Source of the DNA: Corynebacterium liangguodongii
Lineage (GTDB): Bacteria > Actinomycetota > Actinomycetes > Mycobacteriales > Mycobacteriaceae
DNA length: 64,000 nucleotides
NCBI RefSeq assembly: GCF_003070865.1
Contig: NZ_CP026948.1
Span: forward strand, 1,798,001 to 1,862,000
Reading direction: 5' to 3'
The notes beneath the pieces were generated by a model. That model saw only the letters and a program-made list of their open reading frames with translations, made no database searches and was not told where the DNA came from. This document shows positions 1 through 64,000 of the stretch, piece by piece. The position numbers were made by a program, and so were the translations under genes. Each line of letters opens with the position of its first letter. The stretch's first letter is position 1.

Positions 1-739
1 CCTCGTCCTCCTGGTCGGCGACGATGGTGACCGAGTCGGGGTTGGTGATAATCCCTGCCTTCTCCCCGGCGATCTGCCCGATCGTCTCCCCGAGGTATTC
101 CGTGTGATCGAGGCCGATAGGGGTGATGACGTTGACGTCGGCATCGATCACGTTTGTGGCGTCCCAGCGCCCACCCATGCCGACCTCGACGACGGCGACC
201 TCAACGGGGGCGTCGGCAAACGCGGCGTACGCGATACAGACCAGCACCTCGAAGTAGGACAGGCGCTGGCCGAGGCGCTCCTCCGCCATCTCAATGTACG
301 GTGCGATCTGGGTGTAGGTGTCGACGAAGACCGCCGGGTGGACCGGCTCGCCGTCGATGCCGATGCGCTCCGTGATTGTCTGCAGGTGGGGGCTCGTCGT
401 GCGCCCCACGCGGTGGCCGAAGGCGCGCAGGAGCGAATCGATCATCCGCGTCGTCGAGGTCTTGCCGTTGGTGCCGGCGACGTGGATCGCGCGGAAGGAC
501 CGCTGCGGCTCGCCGAGCAGGTCCATCACCAGCCGGACCCGGTCCAGCGTGGGATCGATCTGGGTCTCGCCAAACCGCTCGAGCAGCACGTCTTCGACCC
601 GCCGCAGCTCCGCGAGGTCACGCTCGCTCACCGGTCGCCGCCGGCCCGCGCCCTCCCCGCTCGTGGGGTCGGGGCTGCCGAGGCCGAGGCGCAGGCCCGA
701 TTGCTCCAGGGAGACGTCGTAGAGCTCGTTGTCCTCCAT
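1..739 (-). CDS. folC: Folylpolyglutamate/dihydrofolate synthase, N-terminal part (runs off the left edge)
   Basis: This Mur-ligase-family enzyme adds glutamate to folates (and usually to dihydropteroate) in the cytoplasm. About 246 codons are visible. They include the ATP-binding loop GTNGKTS near residues 89-95 and the family segment EVGMGGRWDATN near residue 190. The start ATG at 739 lies four bases beyond the valS stop and is preceded by GGAGG inside the end of valS, so translation is probably coupled to valS. The C-terminal domain lies outside the window. The valS-folC order is common in actinobacteria. Identity is sure; completeness cannot be judged. Confidence 0.95.
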   Translation of the reverse strand, partial: MEDNELYDVSLEQSGLRLGLGSPDPTSGEGAGRRRPVSERDLAELRRVEDVLLERFGETQIDPTLDRVRLVMDLLGEPQRSFRAIHVAGTNGKTSTTRMIDSLLRAFGHRVGRTTSPHLQTITERIGIDGEPVHPAVFVDTYTQIAPYIEMAEERLGQRLSYFEVLVCIAYAAFADAPVEVAVVEVGMGGRWDATNVIDADVNVITPIGLDHTEYLGETIGQIAGEKAGIITNPDSVTIVADQEDE

Positions 740-743
740 CACC

Positions 744-3497
744 TTAAGCCTCCGGCAGTGCGCTGAGGCGGGCGTTGATGCGCTCGAACTCCTCCCGGGC
801 GACGGTCTGGCGCGCCCGGATCTTCTCCACGACCTCGGCGGGGGCCTTGGCCAGAAACGACTCATTGGCGAGCTTCTTGCCCGTGGTCTCGAGCTCCTTT
901 TCGGCCTCGGCGAGCTCCTTGGTCAGCCGCTTGCGCTCCGCGGCGACGTCGACGGTTCCCGAGGTATCGAGCGCGACGTCGAGGGTGGCGCGGGCAAGCC
1001 GCACCTCCACGCTTGCCGACGCCTCAAACCCGCCCTCCGGCACGCTCACCTTCGCGATCGCTCGCACGAGCTCTTCTTGCTCGGCTAAGTCCGCCGCGGC
1101 GAAATCGAGCCGGGCCGGCACCTTCTGGGAGGGCTTGACCCCCTGGTCAGAGCGGAAGCGGCGCAGCTCGGTGATGAGCTTGACGGCGTCTTCGATGCGG
1201 CGGCGCGCCTCCGCATCCGTCTCCGCCCCGCCGTTCGTGTCGGCGGAGGTGGGCCACGGGGCGAGGGTGATGGTCTCCTGCTCGGTCAGCGCGGTCCAGA
1301 GCACCTCGGTGACAAACGGCATGGTCGGGTGGAGCAGACGCAGCACGACGTCGACCACACGGCCGAGCACGATGCGCGTGCGCTGCCCGCGGGCGCGCTC
1401 ATCCTCACTGGCCGCCGCCTCGTCGCGCGGGATCTGGGTTTTGGCGATCTCGAGGTACCAATCGCACAGCTCGTCCCAGGCGAAGTGGTAGAGCTCCTCG
1501 TTCGCTTTCGCGAACTGGTAGTCGTCGAGGTAGGCATCGACCCGCCCGCGCACATCTTCGACCCGGTCGAGGATCCACTTATCGGCGTCCGTGAGCTCCG
1601 CGCGCGCCGGCAACTCCGCCACGGCGGCGCCGTTGAGCAGGGCGAACTTGGTCGCGTTGTAGAGCTTGGTGGCAAAGTTGCGCGCCGATTGCGCGTTGTC
1701 CTCGCCGATTGGCAGGTCGACCCCGGGGTTCGCCCCGCGGGCGAGCGCGAAGCGCAGCGCATCAGCGCCGAAGCGCTCAACCCAATCCATCGGGTCGATG
1801 CCGTTGCCCAGCGACTTCGACATCTTCCGGCCCTTCTCATCGCGCACGAGGCCGTGGAGGTAGAGGTCCGTAAACGGCACCTGGGGGCGGCCGCCCGCGC
1901 CCGCGCCGAGCAGCTCGGGGGTCTGCGCCGCGGCGAAGGTGCCGAACATCATCATGCGCGCCACCCAGAAGAACAAGATGTCGTAGGCCGTCACCAGCAC
2001 CGACGTGGGGTAGAACGTCTCCAGCTCGGGCGTCTTTTCCGGCCAGCCCATCGTGGAAAACGGCCACAGGGCGGAGGAAAACCACGTATCCAGCACATCC
2101 GGGTCCTGGGTGTAGCCGGCCGGGGGCTCCTCGTCGGGGCCGACGCAGACGACCTCGTTGTCGGGGTCGTTGGGGCCGTACCAAATCGGGATGCGGTGGC
2201 CCCACCACAGCTGGCGCGAGATCGTCCAATCGTGCATGTCGTCGACCCAGTCGAAGTAGCGCTTCTCCATCGACTGCGGGTGGATCTTGGTATCCCCGGA
2301 GCGCACCGCGTCCCCGGCCATCTCGGCGAGCTTGTCCACCTTGACAAACCACTGCAGAGACAGCCGCGGCTCGATCGCCTCGCCGGAGCGCTCCGAGTGG
2401 CCGACGGAGTGCACGTAGGGGCGGATCTCTTTGACGATGCGGCCCTGCTCCGCCAGCGCCTCGCGCACCGCGACGCGTGCGTCTTCGCGGCTCATCCCGT
2501 CGAAGCGGGTGCCCGTATCCGCAATGCGCCCCTTCTCATCCATGATGATCGGCATGTCCAGGTCGTGGCGCAGGCCCATCTCGTAGTCGTTCGGGTCGTG
2601 CGCCGGGGTGATCTTCACCGCGCCGGTGCCCAGCTCCATGTCCACGTGATCGTCCGCGATGACGGTGAGCGTGAGGTCGTCGCGCAGCGGGTGGGGGAAG
2701 GTCTCACCGACGAGGTGGGCGTAGCGCTCGTCGTCGGGGTGGACGGCAATTGCGACGTCGCCAAGCATGGTCTCCACACGCGTGGTGGCAACAACGATGT
2801 GCGGCTCGGCGTCATCGAGCGAGCCGTAGCGGATGGAGACGAACTCGCCCTCGACGTCTTTGTAGACGACCTCGATGTCGGACACCGCCGTCTCCAGGAC
2901 CGGGGACCAGTTGACCAGGCGGTAATCGCGGTAGATCAGCCCGGCGTCGAAAAGCTGCTTGAATATGGTCTGGACCGCCCGGGAGAGCCCCTCGTCGAGC
3001 GTGAAGCGCTCCCGCGACCAATCCACGCTATCGCCAATCGCGCGCATCTGCGTGGTGATCGTGCCGCCGAAGCGCTCTTTCCACTGCCACACCCGGTTGA
3101 CGAACTCCTCGCGGCCGTAGTCGTAGCGGTCCTTGCCCTCTTCTTCCTTGAGCTTGGCCTCCACCTTCGTCTGGGTGGCAATGCCCGCGTGGTCCATCCC
3201 CGGCAGCCACAACACCTCGTAGCCCTGCATGCGCTTGCGGCGCACGAGCGAATCCATCAACGTGTGGTCGAGCGCGTGGCCCATGTGGAGCTGACCGGTG
3301 ACATTGGGCGGGGGCAGCACGATGGAGAAGGCGGGTTTGCCGGAGGTGGGGTCGGCCGTGAAGTAGCCCTTGTCCACCCAGCCCTCGTAGAGGGAGCGCT
3401 CGTGCTCCCCCGGCTCCCACGACTTCGGGAGCGCATCGGCGCGGTTCGCGCCTACCAGTCGTTTCGTCTGCCCGTTGGCCCCGTTGGAATCAGTCAC
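744..3497 (-). CDS. valS: Valyl-tRNA synthetase
   Basis: This class I aminoacyl-tRNA synthetase charges tRNA-Val. It is 917 residues, normal for bacterial ValRS. It shows the HIGH-type motif HMGH near residues 71-74, KMSKS near residue 555, and a C-terminal coiled coil rich in Glu/Lys near residues 845-880. I chose GTG at 3497 because a -10 box TAGACT sits 7 nt upstream, which suggests a leaderless transcript; a TTG two codons earlier is an alternative. It lies between mdh (upstream, same strand) and folC (downstream, 4 nt gap). Confidence 0.96.
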
Positions 3498-3504
3498 GCG
3501 CAAC

Positions 3505-3510
3505 AGTCTA
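3505..3510 (-). promoter_or_regulatory. Candidate -10 box of valS (leaderless)
   Basis: TAGACT on the minus strand ends 7 nt before the GTG start of valS, so transcription would begin at or next to the start codon. valS may also be read through from mdh, whose stop is only 43 nt upstream. Confidence 0.5.
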
Positions 3511-3540
3511 GCCGCGCGCTGTGACGCTCCAGCAGCAGAG

Positions 3541-4587
<1,047 letters not shown>

Positions 4588-4598
4588 CTACCGGGCCG

Positions 4599-4604
4599 AT
4601 TATA
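4599..4604 (-). promoter_or_regulatory. Candidate -10 box of mdh
   Basis: Perfect TATAAT on the minus strand, preceded by GGGGG, 41 nt upstream of the mdh start. It lies in the 250-bp divergent intergenic region between mdh and the TetR gene. I saw no clear -35 box. Confidence 0.55.
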
Positions 4605-4807
4605 CCCCCGCCGGTGCCGCTCCCAGCGCCGCTTGCGGCACACCCCTGCCTACCCCCGCCGTGCACCTCGCGGGCCGAGGTGCGGCGAGTTTTCTCCTCC
4701 GTGCCCGCGGATCTACCCCCGCTGCCCTCCCCCGAATCCCACGCTACCCGGCGCTATCGTGCACCATAGGTGGAATACAGACCACTCCCCGCCGAAAGGA
4801 GCTTCCT

Positions 4808-5605
4808 GTGGCTACACCGCCGCGCGGATCTTCGCACCCCGGCCCCACCGGGGCGGAGCGCGAAGGCGGGGACTACCTCGACGAGGTCTACCCCACCGGC
4901 TCGGAAGACCTCGACCGCGTCATCGACGCGGCCGTGTCCATGTTTGCCGCAGACGGCTTCGCCGCCACCAGGCTCGAGGCCATCTCCAAGGTCTCCGGCA
5001 TGTCCAAGCGCATGATCCACTACCACTTCACGGACAAATTGGGCCTCTATCGCCGCGCGCTGGCCCGGGCCATGGAATCCATCTCCCCGCCCGTCGAGGT
5101 GATGGGGCGCTCCTACGCGGTGCCGGTAGAAGGGATGCGCCGGTTTATCGACGCCATCTTCTACCGCTTCCAGGACAACACCGCCGCGGTCGCCCTCATG
5201 CTGCGCGAAAACCTCGACAACGTGCTCGATCCCAGCGAGACAGCGGCGCTCAGCGGGCACAGCGACGCGCTTTTGCACATGGAGCGCCTCCTGCTCCTCG
5301 GCCAGGACTCCGGCGCGTTTCGCCCCGGCATCTCCGCGGCCGACGTGATGTTGCTGGTCTCCTCCGTGTGCGTCTACCGCATCGCCAACCACAAGGCCTC
5401 GCTCGCCTTGGGCCAGATGAAGCTGACCAACCAGCGCAATACCGAGGGGCTGCGGCGCATGACCATCGACATGGTGCTGGGCTTTCTCACCTCGAATATT
5501 CCCGATTCGGGCTACCCCAGCTACCTCGAGGCCACCTCGAAGCCGGACGCGCAGGCGCCGAAGCAGGCCGACGCGTACGCGATCGAGGCCCCCGAGATCT
5601 ACTAG
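4808..5605 (+). CDS. TetR-family transcriptional regulator
   Basis: A 265-residue regulator. The N-terminal TetR DNA-binding domain runs from about residue 33, with the helix-turn-helix near 56-79 (AISKVSGMSKRMIHYHF). The rest is an alpha-helical ligand/dimer domain, and the tail after residue 235 is polar and Pro/Ala-rich. The first 30 residues form a low-complexity extension. Start GTG at 4808 follows GAAAGGAG with good spacing; the frame is open further upstream but without a ribosome site. It is divergent from mdh, as in C. glutamicum, and convergent with clpX (8-nt gap). The ligand is unknown. It may regulate aromatic or fatty-acid catabolism, but nothing here shows that. Confidence 0.85.
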   Translation: MATPPRGSSHPGPTGAEREGGDYLDEVYPTGSEDLDRVIDAAVSMFAADGFAATRLEAISKVSGMSKRMIHYHFTDKLGLYRRALARAMESISPPVEVMGRSYAVPVEGMRRFIDAIFYRFQDNTAAVALMLRENLDNVLDPSETAALSGHSDALLHMERLLLLGQDSGAFRPGISAADVMLLVSSVCVYRIANHKASLALGQMKLTNQRNTEGLRRMTIDMVLGFLTSNIPDSGYPSYLEATSKPDAQAPKQADAYAIEAPEIY

Positions 5606-5612
5606 CGCCGCG

Positions 5613-6887
5613 CTAGGCAGATTTCTTCGTCTTCTCTGAGACGTACTCCGGCTCCGCCTCCCCGCGGACGACCTCGGCGGTGATCACCACGGCGGTGACG
5701 TCCTCGCGGTCCGGCAGCTCGTACATCACGGGCACGAGGATTTCCTCCATGATCGCGCGCAGGCCGCGGGCGCCCGTTTTGCGTATCGACGCCCGATCGG
5801 CGATCTCCCCGAGCGCGTCATCATCAATCCGCAGCTCCGCACCGTCCATGGCAAAGAGCTTCGAATACTGTTTGACCAGCGAATTCTTCGGCTCCTTGAG
5901 CACCCGCACGAGGGAGTCGCGGTCGAGGTCTTCGACGTTGGCCAAAATCGGCAGGCGCCCGATGAACTCCGGGATGAGCCCGAACTTCACCAGATCGCCC
6001 GGCTGCACCTGGGCCAGGAGGTTCGATTCCTCGCGCTCGGATTTCGAATCGATCTCGGCGCCGAAACCAATGCCCTTCTTGCCCACCCGCTCCGCGATGA
6101 CCTTATCCAATCCCGCAAAGGCACCCGCGACGATGAACAAGATGTTCGTGGTATCGATCTGGATGAACTCCTGGTTCGGGTGCTTGCGCCCGCCCTGCGG
6201 CGGGACCGAGGCGACGGTGCCCTCGAGGATCTTCAAAAGCGCCTGCTGCACTCCCTCGCCCGAGACGTCGCGGGTGATCGAGGGGTTTTCGGACTTGCGC
6301 GAGATCTTGTCCACCTCGTCGACGTAGATGATGCCGTGTTGGGCGCGCTCGACGTCAAAATCTGCCGCCTGCAAGAGCTTGAGCAGGATGTTTTCTACGT
6401 CCTCGCCCACGTAGCCCGCCTCCGTCAAGCTGGTGGCGTCCGCGATGGCAAACGGCACGCCCAGCATCCGCGCCAGGGTCTGCGCGAGGTAGGTCTTCCC
6501 GGAGCCAGTCGGGCCGAGCAGCAAGATGTTCGACTTCGCAATCTCGACGTCTTCCTCCCGCCTGCTCTTGCGCCAGCTGCTCACCCCGCGGGTGCGCTTG
6601 TAGTGGTTGTAGACGGCAACGGCCAGGGTGCGCTTGGCCGTGTCTTGGCCAATGACGTACTGATCGAGAAAGGCGACAATCTCGCTCGGCCGGGGAAGCT
6701 TCTCGCCGTCGCGGGCATCGGCGTCCTCGGACCCTACGAGCTCCTCTTCGAGGATCTCGTTGCACAGCTCGATGCACTCGTTGCAGATGTAGACCCCACC
6801 GCCCGCGATGAGCTTGCGCACCTGCTTTTGCGGCTTGCCGCAAAACGAGCACTTAAGCAGGTCGGATGAGTCCTGGGTGACTGCCAT
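5613..6887 (-). CDS. clpX: ATP-dependent Clp protease ATP-binding subunit ClpX
   Basis: ClpX is the hexameric AAA+ unfoldase that feeds proteins to ClpP1P2. The 424 residues contain the zinc-binding domain (Cys13, Cys16, Cys35, Cys38), Walker A GPTGSGKT (125-132), pore loop GYVG (158-161), Walker [10 protein letters not shown] (186-194), and the IGF loop that docks on ClpP. ATG at 6887 gives the standard [13 protein letters not shown] start; an upstream in-frame ATG would add 24 residues not typical of ClpX. The coding strand carries one copy of an over-represented 11-mer (5781-5791 on the plus strand) that forces the rare codon ATA for Ile in ASIRK. Confidence 0.97.
5781..5791 (+). repeat. 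First of ten copies of the dispersed 11-mer GCGTATCGACG
   Basis: Exact copies on the plus strand: 5781-5791, 22411-22421, 25038-25048, 37408-37418, 43955-43965, 51328-51338, 57818-57828. On the minus strand: 32675-32685, 39854-39864, 43766-43776. All lie inside genes, in sense and antisense orientation, in three different codon phases. The following bases are usually CC. Function unknown; see findings. Confidence 0.8.
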
Positions 6888-6943
6888 GAGGGTTGAGCGC
6901 TCCCATCTAGATGAAAATTCGGCGACTTCGTCAGGTCTGGATA

Positions 6944-6972
6944 AGTGTAGTATCTCCACCGTCTCACGGCGG
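6944..6972 (-). promoter_or_regulatory. Candidate clpX promoter with an imperfect palindrome
   Basis: On the minus strand TACACT (6944-6949) is a plausible -10 box. Just upstream lies the imperfect palindrome CCACCGT-ctc-ACGGCGG (6956-6972), in the position of a -35 box or an operator. The regulator, if any, is unknown; the motif does not match the ClgR site seen before clpP1. Confidence 0.35.
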
Positions 6973-7064
6973 TAGCGGTTTTACCAACGTAGCCGAGGCG
7001 CCCGACATTCCGGCGCGGATAAGGCAACAATGGGGTGGCACGCACATCTCAAGGAGGAAACACG

Positions 7065-7850
7065 ATGCAACCGGTCCGCCTGTACGCAGAAGAATTCGGT
7101 GGTGCGCCCCACGGGGCGTCGCCACGCACCGTCGTCTTGCTCAGCTCTATCGCCACCACCCTCGAGACCTGGCGCAACCAGGCCCCGGCGCTCGCTGAGA
7201 CCCATCGCGTCATCGCCCTCGATCACCTGGGCCACGGGCGTTCGCCGCGCTCCCAGGCTGCGCCCGGGGAGACCACCGTGGATGATCTCGCCGCCAACGT
7301 CCTGGCCACGCTCGACGGGCTCGGCGTGGAGCGCTTCAGCCTCGTAGGCCTCTCCCTCGGCGGCGCGCTGGCGCAGTACCTCGCTGCGACCTCGCCGCGC
7401 GTCGAGCGGGCGGTATTCTGCTCCACCGCGGCGTTCCTCGGCGGCCCGCAGCGCTGGGTGGAGCGCACGAACATCGCGCGCAGCGAGGGCATGGCCGCGC
7501 TTGCCGACGACATGGTGGCCAACTGGTTCACCGCAACCTACCGCGCCGAACACCCGGACATCGTCTCTTGGGTCCGCGAGATGATCCGCGGCATTGACGC
7601 CGAGGGATTCGCCCAAAACGGCGACGCGCTCGCCGGCTGGGATTTCGCTTCCCGCCTGGGCGAGATCACCTGCCCCGTGCTCACCATTGCCGGTGCCGGC
7701 GACCCCTCGACCGGCCCGGAGCAGCTTGCGGAGATTGCGTCGGGCGTGGCCGGGCCGGTCGAATCAGTCGTCGTCACGCCTGGCTCGCACCAGCTCGCGC
7801 TGGAAAACCCCGAGCCCTGCACCGCGGCGCTCGTGGAGTTTTTGGCCTAG
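7065..7850 (+). CDS. Alpha/beta hydrolase, 3-oxoadipate enol-lactonase-like
   Basis: A 261-residue single-domain alpha/beta hydrolase. The nucleophile elbow GLSLGG puts Ser97 as nucleophile; [10 protein letters not shown] (about 206) and [12 protein letters not shown] (about 240) supply the likely acid and His. The segment [31 protein letters not shown] resembles PcaD. No other protocatechuate-pathway gene is present, so the substrate is uncertain. ATG at 7065 follows AAGGAGG. The stop overlaps the clpP2 stop head-on by sharing CTAG at 7847-7850. It is divergent from clpX. Confidence 0.8.
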
Positions 7851-8467
7851 CGGTTGAGCTTGCGGTAGTCGAAGACCTGGTCGATGATGCCGTACTCGAC
7901 GGCTTCCTCGGCGGTGAGGATCTTGTCGCGGTCCGTGTCCTCGCGAACCTGGTCCTCGGTGCGACCAGTATGGTGCGCCAGCGTCGTCTCCATCAACCGG
8001 CGCATACGCTCGATCTCCGCGGCCTGGATCTCTAGGTCAGAGACCTGGCCCTGGGTGCCCTGGGTGGCGGGCTGGTGGATGAGCACGCGGGAGTTCGGCA
8101 GCGCCGCGCGCTTGCCGGGGGCACCTGCGGCAAGGATCACCGCCGCCGCGGAGGCGGCCTGGCCCAGGCACACCGTCTGCACGTCGGGGCGCACGTACTG
8201 CATCGTGTCGTAGATGGCCATCAACGCCGTGAACGAACCGCCCGGCGAGTTGATGTACATCGTGATGTCGCGATCCGGGTCCTGCGACTCGAGCACGAGC
8301 AGCTGCGCCATAATGTCGTTGGCAGACGTGTCATCGACCTGGGTGCCGAGGAACACGATGCGCTCCTCGAAGAGCTTGCCGTAGGGATCGATCTGCTTGG
8401 TGCCGAAGGAGGTCTCCTCCAAAAACTGCGGCAGAACATAGCGAGAGTGAGGCATCTGGAAAGTCAT
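7847..8467 (-). CDS. clpP2: ATP-dependent Clp protease proteolytic subunit 2
   Basis: This is one of the two ClpP subunits that form the mixed ClpP1P2 barrel in actinobacteria. The 206 residues include the catalytic Ser106 in GQAASA, His131 in LIHQP, and an Asp in the TDRD segment near 180. The MPHSRYVLP start matches the ClpP2 type. RBS AGGAGA precedes ATG at 8467. clpP1 lies 21 nt upstream on the same strand, indicating one operon with ClpP1 first. Confidence 0.95.
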
Positions 8468-8488
8468 GTTAGTAGTCTCCTGTCCTGC

Positions 8489-9082
8489 TTAGTTTCCGAC
8501 GGTTCCGTCGCTGGCCTGGCTAGCGCTGTCGATCACGTGATCGACAATGCCGTAGTCCTTTGCTTCCTGCGCGGTAAACCAGCGATCGCGGTCCGAGTCC
8601 TTGGTGATTTGTTCGAACGTCTGACCCGTGTGCTCCGCGATGAGCTGAGCCATCTCCCGCTTCGTCTGCGCGAACTGTTCCGCCTGGATAGCGATATCGG
8701 CGGCGGTACCGCCCACGCCTGCCGACGGCTGGTGCATCATGATGCGCGCGTGCGGCAGGGCGTAGCGCTTGCCCTTCGTGCCGCCGGAGAGCAGGAACTG
8801 GCCCATCGACGCAGCCAGGCCCATGCCGTAGGTGGCGATGTCACACGGCGAGTACTTCATCGTGTCGTAGATGGCCATGCCAGCGGTGACCGAGCCACCG
8901 GGGGAGTTGATGTAGAGAGAGATATCGCGAGTCGGGTCCTCAGCCGAGAGCAGGAGGATTTGCGCGCACAGCTTGTTCGCGATCTCATCATCCACCTGCT
9001 GCCCGAGAAAGATGATGCGCTCTCGCAGCAGGCGCTCGTAGACGGAGTCGCCGAGGTTCATCCCGGGTTGCGGAGAAGTCAT
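8489..9082 (-). CDS. clpP1: ATP-dependent Clp protease proteolytic subunit 1
   Basis: The 197-residue ClpP1 partner has Ser92 in GLAASMGQ, His117 in MMHQPS, and an Asp near 166 in the TKDSDRD segment. ATG at 9082 follows AAGGAG. Open frame continues 38 codons upstream, but those codons run towards the regulatory region and have no ribosome site. The clpP1P2 operon is essential and stress-induced in related species. A candidate ClgR operator lies 76 nt upstream, consistent with that control. Confidence 0.95.
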
Positions 9083-9157
9083 GTTGGCTCCTTGTACGTA
9101 AAAAGCGTTAACGGTCAATGCCACCACACTACTAGCCGGTTTCGGCCACGGACACCG

Positions 9158-9175
9158 TGTTCGCTGTGGGCGTAC
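9158..9175 (+). promoter_or_regulatory. Candidate ClgR operator upstream of clpP1
   Basis: TGTTCGCTGTGGGCGTAC agrees with the corynebacterial ClgR consensus as I remember it (WNNWCGCYNANRGCGWWS) except for one central base. ClgR is known to activate clpP1P2 in C. glutamicum. The site is 76 nt before the clpP1 start. The match is by eye. Confidence 0.5.
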
Positions 9176-9199
9176 TTCGCTCTCCCCCGCCTGCACAAG

Positions 9200-9554
9200 C
9201 AGTCCTCGGCACCACGAGCGATCCGTGACGTTAACAGCGCTGGGAAAGTATCCCAGCGTGGTCGTGCCCCGACTCCGCGGCTGTCGAGTGGGCCACTTAC
9301 GGACTTCCGCATTGCGGAATTTCCCGGTTTAGCCCCTATCCACAGAGTGCTTACAGGGGTTGCGCCATTGCTCTAGCTCAGGGTTTAGGCCCTCTTTCTC
9401 CCGCATCGATATCGAGGCGACACCGCCTCGTGGCGGCATCGTCAACACCACAGACGAAAGAAGATCCCCTAGCGTGCCGGATATGGAGAATGCCGCTGCC
9501 TATTGCGCGAACCCGCGGTACCGGCTACCCCACAACGATAGACGCTCGGTGCAA
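9200..9554. other. Hairpin-rich intergenic region between tig and clpP1
   Basis: I see no convincing gene in this stretch. It holds several perfect inverted repeats: CGCTGGGA/TCCCAGCG with a 5-nt loop (9238-9258), TTCCGCATTGCGGAA (9305-9319), and CGAGGCG/CGCCTCG with a 4-nt loop (9413-9430). A further AGGG...CCCT stem precedes a pyrimidine run near 9380-9400. None has a proper T-tract. It could be the clpP1 leader or promoter region, an uncharacterised small RNA, or repeat debris. Confidence 0.4.
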
Positions 9555-9604
9555 TAAAAAGCCCGCCTCCGACACCACTTCGAATCCGGGGCGCCGGGGC
9601 GGGA
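9555..9604 (-). terminator. Rho-independent terminator of tig
   Basis: On the minus strand a stem of CCCGCC pairing with GGCGGG is followed by CTTTTTATT, starting 15 nt after the tig stop codon. The stem may extend by several imperfect pairs. It separates tig from the clpP1P2 operon. Confidence 0.75.
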
Positions 9605-9619
9605 GAAGGGGCTCATCCC

Positions 9620-10987
9620 CTAGCTTTCGGAGTCCTGCGCGGACTCGGCATCGTCGGCGCCATCCTCGACCTCACCGAAGTACTCGTTCGGGTCGACAGA
9701 GTTGCCCTCCGAGTCGGTCACAGTGGTGCGCGAGATCGCGGCGGCGAGGGCCTTGCCGCGGCGGACGTCGGCAAACAGGTTAGCAATCTGGCCGGACTGC
9801 TGCAGCTGCATAACAAACTGGTTGGGGTCCATACCGTAGGACTGCGCGGTAAACAGGATGTGGTCGGTGAGCTCCTGCTGGGTCACCTCCGGCTCCTCCT
9901 GCTCGGCCACAGCGTCGAGGAAGAGCTGCGTGCGCACAGACTCCTCGGCCTGGCTGCGAGTCTGGGCATCGAACTCCTCGCGGGTGGTGCCCTGAGCCTC
10001 GAGGAGCTGGGCAAGCGCGTTTTCGTCGTGCGCGAGCTGGCCGAGTAGCTGGTGGACCTGGTTGTGCGCCTGCTCGTCGACGACGGATTGGGGCAGCTCG
10101 AAGGAGGTCTGCTCGAGGGCAGCCTTGAGCACCTCGTCGCGGATGGCGACGGCCTGCTCGGACTTCTTCGACTCCTCAAGCTGGGACTTCGTGCCCTCGC
10201 GCAGCTCCTCGACGGTGTCGAACTCGGAGGCCATCTGCGCGAAGTCGTCGTCAAGCTCGGGCAGGGTGCGCTCCTTGGTCTGCTGGACGCGGACCTTGAC
10301 GGTCGCCTCCTCACCCTTGTGGTCGCCGTGCTCGATGGTGGCGGTGAATTCCGCCTCGTCGTCGGCCTTGAGCCCCTTGATTGCCGCGTCAAGGCCCTCG
10401 ATGAGGTCGCCGGAGCCAACCTCGTATGACAGACCCTCGGTGGTGGCCTCGTCGATGGTCTCCCCGTCGATCTCGGCGGTGAGGTCAATGACGGCGAAGT
10501 CGCCCTTCTTGAGCTTGCGGGAGGTTTCCTTGAGCTCGCCGAAGCGGGAGCGCAGGTTGTCGATCTCGGCGTCGATTGCGGCATCGTCAATCTCGATGGC
10601 GGGAACCGTGACGGAGATGGCGGAGAAATCCGGCACCTCGATGGCAGGGCGGACGTCGACCTCCGCGGTGAACTCGACGACGTCGTTATCCTCGATCTTG
10701 GTGATGTCGATCTGCGGCTGGCCGATCGGCTTGAGGTCATGCTCCTCTACCGCCTGCTCGTAGCGAGACGGCAGCATGTCGTTGACAACCTGCTCGAGGA
10801 GCGGGCCGCGGCCGAAGCGGGCGTCGATAAGCTGGCGCGGAGCCTTGCCGCGGCGGAAGCCCGGGATCTGCACCTGCTGGGCGATCGCCTTGTACGCCTG
10901 GTCGATCTCAGCCCCAAGCTCGTCGAACGGGACGTTGACGGTGAGCTTGACGCGCGTATCGCTGAGCTTGTCAACGGAAGTCTTCAC
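9620..10987 (-). CDS. tig: Trigger factor
   Basis: This ribosome-bound chaperone with peptidyl-prolyl isomerase activity is 455 residues. The N-terminal ribosome-binding domain carries the GFRRGKAP signature (about residues 43-50). A central FKBP-like domain covers about 150-245, followed by the long helical chaperone arms. The C-terminus ends in an acidic tail ([10 protein letters not shown] type), common in corynebacteria. Start GTG at 10987 follows AGGAG. It is monocistronic between tRNA-Pro and its own terminator. Confidence 0.97.
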
Positions 10988-11070
10988 GGATATCTCCTGT
11001 AGGGTTTAAATGTCGTACGGTCGGTGTATGTAACGTCTGCCGGACAACCTCACCGGTGGATTGCCCATTG

Positions 11071-11144
11071 TCGGGGCGACAGGATTTGAACCTGCGACCC
11101 CCTGCTCCCAAAGCAGGTGCGCTACCAAGCTGCGCCACGCCCCG
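11071..11144 (-). tRNA. tRNA-Pro (TGG)
   Basis: Acceptor CGGGGCG pairs with CGCCCCG, discriminator A. The anticodon loop TTTGGGA between CCTGC and GCAGG gives anticodon TGG. The T-arm GGTTCAAATCC is canonical. No CCA is encoded. A -10-like TACAAT lies upstream at 11186-11191. Confidence 0.95.
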
Positions 11145-11157
11145 TATCCGGCCTCGC

Positions 11158-11175
11158 AAGCCCGGTGGCGGGCTT
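11158..11175. repeat. Short perfect hairpin upstream of tRNA-Pro
   Basis: AAGCCCG and CGGGCTT with a 4-nt loop form a 7-bp hairpin between the small membrane protein gene and tRNA-Pro. There is no T-tract on either strand, so terminator function is doubtful. Confidence 0.4.
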
Positions 11176-11255
11176 ACGGTTAGCGATTGTAGCGTGAGCA
11201 AAACACCCGCCGAATCATTGGGTCGAGGTTTCCCTCGCTGTAGGAGAAGCGCTGG

Positions 11256-11534
11256 TTAGTGGTGCCGCACGACGGCGTTGGAATCTCCCGAGGTGCCGTC
11301 GTCACTGAGAATCCTGAACAGCAGCCAGGCGAGCACCGCGAGGATGATGAGCGGAATGAACTTGAACACCAGGCCGAGCGCCCCAATAAACGCCGTGAAC
11401 AGCGCGACAATGGCGGCGATAATGCCAACGACCCCGCCGAAAATAGAGGCACCCTTGTGGTCGCGCCAGCCGTAGTATGCGACCGCGCCCGCAAGGCACG
11501 CGATGATGACTGCGATGATCGTTGTCTTCAGCAT
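11256..11534 (-). CDS. Small membrane protein of unknown function
   Basis: A 92-residue protein with two or three hydrophobic segments: residues 3-21 (TTIIAVIIACLAGAVAYYG), about 27-50 (a Gly/Ala/Ile-rich span) and about 53-73. The short polar C-terminal tail is SDDGTSGDSNAVVRHH. ATG at 11534 is the first start clear of the neighbouring tRNA-Gly; the frame is open further upstream but would run into the tRNA. The ribosome site is weak. Not recognised; probably an inner-membrane protein. Confidence 0.6.
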   Translation of the reverse strand: MLKTTIIAVIIACLAGAVAYYGWRDHKGASIFGGVVGIIAAIVALFTAFIGALGLVFKFIPLIILAVLAWLLFRILSDDGTSGDSNAVVRHH

Positions 11535-11563
11535 GTGGCACCCGGCTGTAGAAATCGAGGATG

Positions 11564-11638
11564 TGGAGGGAATGACGGGAATCGAACCCGCGTCTTCAGC
11601 TTGGAAGGCTGAGGTATTAGCCACTATACGACATTCCC
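11564..11638 (-). tRNA. tRNA-Gly (TCC)
   Basis: Acceptor GGGAATG pairs with CATTCCC, discriminator T and encoded CCA (11564-11566). The anticodon loop CTTCCAA gives anticodon TCC. The T-arm GGTTCGATTCC is canonical. Confidence 0.95.
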
Positions 11639-11657
11639 ATGCGCTTGCGCGGATTGA

Positions 11658-11687
11658 ATTCTATCCCATTGGGCCACCCGCGCACAA
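11658..11687 (-). promoter_or_regulatory. Candidate promoter of tRNA-Gly
   Basis: On the minus strand TTGTGC (11682-11687) and TAGAAT (11658-11663) are separated by 18 nt, and the -10 box lies about 19 nt before the tRNA. This explains the A+T-rich patch next to the tRNA. Confidence 0.5.
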
Positions 11688-11725
11688 AAAGGGAACCTTA
11701 CGGCCGGCCCGATCGTTGGACCCAT

Positions 11726-12505
11726 GTGCTCATCATTCTCCTCCTCGTCCTTATCGCCGCAGTCGTCTTCGCGCTCAGCCGCTCCGGCGGCGGCTCCCGC
11801 AAGCAGCTCGAGCAAGCCCAGCTTGACGACGCCTTAGCGGACGCCAAGCGCTGGACCGATCGCCTCGGCTCCCAGGTGCTCACCCTCACGGGCAGCGATA
11901 CCGCGTCGTCCCAGGCGCTTGCCGACGCCTCCGAGCGCTTCACCGCCGCCTCCGCCGCCCTTAGCGACGCCCGCACGCCAGCCCAGGCCCGCCTCGCCCG
12001 CGAATCCGCCCTCGAGGGCCTCCACTATGTAGGAGCTGCCCGCGAGATCATGGGCCTGCCCGCTGGTCCCCCGCTGCCCGAGCTCGAAGGCCAGCGCCGC
12101 GCCGGCCGGGTGACCGAGGAACGCACCATTACCCAGGAAGACGGCTCCACCCTCACCGCCTCCCCGCACGCATCGTCGCAGACGCCGCATTACTACCCCG
12201 GCGGCGCCGTGGCCGGCCGCCCCGTCCCTGCCGGCTGGTACTCCTCCGCCTGGTGGGCCCCGGCCATGATGACCGGCATGTGGGCGACGAGCTCCATGAT
12301 GATGTACTCCGCCATGTTCGCCGGCATGGCCGGCACCCCTCCGGCCGAGGAATTCGCCGCGGGCGACTTTGGTGGCGAGGGCGCTGCGGATGCTGCCGGG
12401 GATCTAGGCGGCGACGGCGGCGAGGATGCCGCCGGGGACTTCGGCGGCGACTTCGGGGGAGATTTCGGCGGCGACGGCTTCGACTTCGGTGGATTTGATT
12501 TCTGA
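11726..12505 (+). CDS. Membrane-anchored protein with a Gly/Asp/Phe-repeat tail, unknown function
   Basis: About 259 residues. It starts with one hydrophobic anchor (residues 2-18, LIILLLVLIAAVVFALS), then an Ala/Arg-rich helical region to about residue 115, then a linker with Trp, Tyr and Met clusters (AWWAPAMMTGMW, SSMMMYSAMFAGM). The last 50 residues are almost only Gly, Asp, Ala and Phe, ending in repeated DFGG units. GTG at 11726 directly precedes the anchor and is preferred; an in-frame ATG at 11639 would read through the tRNA-Gly promoter. Corynebacteria have similar proteins with glycine-rich tails, but I know no function. Confidence 0.65.
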   Translation: MLIILLLVLIAAVVFALSRSGGGSRKQLEQAQLDDALADAKRWTDRLGSQVLTLTGSDTASSQALADASERFTAASAALSDARTPAQARLARESALEGLHYVGAAREIMGLPAGPPLPELEGQRRAGRVTEERTITQEDGSTLTASPHASSQTPHYYPGGAVAGRPVPAGWYSSAWWAPAMMTGMWATSSMMMYSAMFAGMAGTPPAEEFAAGDFGGEGAADAAGDLGGDGGEDAAGDFGGDFGGDFGGDGFDFGGFDF

Positions 12506-12714
12506 TCCCGCCCTTGTCGCCGGGCGGCGGTTGCAAGCAGTGAGTTCGCCGCGTGCAGGGTAAACCCCGACCACACTGACCCGTGGCAGCGGGTGGCTTA
12601 CCACTCTGCAGACACTAGCAGTGCGGAAGAACTCCCCGGGTCGTCGTCGGGTGGCGCCGGGGCGGTAGACTTTTGGCGTCGTCAAGCATAAAGGGCCAAG
12701 AATAAGGAGCCGCG

Positions 12715-13512
12715 ATGCGCATTGCCGTGCTGCTAAAGGAAGTCCCCGACACCTATAGCGACCGCGAGATGAACCTAGAGACGGGGTTGACGGACCGCTC
12801 GGGGGACGTCGTGGTCGACGAGGTCGGCGAGCGCGCCGTCGAGGCTGCGCTGCGGATTGCCGAGGCAGCCGGAGAGAGCGAGGTCGAGGTTCTCAGCGTC
12901 GGCCCGGTAGGTTCCGTCGACTCCATCCGCAAGGCGATCGCGATGGGCGCGTCCGAGGCCTACCTCGTCTCCGACGAATCGTTAATCGGCGCCGATCTCA
13001 CGCTCACGGCCGAGGTGCTCGCGGCGCTGGTCAAGCGCGGCAGCTACGACCTCGTGGTCGCGGGCGCGAGCTCCTCGGACGGCGGCGGCGGGGTGGTCGC
13101 ATCGCTCATCGGCGAGCTGCTCGACTACCCGGCGCTGACCAACCTCACCGAGTGCACCGTTGAGTCCGGGAAGGTCTCCGGCACCCAGGCGAGCGACGGC
13201 GCCGAGGTTACGCTCAGCGCCGATCTGCCGGCCGTCGTGTCCGTCTCCGACGGATTTGCCGATGCCCGCTTCCCCAACTTCAAGGGCCTCATGGCGGCGA
13301 AGAAGAAGGAGATGAACAAGGTTACGCTCGCAGAACTCGGCGAGTACGGCGTCGACCCGGAGGATTGGACGCGCCCGCGCTCGATCATGGTGTCCATCGC
13401 CCAGCGCCCCGAGCGCGAGCGCGGCGAGATCATCAACGGCGGGCCACAGGCCGCGGCAAAGCTGGTCGATTTCCTAGAGGCCAAGGGCCTGACCAACAAG
13501 GAGGAGAAGTAA
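12715..13512 (+). CDS. etfB: Electron transfer flavoprotein, beta subunit
   Basis: EtfB binds AMP and, with EtfA, carries electrons from acyl-CoA or other dehydrogenases to a membrane acceptor. The 265-residue protein begins MRIAVLLKEVPDTY and shows the adenine-nucleotide-binding stretch VVAGASSSDGGGGVVASLIGE (about 115-137) plus the ARFPNFKGLMAAKKK segment (about 182-196), all typical of EtfB. RBS AAGGAG precedes ATG at 12715. The stop is immediately followed by the etfA start. A -10-like TAGACT lies about 45 nt upstream. Confidence 0.95.
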   Translation: MRIAVLLKEVPDTYSDREMNLETGLTDRSGDVVVDEVGERAVEAALRIAEAAGESEVEVLSVGPVGSVDSIRKAIAMGASEAYLVSDESLIGADLTLTAEVLAALVKRGSYDLVVAGASSSDGGGGVVASLIGELLDYPALTNLTECTVESGKVSGTQASDGAEVTLSADLPAVVSVSDGFADARFPNFKGLMAAKKKEMNKVTLAELGEYGVDPEDWTRPRSIMVSIAQRPERERGEIINGGPQAAAKLVDFLEAKGLTNKEEK

Positions 13513-14448
13513 ATGGCAGGCGAGATCCTCGTCGTCATCAACCCCACCTACGACGGCTCGCTCGACCCGGCCGCCGCGGAGCTTATCGGCGCCGCCGCCC
13601 AGGTGGGCACGCCCGTCGCGCTCACGCTCGAGCCCGCCCACGCAGACGGGCTCGGCGCGCTCGGCGCGCAGCGGGTGCTTACTGCCGAAGGGGCATCGCT
13701 TATCGACGCCACCGTCGCCGCGGCAGACCTCCTCTACCCCGACGCCGTCGTCGGGTCGCACTCGGTGCGCGGCCGCGACGCCGCTGCCCGCGTGTCCGCG
13801 CGCTTACGCAGGGCGCTGCTTACCGACGCCGTGGGGCTGCGCCGCGACGACGAGGGAATTGTCACCGACCACTCCAACTACGGCGGGGCGTATACCGCGG
13901 TGGCCGCCGCGACGCACTCCGCGCCCGTTATCACCCTGCGCCCGGGGGCGGTGGAGCACCGCGCCCAGCCCGCTTCCCCGGCAGTGGAGGCGATCGACGT
14001 GGAGGCCTCCGGCAGGCGCGAAGTGAGCGTGGATAAGGTCACGCCGATCGAGCGCACGAGCACCCGCCCCGAGCTCGCCACCGCGGACAAGGTCGTCGCC
14101 GGCGGCGTCTCGCTCGGCTCGGAAGAGATGTTTGAGGAGCTCGTCGGCGGGCTTGCCGACGCCCTCGGTGCCGCCGTCGGCGCGACCCGCTCCGCCGTCG
14201 ACGAGGGCCAGGTCCCCTACGAGGCGCAGATCGGCCAGACCGGCGTGGTCGTGGCCCCGAAGCTCTACATCGGCCTCGGCATCTCCGGGGCGATCCAGCA
14301 CCTCGTGGGCATGCAGACCGCCGAGACCATCGTGGCCATCAACAACGACGCCGACGCCCCGATCTTCGAGCTCGCCGACTTCGGCATCGTCGGCGACATC
14401 TTCGACCTCGTGCCCGCCATCATCAGCGAACTCAACGCCAGGAAGTAG
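13513..14448 (+). CDS. etfA: Electron transfer flavoprotein, alpha subunit
   Basis: EtfA carries the FAD of the EtfAB dimer. The 311 residues end with the conserved FAD-binding domain: [14 protein letters not shown] (about 197-210), [10 protein letters not shown] (about 222-231), [19 protein letters not shown] and the [17 protein letters not shown] stretch (about 244-280). The start ATG abuts the etfB stop without a gap, so the subunits are translationally coupled. The next gene, a membrane cytochrome, begins 7 nt after the stop and may be the electron acceptor. Confidence 0.95.
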
Positions 14449-14455
14449 AGAACAC

Positions 14456-15853
14456 ATGCAGATCCCGCTTCGCCGTGGTCTCCCCCGCGTTCCCGCTGGC
14501 GAGCCCTGGCCGCCGGCCGGATCGTTCGTCGAGCTAGACGTCCCAAACGAAGCCCCGCGCAGTCCCCTCAACGAAGCCCCCGCGGGCGACCTCGCCGCGG
14601 TGGCGGTGCGCCAGGGTTTGCCGCGTACCCCGGGCGGGGCGGCGTTCCCGCCCGTCGACGTCGTCATGTTGCCGCTGCCCGCGGCGGCCGCGGGTGCCAC
14701 GGCCGCCGAATCGGACCAGACCAGTGCCGCCCCCGCGGGCGAGCTCACCGCGGTGGCGGTGCGCCAGGGTTTGCCGCGCACCCCGGGCGGGGCGGCGTTC
14801 CCGCCCGTCGACGTCGTCAAGCTGGCGCTGCCCGCGGCGGCGCTCAAGGGCCGCGAGGACGAAACCGCCCAGCCGGAGGCGGAGACCCCCTCGACGCGCG
14901 AGCCGAGGGCAGCGCAGAGCCCGGCCCCCGGGGCCCAGCCCACGCAACCGGGCACCGCCCGCCCCGGGCGCCTGGCCGCTTGGGCGGCCGCGGCATTATC
15001 GGCGGGTTTCGCCTTCGCCATGGCCGTCCTCTTCGCCCGCTACCTCGTGAGTACCGAGTGGGGCGAGGGATTTACCACTCGCTTCGACGGGCGCCAGCCA
15101 CTGCCCGCCGGCGCACCTGTCGGCCTGCCCGCGTGGCTGAACTGGGCGCACTTCTTCAACATGTTCCTCATGGTGCTCGTCATCAAGACAGGCCTGAGCG
15201 TGCGCCGGGAGCGCCGACCCGAGGCGCTGTGGGCGCCGCGGGGCAACCCGCGCGCGAAGATCTCGCTGACGCTGTGGCTCCATCTCGCCCTCGACATCGC
15301 GTGGGTCGCACTCGGCGCGGTGTTCTACGTCCTGCTCTTTACCACCGGGCAGTGGGTGCGCGTCGTGCCGACGAGCTGGGAGGTCTTCCCCAACGCTCTA
15401 TCCGCCGGGCTGCAGTACCTCACGCTGCACTGGCCCGCGGACAACGGCTGGGTGCACTACAACGCCTTGCAGGAGCTGACCTATTTCGCGGTGATCTTCC
15501 TCGCCGCCCCGCTGGCGATTGTCTCCGGGGCGCGGATGAGCCCGGTGTGGCCGAAGGGCTGGACGTTTATGCCGGTCTCGGCGGCGCGCGCGATCCACTT
15601 CCCCACCATGATCTTCTTCGTGGTCTTCATCGCCAGCCACGTCGCCTTGGTGGCGCTGACGGGGCTGCGGCGCAACCTCAACGCGATGTTCGCCGCGCGT
15701 GGCAGCGTCGACCCGGCGGCCTACGCGACCGACTGGACCGGCACGATCATCTTCCTTATCGCCCTCGCGGTTGTCGCCCTCGGCGCGTTCGCGGCGCGGC
15801 CGGTCTTCATCGCCCCGCTGGCGCGGCTGACCGGCACCGTGTCCAACCGCTAG
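14456..15853 (+). CDS. Cytochrome b-type membrane protein with triplicated GLPR motif
   Basis: A 465-residue protein. Residues 1-165 are cytosolic-looking and contain three copies of a motif of the form R-(R/Q)-GLPR-x-P-(A/G)-G...PP at residues 6-21, 52-67 and 103-118. Then come about six membrane spans (near 175-195, 225-245, 275-300, 340-360, 380-403, 430-450) with His residues in hydrophobic spans ([35 protein letters not shown]) fit for b-haems, as in the cytochrome b561/Ni-Fe-hydrogenase b family. ATG at 14456 follows AGGAAG 7 nt after etfA. It probably takes electrons from EtfAB, by inference from the operon. The stop shares CTAG with the next, convergent gene. Confidence 0.75.
14582..14843 (+). 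repeat. Direct repeat inside the cytochrome b gene (two copies of about 109 bp, 153 bp apart)
   Basis: 14582-14690 and 14735-14843 are nearly identical; the core 14600-14671 differs from 14753-14824 at one base. The offset is 51 codons, so the duplication is in frame and gives motif copies 2 and 3. The first, more divergent motif copy near 14470-14520 is not part of this recent duplication. Confidence 0.8.
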
Positions 15854-17637
15854 GCCCTCGCCTCGCCGGTGCGGCGCCACGAGCCGTCGACACGCTCGAT
15901 CGCTCCTGCCTCCGCGAAGGCCTCGAGCCAGCCCTCCATCGGATACGTGCCCCACTTCGAGCGGAAGTACTCGGCGTTGTTGACGATGTCGTCGAGGTGC
16001 TCCCACGGCGGGGAGGAGACTGGGTGGTGCTGGTGGAAGGCGTGGGCGCCACCGACCCAGTACAGGGCGATCCCGTGCGCGGCAAGGTTGCGGGCGAAGT
16101 CGGTGTCTTCCCCGCCGTAGCCGGTATAGCCGGTGTCGAACCCGCCGAAGTCGCGCTCGATGCGCTCCCACGTCTGCGCGCGCATGCCAAAAGAGAGCGA
16201 CCAGAACAGGTTGTATTCCTGCGCCGCTATCACCTCGCCCGGCGCTGGGTTGGGCCGGGCCGGGTGCGGGTCGGGTTTCACCGTGCGCAGCTCGCCGGGC
16301 GCCATGTAGGTCACGGGCCCGGCGACCACCGCGTCGGGGTGATTCGCTAGCGCCCGGCAGTAGTATTCCACCAGCTCACCCGAGCACACGCAGTCGGCGT
16401 CGAGGAAGACCAGCACGTCCGCGCCGCGCTCGATGGCCGTGCGCGCGCCGAGGTTGCGGGCAGCGGCAAGGTTGCGGGTGCCCGACACGACGTGGGACTT
16501 CGGCACGGCCTTGCGCAGCACAGGGGCGTCGGCAAGCGCCACGGTGACATGGTCGGTGCCCTCCGGCTTGAGGTTGACCTGGTGGGTGAGGTGGGCGGCG
16601 CGGGAGGAATCGGCGAGGGAGACCAGCGCGATCGAATCCGGCCGCGCCCCGCCAGCGACCTCGGAGATCACCCGCGCCGCGCGCTGGGCCGCGCCCGCGG
16701 TCTCCCAGCGCGACCAGTCGGGCCGCAGCCGCCCCGCGCGCTCGAGCAGCTCCGGCCACTGCGCGGGCGAGGGAAAGGACTCCGCGACAACGGCAAGGCC
16801 GGCGCGGGCGAGCTCGCGGGCGGTGGCCTTCTGCTCGATGAACGGCCGCGGCTGCGGCAGGACGACCGCCGGCGCACCGGCGACGGCGATATCCGCCACC
16901 GAGTTTTGCCCGCCCGCAATGACCGCCACCCCGGCGCGGGAGAGCAAGGCGGAGAGCTCCCCCGGGTCCTCGATCCGACTGTCCCCTGTGAGGAAGGTAA
17001 ACCGGTAGCCCGCGCAGGCGTTTTCCACCGCGTCGAAATCTTCCGGCTCCCAGGTCGACCCGCCGCGCCCCGCCATGACGACGACGTGGCGGGGGTCGCG
17101 CCCGCCGCCGGGCCCCGCACCGGGGGCGCGCTCAAGACGAGAGATGCCGCCGACGGCGTGCACCCGGTCGGCGTGCGGGCGCAGGTGCTCCGGCAGCGGG
17201 ACCCATCCCGGCCAGGCGGCGATGATCGCGTCGGCCTGGGTGTAGGCGAGCTGATGGGGGGCGTCGTCACGCAGGCCCGGCATGGCGAGGGTGATCACGG
17301 GCACCCCCATGAGCCGCACGAACGCCCCGACCTCCACCGAGACGTCGACGTAGAAGGCTTTCGGGTTGTACCGCTCGACCCAGGCCGCGATCTCGGCGAG
17401 GCGCTGGCGCAAACCCGGGTTGCCGTAGGGAGCGTAGTGCAGGCTCGCCCCGGCCGTCATCGCCCGGCCGTGGGGGCGCAGGTGCTCGTCCATGGCGTCA
17501 TCGGCAAGCACGACGTCCGCGCCCGGCGCGGTGGAGAGGATGGCGCTGTCCTCCCCCAGCTCCGCGAGCTGGCGCTGGATCTGCCTGCAGCGCTGGATGT
17601 GCCCGGCGCCGTGGTGGTGGGCGTAGATTCCGATCAT
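15850..17637 (-). CDS. Two-domain glycosyltransferase (GT28/MurG-like plus GT2)
   Basis: A 595-residue fusion. Residues 1 to about 330 form a GT-B domain like MurG/GT28: HHHGAGH near the N-terminus, GRGGSTWE in the middle, and the nucleotide-sugar site GGQNSVADIAVAGAPAVVLP. Residues from about 345 form a GT-A (GT2) domain with LAAARNLGAR, the metal-binding DADC near 413, and the GGED motif near 508. Such a protein could add two sugars in succession. ATG at 17637 overlaps the upstream stop as ATGA (17634-17637), so translation is coupled. It is the third gene of the leftward glycosyltransferase operon. Acceptor unknown. Confidence 0.75.
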   Translation of the reverse strand: MIGIYAHHHGAGHIQRCRQIQRQLAELGEDSAILSTAPGADVVLADDAMDEHLRPHGRAMTAGASLHYAPYGNPGLRQRLAEIAAWVERYNPKAFYVDVSVEVGAFVRLMGVPVITLAMPGLRDDAPHQLAYTQADAIIAAWPGWVPLPEHLRPHADRVHAVGGISRLERAPGAGPGGGRDPRHVVVMAGRGGSTWEPEDFDAVENACAGYRFTFLTGDSRIEDPGELSALLSRAGVAVIAGGQNSVADIAVAGAPAVVLPQPRPFIEQKATARELARAGLAVVAESFPSPAQWPELLERAGRLRPDWSRWETAGAAQRAARVISEVAGGARPDSIALVSLADSSRAAHLTHQVNLKPEGTDHVTVALADAPVLRKAVPKSHVVSGTRNLAAARNLGARTAIERGADVLVFLDADCVCSGELVEYYCRALANHPDAVVAGPVTYMAPGELRTVKPDPHPARPNPAPGEVIAAQEYNLFWSLSFGMRAQTWERIERDFGGFDTGYTGYGGEDTDFARNLAAHGIALYWVGGAHAFHQHHPVSSPPWEHLDDIVNNAEYFRSKWGTYPMEGWLEAFAEAGAIERVDGSWRRTGEARA

Positions 17638-18737
17638 GTCACGATCGCCTCCTGATAGAGCTGGGTGTAGCGCCTGGCAGTTTGCACGAGCGAGTGGTTG
17701 GCCACTACCCACTCGCGGACGCGATCGCGCCGCACGTGCATCGCGGCGTGGATCGCCCGGGCCAAGGACATCACGTCATCGGGCTCGGCGAGGCGGGCGG
17801 GCGCGCCGGCTAACAGTTCGCCGAGCCCGCCGCGGGCGAAGGCCGCAACGGGGGTCCCGCAGGCCATGGATTCGAAGGCGACGAGCCCGAAAGGCTCCTC
17901 CCACCGCGGGGTGACCACCGTCACCGCGCAGGCGCCCACCAGAGAGCGCAGCGCCGCGTGGGAGAGCTCGCCGAGCCAGCGGATGTTCCCGCCGCGCAGG
18001 CGCGGGGCGATCTCCGCCTCAAAGTAGGCGTGGTCCCCCTTGCGGCCCGCCAAGAACAGCGGCACGCCGAGCAGGCGGCAGGCGTCGATGGCGAGGTGGG
18101 GGCCCTTCTCCGGCACGAGGCGCCCGAACCACACCGCGGCGGTCCCGCCCGGCCCCGGGGTCCACTCCGCCACGTTGACGCCGTTGGGGATCACCTGGAT
18201 CGGCCTGGGGGTGCGCCACTGGCCCGCCGTCGCGTGGCTCACCGCGGCAAACTCGCCGGCTTCGGCGCCGGCGCGGGCGATGACACGCTGCAGGTCGTCG
18301 ATAACCGGGGTGTGCAAGGTCGTGATCATCGGCAGGTGATCCGGCGAGTGCTCGGAGGGGAAGATCCACGGGTTGAGGGAGTTGTTGTGCACGACGTCGT
18401 AGCCGCGCCGCACCAGCAGGCGCCGCAGGCGCACGAAGGCGCGGTCCTCCCGCTCGCGCTCGCCCGGCGGGTAGCCGGTATCGCTCGCCTCTTCCGGGTG
18501 CGCTCCCCAGTTCACCCCGGGCAGCTCCAGCTCAGCACAGTGGCCGTCGGACCCCTTCGCGGCGAAGAGGTCGACGTGATGGCCCTCAAAGCGCAGCGCT
18601 TTGACCATCGTGTGGCAAAAGGCTTCGAGCCCGCCCGCGTAGGGCTCGCGGATGGGGTAGCGCGCGGGCGCGACGAAGGCGATACGCAGCCCGGCGGGGC
18701 GCGAGATCGCGGCGCTGCTTGCCACGGTCACTGTCAT
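17634..18737 (-). CDS. GT4-family glycosyltransferase
   Basis: A 367-residue GT-B enzyme. The N-terminal half has the AGGLEAFCHTMVKAL acceptor-side motif (about 34-48). The C-terminal half has VWFGRLVPEKGPHLAIDA and the GT4 signature EPFGLVAFESMACGTPV (about 286-303) with the E-x7-E pair. ATG at 18737 overlaps the previous gene's stop as ATGA (18734-18737). It is soluble or peripheral and probably uses a nucleotide sugar. Second gene of the leftward operon. Confidence 0.85.
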   Translation of the reverse strand: MTVTVASSAAISRPAGLRIAFVAPARYPIREPYAGGLEAFCHTMVKALRFEGHHVDLFAAKGSDGHCAELELPGVNWGAHPEEASDTGYPPGEREREDRAFVRLRRLLVRRGYDVVHNNSLNPWIFPSEHSPDHLPMITTLHTPVIDDLQRVIARAGAEAGEFAAVSHATAGQWRTPRPIQVIPNGVNVAEWTPGPGGTAAVWFGRLVPEKGPHLAIDACRLLGVPLFLAGRKGDHAYFEAEIAPRLRGGNIRWLGELSHAALRSLVGACAVTVVTPRWEEPFGLVAFESMACGTPVAAFARGGLGELLAGAPARLAEPDDVMSLARAIHAAMHVRRDRVREWVVANHSLVQTARRYTQLYQEAIVT

Positions 18738-19750
18738 CGGCCGCGCACCCCGCCGCGGGATTTCGTGCACGCCCGCGCGTAGGCCTGGGCGTGGGCGTCG
18801 CGCACCTGCTCGAACTGCGCGGCCCGCGAGCCGGCGTAGGCAACGGGGCCGCGCTCAAGGAGGAGGCGCACCGCGCGGGCCGCGCTCGCGCCGTCCCCCG
18901 GCGCGTAGGCCTCAACCGCCCCGGGGGCGTCGGCCTGGCCGGCGTAGCAGCCGATCGCGGGGACCGCGACAGTGGTGCCGTGGTCGCGGCACATCTCCAG
19001 CCAGCCGGAGTGCGTACCCCGCGTATAGGGCAGGACGCAGGCGGTGAGCCTTGCCACCTCGCGGTGGAGGGCGGCATCATCAAACGGGTCGTGGACGATG
19101 AGCTCGGCCTTACCCGCAAGCTCGCCGGCAAGGCTGCGCACCACGCGGGGGTCAGCGTCGCGGTGGATGAACACGCGCAGCGCGACGGCCTCGGCGATGG
19201 CGCGGTAGAACGCTGGCTCGTTCACGACGTTCGAGCGCAGCGATTTGAGGAATACCCCCGCGACGGGCTCTCGCCGCGCCGCGGCCGGGTTCAGGGTGAT
19301 CGCCGGGTGCGGCACCACCGTGATGTCCGCGGCCCCGAAATCGCTGCGCAGGCGCTCGGCTGCGCATTCGGTAAGCGTGAGCACCTCATCCGCCGCGCCG
19401 ATGAGGGTGCGCAGGCGCTCGTGATGGGCGGCCTGCTCGGGCGCGGTGGACAGGTGTGGGTTGTCGATGTCGTGAACGGTGAGCACCATTGGTAAGTCGA
19501 TGGCGTCGGCGAGCTCGGCGATCTGCGTAGGCGAGCGGTGTTCGAATCCGAAGTGGATGTGGACGAGGTCAGCCTCCCAGGCCCGGGGCCGGGCCTCCCA
19601 GAAAGACGCCTCGAAGGCGGGGTGGGGCCACCAGTGCCCGCCTATGTCCGGATCGGGCAGGTACGACACCCCGGGAGGGCGAATCGCCTGGGTATAGGGG
19701 TGTTCGGCGGGGATTGACAAAACCCGCACGTCGCGCACGTGCTCAGTCAC
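18734..19750 (-). CDS. Glycosyltransferase (GT4-like, GT-B fold)
   Basis: A 338-residue GT-B-type protein: LVHIHFGFEHRS and MVLTVHDIDNPH in the N-terminal domain, TLTECAAERLRSDFG before the linker, and ITVVPHPA leading to the C-terminal domain, which is degenerate for the usual GT4 E-x7-E. GTG at 19750 is chosen because TATATT lies 6 nt upstream (leaderless); open frame continues upstream into the divergent promoter. It is first in a leftward three-gene operon joined by ATGA overlaps. Confidence 0.7.
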   Translation of the reverse strand: MTEHVRDVRVLSIPAEHPYTQAIRPPGVSYLPDPDIGGHWWPHPAFEASFWEARPRAWEADLVHIHFGFEHRSPTQIAELADAIDLPMVLTVHDIDNPHLSTAPEQAAHHERLRTLIGAADEVLTLTECAAERLRSDFGAADITVVPHPAITLNPAAARREPVAGVFLKSLRSNVVNEPAFYRAIAEAVALRVFIHRDADPRVVRSLAGELAGKAELIVHDPFDDAALHREVARLTACVLPYTRGTHSGWLEMCRDHGTTVAVPAIGCYAGQADAPGAVEAYAPGDGASAARAVRLLLERGPVAYAGSRAAQFEQVRDAHAQAYARACTKSRGGVRGR

Positions 19751-19811
19751 CCCACCAATATAAACAATTGCGCATCCCACCGTCGGCCGGGTGCTTGCTA
19801 GATTGGTCCCC
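19751..19811. promoter_or_regulatory. Divergent pair of leaderless promoters for the glycan cluster
   Basis: In 61 bp lie two -10 boxes: TATATT on the minus strand (19757-19762), 6 nt before GTG at 19750, and TAGATT on the plus strand (19799-19804), 7 nt before ATG at 19812. The block between them is too short to hold two independent full promoters without overlap, so the operons are probably co-regulated. Confidence 0.5.
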
Positions 19812-20657
19812 ATGCCCACACTCACCGTCGTTGGCAACTGCCAGGCCGAATCCTTGCGCCGACTGCTCTCTAGCGCCGGCGGGTTCGACTCGAGGCGCAT
19901 TGCCCCCGTCCACGAGCTCGAGCGCGAGGACATGGGGTGGCTGGGTGAGCTGCTTGCGGGAACCGACGTCCTCGTGGCCCAGCCGATCCGCGATCAGTAC
20001 CGCGGCCTGCCGGTGGGTACCTCGCAGCTCATCGCACAACTCCCGCGGGGCGCGGTGAGCGTGATCGTGCCCGTGCTGCGTTTCGACGCCCTCATGCCTT
20101 ACCAGGCGATCATCCGCGACCCGGAAGATCCCTCGCTCAACCCTCCCGTCGTGCCCTACCACGACCTGCGGCTGCTGGCGGCCGCAGCGCGTGGGCGCGA
20201 CGCCGCGCTTCGCCCCCGCCCCACCCCGGAGGCACTGCGGCGCGCCCGGGACTACTCCATCGAGCAGATCCGCTCCCGCGAGCGGCGCCACGGCACGGTT
20301 GTGGTCTCCGATTATCTGGAGACCTCGCCCGTGTGGCACACCGTCAACCACCCGGATAACGCGACGCTGAGCGTGGCTGCTGGGCGAGTGCTTGCCGCGC
20401 TGGGGATCGACGCAGACCCGGTCGCGCCGGACTACGAGATGCTCGGCGAGCTCGACGCTCCCGTCGATCCGGAGGCCGCCGCGGCCCTCGGGGTGAGCGT
20501 CACCGGGCGCGACCGCTGGTTCCGCCGCGGGGAGGGGCCGTTGGCGGGAGACGAGATCGTCCACGCCCAGTTGGATTTCTACCGCGCCCGCCCAGCGCTG
20601 GTTGCGCACGGCATGCAGCGCCACGCCGAGCGCCTGTCGATGCTCGGGTTGGCCTAG
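19812..20657 (+). CDS. WcbI-like polysaccharide biosynthesis protein
   Basis: A 281-residue protein beginning with the WcbI signature VVGNCQAESLRRLL (residues 6-19). It also has a downstream NHPDN His/Asp motif near residue 180. WcbI-type proteins belong to a family of putative capsule acetyltransferases. ATG at 19812 is leaderless-like (TAGATT 7 nt upstream). First gene of the rightward half of the divergent cluster; it may modify the glycan made by the six enzymes. Substrate unknown. Confidence 0.7.
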   Translation: MPTLTVVGNCQAESLRRLLSSAGGFDSRRIAPVHELEREDMGWLGELLAGTDVLVAQPIRDQYRGLPVGTSQLIAQLPRGAVSVIVPVLRFDALMPYQAIIRDPEDPSLNPPVVPYHDLRLLAAAARGRDAALRPRPTPEALRRARDYSIEQIRSRERRHGTVVVSDYLETSPVWHTVNHPDNATLSVAAGRVLAALGIDADPVAPDYEMLGELDAPVDPEAAAALGVSVTGRDRWFRRGEGPLAGDEIVHAQLDFYRARPALVAHGMQRHAERLSMLGLA

Positions 20658-20672
20658 GGCACGAGGGGCGAG

Positions 20673-21590
20673 ATGTCAAAGATGCACCACCTGATTGTCG
20701 GGCCCGCCGGTCACGGGGTGACCGCGTATGCCGAGCGCCTCGCCCGTGAGGTGGGGGCCGAGGTGATCCGCGAGGAGGAATATGGCGACTCAGCACTGCC
20801 GCCCGGCCCCATCCACGTCGCCTTTACCGACCACCTCTTTGGCTCCTCGCCGCGGGAGGCGCTCGAGGCACTGCTCGGGCGCGTGGGCACGCGGCCGCTT
20901 TCTGTCTCTTTCCACGACGTCCCGCAGCGCGCGGAGGGCGAGCGGCGCTTCGAGCGCCGCGCCGCCGCCTACGCTGCGCTGGCCGCGGCGGCGGAGCTCG
21001 CCGTGGTCAATTCCGAGCACGAGGCGCGCTTTTTTGCCGCCCGCGCGCCGGGGGCGGCCGTGCGGGTGATCCGGTTGCCGGTAGAGCCCATCGATTCCCC
21101 CTTCGACCCTGAGCCCGCGACCGTGGGCGTTGTCGGGTTTATCTACCCCGGCAAGGGCCACGAGGACCTCATCGAGGCGCTCGCGGGCACCGAGTACCGC
21201 CTCCGCTTCCTCGGCGGCGTATCTGCCGGCCATGAGCGGTGGGCGCGCTCGCTCGAACGGCACGCGGAGATCACCGGGTGGCTCTCGGATGACGAGCTCG
21301 CCCGCGAGATGGGGCGCATCGCGGTGCCCGTCTGCGCCCACCGGCACTACTCGGCCTCCGGCTCGCTCATGACCTGGCTGGGCGCGGGCCGGTGCGTGCT
21401 CGCCAGCGACTCGCCCTATACCCGCGAGATCGACGCCTGGATGCCCGGGCGCATATCGCTGGTCGAACCCGGCAGTTGGCGGGAGGCTGTGAGCACCTAC
21501 CGCCCGCGCCGTGTCGCCCCGCCCGTCCACGGCTGGGACGCCGTCGGCGCGATGTGGCAGAGGGAGTGGGCGGCATGTGGCCTGATGTAA
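20673..21590 (+). CDS. Glycosyltransferase, GT4-like
   Basis: A 305-residue GT-B-like protein. The N-terminal half has GPAGHGVTAYAERLA (9-23), a Gly-rich acceptor-side loop, and LAVVNSEHEARFF before the linker. The C-terminal half has VGFIYPGKGHEDLIEAL and LRFLGGVSAGHERWA, typical of GT4 nucleotide-sugar domains, then SASGSLMTWLGAGRCVLASD in place of the usual E-x7-E. It starts 15 nt after the WcbI-like gene, and its 3' end overlaps the next gene by 16 nt. Confidence 0.65.
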   Translation: MSKMHHLIVGPAGHGVTAYAERLAREVGAEVIREEEYGDSALPPGPIHVAFTDHLFGSSPREALEALLGRVGTRPLSVSFHDVPQRAEGERRFERRAAAYAALAAAAELAVVNSEHEARFFAARAPGAAVRVIRLPVEPIDSPFDPEPATVGVVGFIYPGKGHEDLIEALAGTEYRLRFLGGVSAGHERWARSLERHAEITGWLSDDELAREMGRIAVPVCAHRHYSASGSLMTWLGAGRCVLASDSPYTREIDAWMPGRISLVEPGSWREAVSTYRPRRVAPPVHGWDAVGAMWQREWAACGLM

Positions 21591-22723
21591 GCGTCATCAT
21601 CCCCTACTACGACAACCCCGCCGGGCTGCGGGAAGTCTTAAGCGCCCTGCGCGCGCAGGACTACCCGGGCCGGGTGGACATCGTCGTGGCGGACGATGGC
21701 TCCCCCACGCCAGCCTCGCGAGAGCCATCGCTCGCCGGTGCGCTTGCGGGGGTCACCGTGGTGCGCCAGGAGGACGAGGGGTTCCGCGCAGCCGCGGCGC
21801 GCAACCTCGGGGCCGCCGCCGGTTCTGGGGAGGTCTTCGCGTTTATCGACGGCGACACCGTCCCCACACCCGGTTACCTCACCGCCGCGGTGGCCCGCCT
21901 GAGGGATGACGACCACACCGTTGTGGTGGGCAGGCGGCTTGCCGGGGGCCGGTTCGCCGAGCCCGCGTGGCTGGCGGAGGGCTACGCGGCTACGGGGGAT
22001 CTCGCCCGGGCCGATTCGACGTCGTGGCGCTTGATCATCTCGGCGGTACTCACGGTCCCTGCGGGGTTCTTCCGCGAACTCGGTGGGTTTGACGAGGGCT
22101 TTCGTGGCTACGGCGGGGAGGACTGGGAGTTTGGGTGGAGGGCCTGGAACGCCGGCGCCCGGTTCGTCCGCGAGCCGGCCGCGCTCGCGATCCACCCGGA
22201 GCCGGATTTCGGGGCGCGCTTTGCGCCCGATGAGGGGGGCGTGAGGGAGCAAAGCGCGGTGAAAAACGCCGAGACGATCGCGCTGGCGGCGCGCATCACG
22301 CACCCCATCGCGAGGCCCGCCGGGGTGGTCTTCCCCACCGCGGACGTCGCCGTGAGCGTGCCTGAGTTCGACTCGCCCGGCGCGCGCGAGGCGGTGATCT
22401 CCTCTTGGCTGCGTATCGACGCCCACGTCTATACCCCTGGCCCCGTGCCCACGCTTTTTGTCGCCGACCCCCGGGTGAGCGAGGGCGCTCCCGGCGACGA
22501 GCGGATCCGCGTGGAGCTGGCCGGCCCGTGGTGCCTCAAAGAGGCCGAGGCCTTCTACCGGGCAGCGACGGATGCGTCCCTGGTGCTTGGGGACGCATCC
22601 ACGGTGACCTCCGCGCGCGCCCGTGCGCGCGGGGCGGCCCCGGCCGCAGCGACAGGCCCTGCGCTCGGCCTCAACGAGGCGCCGGGGCCGATCCGGCTCG
22701 AGCGCTTATTCGCCGGTTGGTGA
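21575..22723 (+). CDS. GT2-family glycosyltransferase
   Basis: A 382-residue GT-A enzyme. It starts with VSVIIPYYDNPAGLREVL, followed by VVADDGSP, the AARNLGAA segment, the metal-binding DGD near 93 and GGEDWEFGWRAW near 190, all classic for GT2 enzymes of the chondroitin-polymerase/galactosyltransferase type. A C-terminal region of about 150 residues has no motif I recognise. ATG at 21575 overlaps the previous gene by 16 nt. Last gene of the cluster, convergent with rpiB. Confidence 0.85.
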   Translation: MWPDVSVIIPYYDNPAGLREVLSALRAQDYPGRVDIVVADDGSPTPASREPSLAGALAGVTVVRQEDEGFRAAAARNLGAAAGSGEVFAFIDGDTVPTPGYLTAAVARLRDDDHTVVVGRRLAGGRFAEPAWLAEGYAATGDLARADSTSWRLIISAVLTVPAGFFRELGGFDEGFRGYGGEDWEFGWRAWNAGARFVREPAALAIHPEPDFGARFAPDEGGVREQSAVKNAETIALAARITHPIARPAGVVFPTADVAVSVPEFDSPGAREAVISSWLRIDAHVYTPGPVPTLFVADPRVSEGAPGDERIRVELAGPWCLKEAEAFYRAATDASLVLGDASTVTSARARARGAAPAAATGPALGLNEAPGPIRLERLFAGW

Positions 22724-22731
22724 GCCGCCAG

Positions 22732-22759
22732 CCCGCTTAGTACCCGCTTAGTACCCCGC

Positions 22760-22765
<6 letters not shown>
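22732..22765 (-). repeat. Triplicated stop-codon region at the 3' end of rpiB
   Basis: On the minus strand the rpiB stop TAA is followed by two more copies of TACTAAGCGGG. Plus-strand units are at 22732-22742, 22743-22753 and 22754-22765; the last has one extra C and contains the real stop. See findings for similar duplications at 41199-41222 and 45212-45231. Confidence 0.8.
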
Positions 22766-23233
<468 letters not shown>

Positions 23234-23360
23234 GGCCCCGATTCTATCGGAGCATGTAAGCCGTGTTCACTCCCCAGACCGGGCATTCCAACACTCATTT
23301 AGAAAACGCTGTTATGACGTAAAAGCCCGCCCCAATTTGCCACCGGCACTGCGCAGCAAT

Positions 23361-23379
23361 TAAGGTTAGGCTACGCTAA
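23361..23379 (+). promoter_or_regulatory. DtxR-type iron box upstream of the efeU remnant
   Basis: TAAGGTTAGGCTACGCTAA matches the 19-bp DtxR/IdeR consensus TTAGGTTAGSCTAACCTAA at 16 positions. DtxR with Fe2+ represses iron-uptake genes in corynebacteria. The box lies 61 nt before the start of the efeU fragment and would have controlled the lost operon. Confidence 0.7.
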
Positions 23380-23439
23380 TCCGGCGCCTTCTCCCGCGCA
23401 CAGCCCATGCTGGGTGCGGCCCGTCCTCAGGAGGGCCAC

Positions 23440-23621
23440 ATGTTTGTCGCCGCTGTCCTCGTCGGCTTGCGCGAAGGTCTCGAGGCCTCCCTCGTCATCG
23501 GGATCCTCTACGCCGCCGTCAACCGCAGAAGCGCCACCCAGGCGCGCACGACGGTGACGCTGGGCGTGGTCCGTGCCGCCTTGATCTGCACCACCCTCGG
23601 GGCGGTGCTGACCTTCGGCCG
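23440..23621 (+). pseudogene. efeU: efeU 5' fragment (ferrous iron permease, FTR1 family)
   Basis: The first 60 codons read MFVAAVLVGLREGLEASLVIG and continue to LGAVLTFG, the start of EfeU/FTR1 permeases with the REGLEA iron-binding motif in the first membrane span. RBS CAGGAGG precedes ATG at 23440. After codon 60 the homology ends; the frame continues to a stop at 23659-23661 with unrelated residues, because the DNA there belongs to efeB in another frame. A full EfeU has roughly 280 or more residues and seven spans. Confidence 0.8.
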
Positions 23622-23840
23622 TTCAACTTTGTTGACGGCGCCGCCGAGCAGGGGCGAATGAACGCTGGGGGGTTCTTTATAGCGTTCACCCGCACCCCGG
23701 ATCGCTTTGCCACCGTGCACCGCTCGATGGCGCACGACGACATGTTCGTCGAATACCTGAAAACGACGAATACGGGAACATTCCTCGTGCCGCCGAGGGT
23801 CGGCACGGAGGGCTACATCGGCCAGCCTCTCTTCGCTTAA
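23622..23840 (+). pseudogene. efeB: efeB 3' fragment (DyP-type peroxidase EfeB)
   Basis: In the frame ending at 23840 the codons from 23622 read FNFVDGAAEQGRMNAGGFF, then IAFTRTPDRF, and end in FLVPPRVGTEGYIGQPLF. This matches the C-terminus of EfeB/DyP peroxidases (YNFxDG..., AGLFFIAYxRDP, LFAxPPGV...GYWGQxLF). About 72 codons remain. It has no start or ribosome site of its own; an internal ATG at 23658 is only the Met of QGRMNAGG. The junction with efeU falls within about 23615-23625, so efeO and most of efeU and efeB were deleted. Confidence 0.8.
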
Positions 23841-23868
23841 GCTCCAGGGTGGCACCCCGGCGCCGGGG

Positions 23869-24201
23869 CTAGATCAGGCTCGGGTTCACGCCAAGGTTGG
23901 AGGAGCCGAAGTCACCTGCGGTGGGGCTGAAGTCGCCGAAAGAGGAACCAAGGTCTCCGACGGACGGGCTGATACCGGAGGATCCAAGGTTGCCAAACGA
24001 GGATCCCATGTCGCCGAAGGACGACCCAAGGTCACCAACCGAGGAGGTCGGGGCGATGTCGCCGATGCTCTCCGGGCCGATTTGGACGTTGATCGGAGGG
24101 AGTGCGGGAGCTGGTGGGAACAGGGGACCGTGGATCCATTCGAGGTAGAGGTCTTTGATAGGACCCTGGACGATTTCCTGAATCTGGAGGATCAGAGACA
24201 C
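23869..24201 (-). CDS. Small protein with Gly/Ser/Asp/Phe repeats, unknown function
   Basis: A 110-residue protein. Residues 1-25 are amphipathic (SLILQIQEIVQGPIKDLYLEW), followed by a Pro-rich hinge GPLFPPAPALPP. The second half repeats S-x-GDLGSSFGD-like units five or six times. GTG at 24201 follows AAGAAAGG; TATTCT at 24243-24248 is a possible -10 box. No classical signal peptide or membrane span is visible. DNA around it is less G+C-rich than its surroundings. Its size and amphipathic start recall corynebacterial envelope proteins, but I see no homology to PorA or PorH. Confidence 0.6.
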   Translation of the reverse strand: MSLILQIQEIVQGPIKDLYLEWIHGPLFPPAPALPPINVQIGPESIGDIAPTSSVGDLGSSFGDMGSSFGNLGSSGISPSVGDLGSSFGDFSPTAGDFGSSNLGVNPSLI

Positions 24202-24359
24202 GATGCGGCCTTTCTTCCGATAGATGCAACTTTTCGCATCAAAGAATAGCACTTATTTAGGAGTACTAAAAGGGCCTCGCCACATCGATCCGGGAAAAAT
24301 CACGGGTGACTACGCAACCGAGATGCCGCCTGCCGTCCATCCCCCTTCGCCATTGCCCG

Positions 24360-24974
24360 CTACACTTGTGGGGCCTCAGTACGAGAGCGTTTGAGCTCGA
24401 AAAAATAGGGATAGGCAGCAAGGCGAACAGCGGCGTCGAAAAGCTCACCAGCCTCCTCCCCTTCCGGCACGCGAGTGATCACGGGGCCGAAAAACGCGGT
24501 GTCGCCGAGCTTGATCACCGGGGTGCCCACGTCATCGCCGACGGCCTCGATGGCGGAGGCATGGTAACCACGCAGCGCGTCGTCGGCCTCGGTGCTCTCT
24601 GCGACCTCGGCGAGGGAGACCGGCAGCCCGATCTCGTCGAGCGCGGCCGAGATGAGCTCGCCGTAGGCTCCGTGGCCGGTCTTGGCGCCGTTGCCCTCGG
24701 TATGGATCTTCGTGCCCAAGGCGTCGTAGTACTCGCCGACCTTTTCGGGGTAGTCCTGCTTGATCGCGGCGGCAACGCGGGCGGGGCCCCAGGCCGCCTC
24801 CATGCCCGCGAGGTAGTCGGCGGGGAGGTCTCGGCCGTCGTTAAGCACGGCGAGCGACATGGGCACCCACTCGACCTGGATCTCGCGCACTTTCTCAACT
24901 TCCTTGATCCAGCGGGAGGTCTGCCAGCAAAACGGGCACACCGAGTCAAACCAAAACGTCACTGTATGTGTCAT
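24360..24974 (-). CDS. DsbA-family protein (possible mycothiol-dependent oxidoreductase)
   Basis: A 204-residue cytoplasmic thioredoxin-fold protein of the DsbA/FrnE type. The CPFC motif is at residues 13-16 (FDSVCPFCW), a helical insertion follows, and GTPVIKLGDTAFFGPV near the C-terminus has the cis-Pro region. Relatives in actinobacteria act as mycothiol-dependent reductases. ATG at 24974 is leaderless-like (TAGAGT 7 nt upstream). It is divergent from pepN with 46 bp between starts, the same arrangement as in C. glutamicum. Confidence 0.85.
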   Translation of the reverse strand: MTHTVTFWFDSVCPFCWQTSRWIKEVEKVREIQVEWVPMSLAVLNDGRDLPADYLAGMEAAWGPARVAAAIKQDYPEKVGEYYDALGTKIHTEGNGAKTGHGAYGELISAALDEIGLPVSLAEVAESTEADDALRGYHASAIEAVGDDVGTPVIKLGDTAFFGPVITRVPEGEEAGELFDAAVRLAAYPYFFELKRSRTEAPQV

Positions 24975-25020
24975 GTCCCCCACTCTAGCGCCGTCTGGGA
25001 GGCGGGTAGCCTGGCAAGTT

Positions 25021-27401
<2,381 letters not shown>

Positions 27402-27405
<4 letters not shown>

Positions 27406-28538
27406 AGCTTCTCTAGGGCCTGGGCGAGGTCGGCGAGTAAGTCGGCCTCGTCTTCGATGCCCACCGAGATGCGCACGAGCTCGCGCGGCACGGCCAGCGC
27501 CGATCCCTCGACGGCCAGGTGCGTCATCGTGGCGGGGTGCTCGATGAGACTCTCCACGCCGCCAAGCGATTCGGCCAGGCAGAACAGCTTCGTGGAACGG
27601 CAGAAGGTCTTCGCCTGGTCCTCGGTATCGAACGCGACCGAGACCATCGCGCCGAAGCGCCTCATCTGGGCCTTGGCCACCTCGTGGCCGGGGTGCGTGC
27701 TCAGGCCCGGGTAGTAGACACGGGCGACGTGGTCTTTGCCCTCGAGGAATCTCGCCACGGCCTCGGCGTTGTCGCAGTGGCGCTCCAAACGCACCGCCAG
27801 GGTCTTGAGCCCGCGGGCGGTGAGGTAGGTGTCAAAAGGCGAGGGGATCGCCCCGACCCAGCCGAAGAAGAACCGCAGCTCCTCTTCCAGCTCTGCACCA
27901 CGCGCGCACACGACTCCTCCGACGACATCGGAGTGCCCGCCGATGTACTTCGTCGTCGAGTGCACCACGACATCAGCGCCAAGGCCGAGCGGCTTTTGCA
28001 GGTAGGGGGAGGCGAACGTGTTGTCCACCACGAGGGTCGCTTCGCCCTTGATCCGGGCGATCGCCTGGATATCCGCGATGGCGAGCAGCGGGTTGGTCGG
28101 CGTTTCTACCCAGATCACCTTCGTGTTGTCCCCGATGGCGGCGGCCACCGCGTCGACGTCAGTCATGTCGACGACCGTGTTGCTCACCCCCCAGTGGGTA
28201 AACACCTGCTGAATGAGGCGGTAGGTGCCCCCGTAGGCGTCGTTGCCGATGACGATGTGGTCGCCGGGCTTGAGCAACACGCGCAAGGCGGCATCGACCG
28301 CGGCCATCCCGGAGGAAAACGCCACGGCGTATTCCGCCCCCTCGAGCGATGCGACCGTCTTCTCCAGCGCCGTGATCGTCGGGTTGCCCACCCGGGTGTA
28401 CTCGTAGCCGTTCCGCGTCACCGCGAGATCGTCCTGCGCGAAGGTCGTCGAGGCGTAGATCGGGGTGTTGATCGGGCCGTAGAGGCTATCGGGCTCATAG
28501 CCGGCGTGGATGGCATCGGTGGAGAAACCGGAGGGCAC
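27402..28538 (-). CDS. metB: Cystathionine gamma-synthase
   Basis: PLP enzyme of the transsulfuration branch of methionine synthesis: O-acetyl- or O-succinylhomoserine plus cysteine gives cystathionine. The 378-residue protein has the YEYTRVGNPT motif (about 45-54), the PLP lysine K197 in STTKYIGGHSD, and the C-terminal LAESLGGVESLIEHPATMTH. Cystathionine gamma-lyase is close in sequence, but length and context fit MetB. GTG at 28538 follows GAGGAAAGG. Convergent with pepN. Confidence 0.88.
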
Positions 28539-28635
28539 AGTCTATTCCTTTCCTCAGGCGCTGGGTGCTTTTCGCACCATTCTAGACCAAGCGGTTCATT
28601 TTCCCGCAATATTATGCACGTACAATGCGGGGGAT

Positions 28636-29622
28636 ATGTTGTATGCCCTTTCTTCCCCGTCTGATCACTTTGTTGCGGCCGCCGGGCCGCTCGACGCCCT
28701 CTCCAGCTGGTGGAACACCCCGGAGGTGAGGGAGAACCTCCTCGTCAGACCGATCATGGTGGTACTCATCATCACCATTGCCGTCGCCGTGCACTTCGTT
28801 GCCTCCCGGCTCATCGGACGCGCCGCGACCCGCAGCATCAACCACCCCGGTGGAACGCTTGGCCTGCGCCGCGTGGCCACGCGCAAAGACAGCCCGCAGG
28901 CGCGGGCGCAGGAGGCGCGCAGGCAGGCCCGCATCCGCACCCTCTCCAACGTCGGCCGCTCCGCCGCCGCGGTGGTGATCTGGTCGTGGGCCGCGCTGTG
29001 GATTCTCGACGAGCTCGGCGTCAACGTCGCCCCGCTCATCGCCTCCGCCGGCATCGTCGGCGTCGCCCTCGGCTTCGGCGCCCAGGCCCTCGTCCGAGAC
29101 TTCATCTCCGGCATCTTCATGCTCATTGAAAACCAGTACGGCGTCGGCGACACGATCTCGGTCAACGGGGTCGAGGGCACGGTGGAGGACATGTCCCTTC
29201 GCGTGACCACGCTCCGCGACATCGATGGGGTGCTGTGGTACATCCGCAACGGCGACATCAGCCAGGTGGGCAACGAATCCGACACCTACTCGGTGGCCCG
29301 CCTCGAGGTCCCGGTCTCCCTCGCCGCCGACCCGAAGCGCGCCGCCGAGGTCATCTCCACCTCCGCGCAGCGCGCTGCCGCCGACCCCGCCATCGCGGAG
29401 AGCGTGATCTCGGAGCCGGTTGTGCTGGGGGTAAGCACGTTCGCTACCGACCACATGACCTACCGGGTTACGCTAAGGACCATGCCCGGCGAGCAGTGGG
29501 GCGTGGCCCGGTTCATGTACGAAGACATCCTCAAGGCTCTCCAGGACGCCGGCATCACCCTCCCGGGCACCCAGCCGCTCTTGATCACAAACAAGCTTCA
29601 GACCCCGCCGTCGACCACATAG
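28636..29622 (+). CDS. mscS: Mechanosensitive ion channel, MscS family
   Basis: A 328-residue membrane protein: three spans (about 38-58, 110-130, 140-165), then the pore helix GIVGVALGFGAQALVRDFISGIFMLIE, split here at about 143-168, and the MscS beta domain (GDTISVNGVEGTVEDM). It probably protects against osmotic downshift; the corynebacterial relative also exports glutamate. ATG at 28636 has TACAAT 9 nt upstream, suggesting a leaderless transcript. A longer frame upstream overlaps the metB promoter and is unlikely. Confidence 0.9.
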   Translation: MLYALSSPSDHFVAAAGPLDALSSWWNTPEVRENLLVRPIMVVLIITIAVAVHFVASRLIGRAATRSINHPGGTLGLRRVATRKDSPQARAQEARRQARIRTLSNVGRSAAAVVIWSWAALWILDELGVNVAPLIASAGIVGVALGFGAQALVRDFISGIFMLIENQYGVGDTISVNGVEGTVEDMSLRVTTLRDIDGVLWYIRNGDISQVGNESDTYSVARLEVPVSLAADPKRAAEVISTSAQRAAADPAIAESVISEPVVLGVSTFATDHMTYRVTLRTMPGEQWGVARFMYEDILKALQDAGITLPGTQPLLITNKLQTPPSTT

Positions 29623-29644
29623 ACCCACCCGAAGGAGCCCCGCG

Positions 29645-30049
29645 TTGGACATCTCCCGCCCAGGCCAGGAAAGCAGCGAGACCCTCTTTAGAGCCCTCGG
29701 TGAGGACTTCTTCGCCAGGCTCGTCCACGGTTTCTACGAACAGGTCAAGGGCGACGACCTCATCGGACCGATGTACCCGGAGGACGACCTCGCAGGCGCC
29801 GAGGACCGCCTGCGCTGGTTCTTGGTCCAATACTGGGGCGGCCCCCACACGTTCAACGAGCGCCGTGGCAGGCCCATGCTGCGCAAGCGCCACCTGCCGT
29901 ATGCCATCGGCGAGGCCGAGGCCGAGCGCTGGCTCGCCCTCATGGGCCGCTCCCTCGATCAGTTCGACCAGGCCGAGCTCTCGGCCGCGCAGCGCGAACT
30001 GTTGTTCAACCACATGCAGCGCGTGGCCTACATGATGATCAATACCTAA
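29645..30049 (+). CDS. glbO: Group II truncated haemoglobin
   Basis: A 134-residue 2/2 haemoglobin. It shows the GFYEQV helix-B segment with Tyr31, RWFLVQYWGGP in the middle, and RKRHLPYAIG with likely proximal His83. Such GlbO proteins bind oxygen and may detoxify reactive oxygen or nitrogen. The start is TTG at 29645 after AAGGAG. It follows mscS closely and may be cotranscribed. Confidence 0.92.
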   Translation: MDISRPGQESSETLFRALGEDFFARLVHGFYEQVKGDDLIGPMYPEDDLAGAEDRLRWFLVQYWGGPHTFNERRGRPMLRKRHLPYAIGEAEAERWLALMGRSLDQFDQAELSAAQRELLFNHMQRVAYMMINT

Positions 30050-30097
30050 CACCCCATTTTCACGTTTTTTCTCCGCCTCGTTGCCTACGATGTGGCT

Positions 30098-31303
30098 ATG
30101 CCCACCGTATCTCGCGTTCCCGCACCCCACGTCAGAGAAGGCGTCGCCACGCTACTTGCCGCAGGGGAGGTGACCGCGCCCTGCGCCGTCGTTGATACTT
30201 CCGCGTTCGACCACAACGCCCGCCGCATGGCCGAGCGAGCAGCCGGGCTGCCCATCCGCGTCGCATCGAAATCCCTCCGCAGCGTCGCCGCGCTGCACCG
30301 CGCGCTCGAGCACGAGGGGTATCGCGGCATCCTCTCCTATAGCGTGCCGGAGGCCATCTACCTGGCTCGGGAAGGGTTCACCGACATCGTGGTGGCCTAC
30401 CCCAGCGTGAACGCCCCCGCCATCAAAGAGCTGGCCGGCAGCGAGGCCCTGCGCCGCGCGATCACGCTCATGGTCGATTGCGCAGAGCACCTCGATCTCA
30501 TCGAGCGCGCAGCCTCCGGGGCCGGGCCGGTGCGCGTGGCTATCGACATCGACTGCTCGCTGCGGTTGCCCGGGGTGGTCATCGGGCCGCGGCGCTCCCC
30601 CATTCACACCCCGGAGGCAGCCGGCGACCTCGCCCGCGACATCGCGCGGCGCGGCACCCTGCGCCTCGTCGGCGCGATGGGGTATGAGGGCCAGGTCGCC
30701 TCGGTGGGCGACGCGGAAGGCGGGCCCAAGGGCGCGGCCATGCGCCTCATGCGCCACACGTCGATGTCCCAGCTCGTGCCCCGACGAGCGGAGTGCGTCG
30801 CGGCGATCCGCGAGATCAGCGACCTCGAATTCGTCAACGGAGGGGGCACAGGTTCGCTGGGGATAAGCGCGCTCGATTCCTCGCTCACCGAGCTCGCCGC
30901 GGGCTCCGGGTTCTACACCCCGGCGATCTTCGACCACTTCAGCGACGTCAACCACCTCGCCGCGGCGTTCTTCGTCTGCCAGGTCTCCCGGCTGCCGGAT
31001 CGCGGCTGGGCCACCGTCAACTCCGGCGGGTGGATCGCCTCCGGCCCGCCCGCGCCCGACCGAGCCCCCGTGCCCTGCTACCCGGCCGGGCTGTCCTACT
31101 CCCCCACCGAGGGCGCCGGGGAGGTCCAGACCCCGCTGCGGGGGCGGGGCACGCGGGGCCTCCGCGTCGGCGACCCGGTGTGGTTCCGCCACGCCAAGGC
31201 CGGGGAGATGACGGAGCACGTTGCAAGCATCGTCACGGTCGCGCCAGATGGCTCGCACGAGCAATGGGATACCTACCGAGGGAAAGGATGGACGCTGCGA
31301 TGA
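30098..31303 (+). CDS. PLP-dependent amino acid racemase/aldolase-like protein (fold type III)
   Basis: A 401-residue protein of the alanine-racemase-fold group that includes D-threonine aldolase and D-serine dehydratase. The PLP Lys is probably K58 in RVASKSLRS. Later segments include VRVAIDIDCSLRLPG, FVNGGGTGSL and the beta-domain stretch VSRLPDRGWATVNSGG. The true substrate is unknown. ATG at 30098 has TACGAT 6 nt upstream; a GTG two codons earlier is possible. It overlaps the next gene as ATGA (31300-31303), so the two likely act together. Confidence 0.75.
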   Translation: MPTVSRVPAPHVREGVATLLAAGEVTAPCAVVDTSAFDHNARRMAERAAGLPIRVASKSLRSVAALHRALEHEGYRGILSYSVPEAIYLAREGFTDIVVAYPSVNAPAIKELAGSEALRRAITLMVDCAEHLDLIERAASGAGPVRVAIDIDCSLRLPGVVIGPRRSPIHTPEAAGDLARDIARRGTLRLVGAMGYEGQVASVGDAEGGPKGAAMRLMRHTSMSQLVPRRAECVAAIREISDLEFVNGGGTGSLGISALDSSLTELAAGSGFYTPAIFDHFSDVNHLAAAFFVCQVSRLPDRGWATVNSGGWIASGPPAPDRAPVPCYPAGLSYSPTEGAGEVQTPLRGRGTRGLRVGDPVWFRHAKAGEMTEHVASIVTVAPDGSHEQWDTYRGKGWTLR

Positions 31304-32628
31304 ACCGCGCGTTGAGAGCAAGACGTTTTCACAACTGGGCGGGGACGGTCTCGACGAGACCCACCTGCGTGCACTACCCCGCCACCATCGCCGAGGTCTC
31401 GCGCATCGTGCGCGAGCTGCCGGCCGGCAGCAGCATCCGCCCCGTCGGGGCAGGGCACTCGTTTACCCCGGTCGCGGCGGGAAGCCAGGCGATGATGAGC
31501 CTGGACAAGCTCACCGGCATCGTCGCGGTCGACCGCGAGCGCAAGCGCGCGCGCTTCCTGGCGGGCACGCGGCTTGTCGACGCCTCAAGGCTCCTCGCCC
31601 CGTTCGGCCTGGCGCTCGCCAACCTCGGAGACATCAACGTCCAATCCTTGGCCGGGGCGATTTCTACCTCCACGCACGGCACGGGCATCGGTTTTACCGG
31701 GCTGGCCGGCACGGTTACCGGGCTTACCCTCATCGACGCCGACGGCGCCAGCCGCGACTACAGCAGCGATGACGACCCCGCGGCACTGCAGCTCGTCGCC
31801 GTCTCCCTCGGCGCCCTGGGCATCATCGTTGAAGTTGAGGTGCGCTGCGTCGATGCCTTTGACCTCATCGCCCAGGAAGGGGCCGAGAGCCTCGACGCCG
31901 TCCTCTCCGACTGGGAGGAGTGCTCCCGCGCCGCGGACCACTTCGAGGCCTTCTGGTTCCCGCACACCGACCGTGCGATGGTCAAACGCAACACGCGGCT
32001 TGCCCCCGGCGCCCCCGCGCCCGAGGGCGATCCGCAGGAGCGGGGGTGGCTGCGGCGCACGGTGGAGCAAGAGATCATCGGCAACGCCGCCTTTGCCGGC
32101 TCGCTCGCCCTGACACGGGCCGTCCCGGCGCTCATCCCACAGATCAACGCCCTCTCGGCCGGCGCGATGGGGGCCGCGCCCTACCGCGGGGCCTCCCACG
32201 AGGTGTTCTCCGCGCCGCGGCGGGTGAAGTTCTTCGAGATGGAGTACTCCCTCCCGCTCGAGGCGGGCCCGTCGGCCGTCCGGGAACTACGCGCAGAGAT
32301 GGACCGGCGGGGATGGCGCATCCCCTTCCCGCTCGAGCTGCGTAGCACGGCCGCCGACGACGTCGCGCTGTCAACCTCCACCGGGCGCGAGTCGATGTAT
32401 ATCGCCGTCCACCTTCCCACCTCGATGGACCCGGAGGAGTATTTCCCCCGCTGCGAAGAGATCCTCCGCGCGGCCGGTGGGCGCCCGCACTGGGGCAAGA
32501 TGCACACCCTTGGCCGCGAGGACCTCTCCTCCCTCTACCCGCGCTTCGACGAGTTCTGCGCGCTGCGCGAGGCGCTCGACCCTCACCGGCGCTTCGGCTC
32601 CGAGCACCTGCAGCGCCTTTTCGGCTAG
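31300..32628 (+). CDS. FAD-linked sugar-lactone oxidase (D-arabinono-1,4-lactone oxidase type)
   Basis: A 442-residue VAO-type flavoprotein. The FAD domain shows SSIRPVGAGHSFTPVAA (about 44-60), ALANLGDINVQSLAGAISTSTHG and TGIGFTGLAGTV. The C-terminus has PHWGKMH, the HWxK motif of aldonolactone oxidases such as L-gulono-lactone oxidase. It probably oxidises a sugar lactone with oxygen or another acceptor. ATG at 31300 overlaps the previous stop (ATGA); an in-frame ATG four codons upstream is possible. The stop shares CTAG with the convergent gene (32625-32628). Confidence 0.82.
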   Translation: MNRALRARRFHNWAGTVSTRPTCVHYPATIAEVSRIVRELPAGSSIRPVGAGHSFTPVAAGSQAMMSLDKLTGIVAVDRERKRARFLAGTRLVDASRLLAPFGLALANLGDINVQSLAGAISTSTHGTGIGFTGLAGTVTGLTLIDADGASRDYSSDDDPAALQLVAVSLGALGIIVEVEVRCVDAFDLIAQEGAESLDAVLSDWEECSRAADHFEAFWFPHTDRAMVKRNTRLAPGAPAPEGDPQERGWLRRTVEQEIIGNAAFAGSLALTRAVPALIPQINALSAGAMGAAPYRGASHEVFSAPRRVKFFEMEYSLPLEAGPSAVRELRAEMDRRGWRIPFPLELRSTAADDVALSTSTGRESMYIAVHLPTSMDPEEYFPRCEEILRAAGGRPHWGKMHTLGREDLSSLYPRFDEFCALREALDPHRRFGSEHLQRLFG

Positions 32629-33257
32629 GCAAACAGGCCGAGGGAGCTGGAGTGGTAGACGGCGCCGAAGGGGGCGTCGATACGCACCCAGCGCCCCGCG
32701 GTGGAGACCCGGAGGTGCCGCGGCACCTCCACGGGTGCAGCAAACCCGGGGATGAGGCCGAGAGAGGTGCAGGTAAAGATCATCCTCATGGAGATCTCCA
32801 CGGGGTCGTCTGATTCCGCATCCGCGGTGAGCACCGTCTGGTTGAGCAGCGAGGCGGGCGGGCCGAGCGGGCCGGAGAACTGCCGGGCTAGGGAGCGGCC
32901 CTCGTCCGCCAGCTGGCGAACCACGGTGACGGGGACGACGTCGCGCTCAACAAACCCGGCGCGCGGAGGCAGGGCGCCGGGCCAGTTGGGGTCGCGCGGC
33001 GCGCCGATTGTGCTCGTCCCGGCCTGGAGTGCGCCCAAGAGGTCGCTCGCCGCGACGGCGGCGCCGTCGCGGGAGACGCTGCCTTTCACCCGGCGCGAGG
33101 CGATGCAGTCGAACGGGGTGGTGACGAAAACGTCGACGGTGTCGTCGCCACGCTCGGCGAACCGCGCGGTGGCCGACGCGTCAAGCCCGACGGCCCGGCC
33201 GACGAGCGCGATGAGGCCTTCCGCCCCCGCCTCGACGCGCAGCGACTCTGGCGTCAC
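32625..33257 (-). CDS. Conserved actinobacterial protein of unknown function
   Basis: A 210-residue protein with alternating hydrophobic and charged strands and no membrane span, signal peptide or motif that I recognise. GTG at 33257 overlaps the stop of the upstream thioesterase (33254-33257), so it is translated from the same mRNA. The operon order ettA, thioesterase, this gene suggests a conserved corynebacterial arrangement. The gene carries a copy of the 11-mer GCGTATCGACG (minus strand, 32675-32685) encoding VRIDA. Confidence 0.65.
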   Translation of the reverse strand: MTPESLRVEAGAEGLIALVGRAVGLDASATARFAERGDDTVDVFVTTPFDCIASRRVKGSVSRDGAAVAASDLLGALQAGTSTIGAPRDPNWPGALPPRAGFVERDVVPVTVVRQLADEGRSLARQFSGPLGPPASLLNQTVLTADAESDDPVEISMRMIFTCTSLGLIPGFAAPVEVPRHLRVSTAGRWVRIDAPFGAVYHSSSLGLFA

Positions 33258-33676
33258 TCGGCGTCCTCGGCGGGGGTCATGGTGAGGATCCCAAGCTCCT
33301 GCTTGCTAATAGAGCGCGGCGAGGCCGTCTCCGAATCGACGACCACGAGAACGGATGTGACGACGCAGCAGACGTTGCCGTGGCGGTCCTTGATCTCCTG
33401 GCGGGTCGTAAACGAGGTGTTGCCCACCTTGATCACCTCGGTGTGCACGGGGATGCTCAGGGTATCCGGCAAGATCGGGCGCACGTAATCCGCCTCGATG
33501 TGGCGGACAAAGACCGGCAGTTCCCCGCCGCCGAAGTACGTGTTGGAGAAGGCCAGGCGGGCCTCTTGGGCGTACTCGATGTAGACGGCGTTGTTGACGT
33601 GACCGTAGCGGTCAAAGTCGTCCCACCGCGCGGTGATTTCGAAGTCGTGGGACGCATACGTGGTCTCTTCAGCCAT
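33254..33676 (-). CDS. Acyl-CoA thioesterase, hot-dog fold
   Basis: A 140-residue 4HBT-type protein. The active-site helix is WDDFDRYGHVNNAVYIEYAQEAR (residues 18-40, shown here in part as YGHVNNAVY), and its Asp19 or Asp20 is the likely catalytic acid. It hydrolyses a CoA thioester, substrate unknown. ATG at 33676 follows AGAGGAG. It starts 13 nt after the ettA stop and overlaps the next gene by 4 nt. Confidence 0.88.
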   Translation of the reverse strand: MAEETTYASHDFEITARWDDFDRYGHVNNAVYIEYAQEARLAFSNTYFGGGELPVFVRHIEADYVRPILPDTLSIPVHTEVIKVGNTSFTTRQEIKDRHGNVCCVVTSVLVVVDSETASPRSISKQELGILTMTPAEDAE

Positions 33677-33689
33677 GGTCTCCTCTTTC

Positions 33690-35360
33690 CTATCGAGTGA
33701 GCCTGCGGTGGGTCACGCGGGACGGCTTCGCCGCCTCCTCGCCAAGGCGTTCAATCTTGTTCTTCTCGTAGTCCCCGAAGTTACCTTCGAACCAGAACCA
33801 CTGCCCCTCCTTCACGTTGCCCTCCCAGGCCAGGATGTGGGTGCAGGTGCGGTCGAGGAACCAGCGGTCGTGCGAGATCACCACGGCGCAGCCCGGGAAC
33901 TTCTGTAGCGCGTTTTCCAGCGAGCCGAGCGTTTCCACGTCGAGGTCGTTAGTCGGCTCATCGAGCAGGATGAGGTTTCCGCCCTGCTTCAGCGTCAGCG
34001 CCAGGTTGAGGCGGTTGCGCTCTCCGCCGGAGAGCACCTTCGAGGGCTTCTGCTGGTCCGGGCCCTTAAAACCGAAGGCGGAGATGTAGGCGCGGGACGG
34101 CATCTCGTTTTGCCCGACGTGGATGTAGTCCAAACCGTCGGAGACGACCTCCCACACCGTCTTCTCGGGATCGATATTCGCGCGGTTCTGGTCAACGTAG
34201 GACAGCCTGACGGTCTCGCCGACCTCAACGGTTCCGTTGTCGGGCTTCTCCAGCCCCACGATCGTCTTAAACAGCGTGGTCTTGCCCACACCGTTGGGGC
34301 CGATCACCCCGACGATGCCGTTGCGGGGCAGTGTAAACGAGAGGTCATCGATAAGCACGCGCCCGTCGAAGCCTTTCTCCAGGTGCTCGACCTCGACGAC
34401 CTTGTTGCCCAGGCGCGGCGGGGTCGGGATCTGGATTTCCTCGAAGTCGAGCTTGCGGTACTGCTCCGCCTCGGCCGCCATCTCCTCGTAGCGCTCCAGG
34501 CGGGCCTTGTTCTTCGCCTGGCGGGCCTTGGGCGAGGAACGCACCCACTCGAGCTCGTTCTTCAGGCGCTTCTGCAGCTTCTGGTCCTTCTTGCCGGTGA
34601 CCTCGAGGCGCTCCGCCTTCTTCTCCAGGTAGGTGGAGTAGTTCCCTTCGTAGGGGTAGAGCTTGCCGCGGTCGACCTCGCAGATCCACTCGGCGACGTT
34701 GTCGAGGAAGTAGCGGTCGTGGGTCACGGCCAGCACCGCGCCCTTGTAGTCCTGGAGGTGTCGCTCCAGCCACAGCACGCTCTCGGCGTCGAGGTGGTTC
34801 GTCGGCTCGTCGAGAAGGAGCAGGTCAGGCTCGGAGAGCAGGAGCTTAGCCAGAGCGACGCGGCGGCGCTCGCCACCGGAGAGGTGCGTCACCGGAGAAT
34901 CCGACGGCGGGCACCGCAACGCCTCCATCGCCTGCTCGATCTTGGAGTCGACCTCCCAGGCATCCGCCGCGTCGAGCGCCTCTTGGAGCTTGCCCATCTC
35001 CTCCATGAGCTCGTCGGAGTAGTTCGTCGCCATCTCCTCGGCGATTTCCTCAAAGCGCTTCTTCTTCTCGAAGATGTCGCCCAGGCCCTCCTCGACGTTC
35101 TCGCGCACCGTCTTGTCTTCGTTCAGCGGCGGCTCCTGCAACAGGATCCCGACGGTGGCGCCCGGGTCGAGGAAAGCCTCGCCGTTGTTGGGCTGGTCGA
35201 TGCCGGCCATGACTTTGAGCATGGAAGACTTACCGGCACCGTTGGGCCCGACGACGCCGATCTTCGCGCCCGGGTAGAAGGCCATGGTGACGTTGTCAAG
35301 AATGACCTTGTCACCGATGGCTCTGCGAACGTTTTTCATCGTGTAGATGAATTCAGCCAC
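33690..35360 (-). CDS. ettA: Energy-dependent translational throttle protein EttA (ABC-F)
   Basis: A 556-residue ABC-F ATPase that binds the ribosomal E site and gates translation according to ATP/ADP. It has two nucleotide-binding domains: Walker A GPNGAGKS (about 39-46) and GPNGVGKT (about 345), signatures LSGGERRR and LSGGERNR, and the charged arm/linker region between them. It has no membrane domain, so it is not a transporter. Start GTG at 35360 follows AAGGGG. First gene of an operon with the thioesterase. Confidence 0.95.
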   Translation of the reverse strand: MAEFIYTMKNVRRAIGDKVILDNVTMAFYPGAKIGVVGPNGAGKSSMLKVMAGIDQPNNGEAFLDPGATVGILLQEPPLNEDKTVRENVEEGLGDIFEKKKRFEEIAEEMATNYSDELMEEMGKLQEALDAADAWEVDSKIEQAMEALRCPPSDSPVTHLSGGERRRVALAKLLLSEPDLLLLDEPTNHLDAESVLWLERHLQDYKGAVLAVTHDRYFLDNVAEWICEVDRGKLYPYEGNYSTYLEKKAERLEVTGKKDQKLQKRLKNELEWVRSSPKARQAKNKARLERYEEMAAEAEQYRKLDFEEIQIPTPPRLGNKVVEVEHLEKGFDGRVLIDDLSFTLPRNGIVGVIGPNGVGKTTLFKTIVGLEKPDNGTVEVGETVRLSYVDQNRANIDPEKTVWEVVSDGLDYIHVGQNEMPSRAYISAFGFKGPDQQKPSKVLSGGERNRLNLALTLKQGGNLILLDEPTNDLDVETLGSLENALQKFPGCAVVISHDRWFLDRTCTHILAWEGNVKEGQWFWFEGNFGDYEKNKIERLGEEAAKPSRVTHRRLTR

Positions 35361-35432
35361 GAAATTTTTCCCCTTTTGTGTTGGAAGGAATTCTCCACAC
35401 AGGGTACATCACGGGCCAGGCGCACGGGTGCG

Positions 35433-36020
35433 CTAAAACGGCGCGATGACCTCCCCGGCGAGCTCAGCGTGGGCCACGCCCTCCGCGACCGCGTCATCGA
35501 AAGAATTGCCCTCTAGCGAGACCTTATCTTCGGCGCTCACGCGCTCCGCGGCGGACTGCGCCACCAGCTCCTCACCAGAGACCACCGTGACGGGGCTCAT
35601 GCCTTCCGGCGTGTTGCCCTGGTGCGAGACCTTCTTCGACGAGACCTGGTAGTTGCCCAGCTCGAAGGCTACCCGGTAGGCCTTGAGCACGATTTTTTGG
35701 CGTGTGACGGGTTCACCCTTGTCGTTGAGCCGGCTGGCGTCTTCCCACATATCGGAGACGAGGTAGCCGGTGGCAATGACGGGCGCGCCCTTAAAGAGCG
35801 AGGCCATCGAGTTCACCGCGAGCTGGCCCCAGCACTCGACGTCGATGAAGAGGTTGTCTACCTCCTGCCAGATGGGCTTGTCGTTGTTGCCTTTTTCGTT
35901 CGTGCGGTAAGACCGCGAGGAGGCGACCCGGAACTTCGCCAGGAACTTCTGGTCCCCGAAGTGGAGCAGCTCCGGATCGTGCGTGAGGTTTCCGTTGACA
36001 GTGACGTGCATTTGGCTCAT
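35433..36020 (-). CDS. ssb: Single-stranded DNA-binding protein (SSB-like)
   Basis: A 195-residue OB-fold protein. Residues 5-110 match bacterial SSB (VTVNGNLTHDPELLHFG, FRVASSRSY, VECWGQLAVN, GAPVIATGYLVSDMWED). The C-terminal part is acidic but ends AGEVIAPF instead of the canonical DDDIPF tail, so it may be a second SSB for recombination or natural DNA processing rather than the replicative one. RBS GAAAGGGGGG precedes ATG at 36020. Confidence 0.85.
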   Translation of the reverse strand: MSQMHVTVNGNLTHDPELLHFGDQKFLAKFRVASSRSYRTNEKGNNDKPIWQEVDNLFIDVECWGQLAVNSMASLFKGAPVIATGYLVSDMWEDASRLNDKGEPVTRQKIVLKAYRVAFELGNYQVSSKKVSHQGNTPEGMSPVTVVSGEELVAQSAAERVSAEDKVSLEGNSFDDAVAEGVAHAELAGEVIAPF

Positions 36021-36216
36021 GGGAGAGCCCCCCTTTCCACATGGTGTCCCGCGGCGGGTCCGCCGCGGTGGTTGCCATCTTGCACACCTGCGCGCGTGAT
36101 CTCATCCCCCTCGGGCTAGGGCTGTGGATAACCCCCGCTTGTCCACAGGCGGCGGCACCTTCAGGCCACGATTCCTTGCGCCAGCGCACGCGGGCTGGTA
36201 AGTGTGCCCTCCCGGC

Positions 36217-38205
36217 TCACGCGCGCCCGCCGCCGTGGCCCGAGTACTGCTCGAGCATCTCGTTGTAGCGGCGCCACTCCTCGTCGTCGGTGTCGTCGGC
36301 ACGCTGGTCTAGGGCCCGTGTTTCCTCTCGGTCCTCGCGCCACCAGAGGTAGAAGAGCTGCCCAAAGACGATCACGAGCGGGAAAGAGCCCGAGGCCCAG
36401 GCGATACCACCGCCGGCCTTTTGGTCCGCCAGCAGGTCGGGCTGCCACGGCAGCTTGAGCGAGGAGTAGAACTCCTCGCCCATGACCACGCCGAGCTGCA
36501 TGAGGTAGACGCCCATGAACAGGTGGATCGGCATGGAGACCCACAGCCAGGCCAGCCGAACCTTCGCGGTGGCGCGAGAGGCGATGTGGTCCGGGCCGAT
36601 GAGCTCCCAGAAATAGAAATAACCCGAGACCAAAAACACCCCGTTCATGATGACGTGCCCGGCGTGCTCGGAGATCATCAGCTCGTAGAGCGGGATGGAG
36701 ACGTAGAGGACGTAGAAGAAAAACGCGAACTGCGCGAGCGAGATCGGCGGCCACGTGAGCACGCGCAGGAAGCGGGAGCGCTCAAAGGATTCCGCCCACA
36801 ACCGCGGGTTGAATTCCCCCGCCGGGTACGCGGCCTTGATTAGAGTCAGCGGCGCGCCGAGGACGAGGAAGACGGGGGCGACCATGGACAGGGACATGTG
36901 AGCGACCATGTGTGCGGAATAAGAAGCCGGCATGTGCATCCCGATGCCCGAGCACAGCGTCACCACCACGGTCGCGCAGCCGGCGAGCCACCACGCGGTG
37001 CGGCTCGCACTCCACCCTTCCACCCGGCGAACGAGGTGCAGGTAGTAGCCGGCGAGCAGGAGCGCGATCACGCTGTAGAGAAGCTCGGGGCGCCACTGCG
37101 TGAGCCAGTTGGTGGCGGAAAGCGGTGCGGTGAGGTTGTAGCCCATCTTCAGCTGCATCTCCGTCAGGTCGGTCACCCGCGGCGGGGGCGGCGGGGTGCG
37201 CCCGAGGGTGGCGGCGAGGCCGGTGATCACTGCCATGAGGGCGATCTCGGCGGTGGCGAGGCGTCGAAAAGCGAGCGGGTTGTCATCGAGCCGGTCGATG
37301 ATGCGGCGGCGATAGACGTACCCGATGACGCCAAGCGCGATGAGCCCCACGGTTTTCACCACCAACACGAGCCCGTAGTTGTACGCGAAGAGATCTTCCG
37401 GGCGCACGCGTATCGACGCATTGATCACCCCCGATACCACCATCGCGAGGTAGGAAAACAGCGCCACCGCGGAGTAGCGCCGTACCGCGGAGCCCATGTG
37501 CGGGCCCAGCCTGCGCCCGTGCGCGAGCAGCGCCATGAGGCCGCCGACCCACACAAGCATGGACACGAGGTGCCAGAGATAAGAGTTGGTACCGATATCG
37601 TGCGCTCCGCCAGCCGCGGAGTGACCGGTAAGCCCCAGCGGCAAGATGGTGGCAATCGCGCCGATCAGCAGCGCTACCTGCGCCCACCACGCCGAGGCGG
37701 CCAGCGCCGCACAGCCGGTGATCGCCGCGATGGCGGCAACGCCGAGCCATACTTTCGCGTCCGCGACCTGGCTCAGGGCGGTCGACCACGCCGATGGAGA
37801 AAAGATCACCTGGGGCAGCGGGGTGCCGGAGACATCGGAGAGCACGAGCGGGATCATGGTCAGCGCGATCAGAGCCACGCTTAGCAACGCCCACCCGCCC
37901 GTGCGCGCCGCTATCACCCCGTCGACCGTCAGCCGCGCACCGTTGAGGTCCTCCCCCACCTGGCGCGGCGGGAGGAGGAAGGCCGTAAACAGGAAGGAGC
38001 CTACCGCCAGTGCGGCGAGGATCCACGCGGTCGCCCGCAGCGCGGGCAGGCCGAACGTGGTGGCGGGCCCCGGGTCGGGGATCCCCAGCGCAGCAAGCGA
38101 GCCGCCGGAGAACAGGGAGGAGATGGCTCCCGCGACGACGGCCGCGATGACCGCGGCGGTGAGGTAGAGCGGCCAGGCCGCCTTGACCGACTGGGTTTCT
38201 GCCAT
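36217..38205 (-). CDS. CopD-CtaG fusion: copper resistance/cytochrome oxidase assembly membrane protein
   Basis: A 662-residue polytopic protein. The N-terminal half, to about residue 330, resembles CopD with about eight membrane spans (SYLWHLVSMLVWVGGLMALL is the CopD signature). The C-terminal half resembles CtaG/caa3 assembly factor, with GIGMHMPASYSAHMVAHMSLSMVAP, a His/Met-rich span suited to copper, and GPDHIASRATAK. The fusion is usual in actinobacteria and delivers copper to cytochrome oxidase. ATG at 38205 has TAGGGT 7 nt upstream (leaderless); open frame runs 27 codons further up. It carries an 11-mer copy forcing ATA for Ile in NASIRVR. Confidence 0.9.
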   Translation of the reverse strand: MAETQSVKAAWPLYLTAAVIAAVVAGAISSLFSGGSLAALGIPDPGPATTFGLPALRATAWILAALAVGSFLFTAFLLPPRQVGEDLNGARLTVDGVIAARTGGWALLSVALIALTMIPLVLSDVSGTPLPQVIFSPSAWSTALSQVADAKVWLGVAAIAAITGCAALAASAWWAQVALLIGAIATILPLGLTGHSAAGGAHDIGTNSYLWHLVSMLVWVGGLMALLAHGRRLGPHMGSAVRRYSAVALFSYLAMVVSGVINASIRVRPEDLFAYNYGLVLVVKTVGLIALGVIGYVYRRRIIDRLDDNPLAFRRLATAEIALMAVITGLAATLGRTPPPPPRVTDLTEMQLKMGYNLTAPLSATNWLTQWRPELLYSVIALLLAGYYLHLVRRVEGWSASRTAWWLAGCATVVVTLCSGIGMHMPASYSAHMVAHMSLSMVAPVFLVLGAPLTLIKAAYPAGEFNPRLWAESFERSRFLRVLTWPPISLAQFAFFFYVLYVSIPLYELMISEHAGHVIMNGVFLVSGYFYFWELIGPDHIASRATAKVRLAWLWVSMPIHLFMGVYLMQLGVVMGEEFYSSLKLPWQPDLLADQKAGGGIAWASGSFPLVIVFGQLFYLWWREDREETRALDQRADDTDDEEWRRYNEMLEQYSGHGGGRA

Positions 38206-38261
38206 GGCCCATACCCTACTTTTCGCCCCGACGTGAGACCTAACCTCGGGCGTGGCTGCGC

Positions 38262-38267
38262 TATACT
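38262..38267 (+). promoter_or_regulatory. Candidate -10 box of tRNA-Arg
   Basis: TATACT ends 11 nt before the mature tRNA 5' end. The -35 region is not obvious. Confidence 0.45.
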
Positions 38268-38278
38268 TCTGTGACACT

Positions 38279-38355
38279 GCCTCCATAGCTCAGTGGATTA
38301 GAGCATCCGGTTTCTACCCGGCTGGTCGCGGGTTCGAATCCTGCTGGGGGCGCCA
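38279..38355 (+). tRNA. tRNA-Arg (TCT)
   Basis: Acceptor GCCTCCA pairs with TGGGGGC, discriminator G, CCA encoded (38353-38355). The anticodon loop TTTCTAC gives TCT. The T-arm GGGTTCGAATCC is canonical. The gene directly borders an AT-richer islet (38.4-39.8 kb); tRNA-Arg genes are frequent insertion targets. Confidence 0.95.
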
Positions 38356-38417
38356 ATGGTACCAGTGTGCATGTGACGCATGAGGGAGGGAAGGTTAGGT
38401 ATTTTTAACAAAACCCC

Positions 38418-38858
38418 CTAGCCGTTCCTCCCAACATCCCTTATGGATACGTGACCTGTGAGGTTCTCCCCCGGAAAACAGATGGGCTTTTTTCCGAGAT
38501 TTTCTCGTCTTTCGTTGATGGAAAACACGAAATGAGAAAATTGAGGAACGATCCGCACCGCTGGGAAATCCTCCCTCAACTTATACGTGATGTCCCAGCC
38601 CTTGTCGTACCACCGAAACCGATCGAAGTCTTCTTTCCACAGGGGTCGCTCGCGAAAGCTGTCGAGCAACTCGATGAAATTTAAACTAAATTCTCTCGTC
38701 CACTCAAGGATCTCGTTTCCCAAAGCAGGTTTTATACCTAAATCCTCGGGAAGATAGTAGGCCCTTGTTTCGAAACCCGCGACTGCTAGTTCTTTAGAAG
38801 CCCACAAGGAACTTGGGTGGCCATATTCTGGCCGAAGGAAAATTCGCTGGGGTTCCAT
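38418..38858 (-). CDS. Hypothetical protein, possible immunity/partner of the LGFP protein
   Basis: A 146-residue protein, not recognised. It is rich in charged and aromatic residues (EDFDRFRWYDKGWDITYKLREDF) with no signal peptide or membrane span, the profile of small immunity proteins. Its codon use is clearly less G+C-rich than the core genes. ATG at 38858 lies 20 nt after the broken LGFP gene on the same strand. That tandem order (large secreted protein, then small cytoplasmic protein) is what polymorphic toxin/immunity pairs show. The function is inference only. Confidence 0.5.
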   Translation of the reverse strand: MEPQRIFLRPEYGHPSSLWASKELAVAGFETRAYYLPEDLGIKPALGNEILEWTREFSLNFIELLDSFRERPLWKEDFDRFRWYDKGWDITYKLREDFPAVRIVPQFSHFVFSINERRENLGKKPICFPGENLTGHVSIRDVGRNG

Positions 38859-38878
38859 GAAGCTAGGCTACCATCGGC

Positions 38879-39694
38879 TTACTGCCACGCACGTGGAAGA
38901 CCTTTGACGCATCTTGCCCATTCTGTCGAGTACTCATCGTCTCCTGCCCACGCGGTGACAAACTCGTTAGTATCGTTTCGGGCAAGTGCCACGCTACGAA
39001 CACCACTATGATTATTTCGTCTTTGCTTTCCCCAATTGCCGAGACCGGGTCGATCGAAGTCCTCCGCTTGGAAAGTGTAGGAGACGCATCCCAGAAAATC
39101 ATACCACTCTTTCCTAGTTAGAGGATAATTCGCAAAATGGCCCGGATGTCCCCCGACCGCCGGATTAGGCGCCATGTGTGTGCGGAATCGTCTGCAATCC
39201 AGGGTCACCCTACCTTTGCCCGGTACTCGCCACGCAGCTCGTTTCGTATCTGCTGGAAGCGTGTATTCAAGACATGGGAGAACGCGCTCCTGGTAATTTT
39301 CGCGCGCTTCATCGTTATCGGAAGTTTCTGCTTGGAGGACGGGGGCACCAACGACGGGAGCGAAAATCGGCCAGTAGAGGTCCTTGGTTATTTGGGACAC
39401 TCCCGTCAATTTTCCGCCCATAAACTCCTGTTACTGCCAGAAGCTATCTTGTGCAACCGGATCCCCTACGGGGTAGCCCAAAAGCCCTTTTTCAAAACCC
39501 CGTTCAGGGTACTGAAGTAGAAATGTTCCGCTCACTGGATGTGCTCCGGTCTGTGGTGTCCAGTAGATCATTCCGCCTTCGAAGACGTTGTAGCGCCCGA
39601 TTCCGTCTGGGGTGGGACCTGACCCCTTGGTGGTGGGCACGCTGAAACCAGCATCCTGCCGGCAATACTTTTGCCGCTCACCCTCAACCCGCAC
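38879..39694 (-). pseudogene. LGFP-repeat protein with unknown C-terminal domain, broken by an in-frame stop and 5'-truncated
   Basis: Reading frame 39694 to 38879 is interrupted by one in-frame TAA (39431-39433). Upstream of it the codons give an LGFP repeat: GIGRYNVFEGGMIYWTPQTG, then AHPVSGTFLLQYPERGFEKG and LGYPVGDPVAQDSFWQ. Downstream the frame resumes QEFMGGKLTG, the expected continuation of a following repeat, then about 170 residues of an unknown domain with conserved-looking Trp/Cys/His (HMAPNPAVGGHPGHFANYP, RKEWYDFLGCVSY). The residues before the repeat (AGFSVPTTKGSGPTPDG) look like the end of another LGFP repeat, so the N-terminus is missing. A single C-to-T change (CAA to TAA) would explain the stop. 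Confidence 0.65.
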
Positions 39695-39745
39695 CCCTCA
39701 ACCTGCACGCCTGGCCCTCAACTCGGAGGTGCGGGCTTTCTAAAG
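39668..39745 (+). repeat. Short tandem repeats and hairpin at the islet edge
   Basis: Between the LGFP pseudogene and the MFS transporter the plus strand repeats CCTCAACCYGCAC units, then CCCTCAACTC. CCCGCACC near the start pairs with GGTGCGGG further on, followed by CTTTCT. This is terminator-like with a large loop. It lies where the N-terminal part of the LGFP gene should be, so it may mark the deletion edge. Confidence 0.4.
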
Positions 39746-39842
39746 AGTTCCTGTGAGGGCCCCATTTTTGCGTGACAAATCCCGCGGATTAGAATGCCTG
39801 TCCCATAAGGTGAGAATCTGGTACAGAGAGAGGATCAGGCAC

Positions 39843-41210
39843 GTGAGTTCAACCGTCGATACGCGTGCGGCGCACGCACAGCCGCAGGAAACGAGCCCTG
39901 CGGAGCGGCGCAGGGTGCGCTTCGCCTCCACCATCGGCACAACCATCGAGTTCTACGACTTCTACGCCTACGCCACCGCGGCCGTGGCCGTGTTCCCCTT
40001 CCTGTTCTTCCCCAAGGCGGAGAGCTCCACCGTCGCGCTGCTGCAGTCGTTCGCTACCTTCGGCCTCGCCTTCATCGCCCGCCCGCTCGGATCGGTCGTC
40101 TTCGGCCACTTCGGCGACCGCGTCGGGCGCAAGGCGACGCTCGTCTTCGCGCTATTGACCATGGGCATTGCGACGTTCATCATCGGACTTCTGCCCACGT
40201 ATGCGCAGGTCGGCATCTGGGCGCCGGCGCTGCTCGCGCTCATGCGCTTCTGCCAGGGCTTAGGCCTCGGCGGGGAATGGTCGGGCGCCGCGCTGCTCTC
40301 CACCGAAACCGCCGCGAAGGGCCGCCGCGCCTGGGCAGCGATGTGGCCGCAGCTCGGCGCCCCGTTCGGGTTCTTCCTCTCCAACGGCCTCTTCCTCATC
40401 CTGGTGACCTGGCTGGGCCACTCCACCGGCGACCTCGAGGGCGCGTTCATGACCTGGGGTTGGCGAGTGCCCTTCCTCATGTCCGCGGTGATGGTCGCCG
40501 TCGGGCTGTGGGTGCGCCTGCAGATCGAGGAGACGCCGGTGTTCCAGCAGGTGATCGAGACCGACCAGAAGGTCTCCTCCCCGCTCTCCGAGGTGTTCGC
40601 CAAGGCCTGGCGCCCGCTGCTCCAAGGCACCTTCGTCATGGTCGGCTGCTACACGCTGTTCTACATCGTGACCACGTGGTTCCTCTCCTACGGCATCGGC
40701 TCCGCGGCAGAAGGCGTCGGCCTGGGCATCCCGTACGTGGACTTCCTCAAGCTCCAGCTGGTGTGCATCTTCGGCTTCATGATGGGCATCCCGCTCGCCT
40801 GCCACCTGGCCGACACCTATGGCCGGCGCCCCGTGCTCGGGCTCACCTCCGTGGCGATCATCGCCTACGGCCTGGCGTTCACGTGGCTGCTCAACCCGGA
40901 GACCTTCACGATGATCTCGCTGGGGTTCTTCCTGTTCATCGGCATGTTCCTCATGGGGATGATCTTCGGGCCGATGTCCGCGATCCTCCCGGAGCTCTTC
41001 CCCTCGAACGTGCGCTACACCGGCTCAGGCATCGCCTACAACGTCTCCTCTATCCTGGGCGCGGCGATCGCACCGTTTATTGCCACGGCACTCAACGCCT
41101 CTTACGGCCCCGCCGCGGTGGGCGTCTACCTCGCCGTGGTCACGGTGATCTCGCTGGCCGCGATCCTGTGGTCGCCGGAGACCAAGGACAAGGAATTGCA
41201 TTCCATTTAG
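39843..41210 (+). CDS. MFS transporter, metabolite:H+ symporter (MHS) family
   Basis: A 455-residue permease with about twelve membrane spans. It starts FASTIGTTIEFYDFYAYATAA, typical of the MHS branch (ProP, ShiA, KgtP relatives), followed by GHFGDRVGRKATLV, the conserved MFS loop between spans 2 and 3, and RFCQGLGLGGEWSGA. It imports a small organic acid or osmolyte; the substrate cannot be told. GTG at 39843 follows AGAGAGG; the frame is open 30 codons further up. The stop codon lies in a 12-bp tandem duplication. Confidence 0.88.
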   Translation: MSSTVDTRAAHAQPQETSPAERRRVRFASTIGTTIEFYDFYAYATAAVAVFPFLFFPKAESSTVALLQSFATFGLAFIARPLGSVVFGHFGDRVGRKATLVFALLTMGIATFIIGLLPTYAQVGIWAPALLALMRFCQGLGLGGEWSGAALLSTETAAKGRRAWAAMWPQLGAPFGFFLSNGLFLILVTWLGHSTGDLEGAFMTWGWRVPFLMSAVMVAVGLWVRLQIEETPVFQQVIETDQKVSSPLSEVFAKAWRPLLQGTFVMVGCYTLFYIVTTWFLSYGIGSAAEGVGLGIPYVDFLKLQLVCIFGFMMGIPLACHLADTYGRRPVLGLTSVAIIAYGLAFTWLLNPETFTMISLGFFLFIGMFLMGMIFGPMSAILPELFPSNVRYTGSGIAYNVSSILGAAIAPFIATALNASYGPAAVGVYLAVVTVISLAAILWSPETKDKELHSI

Positions 41211-41222
41211 CATTCCATTTAG
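41199..41222 (+). repeat. 12-bp tandem duplication containing the stop of the MFS gene
   Basis: CATTCCATTTAG at 41199-41210 is repeated exactly at 41211-41222. Twelve is a multiple of three, so the second TAG is a second in-frame stop. Confidence 0.85.
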
Positions 41223-41261
41223 CTCTGTACACGCGTCGCCGCATCCCCTATACTTTCCATT

Positions 41262-41690
41262 ATGGAAAACATGGAAGTGCGGGCGGCGCTTGATGCCGTG
41301 GAGGAAGTGAAGAGGACTGCCGGGCAGAGTTCGGACCGGCGGGAGGTGCCGCTGTGGGTAAGCGCCACACTGTGCGTGCTCGCGGGCGTGTCCATGGCTC
41401 TGCTCAAGCTCGAATACACGTGGGGAGTGCTTGCGATGGTGCCCATGATTGCGCTCTGCATCTGGGCGGCCGCGCGCCACAACGGGCGCCGCGGCGTTCG
41501 CCCAGCACTGAAGCAGGATATCAAGGCCGATCCGCCCGTTTCATGGCGGGCAATCATCCCGATCCTCCTTCTTCCGCTGGCCAACCTGGCCCCCTACGGC
41601 TCGCTCCCCTGGGCCGTCCTCGCCGGCGTCCTCACCGCGGCGCTCTTCGCCATCTGCCTGCACTGGGAGTTCACAGCCAATGCCGCTTGA
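41262..41690 (+). CDS. Small membrane protein of unknown function
   Basis: A 142-residue protein with a charged N-terminus and about four hydrophobic spans (WVSATLCVLAGVSMALL, WGVLAMVPMIALCIW, AIIPILLLPLANLAPYG, WAVLAGVLTAALFAICL). ATG at 41262 has TATACT 7 nt upstream, so it is probably leaderless. It overlaps the following regulator gene by 11 nt. Many corynebacteria pair such a membrane protein with a winged-helix regulator; the role is unknown. Confidence 0.7.
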   Translation: MENMEVRAALDAVEEVKRTAGQSSDRREVPLWVSATLCVLAGVSMALLKLEYTWGVLAMVPMIALCIWAAARHNGRRGVRPALKQDIKADPPVSWRAIIPILLLPLANLAPYGSLPWAVLAGVLTAALFAICLHWEFTANAA

Positions 41691-42000
41691 CACCGTCATC
41701 CACCCCATCAACCGCCTGAAGATCTGCGCGGCCTTAAGCGCCGGCGGCGCCACCGAAGGCGAGCTGCGCTACGAGATGCGGTTCTCTCGCCTCCGCGAGC
41801 TCACCAAGCTTAGCGACGCCACCTTGTCCAAGCAGCTCACCGCCCTAGAGGAGCACGGTTATATCACCCGTTTCCGGGAGTACGGCTCCACCCGGGCGAA
41901 AGACACCGTGTGGGTCACCTTGACGAAGAAGGGCAAGGAGGCTTTCGACTCCCACGTCGCCGCGCTGCGGGAGATCGCGGGGGAGGTGCCGCCCCCATAA
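41680..42000 (+). CDS. Winged-helix transcriptional regulator
   Basis: A 106-residue regulator of the MarR/ArsR-like HTH type (DUF4364/HTH_27 group). The recognition region is RELTKLSDATLSKQLTALEEHGYI (about 38-61), followed by the wing ITRFREYGSTRAKDTVWVTLTKKG. ATG at 41680 overlaps the membrane protein gene, so the two are translationally coupled and it probably controls its own operon. The signal is unknown. Confidence 0.8.
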   Translation: MPLDTVIHPINRLKICAALSAGGATEGELRYEMRFSRLRELTKLSDATLSKQLTALEEHGYITRFREYGSTRAKDTVWVTLTKKGKEAFDSHVAALREIAGEVPPP

Positions 42001-42046
42001 GCCGGAAACCACCTTTCGGGATCCCGCACCCGCAGTGAATGACAAC

Positions 42047-44180
<2,134 letters not shown>

Positions 44181-44230
44181 GCGCGCGTCTAGGCTCGGGG
44201 GCGCAGGAACCGATCCAAAGGAGGATGGCA

Positions 44231-44347
44231 ATGACCGAGAAGAACAGCCCGACCAACGAAGACAGCATCGACAACATCGGCGACCCGGACGCCGACGCGC
44301 AGTTCCAGGAGGAAGTCTCCGCCGACTCCGCTGACGAGGAGAAGTAG
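44231..44347 (+). CDS. Small acidic protein
   Basis: A 38-residue, strongly acidic protein: MTEKNSPTNEDSIDNIGDPD, then ADAQFQEEVSADSADEEK. AAAGGAGG ends 6 nt before ATG at 44231, and a strong terminator follows 18 nt after the stop, so it is very likely a real gene. Function unknown; its composition suggests an intrinsically disordered or protein-binding role. Confidence 0.7.
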   Translation: MTEKNSPTNEDSIDNIGDPDADAQFQEEVSADSADEEK

Positions 44348-44365
44348 CACCCCTTAGAAGACCGA

Positions 44366-44402
44366 GCCCCCGCACCGAGAGCGATCGGTGCGGGGGCTTC
44401 CC
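44366..44402 (+). terminator. Strong hairpin after the small acidic protein gene
   Basis: A 12-bp perfect stem GCCCCCGCACCG/CGGTGCGGGGGC with an 8-nt loop is followed by TTCCCCTT. It ends the fadH-side transcription unit before the DUF2975 operon. Confidence 0.75.
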
Positions 44403-44412
44403 CTTGCATCCT

Positions 44413-44459
44413 TATCGAATTGCGATAGTATCGATTTACGACAATATCGTTTGTCGATA
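44413..44459. promoter_or_regulatory. Three TATCG-N5-CGAYA palindromes at 16-bp spacing
   Basis: 15-bp palindromes begin at 44413 (TATCGaattgCGATA), 44429 (TATCGatttaCGACA, one mismatch) and 44445 (TATCGtttgtCGATA). They are spaced exactly 16 bp, about one and a half helical turns, so successive sites lie on different faces of the helix. They end 23 bp before the DUF2975 start and cover its probable promoter. They are the likely operator of the Xre regulator encoded downstream. Confidence 0.65.
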
Positions 44460-44482
44460 CCCCTCTCGTCCAAGGAGCCACC

Positions 44483-45010
44483 ATGGAACGCAAGAGCTTC
44501 AACGCCGCCCTCGTCCTCGTCGTTACCGCCGTCGCCGTCTACTGCCTACCCGAAATCGTCCAGATGGTGCGCAACGGCATGTTCATCACCCGCCTCTCCC
44601 CCGCGCTGCCGGAGGGAATCCTCGCCGCCGACCTCCCGCAAGGCGCCGTCGTTTTCTACGTCGTTGCCCTCATCGTGAAGTACGCGGCACTCGTTTCCGT
44701 CGCCGTCTTCCTCACCCGCGCCTTCGTCCCGATGCTGCGCGGCAGGGTCTTTGATAGTACCATCGTCTCGTCCCTGCGCTGGGCGACGTACTCCATCTTC
44801 GTCTGGTACCTCGGGCGCATTGTTCTCGAGGGTCTCGCCAACAACTACGCGGCCCACCTGCTCGGCGCCACGTCCTGGTGGAACACCGGGTCGGGCACCC
44901 CCCTGTCGGACTTGAGCCCCGCGCTCCTCCTCGTCGCCGTCCTCATCAGCCTCGAGGCCGTGATCCGCAAGGGCGCGGCGCTCGAAGAGGAGGTCGACGG
45001 CCTTGTCTAG
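44483..45010 (+). CDS. DUF2975-family membrane protein
   Basis: A 175-residue protein with four membrane spans (about 7-25, 55-78, 94-115, 145-162), typical of DUF2975/YoaS. The spans are separated by short loops with LRWATYSIFVWYLGRI and SPALLLVAVLISLEAVIRKGAALEEEV. RBS AAGGAG precedes ATG at 44483. These proteins are usually encoded with a small Xre regulator that follows here with an 8-nt overlap. Role unknown; probably a stress- or envelope-linked membrane function. Confidence 0.82.
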   Translation: MERKSFNAALVLVVTAVAVYCLPEIVQMVRNGMFITRLSPALPEGILAADLPQGAVVFYVVALIVKYAALVSVAVFLTRAFVPMLRGRVFDSTIVSSLRWATYSIFVWYLGRIVLEGLANNYAAHLLGATSWWNTGSGTPLSDLSPALLLVAVLISLEAVIRKGAALEEEVDGLV

Positions 45011-45221
45011 CCAGCCCCGCGTCGTCTGCCACCTCGACTCTCTCATCGAGGCCCGCGGCATCACCGGCGCCGCGCTCGCCGAGCAGGTCGGAATCACCCC
45101 GGTCAACCTCTCCGTGCTGCGCAACAACCGCGCCAAGGCGGTGCGGTTTAGCACCCTGATCGGGCTGTGCGAAGCCCTGGACTGCCAGCCCGGCGACATC
45201 TTCACTGTCGAGTCCGACTAG
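45003..45221 (+). CDS. Xre/Cro-type transcriptional regulator
   Basis: A 72-residue single-domain helix-turn-helix protein of the YozG type: LIEARGITGAALAEQVGITPVNLSVLRNNRAKAVRFSTL contains the DNA-recognition helix near 33-41. TTG at 45003 overlaps the DUF2975 stop (45003-45010), so it is coupled. It probably binds the three palindromes upstream of the operon. The stop codon lies in a 10-bp tandem duplication. Confidence 0.82.
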   Translation: MSSQPRVVCHLDSLIEARGITGAALAEQVGITPVNLSVLRNNRAKAVRFSTLIGLCEALDCQPGDIFTVESD

Positions 45222-45231
45222 GTCCGACTAG
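45212..45231 (+). repeat. 10-bp tandem duplication containing the stop of the Xre gene
   Basis: GTCCGACTAG occurs at 45212-45221 and again at 45222-45231. The first copy ends in the TAG stop codon of the Xre gene. The second lies just before the cmrA -10 box. Confidence 0.85.
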
Positions 45232-45244
45232 TACTGTGGGGGCC

Positions 45245-46051
45245 ATGACATTCCCCTCCCCCACCGCAACCTCCTACGCGCTGATCACCGGCGCGTCGCA
45301 AGGCATCGGCGAAGCCCTGGCCCGCGAGCTCGCCTCCGCGGGCTACAACCTCATCCTCGTCGCCCGGCGCGAAGACGTGCTCATGGCCCTTGCCGACTCC
45401 CTCTCCCAGCGCCACGGAGTCAACTGTGAGGTCTTCGCCGCAGACCTCTCGCTCGAACGCGACGTCACGGCTCTCATCGAGCACATCGGCAACCGCACGG
45501 TGAGCATCTGCATCAACTCCGCCGGCATCGCATCCTTTGGCCCCTTCATGAAGGCCGACTGGGACTACGAGGTAGGCCAGTACAACCTCAACGCCACGGC
45601 GGTCTTCCGCATCACCAAGGCGGTACTCGACCAGATGGTGCCGCGCGGGCAGGGCGCACTATGCAACGTCGGCTCCGCAGCCGGCAACATGCCGATCCCG
45701 AATAACGCCACCTACGTCTTCACCAAGGCCGGGGTGAACACCTTCACCGAGTCCCTCCACTTCGAGCTCAAGCCCGCAGGAGTCCACTGCACCCTGCTCG
45801 CTCCCGGCCCGGTGCGCGCCTCGGTCGTCCCGGAGGAAGAACAAACGATCGTGGACAAGGTCGTGCCCGATTTCTTATGGACGACCTACGAGTCCTGCGC
45901 GAGCGACACCCTCGCCGCGATGCGGCGCAACAAGCGCCGCGTCGTACCCGGCCCGTTGTCCAAGGCAATGGACGTCGTCTCTACCTACACCCCGCGCGGC
46001 TGGCTCTCCCCGCTGATCGGTCGCTTCTACTCGCAGATGGGAGAAGGATAA
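45245..46051 (+). CDS. cmrA: Short-chain dehydrogenase, mycolate reductase CmrA
   Basis: CmrA reduces the beta-keto group in the last step of mycolic acid synthesis, before or during transfer to trehalose. The 268-residue SDR has TGASQGIG (15-22), NSAG, catalytic Ser in NVGSAAG and YVFTK (about 158-162). The call rests on family resemblance plus adjacency to orn, the same arrangement as the mycobacterial homologue Rv2509 near Rv2511. ATG at 45245 has TACTGT 7 nt upstream (leaderless). Without the neighbour it would be just an SDR. Confidence 0.75.
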   Translation: MTFPSPTATSYALITGASQGIGEALARELASAGYNLILVARREDVLMALADSLSQRHGVNCEVFAADLSLERDVTALIEHIGNRTVSICINSAGIASFGPFMKADWDYEVGQYNLNATAVFRITKAVLDQMVPRGQGALCNVGSAAGNMPIPNNATYVFTKAGVNTFTESLHFELKPAGVHCTLLAPGPVRASVVPEEEQTIVDKVVPDFLWTTYESCASDTLAAMRRNKRRVVPGPLSKAMDVVSTYTPRGWLSPLIGRFYSQMGEG

Positions 46052-46711
46052 GTGTCGGAAGGAATCGCTCCGAAGGACAACCGCATCGTCTGGATCGACC
46101 TGGAGATGACCGGGCTCGACCCCGAACGCCACGTCATCGTCGAGGTCGCGGCCCTCGTCACGGATGCCGAGCTCACCATCCTCGACGAAGGCATCGACCT
46201 CGTCGTCCACGCCACCGAGGAGCAGCTCGCGGAAATGGACGAGGTCGTCGTCCAGATGCACAGCGACAACGGCCTGCTTGCGGATATCAAAGACTCGACC
46301 GTGAGCATCGAGGAAGCGGAGGAGGCGGTGTTAGGGCTCGTCGCCAAGCATTGCGACCCCGCCCACCCCGCACCGCTGGCAGGAAATTCGATCGCCACCG
46401 ACCGCTCGTTCATTCGTGCGCACATGCCGCGTCTCGACGCCGCCCTGCACTACCGCATGATCGACGTCTCCACCGTCAAGGAGCTCTCGCGCCGCTGGTT
46501 CCCCCACGCGTACTACAAGCAGCCAGCGAAGGGCATGGCGCACCGCGCGCTGGCCGACATCGTCGAATCGATCCGCGAGCTCGACTACTACCGTCGCGCC
46601 GTCTTCGTCCCCTCCCCGGGGCCCGATACTGAGGCCGCTTCCGCGGCATCAACCGAGGCGAGTGAGGCCTACCAGCGGTTTTTGCAAAAAGATGGTCACA
46701 TACTAAGCTAA
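46052..46711 (+). CDS. orn: Oligoribonuclease
   Basis: This 3'-5' exoribonuclease of the DEDDh family degrades 2-5-nt RNA and cyclic-di-nucleotide products. The 219 residues show WIDLEMTG (D16, E18), ATDRSF and HRALADI (third and fourth Asp and the His). The C-terminus is about 20 residues longer than in E. coli Orn and is Ser/Ala/Glu-rich. GTG at 46052 abuts the cmrA stop with no gap; RBS AGAAGGA lies in cmrA. Confidence 0.95.
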
Positions 46712-46733
46712 TGCGAGCTGCTTCGGCAGCGAT

Positions 46734-46807
46734 GGTGGCTGTAGTTCAGCTGGTAGAGCACCAGGTTGTGATCCTGGGTGTCGCGGGTTCGAGCCCCGTC
46801 AGCCACC
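46734..46807 (+). tRNA. tRNA-His (GTG)
   Basis: Acceptor GTGGCTG pairs with CAGCCAC, and the extra G(-1) at 46734 pairs with C73 at 46807. The anticodon loop TTGTGAT gives GTG. T-arm GGGTTCGAGCCCC. CCA is not encoded as such. Confidence 0.95.
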
Positions 46808-46815
46808 CCTAGAAT

Positions 46816-46854
46816 GAGCCTCGGGCCGCGCTGCGAATCCCGCGGCTCTTTTTT
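46816..46854 (+). terminator. Terminator after tRNA-His
   Basis: GAGCC..GGG pairs with CCC..GGCTC around a GC-rich loop, followed by TTTTTT. Confidence 0.75.
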
Positions 46855-46953
46855 CGTGCCCGCAATTTCCCGGTGTTCGCTCACCGCTGACGCCCTCGCA
46901 ATCCTCCGAGCCTGGGTGTATCGTCGGCTACACAGCAACCGAAAGGAAAACCT

Positions 46954-47883
46954 ATGAAAGCTATTGTCCAACATGAATTCGGGGGACCCGAGACGTTGCA
47001 GGTAGCCGAGGTCGACTCCCCTACCCCGGGGGCCGGCGAAGTTGTGGTCAAGGTCACCGCATCAACCGTCAACCCCTTAGACACCCTCATCCGCGAGGGC
47101 AAGGCTCTCAAGGAGTTCACCCCGCTGCCGTTCATCCCGGGCTGGGATGTCGCCGGTACCGTCGCTGAGGTCGGGGAGGGCGCGCCGTTTGAGCCCGGCC
47201 AGCGAGTCTTTGGCATGCCCCGCTTCCCCAAGCCAGGCAAAGCGCTCGCGGAGTACTGCGTGGTGGACGCGCGCAACCTCGCCGCGACCCCGGACTCGCT
47301 TAGCGACGCCGAGGCGGCCGCCCTGCCCATGGCCGGCATGACCGCGTGGCAGGCGTTCCACGACACCGTCGAGGTGAAGGAGGGCGAGAAGGTCCTCATC
47401 AACGGTGCAGGCGGGGGTGTTGGCCACCTCGCGGTGCAGATCGCGGCGGCGGCTGGCGCCACCATCACCGCGATCGCCAGCCCGAGCAAGCACGAGTGGC
47501 TGCGCTCACTGGGTGCTCACGAAGTTGTCGATTACAACGACGAGGCCGCGATGGCCGCCCTTGAGGGGTTTACCACCGCTTTCAACCTCGCGCCCGGCTC
47601 CTGGGTGCCCACGCTAGAGGCCGTCGCGCCCGGCGGGCACCTCATCACGATTAGCGGCGGCGCTGACGAGCTCAACGAGCGCGCCGAAGAGGCGGGGATC
47701 CACCACCACGTCACCTCTGTCAACACCCGTGACGAATGGTTGGCCGCCCTGGTCGACCTCGTTGAGGGCGGCAAGCTGCGCCCTCACATCTCGGCCACCT
47801 ACCCGCTCGAGCGCGCTGCCGATGCTCACCGTGAGCTCGACGAGGGCCACGCACAGGGCAAGATCGTCATCACCATCGGCTAG
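46954..47883 (+). CDS. Quinone oxidoreductase-like protein (MDR superfamily)
   Basis: A 309-residue zinc-independent medium-chain reductase. It has MKAIVQHEFGGPETLQV at the N-terminus, PGWDVAGTV (about 63-71) and the NADP(H) loop INGAGGGVGHLAVQIA (about 149-164). It reduces quinones or enals with NADPH. RBS AAAGGAAAAC precedes ATG at 46954. A monocistronic gene after the tRNA-His terminator. The substrate is unknown. Confidence 0.85.
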   Translation: MKAIVQHEFGGPETLQVAEVDSPTPGAGEVVVKVTASTVNPLDTLIREGKALKEFTPLPFIPGWDVAGTVAEVGEGAPFEPGQRVFGMPRFPKPGKALAEYCVVDARNLAATPDSLSDAEAAALPMAGMTAWQAFHDTVEVKEGEKVLINGAGGGVGHLAVQIAAAAGATITAIASPSKHEWLRSLGAHEVVDYNDEAAMAALEGFTTAFNLAPGSWVPTLEAVAPGGHLITISGGADELNERAEEAGIHHHVTSVNTRDEWLAALVDLVEGGKLRPHISATYPLERAADAHRELDEGHAQGKIVITIG

Positions 47884-47939
47884 GCCCTCTCCCCCGCCGC
47901 GCTGCCGGTGCCCCAGATCCTTGGTAGCATCTACACAGT

Positions 47940-49466
47940 ATGAGGGCATTAGGGTTAAGGGTATCGCACAGCATCGCCAGCATCGCCGCGGCTGGAACCG
48001 CCGCCACAGCGGTGGTCACCATGGCAGCAGCCCCCGCATCCGCGGGGGCTGCTGTGGTTGAGCAACAGCAGCCGGCGCCGGCACCGGCGGAGCAGGGAGC
48101 CCCGCCGGGAACCCGCCTCATGCACCGCGACCTCGGCTCCAGCGATTCCGTGCCGTGGGCAGGGCCGAGCGACCCGAGGATATCGGCGTGGTCGGTGCCC
48201 GGCGCCACGTGTTCGACACTGTTCCAAGGCTCCGACGGAATGGTCGTTGGCCTGTGCACGAAATACCTCGGCGTGCAGCACGGGCTCAACGTCGTTGTCC
48301 CCTCGGTCGCGCTGTTCGACCCGCACTCCGCGCAGCTCCTCGCCTCCCGCGAGCTGCGCAAGGATGGCCTGCTCGGGGGCGTCTACGGCTACCTCGACGA
48401 GCACGACCGAGTTGTCATCGCCGAGGGTCACGACATTGTGCGCATCGGCTACCACAACGCCAACGGCCGCTGGGTCCTGACAGAAGAGACCCGCACCCCC
48501 TTACCTGACCTGGGAACCGATGCCCCCATGGCAGGCGTCGCCCCGGACGGCGAGGATCGCGTGTGGTTCGCCACCAAGGACTCCGTCGTCGGCGTGATCG
48601 ACCACGACGGCCGCGTCTCCACCGCCCGGCTCGGTGGCGGTGCGGAGTCGATCGCCAACGGTCTCACGGGGCGCCCAGACGGGGCCAGCGTGTTGACCAG
48701 CCACGCGCTCTACGAGGTCGCGCTCACGGACGATGGCGAGGTGACAACCTCCTGGCGCCGCGACTACGACCGCAGCTCCGGCCGCAAGCCCGGCCAGCTG
48801 TCATGGGGCTCGGGCACCACCCCGACGGTTTTCGGGGAGAACGGCCAGTGGGTGGCGATCGTCGATAATCGCGATGACTCCCCGCAGCTGCGCGTCTTCG
48901 ATGTTGCCACCGGCGCCGACGTCTGCTCCATGCCCGCCTTCGAGACCAGCGGGCCGGGCACCGAAAACAGCATCATCGCCGACGGTGCGACATTGTGGAT
49001 CCCCTCGACCTACGGGTTCGACTACCCGCCGCTCGCCGTCGACGGCCCGAGCGTGCCTGCCGACGCCCCCTACACCGGCGGCCTCACCAAAATCGAGGTC
49101 ACCGCGCAGGGCTGCACGCGGGTATGGGAGAACAACACCCGCATCGCCACCCTGCCGATGCTCACAAAGAAAGACCACACCATCTGGGCTTTGAGCACGG
49201 GGAAGGCCGACGGCAGCGCCGAGCACGAGGTGAGCCTCATCGGGGTCGATGCCGAGACCGGTGCGGAGACCCACCGGCTCCCCATCGGGTTGCAGCCCTT
49301 CGACGCCCCGCTCCAGCTCACCGGAATGATTACGCCCGCCGGCGAGTTTTGGCAGGCCACCGCGACGCGGCTGCTGCGCGTCGGGGCCGACGCAGGCACA
49401 GGGACCGCCCCTAGCTCTTACTCCCCGCCTAACCGGCTGAGCTCCTCGGGCGCGACGTTCCAATAG
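47940..49466 (+). CDS. Secreted protein, possible beta-propeller
   Basis: A 508-residue protein with a signal peptide (residues 1 to about 36: SHSIASIAAAGTAATAVVTMAAAPASAGA) and a QQQPAPAPA linker. The rest is all-beta with repeated Asp/Gly/Trp segments (VYGYLDEHDRVVIAEGHDIV, GVAPDGEDRVWFATKDSVVG, GGLTKIEVTAQGCTRVWENN) as in propeller repeats. Two or three Cys pairs suggest extracytoplasmic disulfides. ATG at 47940 has TAGCAT 9 nt upstream. Its 3' end overlaps the convergent L,D-transpeptidase gene by 49 nt. Function unknown. Confidence 0.7.
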   Translation: MRALGLRVSHSIASIAAAGTAATAVVTMAAAPASAGAAVVEQQQPAPAPAEQGAPPGTRLMHRDLGSSDSVPWAGPSDPRISAWSVPGATCSTLFQGSDGMVVGLCTKYLGVQHGLNVVVPSVALFDPHSAQLLASRELRKDGLLGGVYGYLDEHDRVVIAEGHDIVRIGYHNANGRWVLTEETRTPLPDLGTDAPMAGVAPDGEDRVWFATKDSVVGVIDHDGRVSTARLGGGAESIANGLTGRPDGASVLTSHALYEVALTDDGEVTTSWRRDYDRSSGRKPGQLSWGSGTTPTVFGENGQWVAIVDNRDDSPQLRVFDVATGADVCSMPAFETSGPGTENSIIADGATLWIPSTYGFDYPPLAVDGPSVPADAPYTGGLTKIEVTAQGCTRVWENNTRIATLPMLTKKDHTIWALSTGKADGSAEHEVSLIGVDAETGAETHRLPIGLQPFDAPLQLTGMITPAGEFWQATATRLLRVGADAGTGTAPSSYSPPNRLSSSGATFQ

Positions 49467-50605
49467 CCCAGGCCGTCCCAGCCGGGCAGGGTCTCGCCGT
49501 CGGTGTTGGTCACCTCGACGGGATCGCCCCGCTTGACCACGCTCTGGTACCACTGGGCATCCTCGGTACTGGCGTTGATGCAGCCGTGGGACTGGTTGTA
49601 GGAACCAAGCGCCCCCATAGCCCAGGGGGCCGCGTGGACGTAGATGCCCGAGTAGGACAGCTGGGTGGCGTACTTCACCGGGGTCTTATACCCCCCGGCG
49701 TCGAGCGCTAGGCCGTAGGTCGTCGAATCCATCACCATCGACTCCTGCTTATCGCCGACGACGTAAATACCGTTCGGGGTGGCCCACCTGCCGGACCTGC
49801 CGAGCGAGATCGGGAACGAACCGATCGTCTCGCCGTTGCGGAGCACGGTCAGTGTCTTCGTTGCGTTGTTGACCCGCGTGATGGTCTCGTCGCCGATGCT
49901 AAAGGAGATCTCCGAGGTATCCGCGCCGTAGACCCCGCCGCCGAGGTCGTGGCCGTAGACGTCTGCCTTCACGCTCACCTTTGTGCCCGGCACCCAATAG
50001 TCCTTCGGGCGCCAGATCAGCTCGTAGTCGCTCTGCCAGTAGAATCCGCCCTCGGTATCGTTCGACGTCGTTACCTTGATGGCGTCTTCCGCCGCCTCCC
50101 GATCGCCCGGGGCGTAGCTAAAGCGGATGGTCACCGCCTGGCCAACACCTACTTCCGCGCCGTCTCCGGGCCCGAGGTAGACCGAGGTCTGCGCGTTCGG
50201 GGTCACGGTCGTAAACGTGCGATCGAAGGAGTTGTCTTCCCGGTCGCGCCCGGAGAGCGTATAGGTGCGGCCGTAGCCGAGCGGCTCCGCCGTCGACCAC
50301 TTCGTCATGTCCGCGTTGAACTCACCCTTGACCACCTTGCCGGACTCGTTCGTCAGCTGTACTGCACGGATACCCGCAGGCGCGTCGACGGTGACGGGAT
50401 CGATTGGGGAGACCTTGGTCGCATCGTTCTCAACCGAGACCGAAGGCGCGGGAAGCTTCTGTTCCTGTTGCTCGGCGGCCTGCTCGACCCCGCCTGCTTG
50501 CCCCGACCCCGCGGGGCCGGAGGCGCACGCGGCGAGGCCCACCGAGAGAGACACAGCAGCCGAAAAGCCCACGACGCGGAATATGGCGCTTCGCATCTTC
50601 ACCAT
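49418..50605 (-). CDS. L,D-transpeptidase lipoprotein (YkuD domain)
   Basis: A 395-residue lipoprotein. Lipobox LAAC (24-27) with Cys27 for lipidation, then two Ig-like domains of the mycobacterial LdtMt2 type (about 50-240), then the YkuD catalytic domain with HAAPWAMGALGSYNQSHGCIN, Cys near 341. It makes 3-3 crosslinks in peptidoglycan or attaches proteins to it, outside the membrane. ATG at 50605 starts a good signal peptide; an upstream in-frame start would add 11 residues before it. It overlaps the secreted protein gene tail-to-tail. Confidence 0.92.
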   Translation of the reverse strand: MVKMRSAIFRVVGFSAAVSLSVGLAACASGPAGSGQAGGVEQAAEQQEQKLPAPSVSVENDATKVSPIDPVTVDAPAGIRAVQLTNESGKVVKGEFNADMTKWSTAEPLGYGRTYTLSGRDREDNSFDRTFTTVTPNAQTSVYLGPGDGAEVGVGQAVTIRFSYAPGDREAAEDAIKVTTSNDTEGGFYWQSDYELIWRPKDYWVPGTKVSVKADVYGHDLGGGVYGADTSEISFSIGDETITRVNNATKTLTVLRNGETIGSFPISLGRSGRWATPNGIYVVGDKQESMVMDSTTYGLALDAGGYKTPVKYATQLSYSGIYVHAAPWAMGALGSYNQSHGCINASTEDAQWYQSVVKRGDPVEVTNTDGETLPGWDGLGYWNVAPEELSRLGGE

Positions 50606-50795
50606 GTCACAACCTGCTTCCCGCCCGGCGTCAGTCACGCGTATACAAAATACCCACCTAGCCTATACCCCACCGCCCCCGGATTGCCAGCCCGCGCCGC
50701 CGCCCCTCGAAAAATGCCGATCACCTGGCGATTTCACCCATCCGCGAGAAGGGTGTTATATTTCTCTTCGTTGCAAAAACGCGCACTGCCGCAAG

Positions 50796-50868
50796 GCGCC
50801 ATTAGCTCAATTGGTAGAGCAACTGACTCTTAATCAGTGGGTTCGGGGTTCGATTCCCTGATGGCGCA
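50796..50868 (+). tRNA. tRNA-Lys (CTT)
   Basis: Acceptor GCGCCAT pairs with ATGGCGC, discriminator A. The anticodon loop CTCTTAA gives CTT. T-arm GGGTTCGATTCC. CCA not encoded. TGTTATATT at 50754-50762 is a plausible extended -10 about 33 nt upstream. Confidence 0.95.
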
Positions 50869-50875
50869 CAACACT

Positions 50876-50908
50876 ACCCCCGCCGGGGCCACTCTCGGCG
50901 GGGGTTTT
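50876..50908 (+). terminator. Terminator after tRNA-Lys
   Basis: Nine-bp perfect stem CCCCCGCCG/CGGCGGGGG with a 10-nt loop, then TTTTAC. Confidence 0.75.
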
Positions 50909-50950
50909 ACGTATTTCCACCACCTCCCGCGACGGGGTAGCCTCACAGCC

Positions 50951-51502
50951 ATGACCACTGCGCTTGTGATTGTAGACGTCCAGAACGACTTCTGCCCCGG
51001 CGGTACCCTGGCCACCTCGCGCGGCGACGAGGTGGCCAGGCACATCGCTGCACTCCTCTCCTCCAGCCACGGGTATGAGAGTGTCGTGGCCACGCAAGAC
51101 TGGCACATCGCCCCCGGCGCGCACTTCTCCCCCACTCCCGACTACGCCGATACGTGGCCCGTGCACTGCGTCGCCGGGAGCGAGGGCGCACGCCTCCACC
51201 CCGCCCTCGACGGGGCGGTCATCGACGCGGCCTTCCACAAGGGCGAGTACTCCGCCGCCTACTCTGGCTTCGAGGCGGGCCACGGCACCGCCTCGCTCGC
51301 GCAGTGGCTGCGCGATCAGGGCATCACGCGTATCGACGTCTGCGGCATCGCCACCGACCACTGCGTGCGCGCCACCGTCCTCGACGGCCTCAAGGAGGGT
51401 TTCGCCGTCACCGTGCTGGCCGATCTGTGTTCCCCTGTCGATGACGCGCGCGGGGCGGCAGCGCTCGACGAGATGCACGCAGCGGGGGCCGCCCTGGCAT
51501 AA
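50951..51502 (+). CDS. pncA: Nicotinamidase
   Basis: It deamidates nicotinamide to nicotinate in NAD salvage. The 183-residue protein has VDVQNDF (D9), the metal site DWHIAPGAHF (D52, H54, H60) and the catalytic Cys in GIATDHCVRA (about 140). Pyrazinamidase activity is usual in this family. ATG at 50951 has TAGCCT 7 nt upstream (leaderless); the frame is open 38 codons further up into tRNA-Lys. An 11-mer copy (51328-51338) encodes TRIDV. Confidence 0.95.
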   Translation: MTTALVIVDVQNDFCPGGTLATSRGDEVARHIAALLSSSHGYESVVATQDWHIAPGAHFSPTPDYADTWPVHCVAGSEGARLHPALDGAVIDAAFHKGEYSAAYSGFEAGHGTASLAQWLRDQGITRIDVCGIATDHCVRATVLDGLKEGFAVTVLADLCSPVDDARGAAALDEMHAAGAALA

Positions 51503-51541
51503 AAGCGCCCCGCAGCACCGCTGACAAGGTGCTGCGGGGCG
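51501..51541 (-). terminator. Terminator of the DUF3618 gene
   Basis: A 14-bp stem CGCCCCGCAGCACC/GGTGCTGCGGGGCG with an 8-nt loop. On the minus strand it is followed by CTTTTAT, about 20 nt after the DUF3618 stop. The hairpin may also stop pncA transcripts. Confidence 0.7.
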
Positions 51542-51561
51542 TAAGGGCGCGTATTCGCGAC

Positions 51562-51837
51562 CTAGCGACGCGCGAGCAGGCGCTGGAGCTCCTTGAGCTC
51601 CTTCTTGCGCTTGCGGCCGTTGAGGACGCGAATGCCCACCAGGACCGCGACGCCGACGCCGAGGCCGGCGAGGACCTTCTGCACAGTCGGGTCCTGGAAG
51701 AAGCCCGCCGCCTGATCCTTTGCGTTATCGGTCAGGGTCTTCGGGCTGGTGCGGTTCGCCAACTCGTCGAGCGTGCTCGCGAGCTGGTTGCGGGTGCGCT
51801 CGATGTCGCGCTCGATGTCGTTGATATCTCGTGCCAC
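51562..51837 (-). CDS. DUF3618-domain protein
   Basis: A 91-residue protein typical of DUF3618: DINDIERDIERTRNQLASTLDEL forms a coiled coil (about 4-26), a single membrane span follows at about 56-72 (KVLAGLGVGVAVLVGIRVL), and the C-terminus is very basic (GRKRKKELKELQRLLARR). It probably sits in the membrane with the coiled coil in the cytoplasm. GTG at 51837. Role unknown. Confidence 0.8.
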   Translation of the reverse strand: MARDINDIERDIERTRNQLASTLDELANRTSPKTLTDNAKDQAAGFFQDPTVQKVLAGLGVGVAVLVGIRVLNGRKRKKELKELQRLLARR

Positions 51838-51912
51838 TGTCGGTGTCTCCTCGGTGATTAGAAAGTTTTCTCTACACAGTCTCTACCCCACAGTAGTGTA
51901 AAACCGAGAGGC

Positions 51913-52386
51913 ATGACCGAAAACATCCGACTCGAAAAGGGCGAGGCGGCGCCCGCCTTCAGCCTGACCAACGATCAAGGCCGCGAGGTCGCCCTCGCTG
52001 ACTACGCGGGACGCAGGGTCCTCGTCTACTTCTACCCGCGCGCGAACACCCCGGGGTGCACGACCGAGGCGTGCGACTTCGCCGAAAACCTCGACGCTTT
52101 CAATAGCGCCAACGTCGCCGTCATCGGCATCAGCCCAGATAGCCCTGAGGCCCTGGCGAAGTTTCGTGCCGACCACGCACTGAACTTCGAGCTGCTCTCG
52201 GACCCGGGTAAGTCCGTGATGGAGAAGTGGGGCGCCTACGGGGAGAAGCAGAACTACGGAAAAACGGTCACCGGGGTGATCCGTTCAAGCTTCCTCGTCG
52301 GCCCTGACGGCACGATCGAGCAGCTACAATACAACGTGCGCGCGAAAGGACACGTCGGGCGCATCCTGCGCGACTGGGGGGTTTAG
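51913..52386 (+). CDS. bcp: Thioredoxin-dependent thiol peroxidase (BCP/PrxQ)
   Basis: A 157-residue peroxiredoxin that reduces peroxides. NTPGCTTEACDF contains the peroxidatic Cys49 and the resolving Cys54, the PrxQ two-Cys pattern five residues apart; VGVRSSFLVGPDG-type end (VTGVIRSSFLVGPDGTI) is typical. AAACCGAGAGGC precedes ATG at 51913. Divergent from the DUF3618 gene. Confidence 0.93.
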   Translation: MTENIRLEKGEAAPAFSLTNDQGREVALADYAGRRVLVYFYPRANTPGCTTEACDFAENLDAFNSANVAVIGISPDSPEALAKFRADHALNFELLSDPGKSVMEKWGAYGEKQNYGKTVTGVIRSSFLVGPDGTIEQLQYNVRAKGHVGRILRDWGV

Positions 52387-52418
52387 CCAGTTGCGCGAGC
52401 GCGCAATGGAACAGAGTG

Positions 52419-52500
<82 letters not shown>

Positions 52501-52649
52501 TCGGGAATACTGCAGGAGAACAGTCTACATGGCCTGCCCAGCCCGGTTTGAATTACTCCTTACGCCTGCCGCCGGCGCCCCGAACGACCACGACGATCCT
52601 TCGGAAATTGATTTCGGCGCACCGCTGAGGCGTTGCTAGACTCCGGGGT

Positions 52650-53144
52650 GTGAGCGAAGCAGAATCGGGCTCGAATTCGGGCACAGCCGACGGCACGCGC
52701 GCCCGCCCACACGTGCGGGTGCGCGCCTGGCACATTGCCCTGCTCGCCCTCGCAGTTGTCTGCTCCCTCCTGCTGGCCTACTGGCAGTGGGCCCGCTACC
52801 AATCCGGCACCGGCACCTTCCAAAACCTCGGCTACGCCTTGCAGTGGCCGTTCTTCGGCGCGTTTTTCGTCTACGCCTACCGCGCCGGCCTACGGATGGA
52901 AAACGACAAGATCGACGCCGAAAACTCGGCCGCCGCGCTCGACGACTTATACGCCGCCGACCTAGCGCGCTTCGGCGGCCAGAGCGGCGGGCCCACCACC
53001 ACCGACGAGGCGGAGGCCACGGCCATCTCAGAGGACTTCCTCCCCCCGCGTCCGCACCTCGACGTCGAGGAATTCAACGAGCTCAACCGGCCCACGCGGG
53101 GCCGCCCCCACGTTGACCACACCGAAGAAAGCGACACCCCATGA
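52650..53144 (+). CDS. Conserved actinobacterial membrane protein
   Basis: A 164-residue protein with a charged N-terminus (about 1-26), two membrane spans (about 27-46 and 61-78), then a long acidic C-terminal tail with Pro/Arg-rich patches (FLPPRPHLDVEEFNELN). GTG at 52650 has TAGACT 7 nt upstream (leaderless). It overlaps the DUF3817 gene as ATGA (53141-53144). Similar transmembrane proteins with acidic tails occur beside DUF3817 genes in corynebacteria; the function is unknown. Confidence 0.75.
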   Translation: MSEAESGSNSGTADGTRARPHVRVRAWHIALLALAVVCSLLLAYWQWARYQSGTGTFQNLGYALQWPFFGAFFVYAYRAGLRMENDKIDAENSAAALDDLYAADLARFGGQSGGPTTTDEAEATAISEDFLPPRPHLDVEEFNELNRPTRGRPHVDHTEESDTP

Positions 53145-53518
53145 CCACGAAGACCCCCTCCACCGGCGGTCAGCCGCCGATCCACCCCGAGCGCCAGCGC
53201 CGGGTCAAGACCGCGCTGCGCATCTTCTCCATCTCCGCGTGGGTGACGGGAGCGCTGCTGCTGCTCCTCGTCGTGCGCATGATCATGCAGTACGTGCTGC
53301 ATCTCGACGTCCACGCGCTGGCCTGGGTGGCCCGCGTCCACGGGCTCGCCTTCATCGTCTTCCTCATGGCCTCGCTCAACCTGGGCACAAAAGCGCGGTG
53401 GTCAGCCACCGAATGGCTCACCACCGCGCTCTCCGGCATCGTGCCGGTAATGTCCTTCATCATCGAGGCGATGCGGCGCCGGGAGGTCACGGAGACCTTC
53501 CGGCTCGACGAGGCCTAA
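53141..53518 (+). CDS. DUF3817-domain membrane protein
   Basis: A 125-residue membrane protein with three spans (about 28-48, 65-85, 90-110). RIFSISAWVTGALLLLLVVRMIM and HGLAFIVFLMASLNLGTKARW match DUF3817, which is often encoded near rph/murI in actinobacteria (Rv1342c in M. tuberculosis). It is translated by coupling to the previous gene. Function unknown. The region after its stop has a GC-rich imperfect hairpin without a good T-tract. Confidence 0.82.
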   Translation: MTTKTPSTGGQPPIHPERQRRVKTALRIFSISAWVTGALLLLLVVRMIMQYVLHLDVHALAWVARVHGLAFIVFLMASLNLGTKARWSATEWLTTALSGIVPVMSFIIEAMRRREVTETFRLDEA

Positions 53519-53544
53519 AGCGCCCCGCCTCCGGGCGGCGGCCC

Positions 53545-53916
53545 CTACTTCGTCGCCGCGCGGGTCAACACAATGGTGCCCAAGCCCTCGGCCTGGCCGT
53601 TATCCGGGTTGAGCGTCAGGGTATCGCCGTTGAGCTGGGCCTTGTAGTTCAGGTCGCGGCCGGTCTTCGGGTCGACGAACTGGAACTTGTCGCCATCGCG
53701 CTCGCACTTGGCGTCGTTCGTCTCGCCGCTGGCCTCGGTCACCGTCCAGTTGCACTTGCCACCGTCGAGGTTGATCTGCGCGGTGGCCTCGCCCTTCGAC
53801 GCATCGGCCGGGGTTGCCTTACCGCTCCAGGCACCGTCGTAGTCGCTCGAGGAACCACAGGCCGCCATAAGAGCGCCACTGAAGAGGATGCTTGCTGCTG
53901 CAATAGTCTTTTTCAT
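53545..53916 (-). CDS. Small lipoprotein of unknown function
   Basis: A 123-residue protein with a lipoprotein signal: MKKTIAAASILFSGALMAAC, Cys20 as lipid anchor in LMAAC. The mature part is rich in Asp, Gly, Asn and Lys with two more Cys (GKCNWTVTE, DAKCERDGDK) that could pair. An ATG two codons earlier (53922) is an alternative; the one at 53916 has GAAAG 7 nt upstream. Extracytoplasmic, role unknown. It sits between DUF3817 (convergent) and rdgB. Confidence 0.75.
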   Translation of the reverse strand: MKKTIAAASILFSGALMAACGSSSDYDGAWSGKATPADASKGEATAQINLDGGKCNWTVTEASGETNDAKCERDGDKFQFVDPKTGRDLNYKAQLNGDTLTLNPDNGQAEGLGTIVLTRAATK

Positions 53917-53931
53917 CGTCATTCTTTCACT

Positions 53932-54537
53932 CTAGCGATTTTTCAGCTCCGCGATGTGGACCGCCAGCTCACGCAGGGCGCGGCCGCGGTGGGACACGGC
54001 GTTCTTCTCCTCCGCTGTGAGCTCGGCGGCGGAGCGTCCCCCCTCCCCCAGCGGCTCAAAGATCGGGTCGTAGCCGAAACCGCCGGCGCCCCGCGGGCGG
54101 CGTAGCAAGCGCCCCTCCCACCGGCCCTCGACGCTGAACTCCTCCCCACCCGGGGTAGCCAGGGCGCAGCACGAGACGAACGCCGCGTCTCGCAGCTCGA
54201 TATCCTCCATCTGGGCCAAAAGCAGCGCGTTGTTCGCCACATCGTCGCCGTGCCGCCCAGCCCATCGGGCCGAGAGGATCCCGGGCATGCCCCCCATCGC
54301 GGCGACCGCCAGGCCAGAATCATCGGCGACGCAGGGCAGACCAGTCGCCGCGGCCCCCGCGCGGGCCTTGATCAAGGCGTTGTCCCGAAACGTCAAGCCG
54401 TTCTCTACGGGCTCCGGGTAGGCAGCAACGTCAGCGGGGGCCACCAGCTCGATGCCAGCGATGCCGGCCTCGGCGAGGACCGCTTCGAGCTCGGCCAGCT
54501 TCTTCGGGTTGTTGGATGCAACGAGGAGCTCTACCAC
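53932..54537 (-). CDS. rdgB: Non-canonical purine NTP pyrophosphatase
   Basis: The RdgB/HAM1 enzyme removes ITP, dITP and XTP from nucleotide pools. The 201 residues have [14 protein letters not shown] (4-17), [15 protein letters not shown] (about 45-59), DDSGLAV (about 71-77), AVSHRGRAL near the C-terminus and [10 protein letters not shown] (about 152-161). GTG at 54537 overlaps the rph stop by 7 nt, so translation is coupled. The rph-rdgB order is conserved in actinobacteria. Confidence 0.95.
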
Positions 54538-55265
54538 CCGAGGGCCGCCCTCTGGGCGTCGATAAGCTGGCTGCAGCCCTTCTCCGCGACATCGAGCATC
54601 TCGCCGAGCTGCTCGCGGCCAAACAGGCCGTGCTCGCCCGTGCCCTGAATCTCAACGAAGTTGCCGCCCTCCGCCATGACGACGTTGAGGTCGACCTCCG
54701 CCCGCGAATCCTCCTCGTAGGGCAGATCGAGGGCCACGTGGCCATCAATTATCCCGACGGAGACCGCGGCGACCGGAGCGAGCAGCGGCTTGCCGGGCAC
54801 AACGCCGCGCTCGGTGAGGAAGGCGATCGCGTCCGCGAGCGCCACGTAGGCCCCGGTGATCGAGGCCGTGCGGGTGCCTCCATCGGCCTGCAGCACGTCG
54901 CAGTCGAGCTGGATGGTGTTCTCGCCGAGCTGGCTCAAGTCCACCGCCGCGCGCAGGGAACGCCCCACCAGGCGCGAAATCTCGTGCGTGCGCCCCTTGA
55001 CCTTGCCCTTCATCGACTCGCGCGGCATGCGCTCGTGGGTCGCCGACGGCAGCATCGCGTACTCAGCGGTCAGCCAGCCCTCCCCGGAATCCTTCTTAAA
55101 CCGCGGCACGCCGAGCTCAACGGAGGCGGTACACATCACGCGAGTTTTGCCGAACTCCACCAAGACGCTGCCGGCGGGGTGGTCGGTAAAGCCACGGGTA
55201 ATGCGCACCGGGCGCATCTCATCGAAGGCGCGGCCGTCGAGGCGGGTCAATCCTGAATCAGTCAT
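54531..55265 (-). CDS. rph: Ribonuclease PH
   Basis: This phosphorolytic 3'-5' exoribonuclease trims tRNA precursors. The 244 residues show [22 protein letters not shown], the active-site R-x-H-E-I-x-R region ([16 protein letters not shown], about 90-105) and [23 protein letters not shown] with the phosphate-binding GGTRTA. ATG at 55265; open frame upstream adds 14 residues without a ribosome site. The upstream neighbour is the MBL-fold gene. Confidence 0.95.
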
Positions 55266-55278
55266 GCCCGCCACAGTA

Positions 55279-56049
55279 CTAGAGCTCGAAGACATCCCCG
55301 GCGGCACCGAGGCGGATCTCCCCGTCGAAGTGGCGACGCGCCGCCGCCAGCGTCTCCTCCTTATCCGCCCAGGGCTGGATGTGGACGAGCACTAGTGTCC
55401 CCACCCCGGCCTCGGCGGCGATGAGGCCGGCCTGCTCGCCGGAGAGGTGCATGCCCTCGGCCTTGCCCTCGGCGCTCGGCCCCCAGGCCGCCTCGCACAA
55501 GAAGATATCGGCACCGCGGGCGAGGTCGAAGAGAGAATCCGTCATGCCGGAATCGCCGGTGAAGGCGATCACCTTGCCCGAGCCCCGCTCTGCGAGGCGC
55601 AGCCCGTGGGACTGCCAGGCGGGGTGCGCGACGGGAACCGGGGTGACGGTGACATCGTCAATGACCACCGGCTCGTTCGACCGCCACGCGGAGAACTCGA
55701 ACGTATCCGTGATGTCGTCTACCTCTCCCGGGTTGTCCGCGCTCATCCGGCCGAAGTGCTCGAGGCAATGGTCTGGGCCGTACATGCGGTGGCGGCGCGT
55801 CGCGGGCGCCGTGGGGTGGTAGCGGCGCCACACCAACAGGGAAGGCACGTCCGAGCAGTGGTCGGCGTGAAGGTGGCTAAAAATCAGGTGGGCATCGGAC
55901 GGATCGCCGAGGCTCTGCAGCGCGGCCAGCGCGCCTGGGCCGAAATCCATGAGGATATCGGGCCTGCCCGGCGTGGAAACGAGGTAGGACGACCCAGGAT
56001 TACCCGGCGCGCCCATGCTCCCCGAACACCCGAGAATGGTCAATTTCAT
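55279..56049 (-). CDS. MBL-fold metal-dependent hydrolase (Rv1339-like cyclic-nucleotide phosphodiesterase)
   Basis: A 256-residue metallo-beta-lactamase-fold protein with SHLHADHC (H59, H61, D63, H64), a second His in PVAHPAWQS and Asp in AFTGDSG, and a terminal His in VHIQPW. It resembles RNase Z but lacks a tRNA-binding insertion. The mycobacterial homologue Rv1339, in the same murI-rph setting, is an atypical cAMP phosphodiesterase, so that role is inferred here. ATG at 56049. Confidence 0.85.
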
Positions 56050-56081
56050 GGGAACACCATGCCACGAATCCGCAGCGGAAT

Positions 56082-56879
56082 CTAACCCAACGCGCGGCCA
56101 ACAGCCGTAATCTGCGGCGCGAGGAAGCGCTCGGCGAGCCGGTTGAACACCTCCGGATCACCGGTGGACTCAAACACCCGGGTGGGCACGCTGCCTTCGG
56201 GCGCAGCAATGTCGCGCTCCGTGAGCACCCGCAAGACGTCCTTGGCCGTCTCCTCCGCCGAGGACACGAGCGTGACGTCATCGCCCATCGCGAGCTGGAT
56301 CACCCCGGTAAGCAGAGGGTAGTGGGTGCAGCCGAGCACGAGCGTATCCACCCCGGCCGCCTGCAGCGGTTCGAGATACCCCTGCGCGACACCGAGGATC
56401 TGGCGGCCAGAGGTCACCCCGCGCTCGACGAACTCCACGAAGGCCGGGCACGCCGCCGCCGTGACCTCGAGGCCGGGCGTGAGAGAGAACAAGTCTTGGT
56501 AGGCCCCCGAGGTGATCGTGCCCACGGTGCCGATCACCCCGACGCGCCCGTTGCGGGTGGTGGCAATCGCGCGCCGCACCGCGGGCTGAATGACCTCGAC
56601 GACGGGGACGCTGTAGCGTTCGCGCGCGTCGTGCAAAAACGCCGCGGTGGCGGTGTTGCATGCGATGACGATCATTTTGCACCCGCGCTCGACAAGCTCG
56701 TCAGCAATAGCCTGCGCGTGCGCGCGCACCGTGGCAATGCCGAGCGGGCCGTAGGGGCCGTTGGCGGTATCGCCGATGTAGATGATCGACTCGCCGTGGA
56801 GCTGGTCCATCATCGCCCGGGCGACAGTCAAGCCGCCGACACCAGAGTCGAACACCCCAATGGGAGCGGCATCAGGCAT
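56082..56879 (-). CDS. murI: Glutamate racemase
   Basis: It makes D-glutamate for peptidoglycan. The 265 residues show [14 protein letters not shown] (Asp11), [11 protein letters not shown], catalytic Cys in IACNTAT (about 75) and Cys in LGCTHYPLL (about 187). ATG at 56879 gives the standard start; open frame upstream would add 34 residues overlapping the rhomboid gene. It overlaps the upstream rhomboid stop by 8 nt. Confidence 0.95.
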
Positions 56880-57666
56880 ACCGCGGCCCCCTCCCCGTTT
56901 GGCGACGCGCCCGGCGCTCGCGCAGCTCCGGTGGATCGTCCGAGGTAATCGCCATGCCGGCGACGATGCCGCCGATCGCACCGAAGAGGTGGCCCTGCCA
57001 GCTCACGCCCTCGGTGCCCGGCAGCACGCCCCAAATCAGCCCGGAGTAGAAAAACCCTAGGATGACGCCGAGCGCGATCTGCTGCGCAGAGCGGTTGAAA
57101 AAGCCTCGCACAACGAGGTACGCCAACCACCCGTAGATCAGGCCCGAGGCGCCGATGTGGTTGGTGCCAATCCCGCCGAACACCCACGTCCCCAACCCGG
57201 CGATCACCGTGACTATGCCGGTGACCTCCCAAAACACCCTCGCCCCCGAGTAACCGATGAGGAAGCAGAAAATCGCCCCGGGGATCGAGTTGGAGATGAT
57301 GTGGCTCACATTCGCGTGCAGCAGCGGGGAGGTGAAGATAAGCAGCAGCGTGTTGGCGTCAAGGGGATGGACGCCGAAGGCCTTGAGCGCGCCGAGGAAG
57401 AAGACCTCGTTGACAATAAAGACCCCCCAGATCACGGCGAGGAAGCCGAAGGCGAAGCGGAACCCGCTCGCCCGCTTCTGCTTCGCGGTGAGCGCGTACT
57501 GGCTCGCGGGCGGGGCGAGGCGCCCCCCGCCTCGCCGCTGCGGCGGGGGCGCCCCGTATCCGGGACCGTATCCGGGGCCGACTCCAGGGCCATATCCAGC
57601 CCCGTAGGGCGCGCTACCGCGCGGGCGGCGCGGGCTGTTCGGGGGTAAGGGGTAGTTGCTCGTCAT
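56872..57666 (-). CDS. Rhomboid-family intramembrane serine protease
   Basis: A 264-residue membrane protein. Residues 1-45 are Pro/Gly/Tyr-rich ([19 protein letters not shown]), then six membrane spans. The active-site Ser is in [14 protein letters not shown] and the His in [26 protein letters not shown] precedes them. It corresponds to mycobacterial Rv1337. Substrates are unknown. ATG at 57666. Downstream murI overlaps by 8 nt. Confidence 0.88.
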
Positions 57667-57677
57667 CGCGGACAATC

Positions 57678-58727
57678 CTAGTGCGCATCGTGCCCGAGGG
57701 GTGCGACTCCTGCCAGGTCGGCCCAGGCCGTGACGCCGAAGTTCGTGGTGGCGGTGACGATGGCGTCGACAATCGCGCCCTGCACGGCCTCGGCGGCGGC
57801 CTCGCACGCCGCGCTCAGCGTATCGACGCCCTCTTCGCCCCCGCTCGTCGACACTGCCATCGGCGCTGCCATCGGCGCGGCCGTCGACACGGCGAAGAAC
57901 GTGTCACCGTCGAGCGGCGAGTGCGCCGGCCGCACCGCGCGGGCCAGCCCGTCGTGCCCCGCCATGGCAAGCCGCTTGAGCTGCGCGGGCGCGAAGGGGC
58001 AATCGGTGGCGATGAGCCCGATCGTGGTGTTGAGCTGTGGCGTCGGCTGGCTCAATGCACCCAGGCGCGCGGTATCGACGGGCGGGAGGCGGCAGTCTCC
58101 GTAGAGGCGCCCGGTGCCGGGATCGACGACGCTGCCGTGCGGGTTGGCCACCACCGCGGCCGCGACGCGATACCCGCTGCCCGGGCCCGCCAGCGAGACG
58201 CTGGCGGTGCCGAACCCGCCGCGCAGGACCCCGGCCGTGGCTCCGCAGCCGGCGCCGACGTTGCCCGAGTCCACCCCCGCCGGCTGGCCGAACGCCGCGC
58301 TCACCGCGGCGGCGCCGTCCGCGGGTCCGGGCCGGTGTGCCGCATCCCCCACGGCGAGGTCGAAGATCACCGCCGCGGGCACGATGGGGACCCGGGGCCC
58401 GGGCACGCCCTCGCCGAAGACCGGGAAGCCGATCCCGCGGGACTCGAGCTGGGCCATCGCCCCGTCGGCTGCGGCGAGCCCGAAGGCGGAGCCGCCGGTG
58501 AGCATGATCGCGTGGACGCGCTCGACCGTGTTGTGGGGTTCGAGAAGGTCGGTCTCGCGGGTACCGGGGCCGCCGCCCCGCACGTCGACGGCCGCGCACA
58601 ACCCCGCCGGGTCCTCTGACACGCAGGCGGTCACCCCGGTATCGCCGAGGCTGCGGTGCCCAATGAGTACGCCGGGGACCGTAAACGCGCCCCGCCGCGC
58701 GCTGGCGTGTGCTGAGTTCTGCGTCAT
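57678..58727 (-). CDS. P1-family peptidase (DmpA-like Ntn hydrolase)
   Basis: A 349-residue protein of the self-cleaving P1 family (DmpA/PhpA, Rv1333 in M. tuberculosis). GGGPGTRETDLLEP and HAIMLTGGSAFGLAAADG are N-terminal-subunit motifs; the cleavage site is before the Thr in LNTTIGLIATDCP (about 250), which becomes the nucleophile. ATG at 58727 follows GGGGGG with 3-nt spacing; an upstream start would add 12 residues. It is divergent from the UvrA paralogue. A copy of the 11-mer lies at 57818-57828. Confidence 0.85.
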   Translation of the reverse strand: MTQNSAHASARRGAFTVPGVLIGHRSLGDTGVTACVSEDPAGLCAAVDVRGGGPGTRETDLLEPHNTVERVHAIMLTGGSAFGLAAADGAMAQLESRGIGFPVFGEGVPGPRVPIVPAAVIFDLAVGDAAHRPGPADGAAAVSAAFGQPAGVDSGNVGAGCGATAGVLRGGFGTASVSLAGPGSGYRVAAAVVANPHGSVVDPGTGRLYGDCRLPPVDTARLGALSQPTPQLNTTIGLIATDCPFAPAQLKRLAMAGHDGLARAVRPAHSPLDGDTFFAVSTAAPMAAPMAVSTSGGEEGVDTLSAACEAAAEAVQGAIVDAIVTATTNFGVTAWADLAGVAPLGHDAH

Positions 58728-58770
58728 AAGCCCCCCATCGTAGACACGAGCGAGCGTCGCCAAATAGTCC

Positions 58771-58776
58771 TATAAT
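58771..58776 (+). promoter_or_regulatory. -10 box of the uvrA paralogue (leaderless)
   Basis: Perfect TATAAT, 8 nt before ATG at 58785. Together with P1 peptidase this divides a 57-bp divergent region. Confidence 0.6.
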
Positions 58777-58784
58777 CGATTCGT

Positions 58785-61391
58785 ATGAATGCCAACGGAT
58801 TAGCAACTCGTTCAGGTCCCTCGCGCCCCGCGGACGCGACGGCCGATACCTCTATTATCGTGCGCGACGCGCACCTCAATAACCTCAAGCACGTCGACGT
58901 CACCCTGCCGCGCGGCAAACTCGTCGCCGTCACGGGCATGTCCGGCTCGGGCAAGTCCTCGCTCGCCTTCGGCACCATCCACGGCGAGGCCCAGCGCCGC
59001 TACCTCGAATCCGTCGCCCCGTTTGCCCGCCGGCTCATCGCCGGCGCGGTCGACCCGAAGGTCGGCAACATCGACGGCCTGCCGCCAACGGTTGCGCTCG
59101 AGCAATCGCGCACCTCGGGCGGGGCGCGCTCGACGGTGGGCACGTTTTCCACCCTGTCGAACTCGGTGCGCCTGCTCTACTCGCGCTGCGGCGACTACGC
59201 CGAAGGCGTGCGCGAGCGCAACGGCGGGCGCCTGGACTCCGACGCGTTTTCCCCCAACACCACCGTCGGCATGTGCCCGAACTGCCAGGGCACCGGCGTG
59301 GTGCACCGCCCGACCGAGGAGACGATGATCCCGGATCCGTCGAAAAGCATCGAAGAAGGAGCGATTGAGGCCTGGCCCGGCGCGTGGGCGGGGAAGAACT
59401 TCCACGACATCGTCGAGGCGCTCGGGTTCGACATGAACACCCCGTGGCGCGACCTGCCGGAGAAGGACCGCCAGTGGCTGCTGTTTACCGACGAGCGCCC
59501 CGTCGTCGATATCTACCCCGTCCGCGGCGCCGACCAGGTGCAGCTGTCCTACAAGGGCACCTGGAAGTCCGTGGCGAACTATCTCACCGACACCCTCGCC
59601 GAGACCGAATCCGAGCCGCTGCGCCGCCGCGTCCTCAGCTTCATGGAGCACAACGTCTGCCCCGTGTGCGATGGCCGCAAGCTCACCCCCGACGCGCTCA
59701 AGGTCACCTACGCCGGCATGCCCATCGACGAGCTCAACGCGCTTCCCCTCGAGGAGCTGCGCGAGGTCCTGGGAACGCTTTACGACACCGCGCGCTCTCG
59801 CGCCGAAGAGGGCAACGAATCCAACCGCGACGAGGCCGAACGGCTCCTCCTCGCCCAGCTCGTGCCCACGCTAAAAACCTCCGTCGACCTAGGCATCGGG
59901 CACTTAAGCCTCGACCGCGCCGCATCGACGCTGTCTGCGGGCGAACTGCAGCGCCTGCGGCTCGCCTCCCAGCTCAGCAGCGGGCTCTTCGGCGTCGCCT
60001 ACGTGCTCGACGAGCCCTCGGCCGGCCTGCACCCGGAAGAGCGCAACGCGGTGGCTGACCTCATGCGCCGCTTCATTGACGCCGGCAACTCCGTCCTGCT
60101 CGTCGAGCACGACATGAACCTCGTGCGCGGCGCCGACTGGGTCATCGACGTCGGACCCGTCGCCGGCGAGGGCGGCGGGCAGATCCTCTACAGCGGTACC
60201 GTCGACGGCCTCATCGAGTGGGGCAAAGACCCCGACTGCCCCTCGGCCACCGCCCGCAGGCTGGCCGCCCAGCCGCCCGAACTCAACGACTCCCCGCGCA
60301 CCCCTAGCGGCACGCTCTCCATCAAAGACATCAACGCGCGCTCGATCCACGGCCTCGACCTCTCCCTCGGGCTGGGCACGTTCACCGCGGTGGCCGGGGT
60401 GTCCGGGTCGGGCAAATCCACCCTGGTCTCCACCGCCTTGGGCACGGCGCTGCGGGATATCACCGTGGCCACCAAGGGCAGCGCGGCGGCGAAGGAGGCC
60501 GCCGAGGAAGACCCCGGCGCCGGGGATGAGCCCGCCGACGCGCCGGGCGCGCAGCGCGAATCCGACCAGGTCAGCATCGGTGAGGTCACCGGCGCCGAGG
60601 AGATCGACCGCTTCATCCACATCACCCAAAAGCCGATCGGCCGCACCTCGCGCTCGACGCTGGCGACCTATACCGGGCTCTTCGACAAGGTGCGTAAGCT
60701 CTTCGCGCAGACCGACGAGGCCCGCGCGCGGAAGTGGAACGTCACCCGCTTCTCCTACAACATGAAGCCCGGGCGCTGCCCCACCTGCAACGGCGCGGGC
60801 GCCCTTGAGGTCGAGCTGGTCTTTTTGCCCGGCAGCTACACGCAGTGCCCCGATTGCAAGGGCAAGCGCTACAACGACGAGACGCTCGAGGTGACCTGGA
60901 ACGGCTACACCATCGCCGACATCCTCGAGCTCACCGTGGACGAGGCTATCGACGCCTTCGCCGACGAGCCGGGCGTGCTCCACGCCTGCGAGGCGCTCCA
61001 GGCCGTGGGGCTGGGCTACCTGCGCCTCGGCCAGGGCGCCCCGGAGCTCTCCGGTGGTGAGGCCCAGCGCATCAAGCTGGCCACCGAGCTCCAGCGCGCC
61101 CGACAGACCCGGCGCTCCCACACGCTCTACGTCTTCGACGAGCCGACCACCGGGCTCCACCCCCACGACGTCGGGCTGTTGGTCAGGGAGCTCAACCGCC
61201 TCGTCGATACGGGTAACACCGTCATCGCCGTCGAGCACGACATGACGGTCGTGGCGCAGGCCGACCGCGTGATCGAGATGGGCCCGGGCGCCGGTGCGCG
61301 CGGCGGCGAGATCGTCGCCGACGACACCCCGGCCGGCCTCGCCGCCCATGCGCAGACCCCCACGGGCAGGGTGCTCGCCGCGCTGAGGTAG
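58785..61391 (+). CDS. UvrA paralogue (class II excinuclease ABC subunit A-like ATPase)
   Basis: An 868-residue protein, about 90 residues shorter than canonical UvrA. It has two ABC domains: Walker A TGMSGSGKSSLAFGT and VSGSGKSTLVSTA, signatures LSAGELQRLRLA and LSGGEAQRIKLA, plus zinc motifs CPNCQGTG, CPVCDGRK, CPTCNGAG and CPDCKGK. The region between ABC domains has an Ala/Glu/Asp-rich insert. Relatives give resistance to DNA-binding drugs in their producers; a repair role cannot be excluded. ATG at 58785 is leaderless-like. Confidence 0.88.
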   Translation: MNANGLATRSGPSRPADATADTSIIVRDAHLNNLKHVDVTLPRGKLVAVTGMSGSGKSSLAFGTIHGEAQRRYLESVAPFARRLIAGAVDPKVGNIDGLPPTVALEQSRTSGGARSTVGTFSTLSNSVRLLYSRCGDYAEGVRERNGGRLDSDAFSPNTTVGMCPNCQGTGVVHRPTEETMIPDPSKSIEEGAIEAWPGAWAGKNFHDIVEALGFDMNTPWRDLPEKDRQWLLFTDERPVVDIYPVRGADQVQLSYKGTWKSVANYLTDTLAETESEPLRRRVLSFMEHNVCPVCDGRKLTPDALKVTYAGMPIDELNALPLEELREVLGTLYDTARSRAEEGNESNRDEAERLLLAQLVPTLKTSVDLGIGHLSLDRAASTLSAGELQRLRLASQLSSGLFGVAYVLDEPSAGLHPEERNAVADLMRRFIDAGNSVLLVEHDMNLVRGADWVIDVGPVAGEGGGQILYSGTVDGLIEWGKDPDCPSATARRLAAQPPELNDSPRTPSGTLSIKDINARSIHGLDLSLGLGTFTAVAGVSGSGKSTLVSTALGTALRDITVATKGSAAAKEAAEEDPGAGDEPADAPGAQRESDQVSIGEVTGAEEIDRFIHITQKPIGRTSRSTLATYTGLFDKVRKLFAQTDEARARKWNVTRFSYNMKPGRCPTCNGAGALEVELVFLPGSYTQCPDCKGKRYNDETLEVTWNGYTIADILELTVDEAIDAFADEPGVLHACEALQAVGLGYLRLGQGAPELSGGEAQRIKLATELQRARQTRRSHTLYVFDEPTTGLHPHDVGLLVRELNRLVDTGNTVIAVEHDMTVVAQADRVIEMGPGAGARGGEIVADDTPAGLAAHAQTPTGRVLAALR

Positions 61392-61393
61392 CC

Positions 61394-61470
61394 GGCGTGG
61401 CCTCGGGGTGCGCGCCGCCTCCGGTTGCGCAGCGTTGAGTCTCGGTTCATAGTGAGTGGCAGGCCACGCC
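61394..61470. repeat. 10-bp inverted repeat between the uvrA paralogue and pit
   Basis: GGCGTGGCCT (61394-61403) and AGGCCACGCC (61461-61470) are perfect reverse complements 57 bp apart, in the 139-bp gap before pit. There is no T-tract nearby. It could fold the pit leader or mark two operator half-sites. Confidence 0.45.
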
Positions 61471-61530
61471 TCGTCGCGTATCGGGGCTGGTTGTTCCCCG
61501 CCACCGCCCGACTACTCCAAGGGGGTCCCG

Positions 61531-63201
61531 ATGTCCGATGAATCGTCCCAACTCACCGAAGTACCCGCACATCCACGCACGCCCGCCACGCAACGCGGCG
61601 GCGTAGACCAGGCCCACATCGAGGACGAGGCGAAAAGCCCCGTCCTCGACGCGCTTTTTGGCGCCCTGCTCTTCGTCGCCGTGTTGCTTTTCTACTTCTG
61701 GGCCCGGGGCCAGGTCGGCCCGGGCAACCACGCCCTTTTGCTCATCATCACCATCGCTCTCGGTGTGTTCATGGCCTTCAACATCGGGGGCAATGACGTC
61801 GCCAATTCCTTTGGCACCTCCGTCGGCGCGGGCACGCTTTCGCTGCGCCAGGCGCTCATGGTGGCGGCTGTCTTCGAGGTCGGCGGCGCGGTCCTCGCCG
61901 GCGGCGAGGTGACCGAGACGGTCAAGTCCGGCATCGTCGACCTCAACAGCGTCGACCTCGCCCCGATGGACTTCGCCTTCATCATGATGTCGGCGCTCCT
62001 CGGCGCCGCGCTGTGGCTGCTCGTGGCCACCCGCATGGGGTGGCCCGTCTCCACCACGCACTCGATCGTCGGCGCCATCGTCGGCGGCGCGATAACGCTG
62101 GGCTACCTCACGGACATCACGGGCAGCGCCTCGCCGTGGGTGATGGTCCAGTGGGGCGAGATTGGCAAGATCGTCATCAGCTGGTTCCTCTCTCCCCTCC
62201 TCGGCGGCGTGGTTGCCTACGCCCTCTACCGGGTGGTCAAGGAATCGATCCTGGTCTACAACGACCGCGCCGCGGACAAGCTCGAGGATCTCCGCAGCAA
62301 GCGCAACGACCACCGCGCGCGATTCCGCGAGGAGTTTAACTCCCTGCCGGAGGCGGAGAAAATCAGCGTCAACGGCGCCATGGCGCGCGACGCGGTGACG
62401 ACGACAAGCAAGGATTTTGACCTCGAGGACCTCGAGTCCGAGTACTATCGGGACCTCTACCGGATCAACGCGGAGGCTAACGATGTCGACGCGCACCGCG
62501 CATTGATCCGATTCGTGCCCCTCGTCGCCGCGGCCGGTGCGGGCATCATCACCGCGATGATGCTGTTTAAGGGCCTGAGCAACACCGGGATTTCGCTCGA
62601 CAGCCTGGGCAACGTGCTCGTGATCTTGATGGTCTCCGCGGCGGTGTGGATGGCGGTCTACATCTTCGCCCGCTCGATGCGGCAGCTCTCCCTGGAGCGC
62701 TCGACCTTCATCCTGTTTTCCTGGATGCAGGTCTTCACTGCCTCCGCGTTCGCCTTCTCGCACGGCTCCAATGACATCGCCAATGCCGTCGGCCCGTTCG
62801 CCGCGGTGCTCGACGTGCTGAAGGAAAACCAGATCGTCGAGGAGGCCGAGGTGCCGATGGCGCTCATGGTCACCGCCGGCGTCGGCCTCGTCGTTGGCCT
62901 GTGGTTCATCGGCCGCCACGTCATCGCCACCGTGGGCACCAAGCTCACCGAGATGCACCCGGCCTCTGGTTTCTCGGCGGAGCTCTCCGCCGCGGCCGTG
63001 GTGATGAGCGCCTCCCTGCTGGGCTTGCCGGTCTCCTCTACCCACATCCTCATCGGTGCCGTCTTGGGCGTCGGCATGGTCAACCGCGACGCGAACTGGG
63101 GTCTCATGCGGCAGATCGGCCTGGCGTGGGTCATCACGGTTCCGGTCTCCGCGGTCATCGGTGCGGTGGGCCTGGTGGCCCTGCGGTCGATCTTCGGCTA
63201 G
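61531..63201 (+). CDS. pit: Inorganic phosphate transporter, PiT family
   Basis: A 556-residue membrane protein with about ten spans, importing phosphate with protons. The family duplicate motif is seen twice: [19 protein letters not shown] (about 86-104) and [18 protein letters not shown] (about 409-426). The central hydrophilic loop (about 230-320) is long and charged. RBS AAGGGGG precedes ATG at 61531; the frame is open 25 codons further up. The stop shares CTAG with the DUF2017 gene (63198-63201). Confidence 0.94.
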
Positions 63202-63746
63202 CCCAGCGGCCCCATCATGGCGGCGAGGAGCGAGTCCTGGCAGAACCCGAGCCACTCTAAGAGCCTCTCGCGGTCCTGCGCCTCGGCCTCGCCGCCGCGG
63301 TCGTCCTCCGAGACGTAGAGGCGCATGTCGTTGAGCGCGGCGATGAAGCGCTGCGCCTCTTCTTCATCGATGGTAACCACGACCCCTCCGGTGGGCCCGA
63401 GCGCCTCGTTTACCACCTGCAGGTTGACAAGCTTGGCCTTGATGATGTCGTTTTCGTGGAGGCTTCTGAGCAGCCCAGACTCGCCGTCGAACTCCTCGTC
63501 GCCCTCCATCTCGAAGTCCGGCAGGAGGCGCTTGAGTTTCGGGTCCTCCGGCGGCTGCGAATGTCCGGGGCGAAGCCCCATCATCTCGGCGAGCTCATCT
63601 TTCGGTGCTGACTGCGCCCGCTGGATGAGGGCCTCAGAGACCGTCGCGGTGAGATCGCCGATGACCTCTCGCTCCAGCGGGTCGAACTTGGTGGTGAACT
63701 TCGCCCCCGCGCGCATGAGCCCCTTCTTGCGACGCCAATGCTCCAT
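63198..63746 (-). CDS. DUF2017-domain protein
   Basis: A 182-residue protein of DUF2017, found beside clpS in actinobacteria (Rv1332 region). It has a basic N-terminus ([17 protein letters not shown]), a helix [25 protein letters not shown], an acidic centre and the C-terminal [20 protein letters not shown]. Its link to ClpS suggests a role in adaptor-controlled proteolysis, but that is inference. ATG at 63746. Confidence 0.82.
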
Positions 63747-63762
63747 CTTCTCGCCTGTCCTC

Positions 63763-64000
63763 CTAACCTGCCTGTTGCATGGTCGCCCACAGCCCCGCGG
63801 TGTGAAGCTTCTTCACGTCGCCTTCGACCTTGTCTTTCTCCCCGGAGGACACGACTGCCTTGCCTTCGGTGTGGACCTGCATCATCAGTTCGTGTGCGCG
63901 CTTGCGGTCGTAGCCGAGCACGGTTTGGAAGACGTAGCTGACGTAGCTCATGAGGTTGACGGGGTCGTCCCACACGATGCACATCCAGGGGAGGTTTTCG
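63763..64000 (-). CDS. clpS: ATP-dependent Clp protease adaptor ClpS, C-terminal part (runs off the right edge)
   Basis: ClpS delivers N-degron substrates to ClpA/ClpC. The visible 79 residues begin [20 protein letters not shown], the N-degron binding pocket (the DDPVN motif), followed by [22 protein letters not shown]. The start codon lies beyond 64000. It lies 16 nt upstream of DUF2017 on the same strand. Confidence 0.93.

What the first reader, a model, noticed from the sequence alone, without database searches (positions are those of the whole stretch)
5781..57828. An 11-bp motif, GCGTATCGACG, occurs ten times across the window
Exact copies: plus strand 5781, 22411, 25038, 37408, 43955, 51328, 57818; minus strand 32675-32685, 39854-39864, 43766-43776. 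With equal base use an 11-mer is expected about 0.03 times on both strands of 64 kb. Copies sit in unrelated genes (clpX, a glycosyltransferase, pepN, copD-ctaG, fadH twice, pncA, P1 peptidase, an unknown gene, an MFS gene) and in at least three codon phases: RIDA, SIR and VDT. In clpX and copD-ctaG the motif forces the codon ATA for Ile, which G+C-rich actinobacteria avoid, so protein selection does not explain it. Flanking bases are usually CC on the 3' side. Candidates: a chromosome-organisation or segregation signal, a DNA-uptake or methylation target, or a binding site of a nucleoid protein. It is not the parS or FtsK (KOPS) consensus I know.
Basis: partly seen in the sequence, partly recalled or inferred. 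Interest (0 to 1): 0.75.

Follow-up and report, generated by a model that had tools for sequence, protein, structure and literature searches.

The report
A thousand-copy self-tag in Corynebacterium DNA
The repeated 11-letter word is one spelling of a tag found about a thousand times in this bacterium's genome and, in lineage-specific spellings, in most Corynebacterium genomes examined; it looks like the DNA-uptake tags by which some bacteria recognise DNA of their own kind, though uptake itself has not been shown here.

Summary
In detail: 10 exact GCGTATCGACG in the window (0.04 expected), 119 in the 2.36-Mb genome, 0 of the reversed word. It is one spelling of a larger motif, GCKTNNCGACGNC: 46 core copies in the window, 937 GCTTNNCGACG genome-wide (reversed control 74). 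The motif beats a codon-shuffled null, lies on both strands and in intergenic DNA, is not polar with replication, and is nearly saturating: in the context G|Leu|NNC|GAC|GNC the codon is CTT in 83% of 252 cases, against 8% of all Leu codons. Of 242 Corynebacterium genomes 173 have it at three times control or more; 14 carry over 400 GCTTNNCGATG, one has 1106 TGACGYCGCG, and about 55 have none of the three at those thresholds. None of 113 genomes from other genera of the family passes 2.6 times control. The one prophage stretch sampled nearly lacks it.

Best reading: a DNA-uptake-sequence-like self-recognition signal with dialects, probably read during uptake by the Tad/Flp pilus and ComEA/ComEC. 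The genomics are solid; uptake and the reader protein are inferred. Lineages with the machinery but no motif count against a simple link.

The parts
5781..5791 (+).
22411..22421 (+). GCGTATCGACG (copy 2), sense, LRIDA, glycosyltransferase-like gene (matches below curated cut-offs)
25038..25048 (+). GCGTATCGACG (copy 3), sense, SRIDA, pepN
32675..32685 (-). GCGTATCGACG (copy 4), sense, VRIDA, gene without NCBIfam match
37408..37418 (+). GCGTATCGACG (copy 5), antisense, gene 36217-38205 with a CopD-like part (below the curated cut-off)
39854..39864 (-). GCGTATCGACG (copy 6), outside called genes
43766..43776 (-). GCGTATCGACG (copy 7), antisense, FadH/OYE-like gene (below the curated cut-off)
43955..43965 (+). 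GCGTATCGACG (copy 8), sense, TRIDD, same gene
51328..51338 (+). GCGTATCGACG (copy 9), sense, TRIDV, nicotinamidase (pncA)-like gene (below the curated cut-off)
57818..57828 (+). GCGTATCGACG (copy 10), antisense, gene without NCBIfam match
1011..1021 (+). GCTTGCCGACG variant
2756..2766 (-). GCTTGGCGACG variant
2945..2955 (-). GCTTTTCGACG variant
7117..7127 (-). GCGTGGCGACG variant
7499..7509 (+). GCTTGCCGACG variant
7769..7779 (-). GCGTGACGACG variant
10246..10256 (-). GCTTGACGACG variant
10822..10832 (-). GCTTATCGACG variant
11821..11831 (+). GCTTGACGACG variant
11917..11927 (+). GCTTGCCGACG variant
12677..12687 (-). GCTTGACGACG variant, outside called genes
13698..13708 (+). GCTTATCGACG variant
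13818..13828 (+). GCTTACCGACG variant
14151..14161 (+). GCTTGCCGACG variant
14812..14822 (-). GCTTGACGACG variant
15885..15895 (-). GCGTGTCGACG variant
16527..16537 (-). GCTTGCCGACG variant
17262..17272 (-). GCGTGACGACG variant
20078..20088 (+). GCGTTTCGACG variant
24434..24444 (-). GCTTTTCGACG variant
24836..24846 (-). GCTTAACGACG variant
26888..26898 (-). GCGTGACGACG variant
30142..30152 (-). GCGTGGCGACG variant, outside called genes
31572..31582 (+). GCTTGTCGACG variant
33143..33153 (-). GCGTGGCGACG variant
36294..36304 (-). GCGTGCCGACG variant
37262..37272 (-). GCTTTTCGACG variant
41808..41818 (+). GCTTAGCGACG variant
42940..42950 (+). GCGTGCCGACG variant
42998..43008 (+). GCTTGCCGACG variant
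43391..43401 (+). GCTTTTCGACG variant
46339..46349 (-). GCTTGGCGACG variant
46429..46439 (+). GCGTCTCGACG variant
47298..47308 (+). GCTTAGCGACG variant
54557..54567 (-). GCTTATCGACG variant
59338..59348 (-). GCTTTTCGACG variant

Best explanation
The word is one spelling of a genome-wide self-recognition signal, GCKTNNCGACGNC, that works like the DNA uptake sequences of Neisseriaceae and Pasteurellaceae. Shown: a non-palindromic motif at about a thousand copies, on both strands, in genes and between them, not polar with replication, close to saturation at sites where a synonymous change can make it, with lineage dialects and near absence from a prophage stretch. Inferred: during natural transformation a sequence-specific DNA receptor on or near the Tad/Flp pilus or ComEA binds DNA carrying the species' dialect, ComEC brings one strand in, and recombination replaces chromosomal stretches. 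Fragments with the motif are taken up more often, so repeated uptake and recombination drive the motif up wherever the protein sequence allows. When the receptor's specificity shifts the motif follows, which gives dialects.
For: Copy number and sharpness: GCTTNNCGACG 937 in this genome, 74 for the reversed pattern. Its single-base neighbours sit at 0.3-2.1 times the codon-shuffled expectation, except G at position 3 (6.5x) and A at position 2 (4.4x); the motif itself is at 8x over all frames. DNA level: GCTT spellings without AT at 5-6 are in excess in sense frame 2 (192 against 10.7), sense frame 0 (3/0.1) and antisense frames 0 and 1 (6/0.3, 13/0.7); AT-centred spellings also in antisense frame 2 (17/1.3 and 26/1.6); intergenic 28 against 4.1. 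Near saturation: CTT in 83% of 252 (this genome), 84% of 90 (G033) and, in the GAT dialect, 89% of 110 (G001) eligible contexts, against 8-13% of all Leu codons. No replication polarity: 273 leading, 233 lagging; sense density alike in leading-strand genes (193 in 433 kb) and lagging-strand genes (135 in 288 kb). Dialects: GCTTNNCGACG at three times its control or more in 173 of 242 genomes, GCTTNNCGATG above 400 copies in 14 of 242, TGACGYCGCG at 1106 in 1 of 242 (control 27; all others at most 103); in line with a tree of 43 loci. Conservation when the needed residues are conserved: 61% of 349 and 66% of 137 windows, against 19% and 27% of control windows. Prophage stretch L046: 1 copy in 20 kb, mean 10.3. 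Machinery: ComEC in 241, T2SSE (CpaF family) in 239 (235 over the cut-off) and the DUF4244 Flp-like pilin in 238 of 242; a tad cluster and comEA-comEC in this genome. In Micrococcus luteus, another actinobacterium with comEA and comEC, tad genes are needed for transformation (PMC4322843, passages).
Against: The paper searches (listings only, 20 of 42 listed) showed no report of natural transformation in Corynebacterium, and no receptor is identified. The machinery is as universal in motif-free lineages as in bearers: G043, placed among bearers of the GAT dialect, has a complete-looking tad cluster and comEC but no motif in 100 kb or in the counts; G232, at the base of that group, has none of the three words above background. 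For GCTT spellings without AT at 5-6, antisense frame 2 shows no excess (21 against 18.7), which an orientation-free signal should show; it may be masked by a general shortage of GTC-NNN-AAG (92 against 219.5). Spacing is random, not even. Four of the eight comparable tad-locus sites of this genome are kept in no relative.
Confidence: 0.5

Rival explanations
1. A binding site of a chromosome-organising or nucleoid protein, scattered over the whole chromosome, whose specificity has drifted between lineages.
For: On both strands, genome-wide, intergenic as well as genic, sharply defined; near absence from a prophage stretch is also expected for recently arrived DNA.
Against: Spacing is random. 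A housekeeping architectural site would be expected to persist across the genus, yet the basal loci sampled and G043 lack it and G012 uses a different word. 83-89% saturation of eligible sites would need selection at about a thousand sites.
Confidence: 0.18
2. A Chi-like signal that turns a recombination nuclease (AdnAB or RecBCD type) from degradation to repair and so protects self DNA.
For: About a thousand copies, over-represented, nearly absent from a prophage stretch; Chi words differ between bacterial groups (recalled).
Against: Chi works in one orientation and follows replication (recalled); here the leading share is 54% (273 of 506) and sense density is alike in leading and lagging genes. 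11-13 bp is long for Chi (recalled). Presence of AdnAB was not checked here.
Confidence: 0.12
3. A mutational or gene-conversion bias (for example context-dependent repair) that creates the word without any reader.
For: Near saturation of synonymous sites in three genomes is what an attractor would give.
Against: No single precursor is specifically drained: in the same context CTC and CTG fall together, and most substitutions at the fixed positions stay near expectation. The bias would have to know about 10 positions over 13 bp and change with lineage.
Confidence: 0.1
4. A codon-pair, translation or mRNA-level signal (Leu/Arg-x-Asp-Ala with CTT or CGT).
For: Most copies are sense: 328 sense, 148 antisense, 30 outside genes; the GCTT spellings without AT are 192 in sense frame 2.
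Against: Excess in antisense frames 0 and 1, in antisense frame 2 for AT-centred spellings, and in intergenic DNA; dependence on bases outside the codons (the G before, the C at position 13).
Confidence: 0.04
5. A restriction-modification target or methylation mark.
For: Non-palindromic, sharply defined, varies between lineages.
Against: Restriction targets are usually avoided, not accumulated, and such systems change faster than a thousand sites could follow (general knowledge). No methylome could be examined here.
Confidence: 0.06

Closest known systems
DNA uptake sequence (DUS) of Neisseriaceae and its dialects (PMC3630211, abstract and author summary read)
   Same: Short non-palindromic word in very many copies, both orientations, dialects that follow phylogeny
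   Different: Actinobacterial genus with Tad/Flp pili instead of type IVa pili with ComP; uptake, transformation and a receptor not shown; two loosely constrained central bases; lineages without any word found
Uptake signal sequence (USS) of Haemophilus influenzae (about 1300 copies of AAGTGCGGT, passage in PMC5217627)
   Same: Similar copy number of a short non-palindromic word
   Different: Unrelated word; paired copies forming terminators, as in H. influenzae, were not looked for here
Tad/Flp-pilus-dependent natural transformation of Micrococcus luteus (PMC4322843, passages read)
   Same: Same phylum; ComEA, ComEC and Tad/Flp genes present here too
   Different: The term 'uptake sequence' does not occur in that paper's text; M. 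luteus has two tad clusters
HIP1 of cyanobacteria (recalled)
   Same: Highly iterated short word of disputed function
   Different: HIP1 is a palindrome; this motif is not, and it has lineage dialects
Chi and KOPS (recalled)
   Same: Over-represented oligomers scattered over the chromosome
   Different: Both are polar with replication; this motif is not

Membership tests
DNA uptake sequence / uptake signal sequence | Short word present about a thousand times or more, far above a codon-aware null | tested here: met
   937 GCTTNNCGACG, 119 GCGTATCGACG; codon-shuffled null on the 864-kb sample
DNA uptake sequence / uptake signal sequence | Occurs in both orientations without replication polarity | tested here: met
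   482 forward, 455 reverse; 273 leading, 233 lagging. Caveat: no excess in antisense frame 2 for GCTT spellings without AT
DNA uptake sequence / uptake signal sequence | Dialects between related species that follow phylogeny | tested here: met
   Three words; tree of 43 loci of three genes, with 11 CGACG bearers, 9 of the 14 CGATG bearers and G012; some nodes weak
DNA uptake sequence / uptake signal sequence | Host encodes a DNA-uptake pilus and ComEA/ComEC | tested here: met
   but equally true of motif-free lineages, and not shown to work in uptake here
DNA uptake sequence / uptake signal sequence | Scarce in phage or other foreign DNA | tested here: inconclusive
   One prophage stretch only: 1 copy in 20 kb, mean 10.3 of 20 stretches; Corynebacterium phages not examined
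DNA uptake sequence / uptake signal sequence | DNA with the word is taken up or transforms better than DNA without it | not testable with these tools
   Needs uptake assays
DNA uptake sequence / uptake signal sequence | A sequence-specific receptor (such as ComP) | not tested
   No receptor identified; tad-locus proteins only listed
Chi site | Orientation bias with replication | tested here: not met
KOPS (FtsK-orienting sequence) | Strong polarity from origin to terminus | tested here: not met
parS / matS type sites | Palindrome restricted to the origin or terminus region | tested here: not met
   The word is not a palindrome and is found all along the chromosome
HIP1 | Highly iterated palindrome | tested here: not met
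   The word is not a palindrome (sequence itself)

The most novel reading that the evidence does not exclude
Most Corynebacterium species have a DNA-uptake-sequence system of their own, with at least three dialects that sort the species into groups of DNA exchange, read by a Tad/Flp-pilus or ComEA-linked receptor. It would be, as far as I recall, the first such system in actinobacteria and would mean that natural transformation with kin recognition is, or recently was, widespread in a genus for which my searches showed no report of it.
Probability: 0.42. Interest if true: 0.92.

Novelty: new variant of a known kind. Interest (0 to 1): 0.78.

Why it matters
Uptake words are, as I recall, established only in two Gram-negative families. 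A thousand-copy, dialect-bearing word in most genomes of an actinobacterial genus would point to unnoticed natural transformation, say which species exchange DNA, and give a handle for transforming laboratory strains. Even if the function is another, a motif that holds 83-89% of eligible synonymous contexts in three genomes is a very strong, unexplained force on codon choice that codon-usage work on these genomes should take into account.

Tried and rejected
Codon or mRNA signal: looked likely at first, because the GCTTNNCGACG spellings are mostly sense in frame 2; given up after the antisense and intergenic excess.

Presence or absence of ComEC, CpaF or Flp pilin as an explanation of motif presence: rejected, all are near universal. 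One longer gene (349-409 aa) where most other loci have two T2SSF-sized genes marks 14 motif-free loci of a basal clade, but not the other motif-free lineages, so it is a clade marker at most; its domains were not tested.

A dialect of its own in every motif-free genome: found only in G012 (120 kb). G007 and G011 (140 kb each) and G043 (100 kb) gave no comparably strong word. G029, G131, G232 (40 kb each) and G207, G206, G227, G142 (20 kb each) gave none either, at low power: with 40 kb the known word is plain for G012 but weak for G000 and G001. The other motif-free genomes were not scanned for new words.

Even spacing: not found. Corynebacterium phages: the protein search found 21 among 1751 records but none in the 25 rows shown; not followed.

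Literature: searches gave no paper on such a motif in Corynebacterium by title, start of abstract or term hits (open-access library only; one search listed 20 of 42; the ten papers and the two were not opened). PMC5217627 was opened because it names Corynebacterium; in the passages read its Corynebacterium patterns are CRISPR repeats.


Full report
WHAT IS THERE. The window is bases 1,798,001-1,862,000 of a 2,357,924-base single-contig genome. Of 20 named loci returned for its CpaF protein the 15 best are from Corynebacterium (67-74% identity), so the host is a Corynebacterium; its species was not determined. The genome has 119 copies, 57 forward and 62 reverse, and none of the reversed word.

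THE REAL MOTIF. The common form is GCKTNNCGACGNC. Against a codon-shuffled null the single-base neighbours of GCTTNNCGACG lie at 0.3-2.1 times expectation, except G at position 3 (6.5x) and A at position 2 (4.4x), while the motif is at 8x; base 13 is C in 410 of 472 copies; at positions 5-6 TT and AT are favoured (21x and 18x) and CG, CA, CC hardly enriched (1.3-2x). The spaced sample gives 206 GCKTNNCGACG in 400 kb, about 1,200 per genome; the window has 46, of which 41 carry C13. The window's ten GCGTATCGACG exceed the genome rate (3.2), P about 0.002, but the window was picked for it.

NOT CODON USAGE. Genes were called with a simple script of mine (781 coding pieces, 83% of the sample). 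With synonymous codons shuffled inside each gene, GCGTATCGACG is expected about once per orientation and seen 29 (sense) and 34 (antisense) times. GCTT spellings without AT at 5-6 are in strong excess in sense frame 2 (192 against 10.7) and, in small numbers, in sense frame 0 and antisense frames 0 and 1 (3/0.1, 6/0.3, 13/0.7), but not in sense frame 1 (1/2.3) or antisense frame 2 (21/18.7). GCGT spellings without AT: 61/4.8 in sense frame 2, 22/0.9 in antisense frame 1, 21/11.6 in antisense frame 2, 2/7.2 in sense frame 1. AT-centred spellings are in excess in antisense frame 2 too (17/1.3, 26/1.6). Intergenic DNA has 28 against 4.1 from a third-order Markov model (some of it may be uncalled genes). 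In the context G|Leu|NNC|GAC|GNC the codon is CTT in 83% of 252 cases; in the matched context without the final G it is 10% of 136, and 8% of all Leu codons. CTC and CTG fall together in such contexts, so no single precursor is being converted.

NOT REPLICATION. The five parS words found in the sample lie at 2.32-2.34 Mb and the GC skew changes sign near 1.2 Mb. Leading and lagging strands hold 273 and 233 copies. Sense density is alike for leading-strand genes (193 copies in 433 kb) and lagging-strand genes (135 in 288 kb). That argues against KOPS and Chi.

DIALECTS. Over 242 Corynebacterium genomes GCTTNNCGACG ranges from 8 to 1,964 copies (reversed control 20-119); 173 have at least three times and 148 at least ten times their control, and summed over all genomes the two strands are equal (94,203 and 94,263). 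GCTTNNCGATG exceeds 400 copies in 14 of 242; 13 of these have fewer than 100 of the first word, G024 has both (1337 and 352); a few others have 150-230. A 400-kb sample of one bearer, G001, shows the same near saturation with GAT (CTT in 89% of 110). G012 has neither in excess but 1,106 copies of TGACGYCGCG (control 27), found by scanning 120 kb for any word; no other genome passes 103. About 55 of 242 have none of the three at these thresholds. Finer differences exist: base 12 is A in 73% of 252 copies in G033, while in G000 C is commonest (241 of 472). In 113 genomes of 30 other genera of the family the first word reaches at most about 2.6 times its control; their own words were not sought. 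On a tree of CpaF, a helicase and TopA from 43 loci (11 CGACG bearers, 9 of the 14 CGATG bearers, G012, 21 motif-free Corynebacterium, Williamsia) the CGACG bearers form one group and the CGATG bearers another that includes motif-free G043; G232, also motif-free, stands next to the latter with weak support; the remaining motif-free loci are basal, with G012 among them. Motif-free status was tested by word discovery with 100 kb or more only in G007, G011 and G043; for the others it rests on counts of the three known words or on small samples.

CONSERVATION AND FOREIGN DNA. In 17 tad-locus regions compared pairwise, when the needed residues are conserved the nine fixed bases are identical in 61% of 349 sense frame-2 and 66% of 137 antisense frame-2 windows (75% of 16 in antisense frame 1), against 19%, 27% and 19% of control windows. 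Where residues are not all conserved it is 26% of 1230, 19% of 466 and 3% of 155, against about 2%, and 0 of 16 in antisense frame 0; pairs are not independent. At the eight sites of this genome's tad locus that could be compared, the motif is kept in 0, 0, 0, 0, 2, 3, 3 and 6 of 7-15 relatives, so single sites do turn over. The spaced stretch with the fewest copies, L046 (1 in 20 kb; mean 10.3), holds phage genes: tape measure, minor tail proteins and endolysin in 5 of 6 proteins tested, the sixth a UDP-glucose dehydrogenase.

MACHINERY. This genome has CpaF (T2SSE), two T2SSF proteins, a DUF4244 Flp-like pilin, a small protein without Pfam match that I call TadE-like by position, and a Tad/TadG-like protein in a row, and elsewhere comEA-comEC. 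ComEC, T2SSE and DUF4244 occur in 241, 239 (235 over the cut-off) and 238 of 242 genomes, so they do not separate bearers from non-bearers. In M. luteus deletion of tad genes abolishes transformation, tadB excepted (PMC4322843, passages). Fourteen motif-free loci of a basal clade have one gene of 349-409 aa where most other loci have two, which recalls the fused tadB/C that the same paper describes in M. luteus tad-2; its domains were not tested and the meaning is open.

INTERPRETATION. A sharply defined, thousand-copy word on both strands with lineage dialects, held wherever proteins permit and nearly absent from a prophage stretch, is what uptake-sequence systems produce (dialects: PMC3630211, abstract). 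That is why I rank uptake first, at 0.5. What is missing is any sign of transformation in the genus, a receptor, and a gene that goes with the motif. A nucleoid or Chi-like role stays possible. The missing antisense frame-2 excess for GCTT spellings without AT is not fully explained.

Noticed in passing
G000 2110001-2130000 (L046): Prophage stretch with tape-measure, minor tail and endolysin genes next to a UDP-glucose dehydrogenase gene; almost free of the motif.
   Followed up: partly
864-kb sample of G000: Very strong codon-pair bias apart from the motif: CTG-CGC 858 against 346 expected, CTC-CGC 87 against 504; at two codons' distance CTC..AAG 67 against 248 and GTC..AAG 92 against 219.
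   Followed up: no
G000 2320001-2340000 (L048): Five copies of the parS word (name recalled) TTTCACGTGAAA, marking the origin side.
   Followed up: no
L029-L048 sample: Two further repeated words, GAGATGTCACA (15 against 0.2) and CAGAGTCCCTG (9 against 0.1), not like the motif; not examined.
   Followed up: no
L132-L145 (basal Corynebacterium clade): One gene of 349-409 aa stands where most other loci have two T2SSF-sized genes.
   Followed up: partly
G058, G037, G106: GCTTNNCGACG is below its reversed control (8 against 61, 20 against 73, 26 against 68), as if avoided.
   Followed up: no
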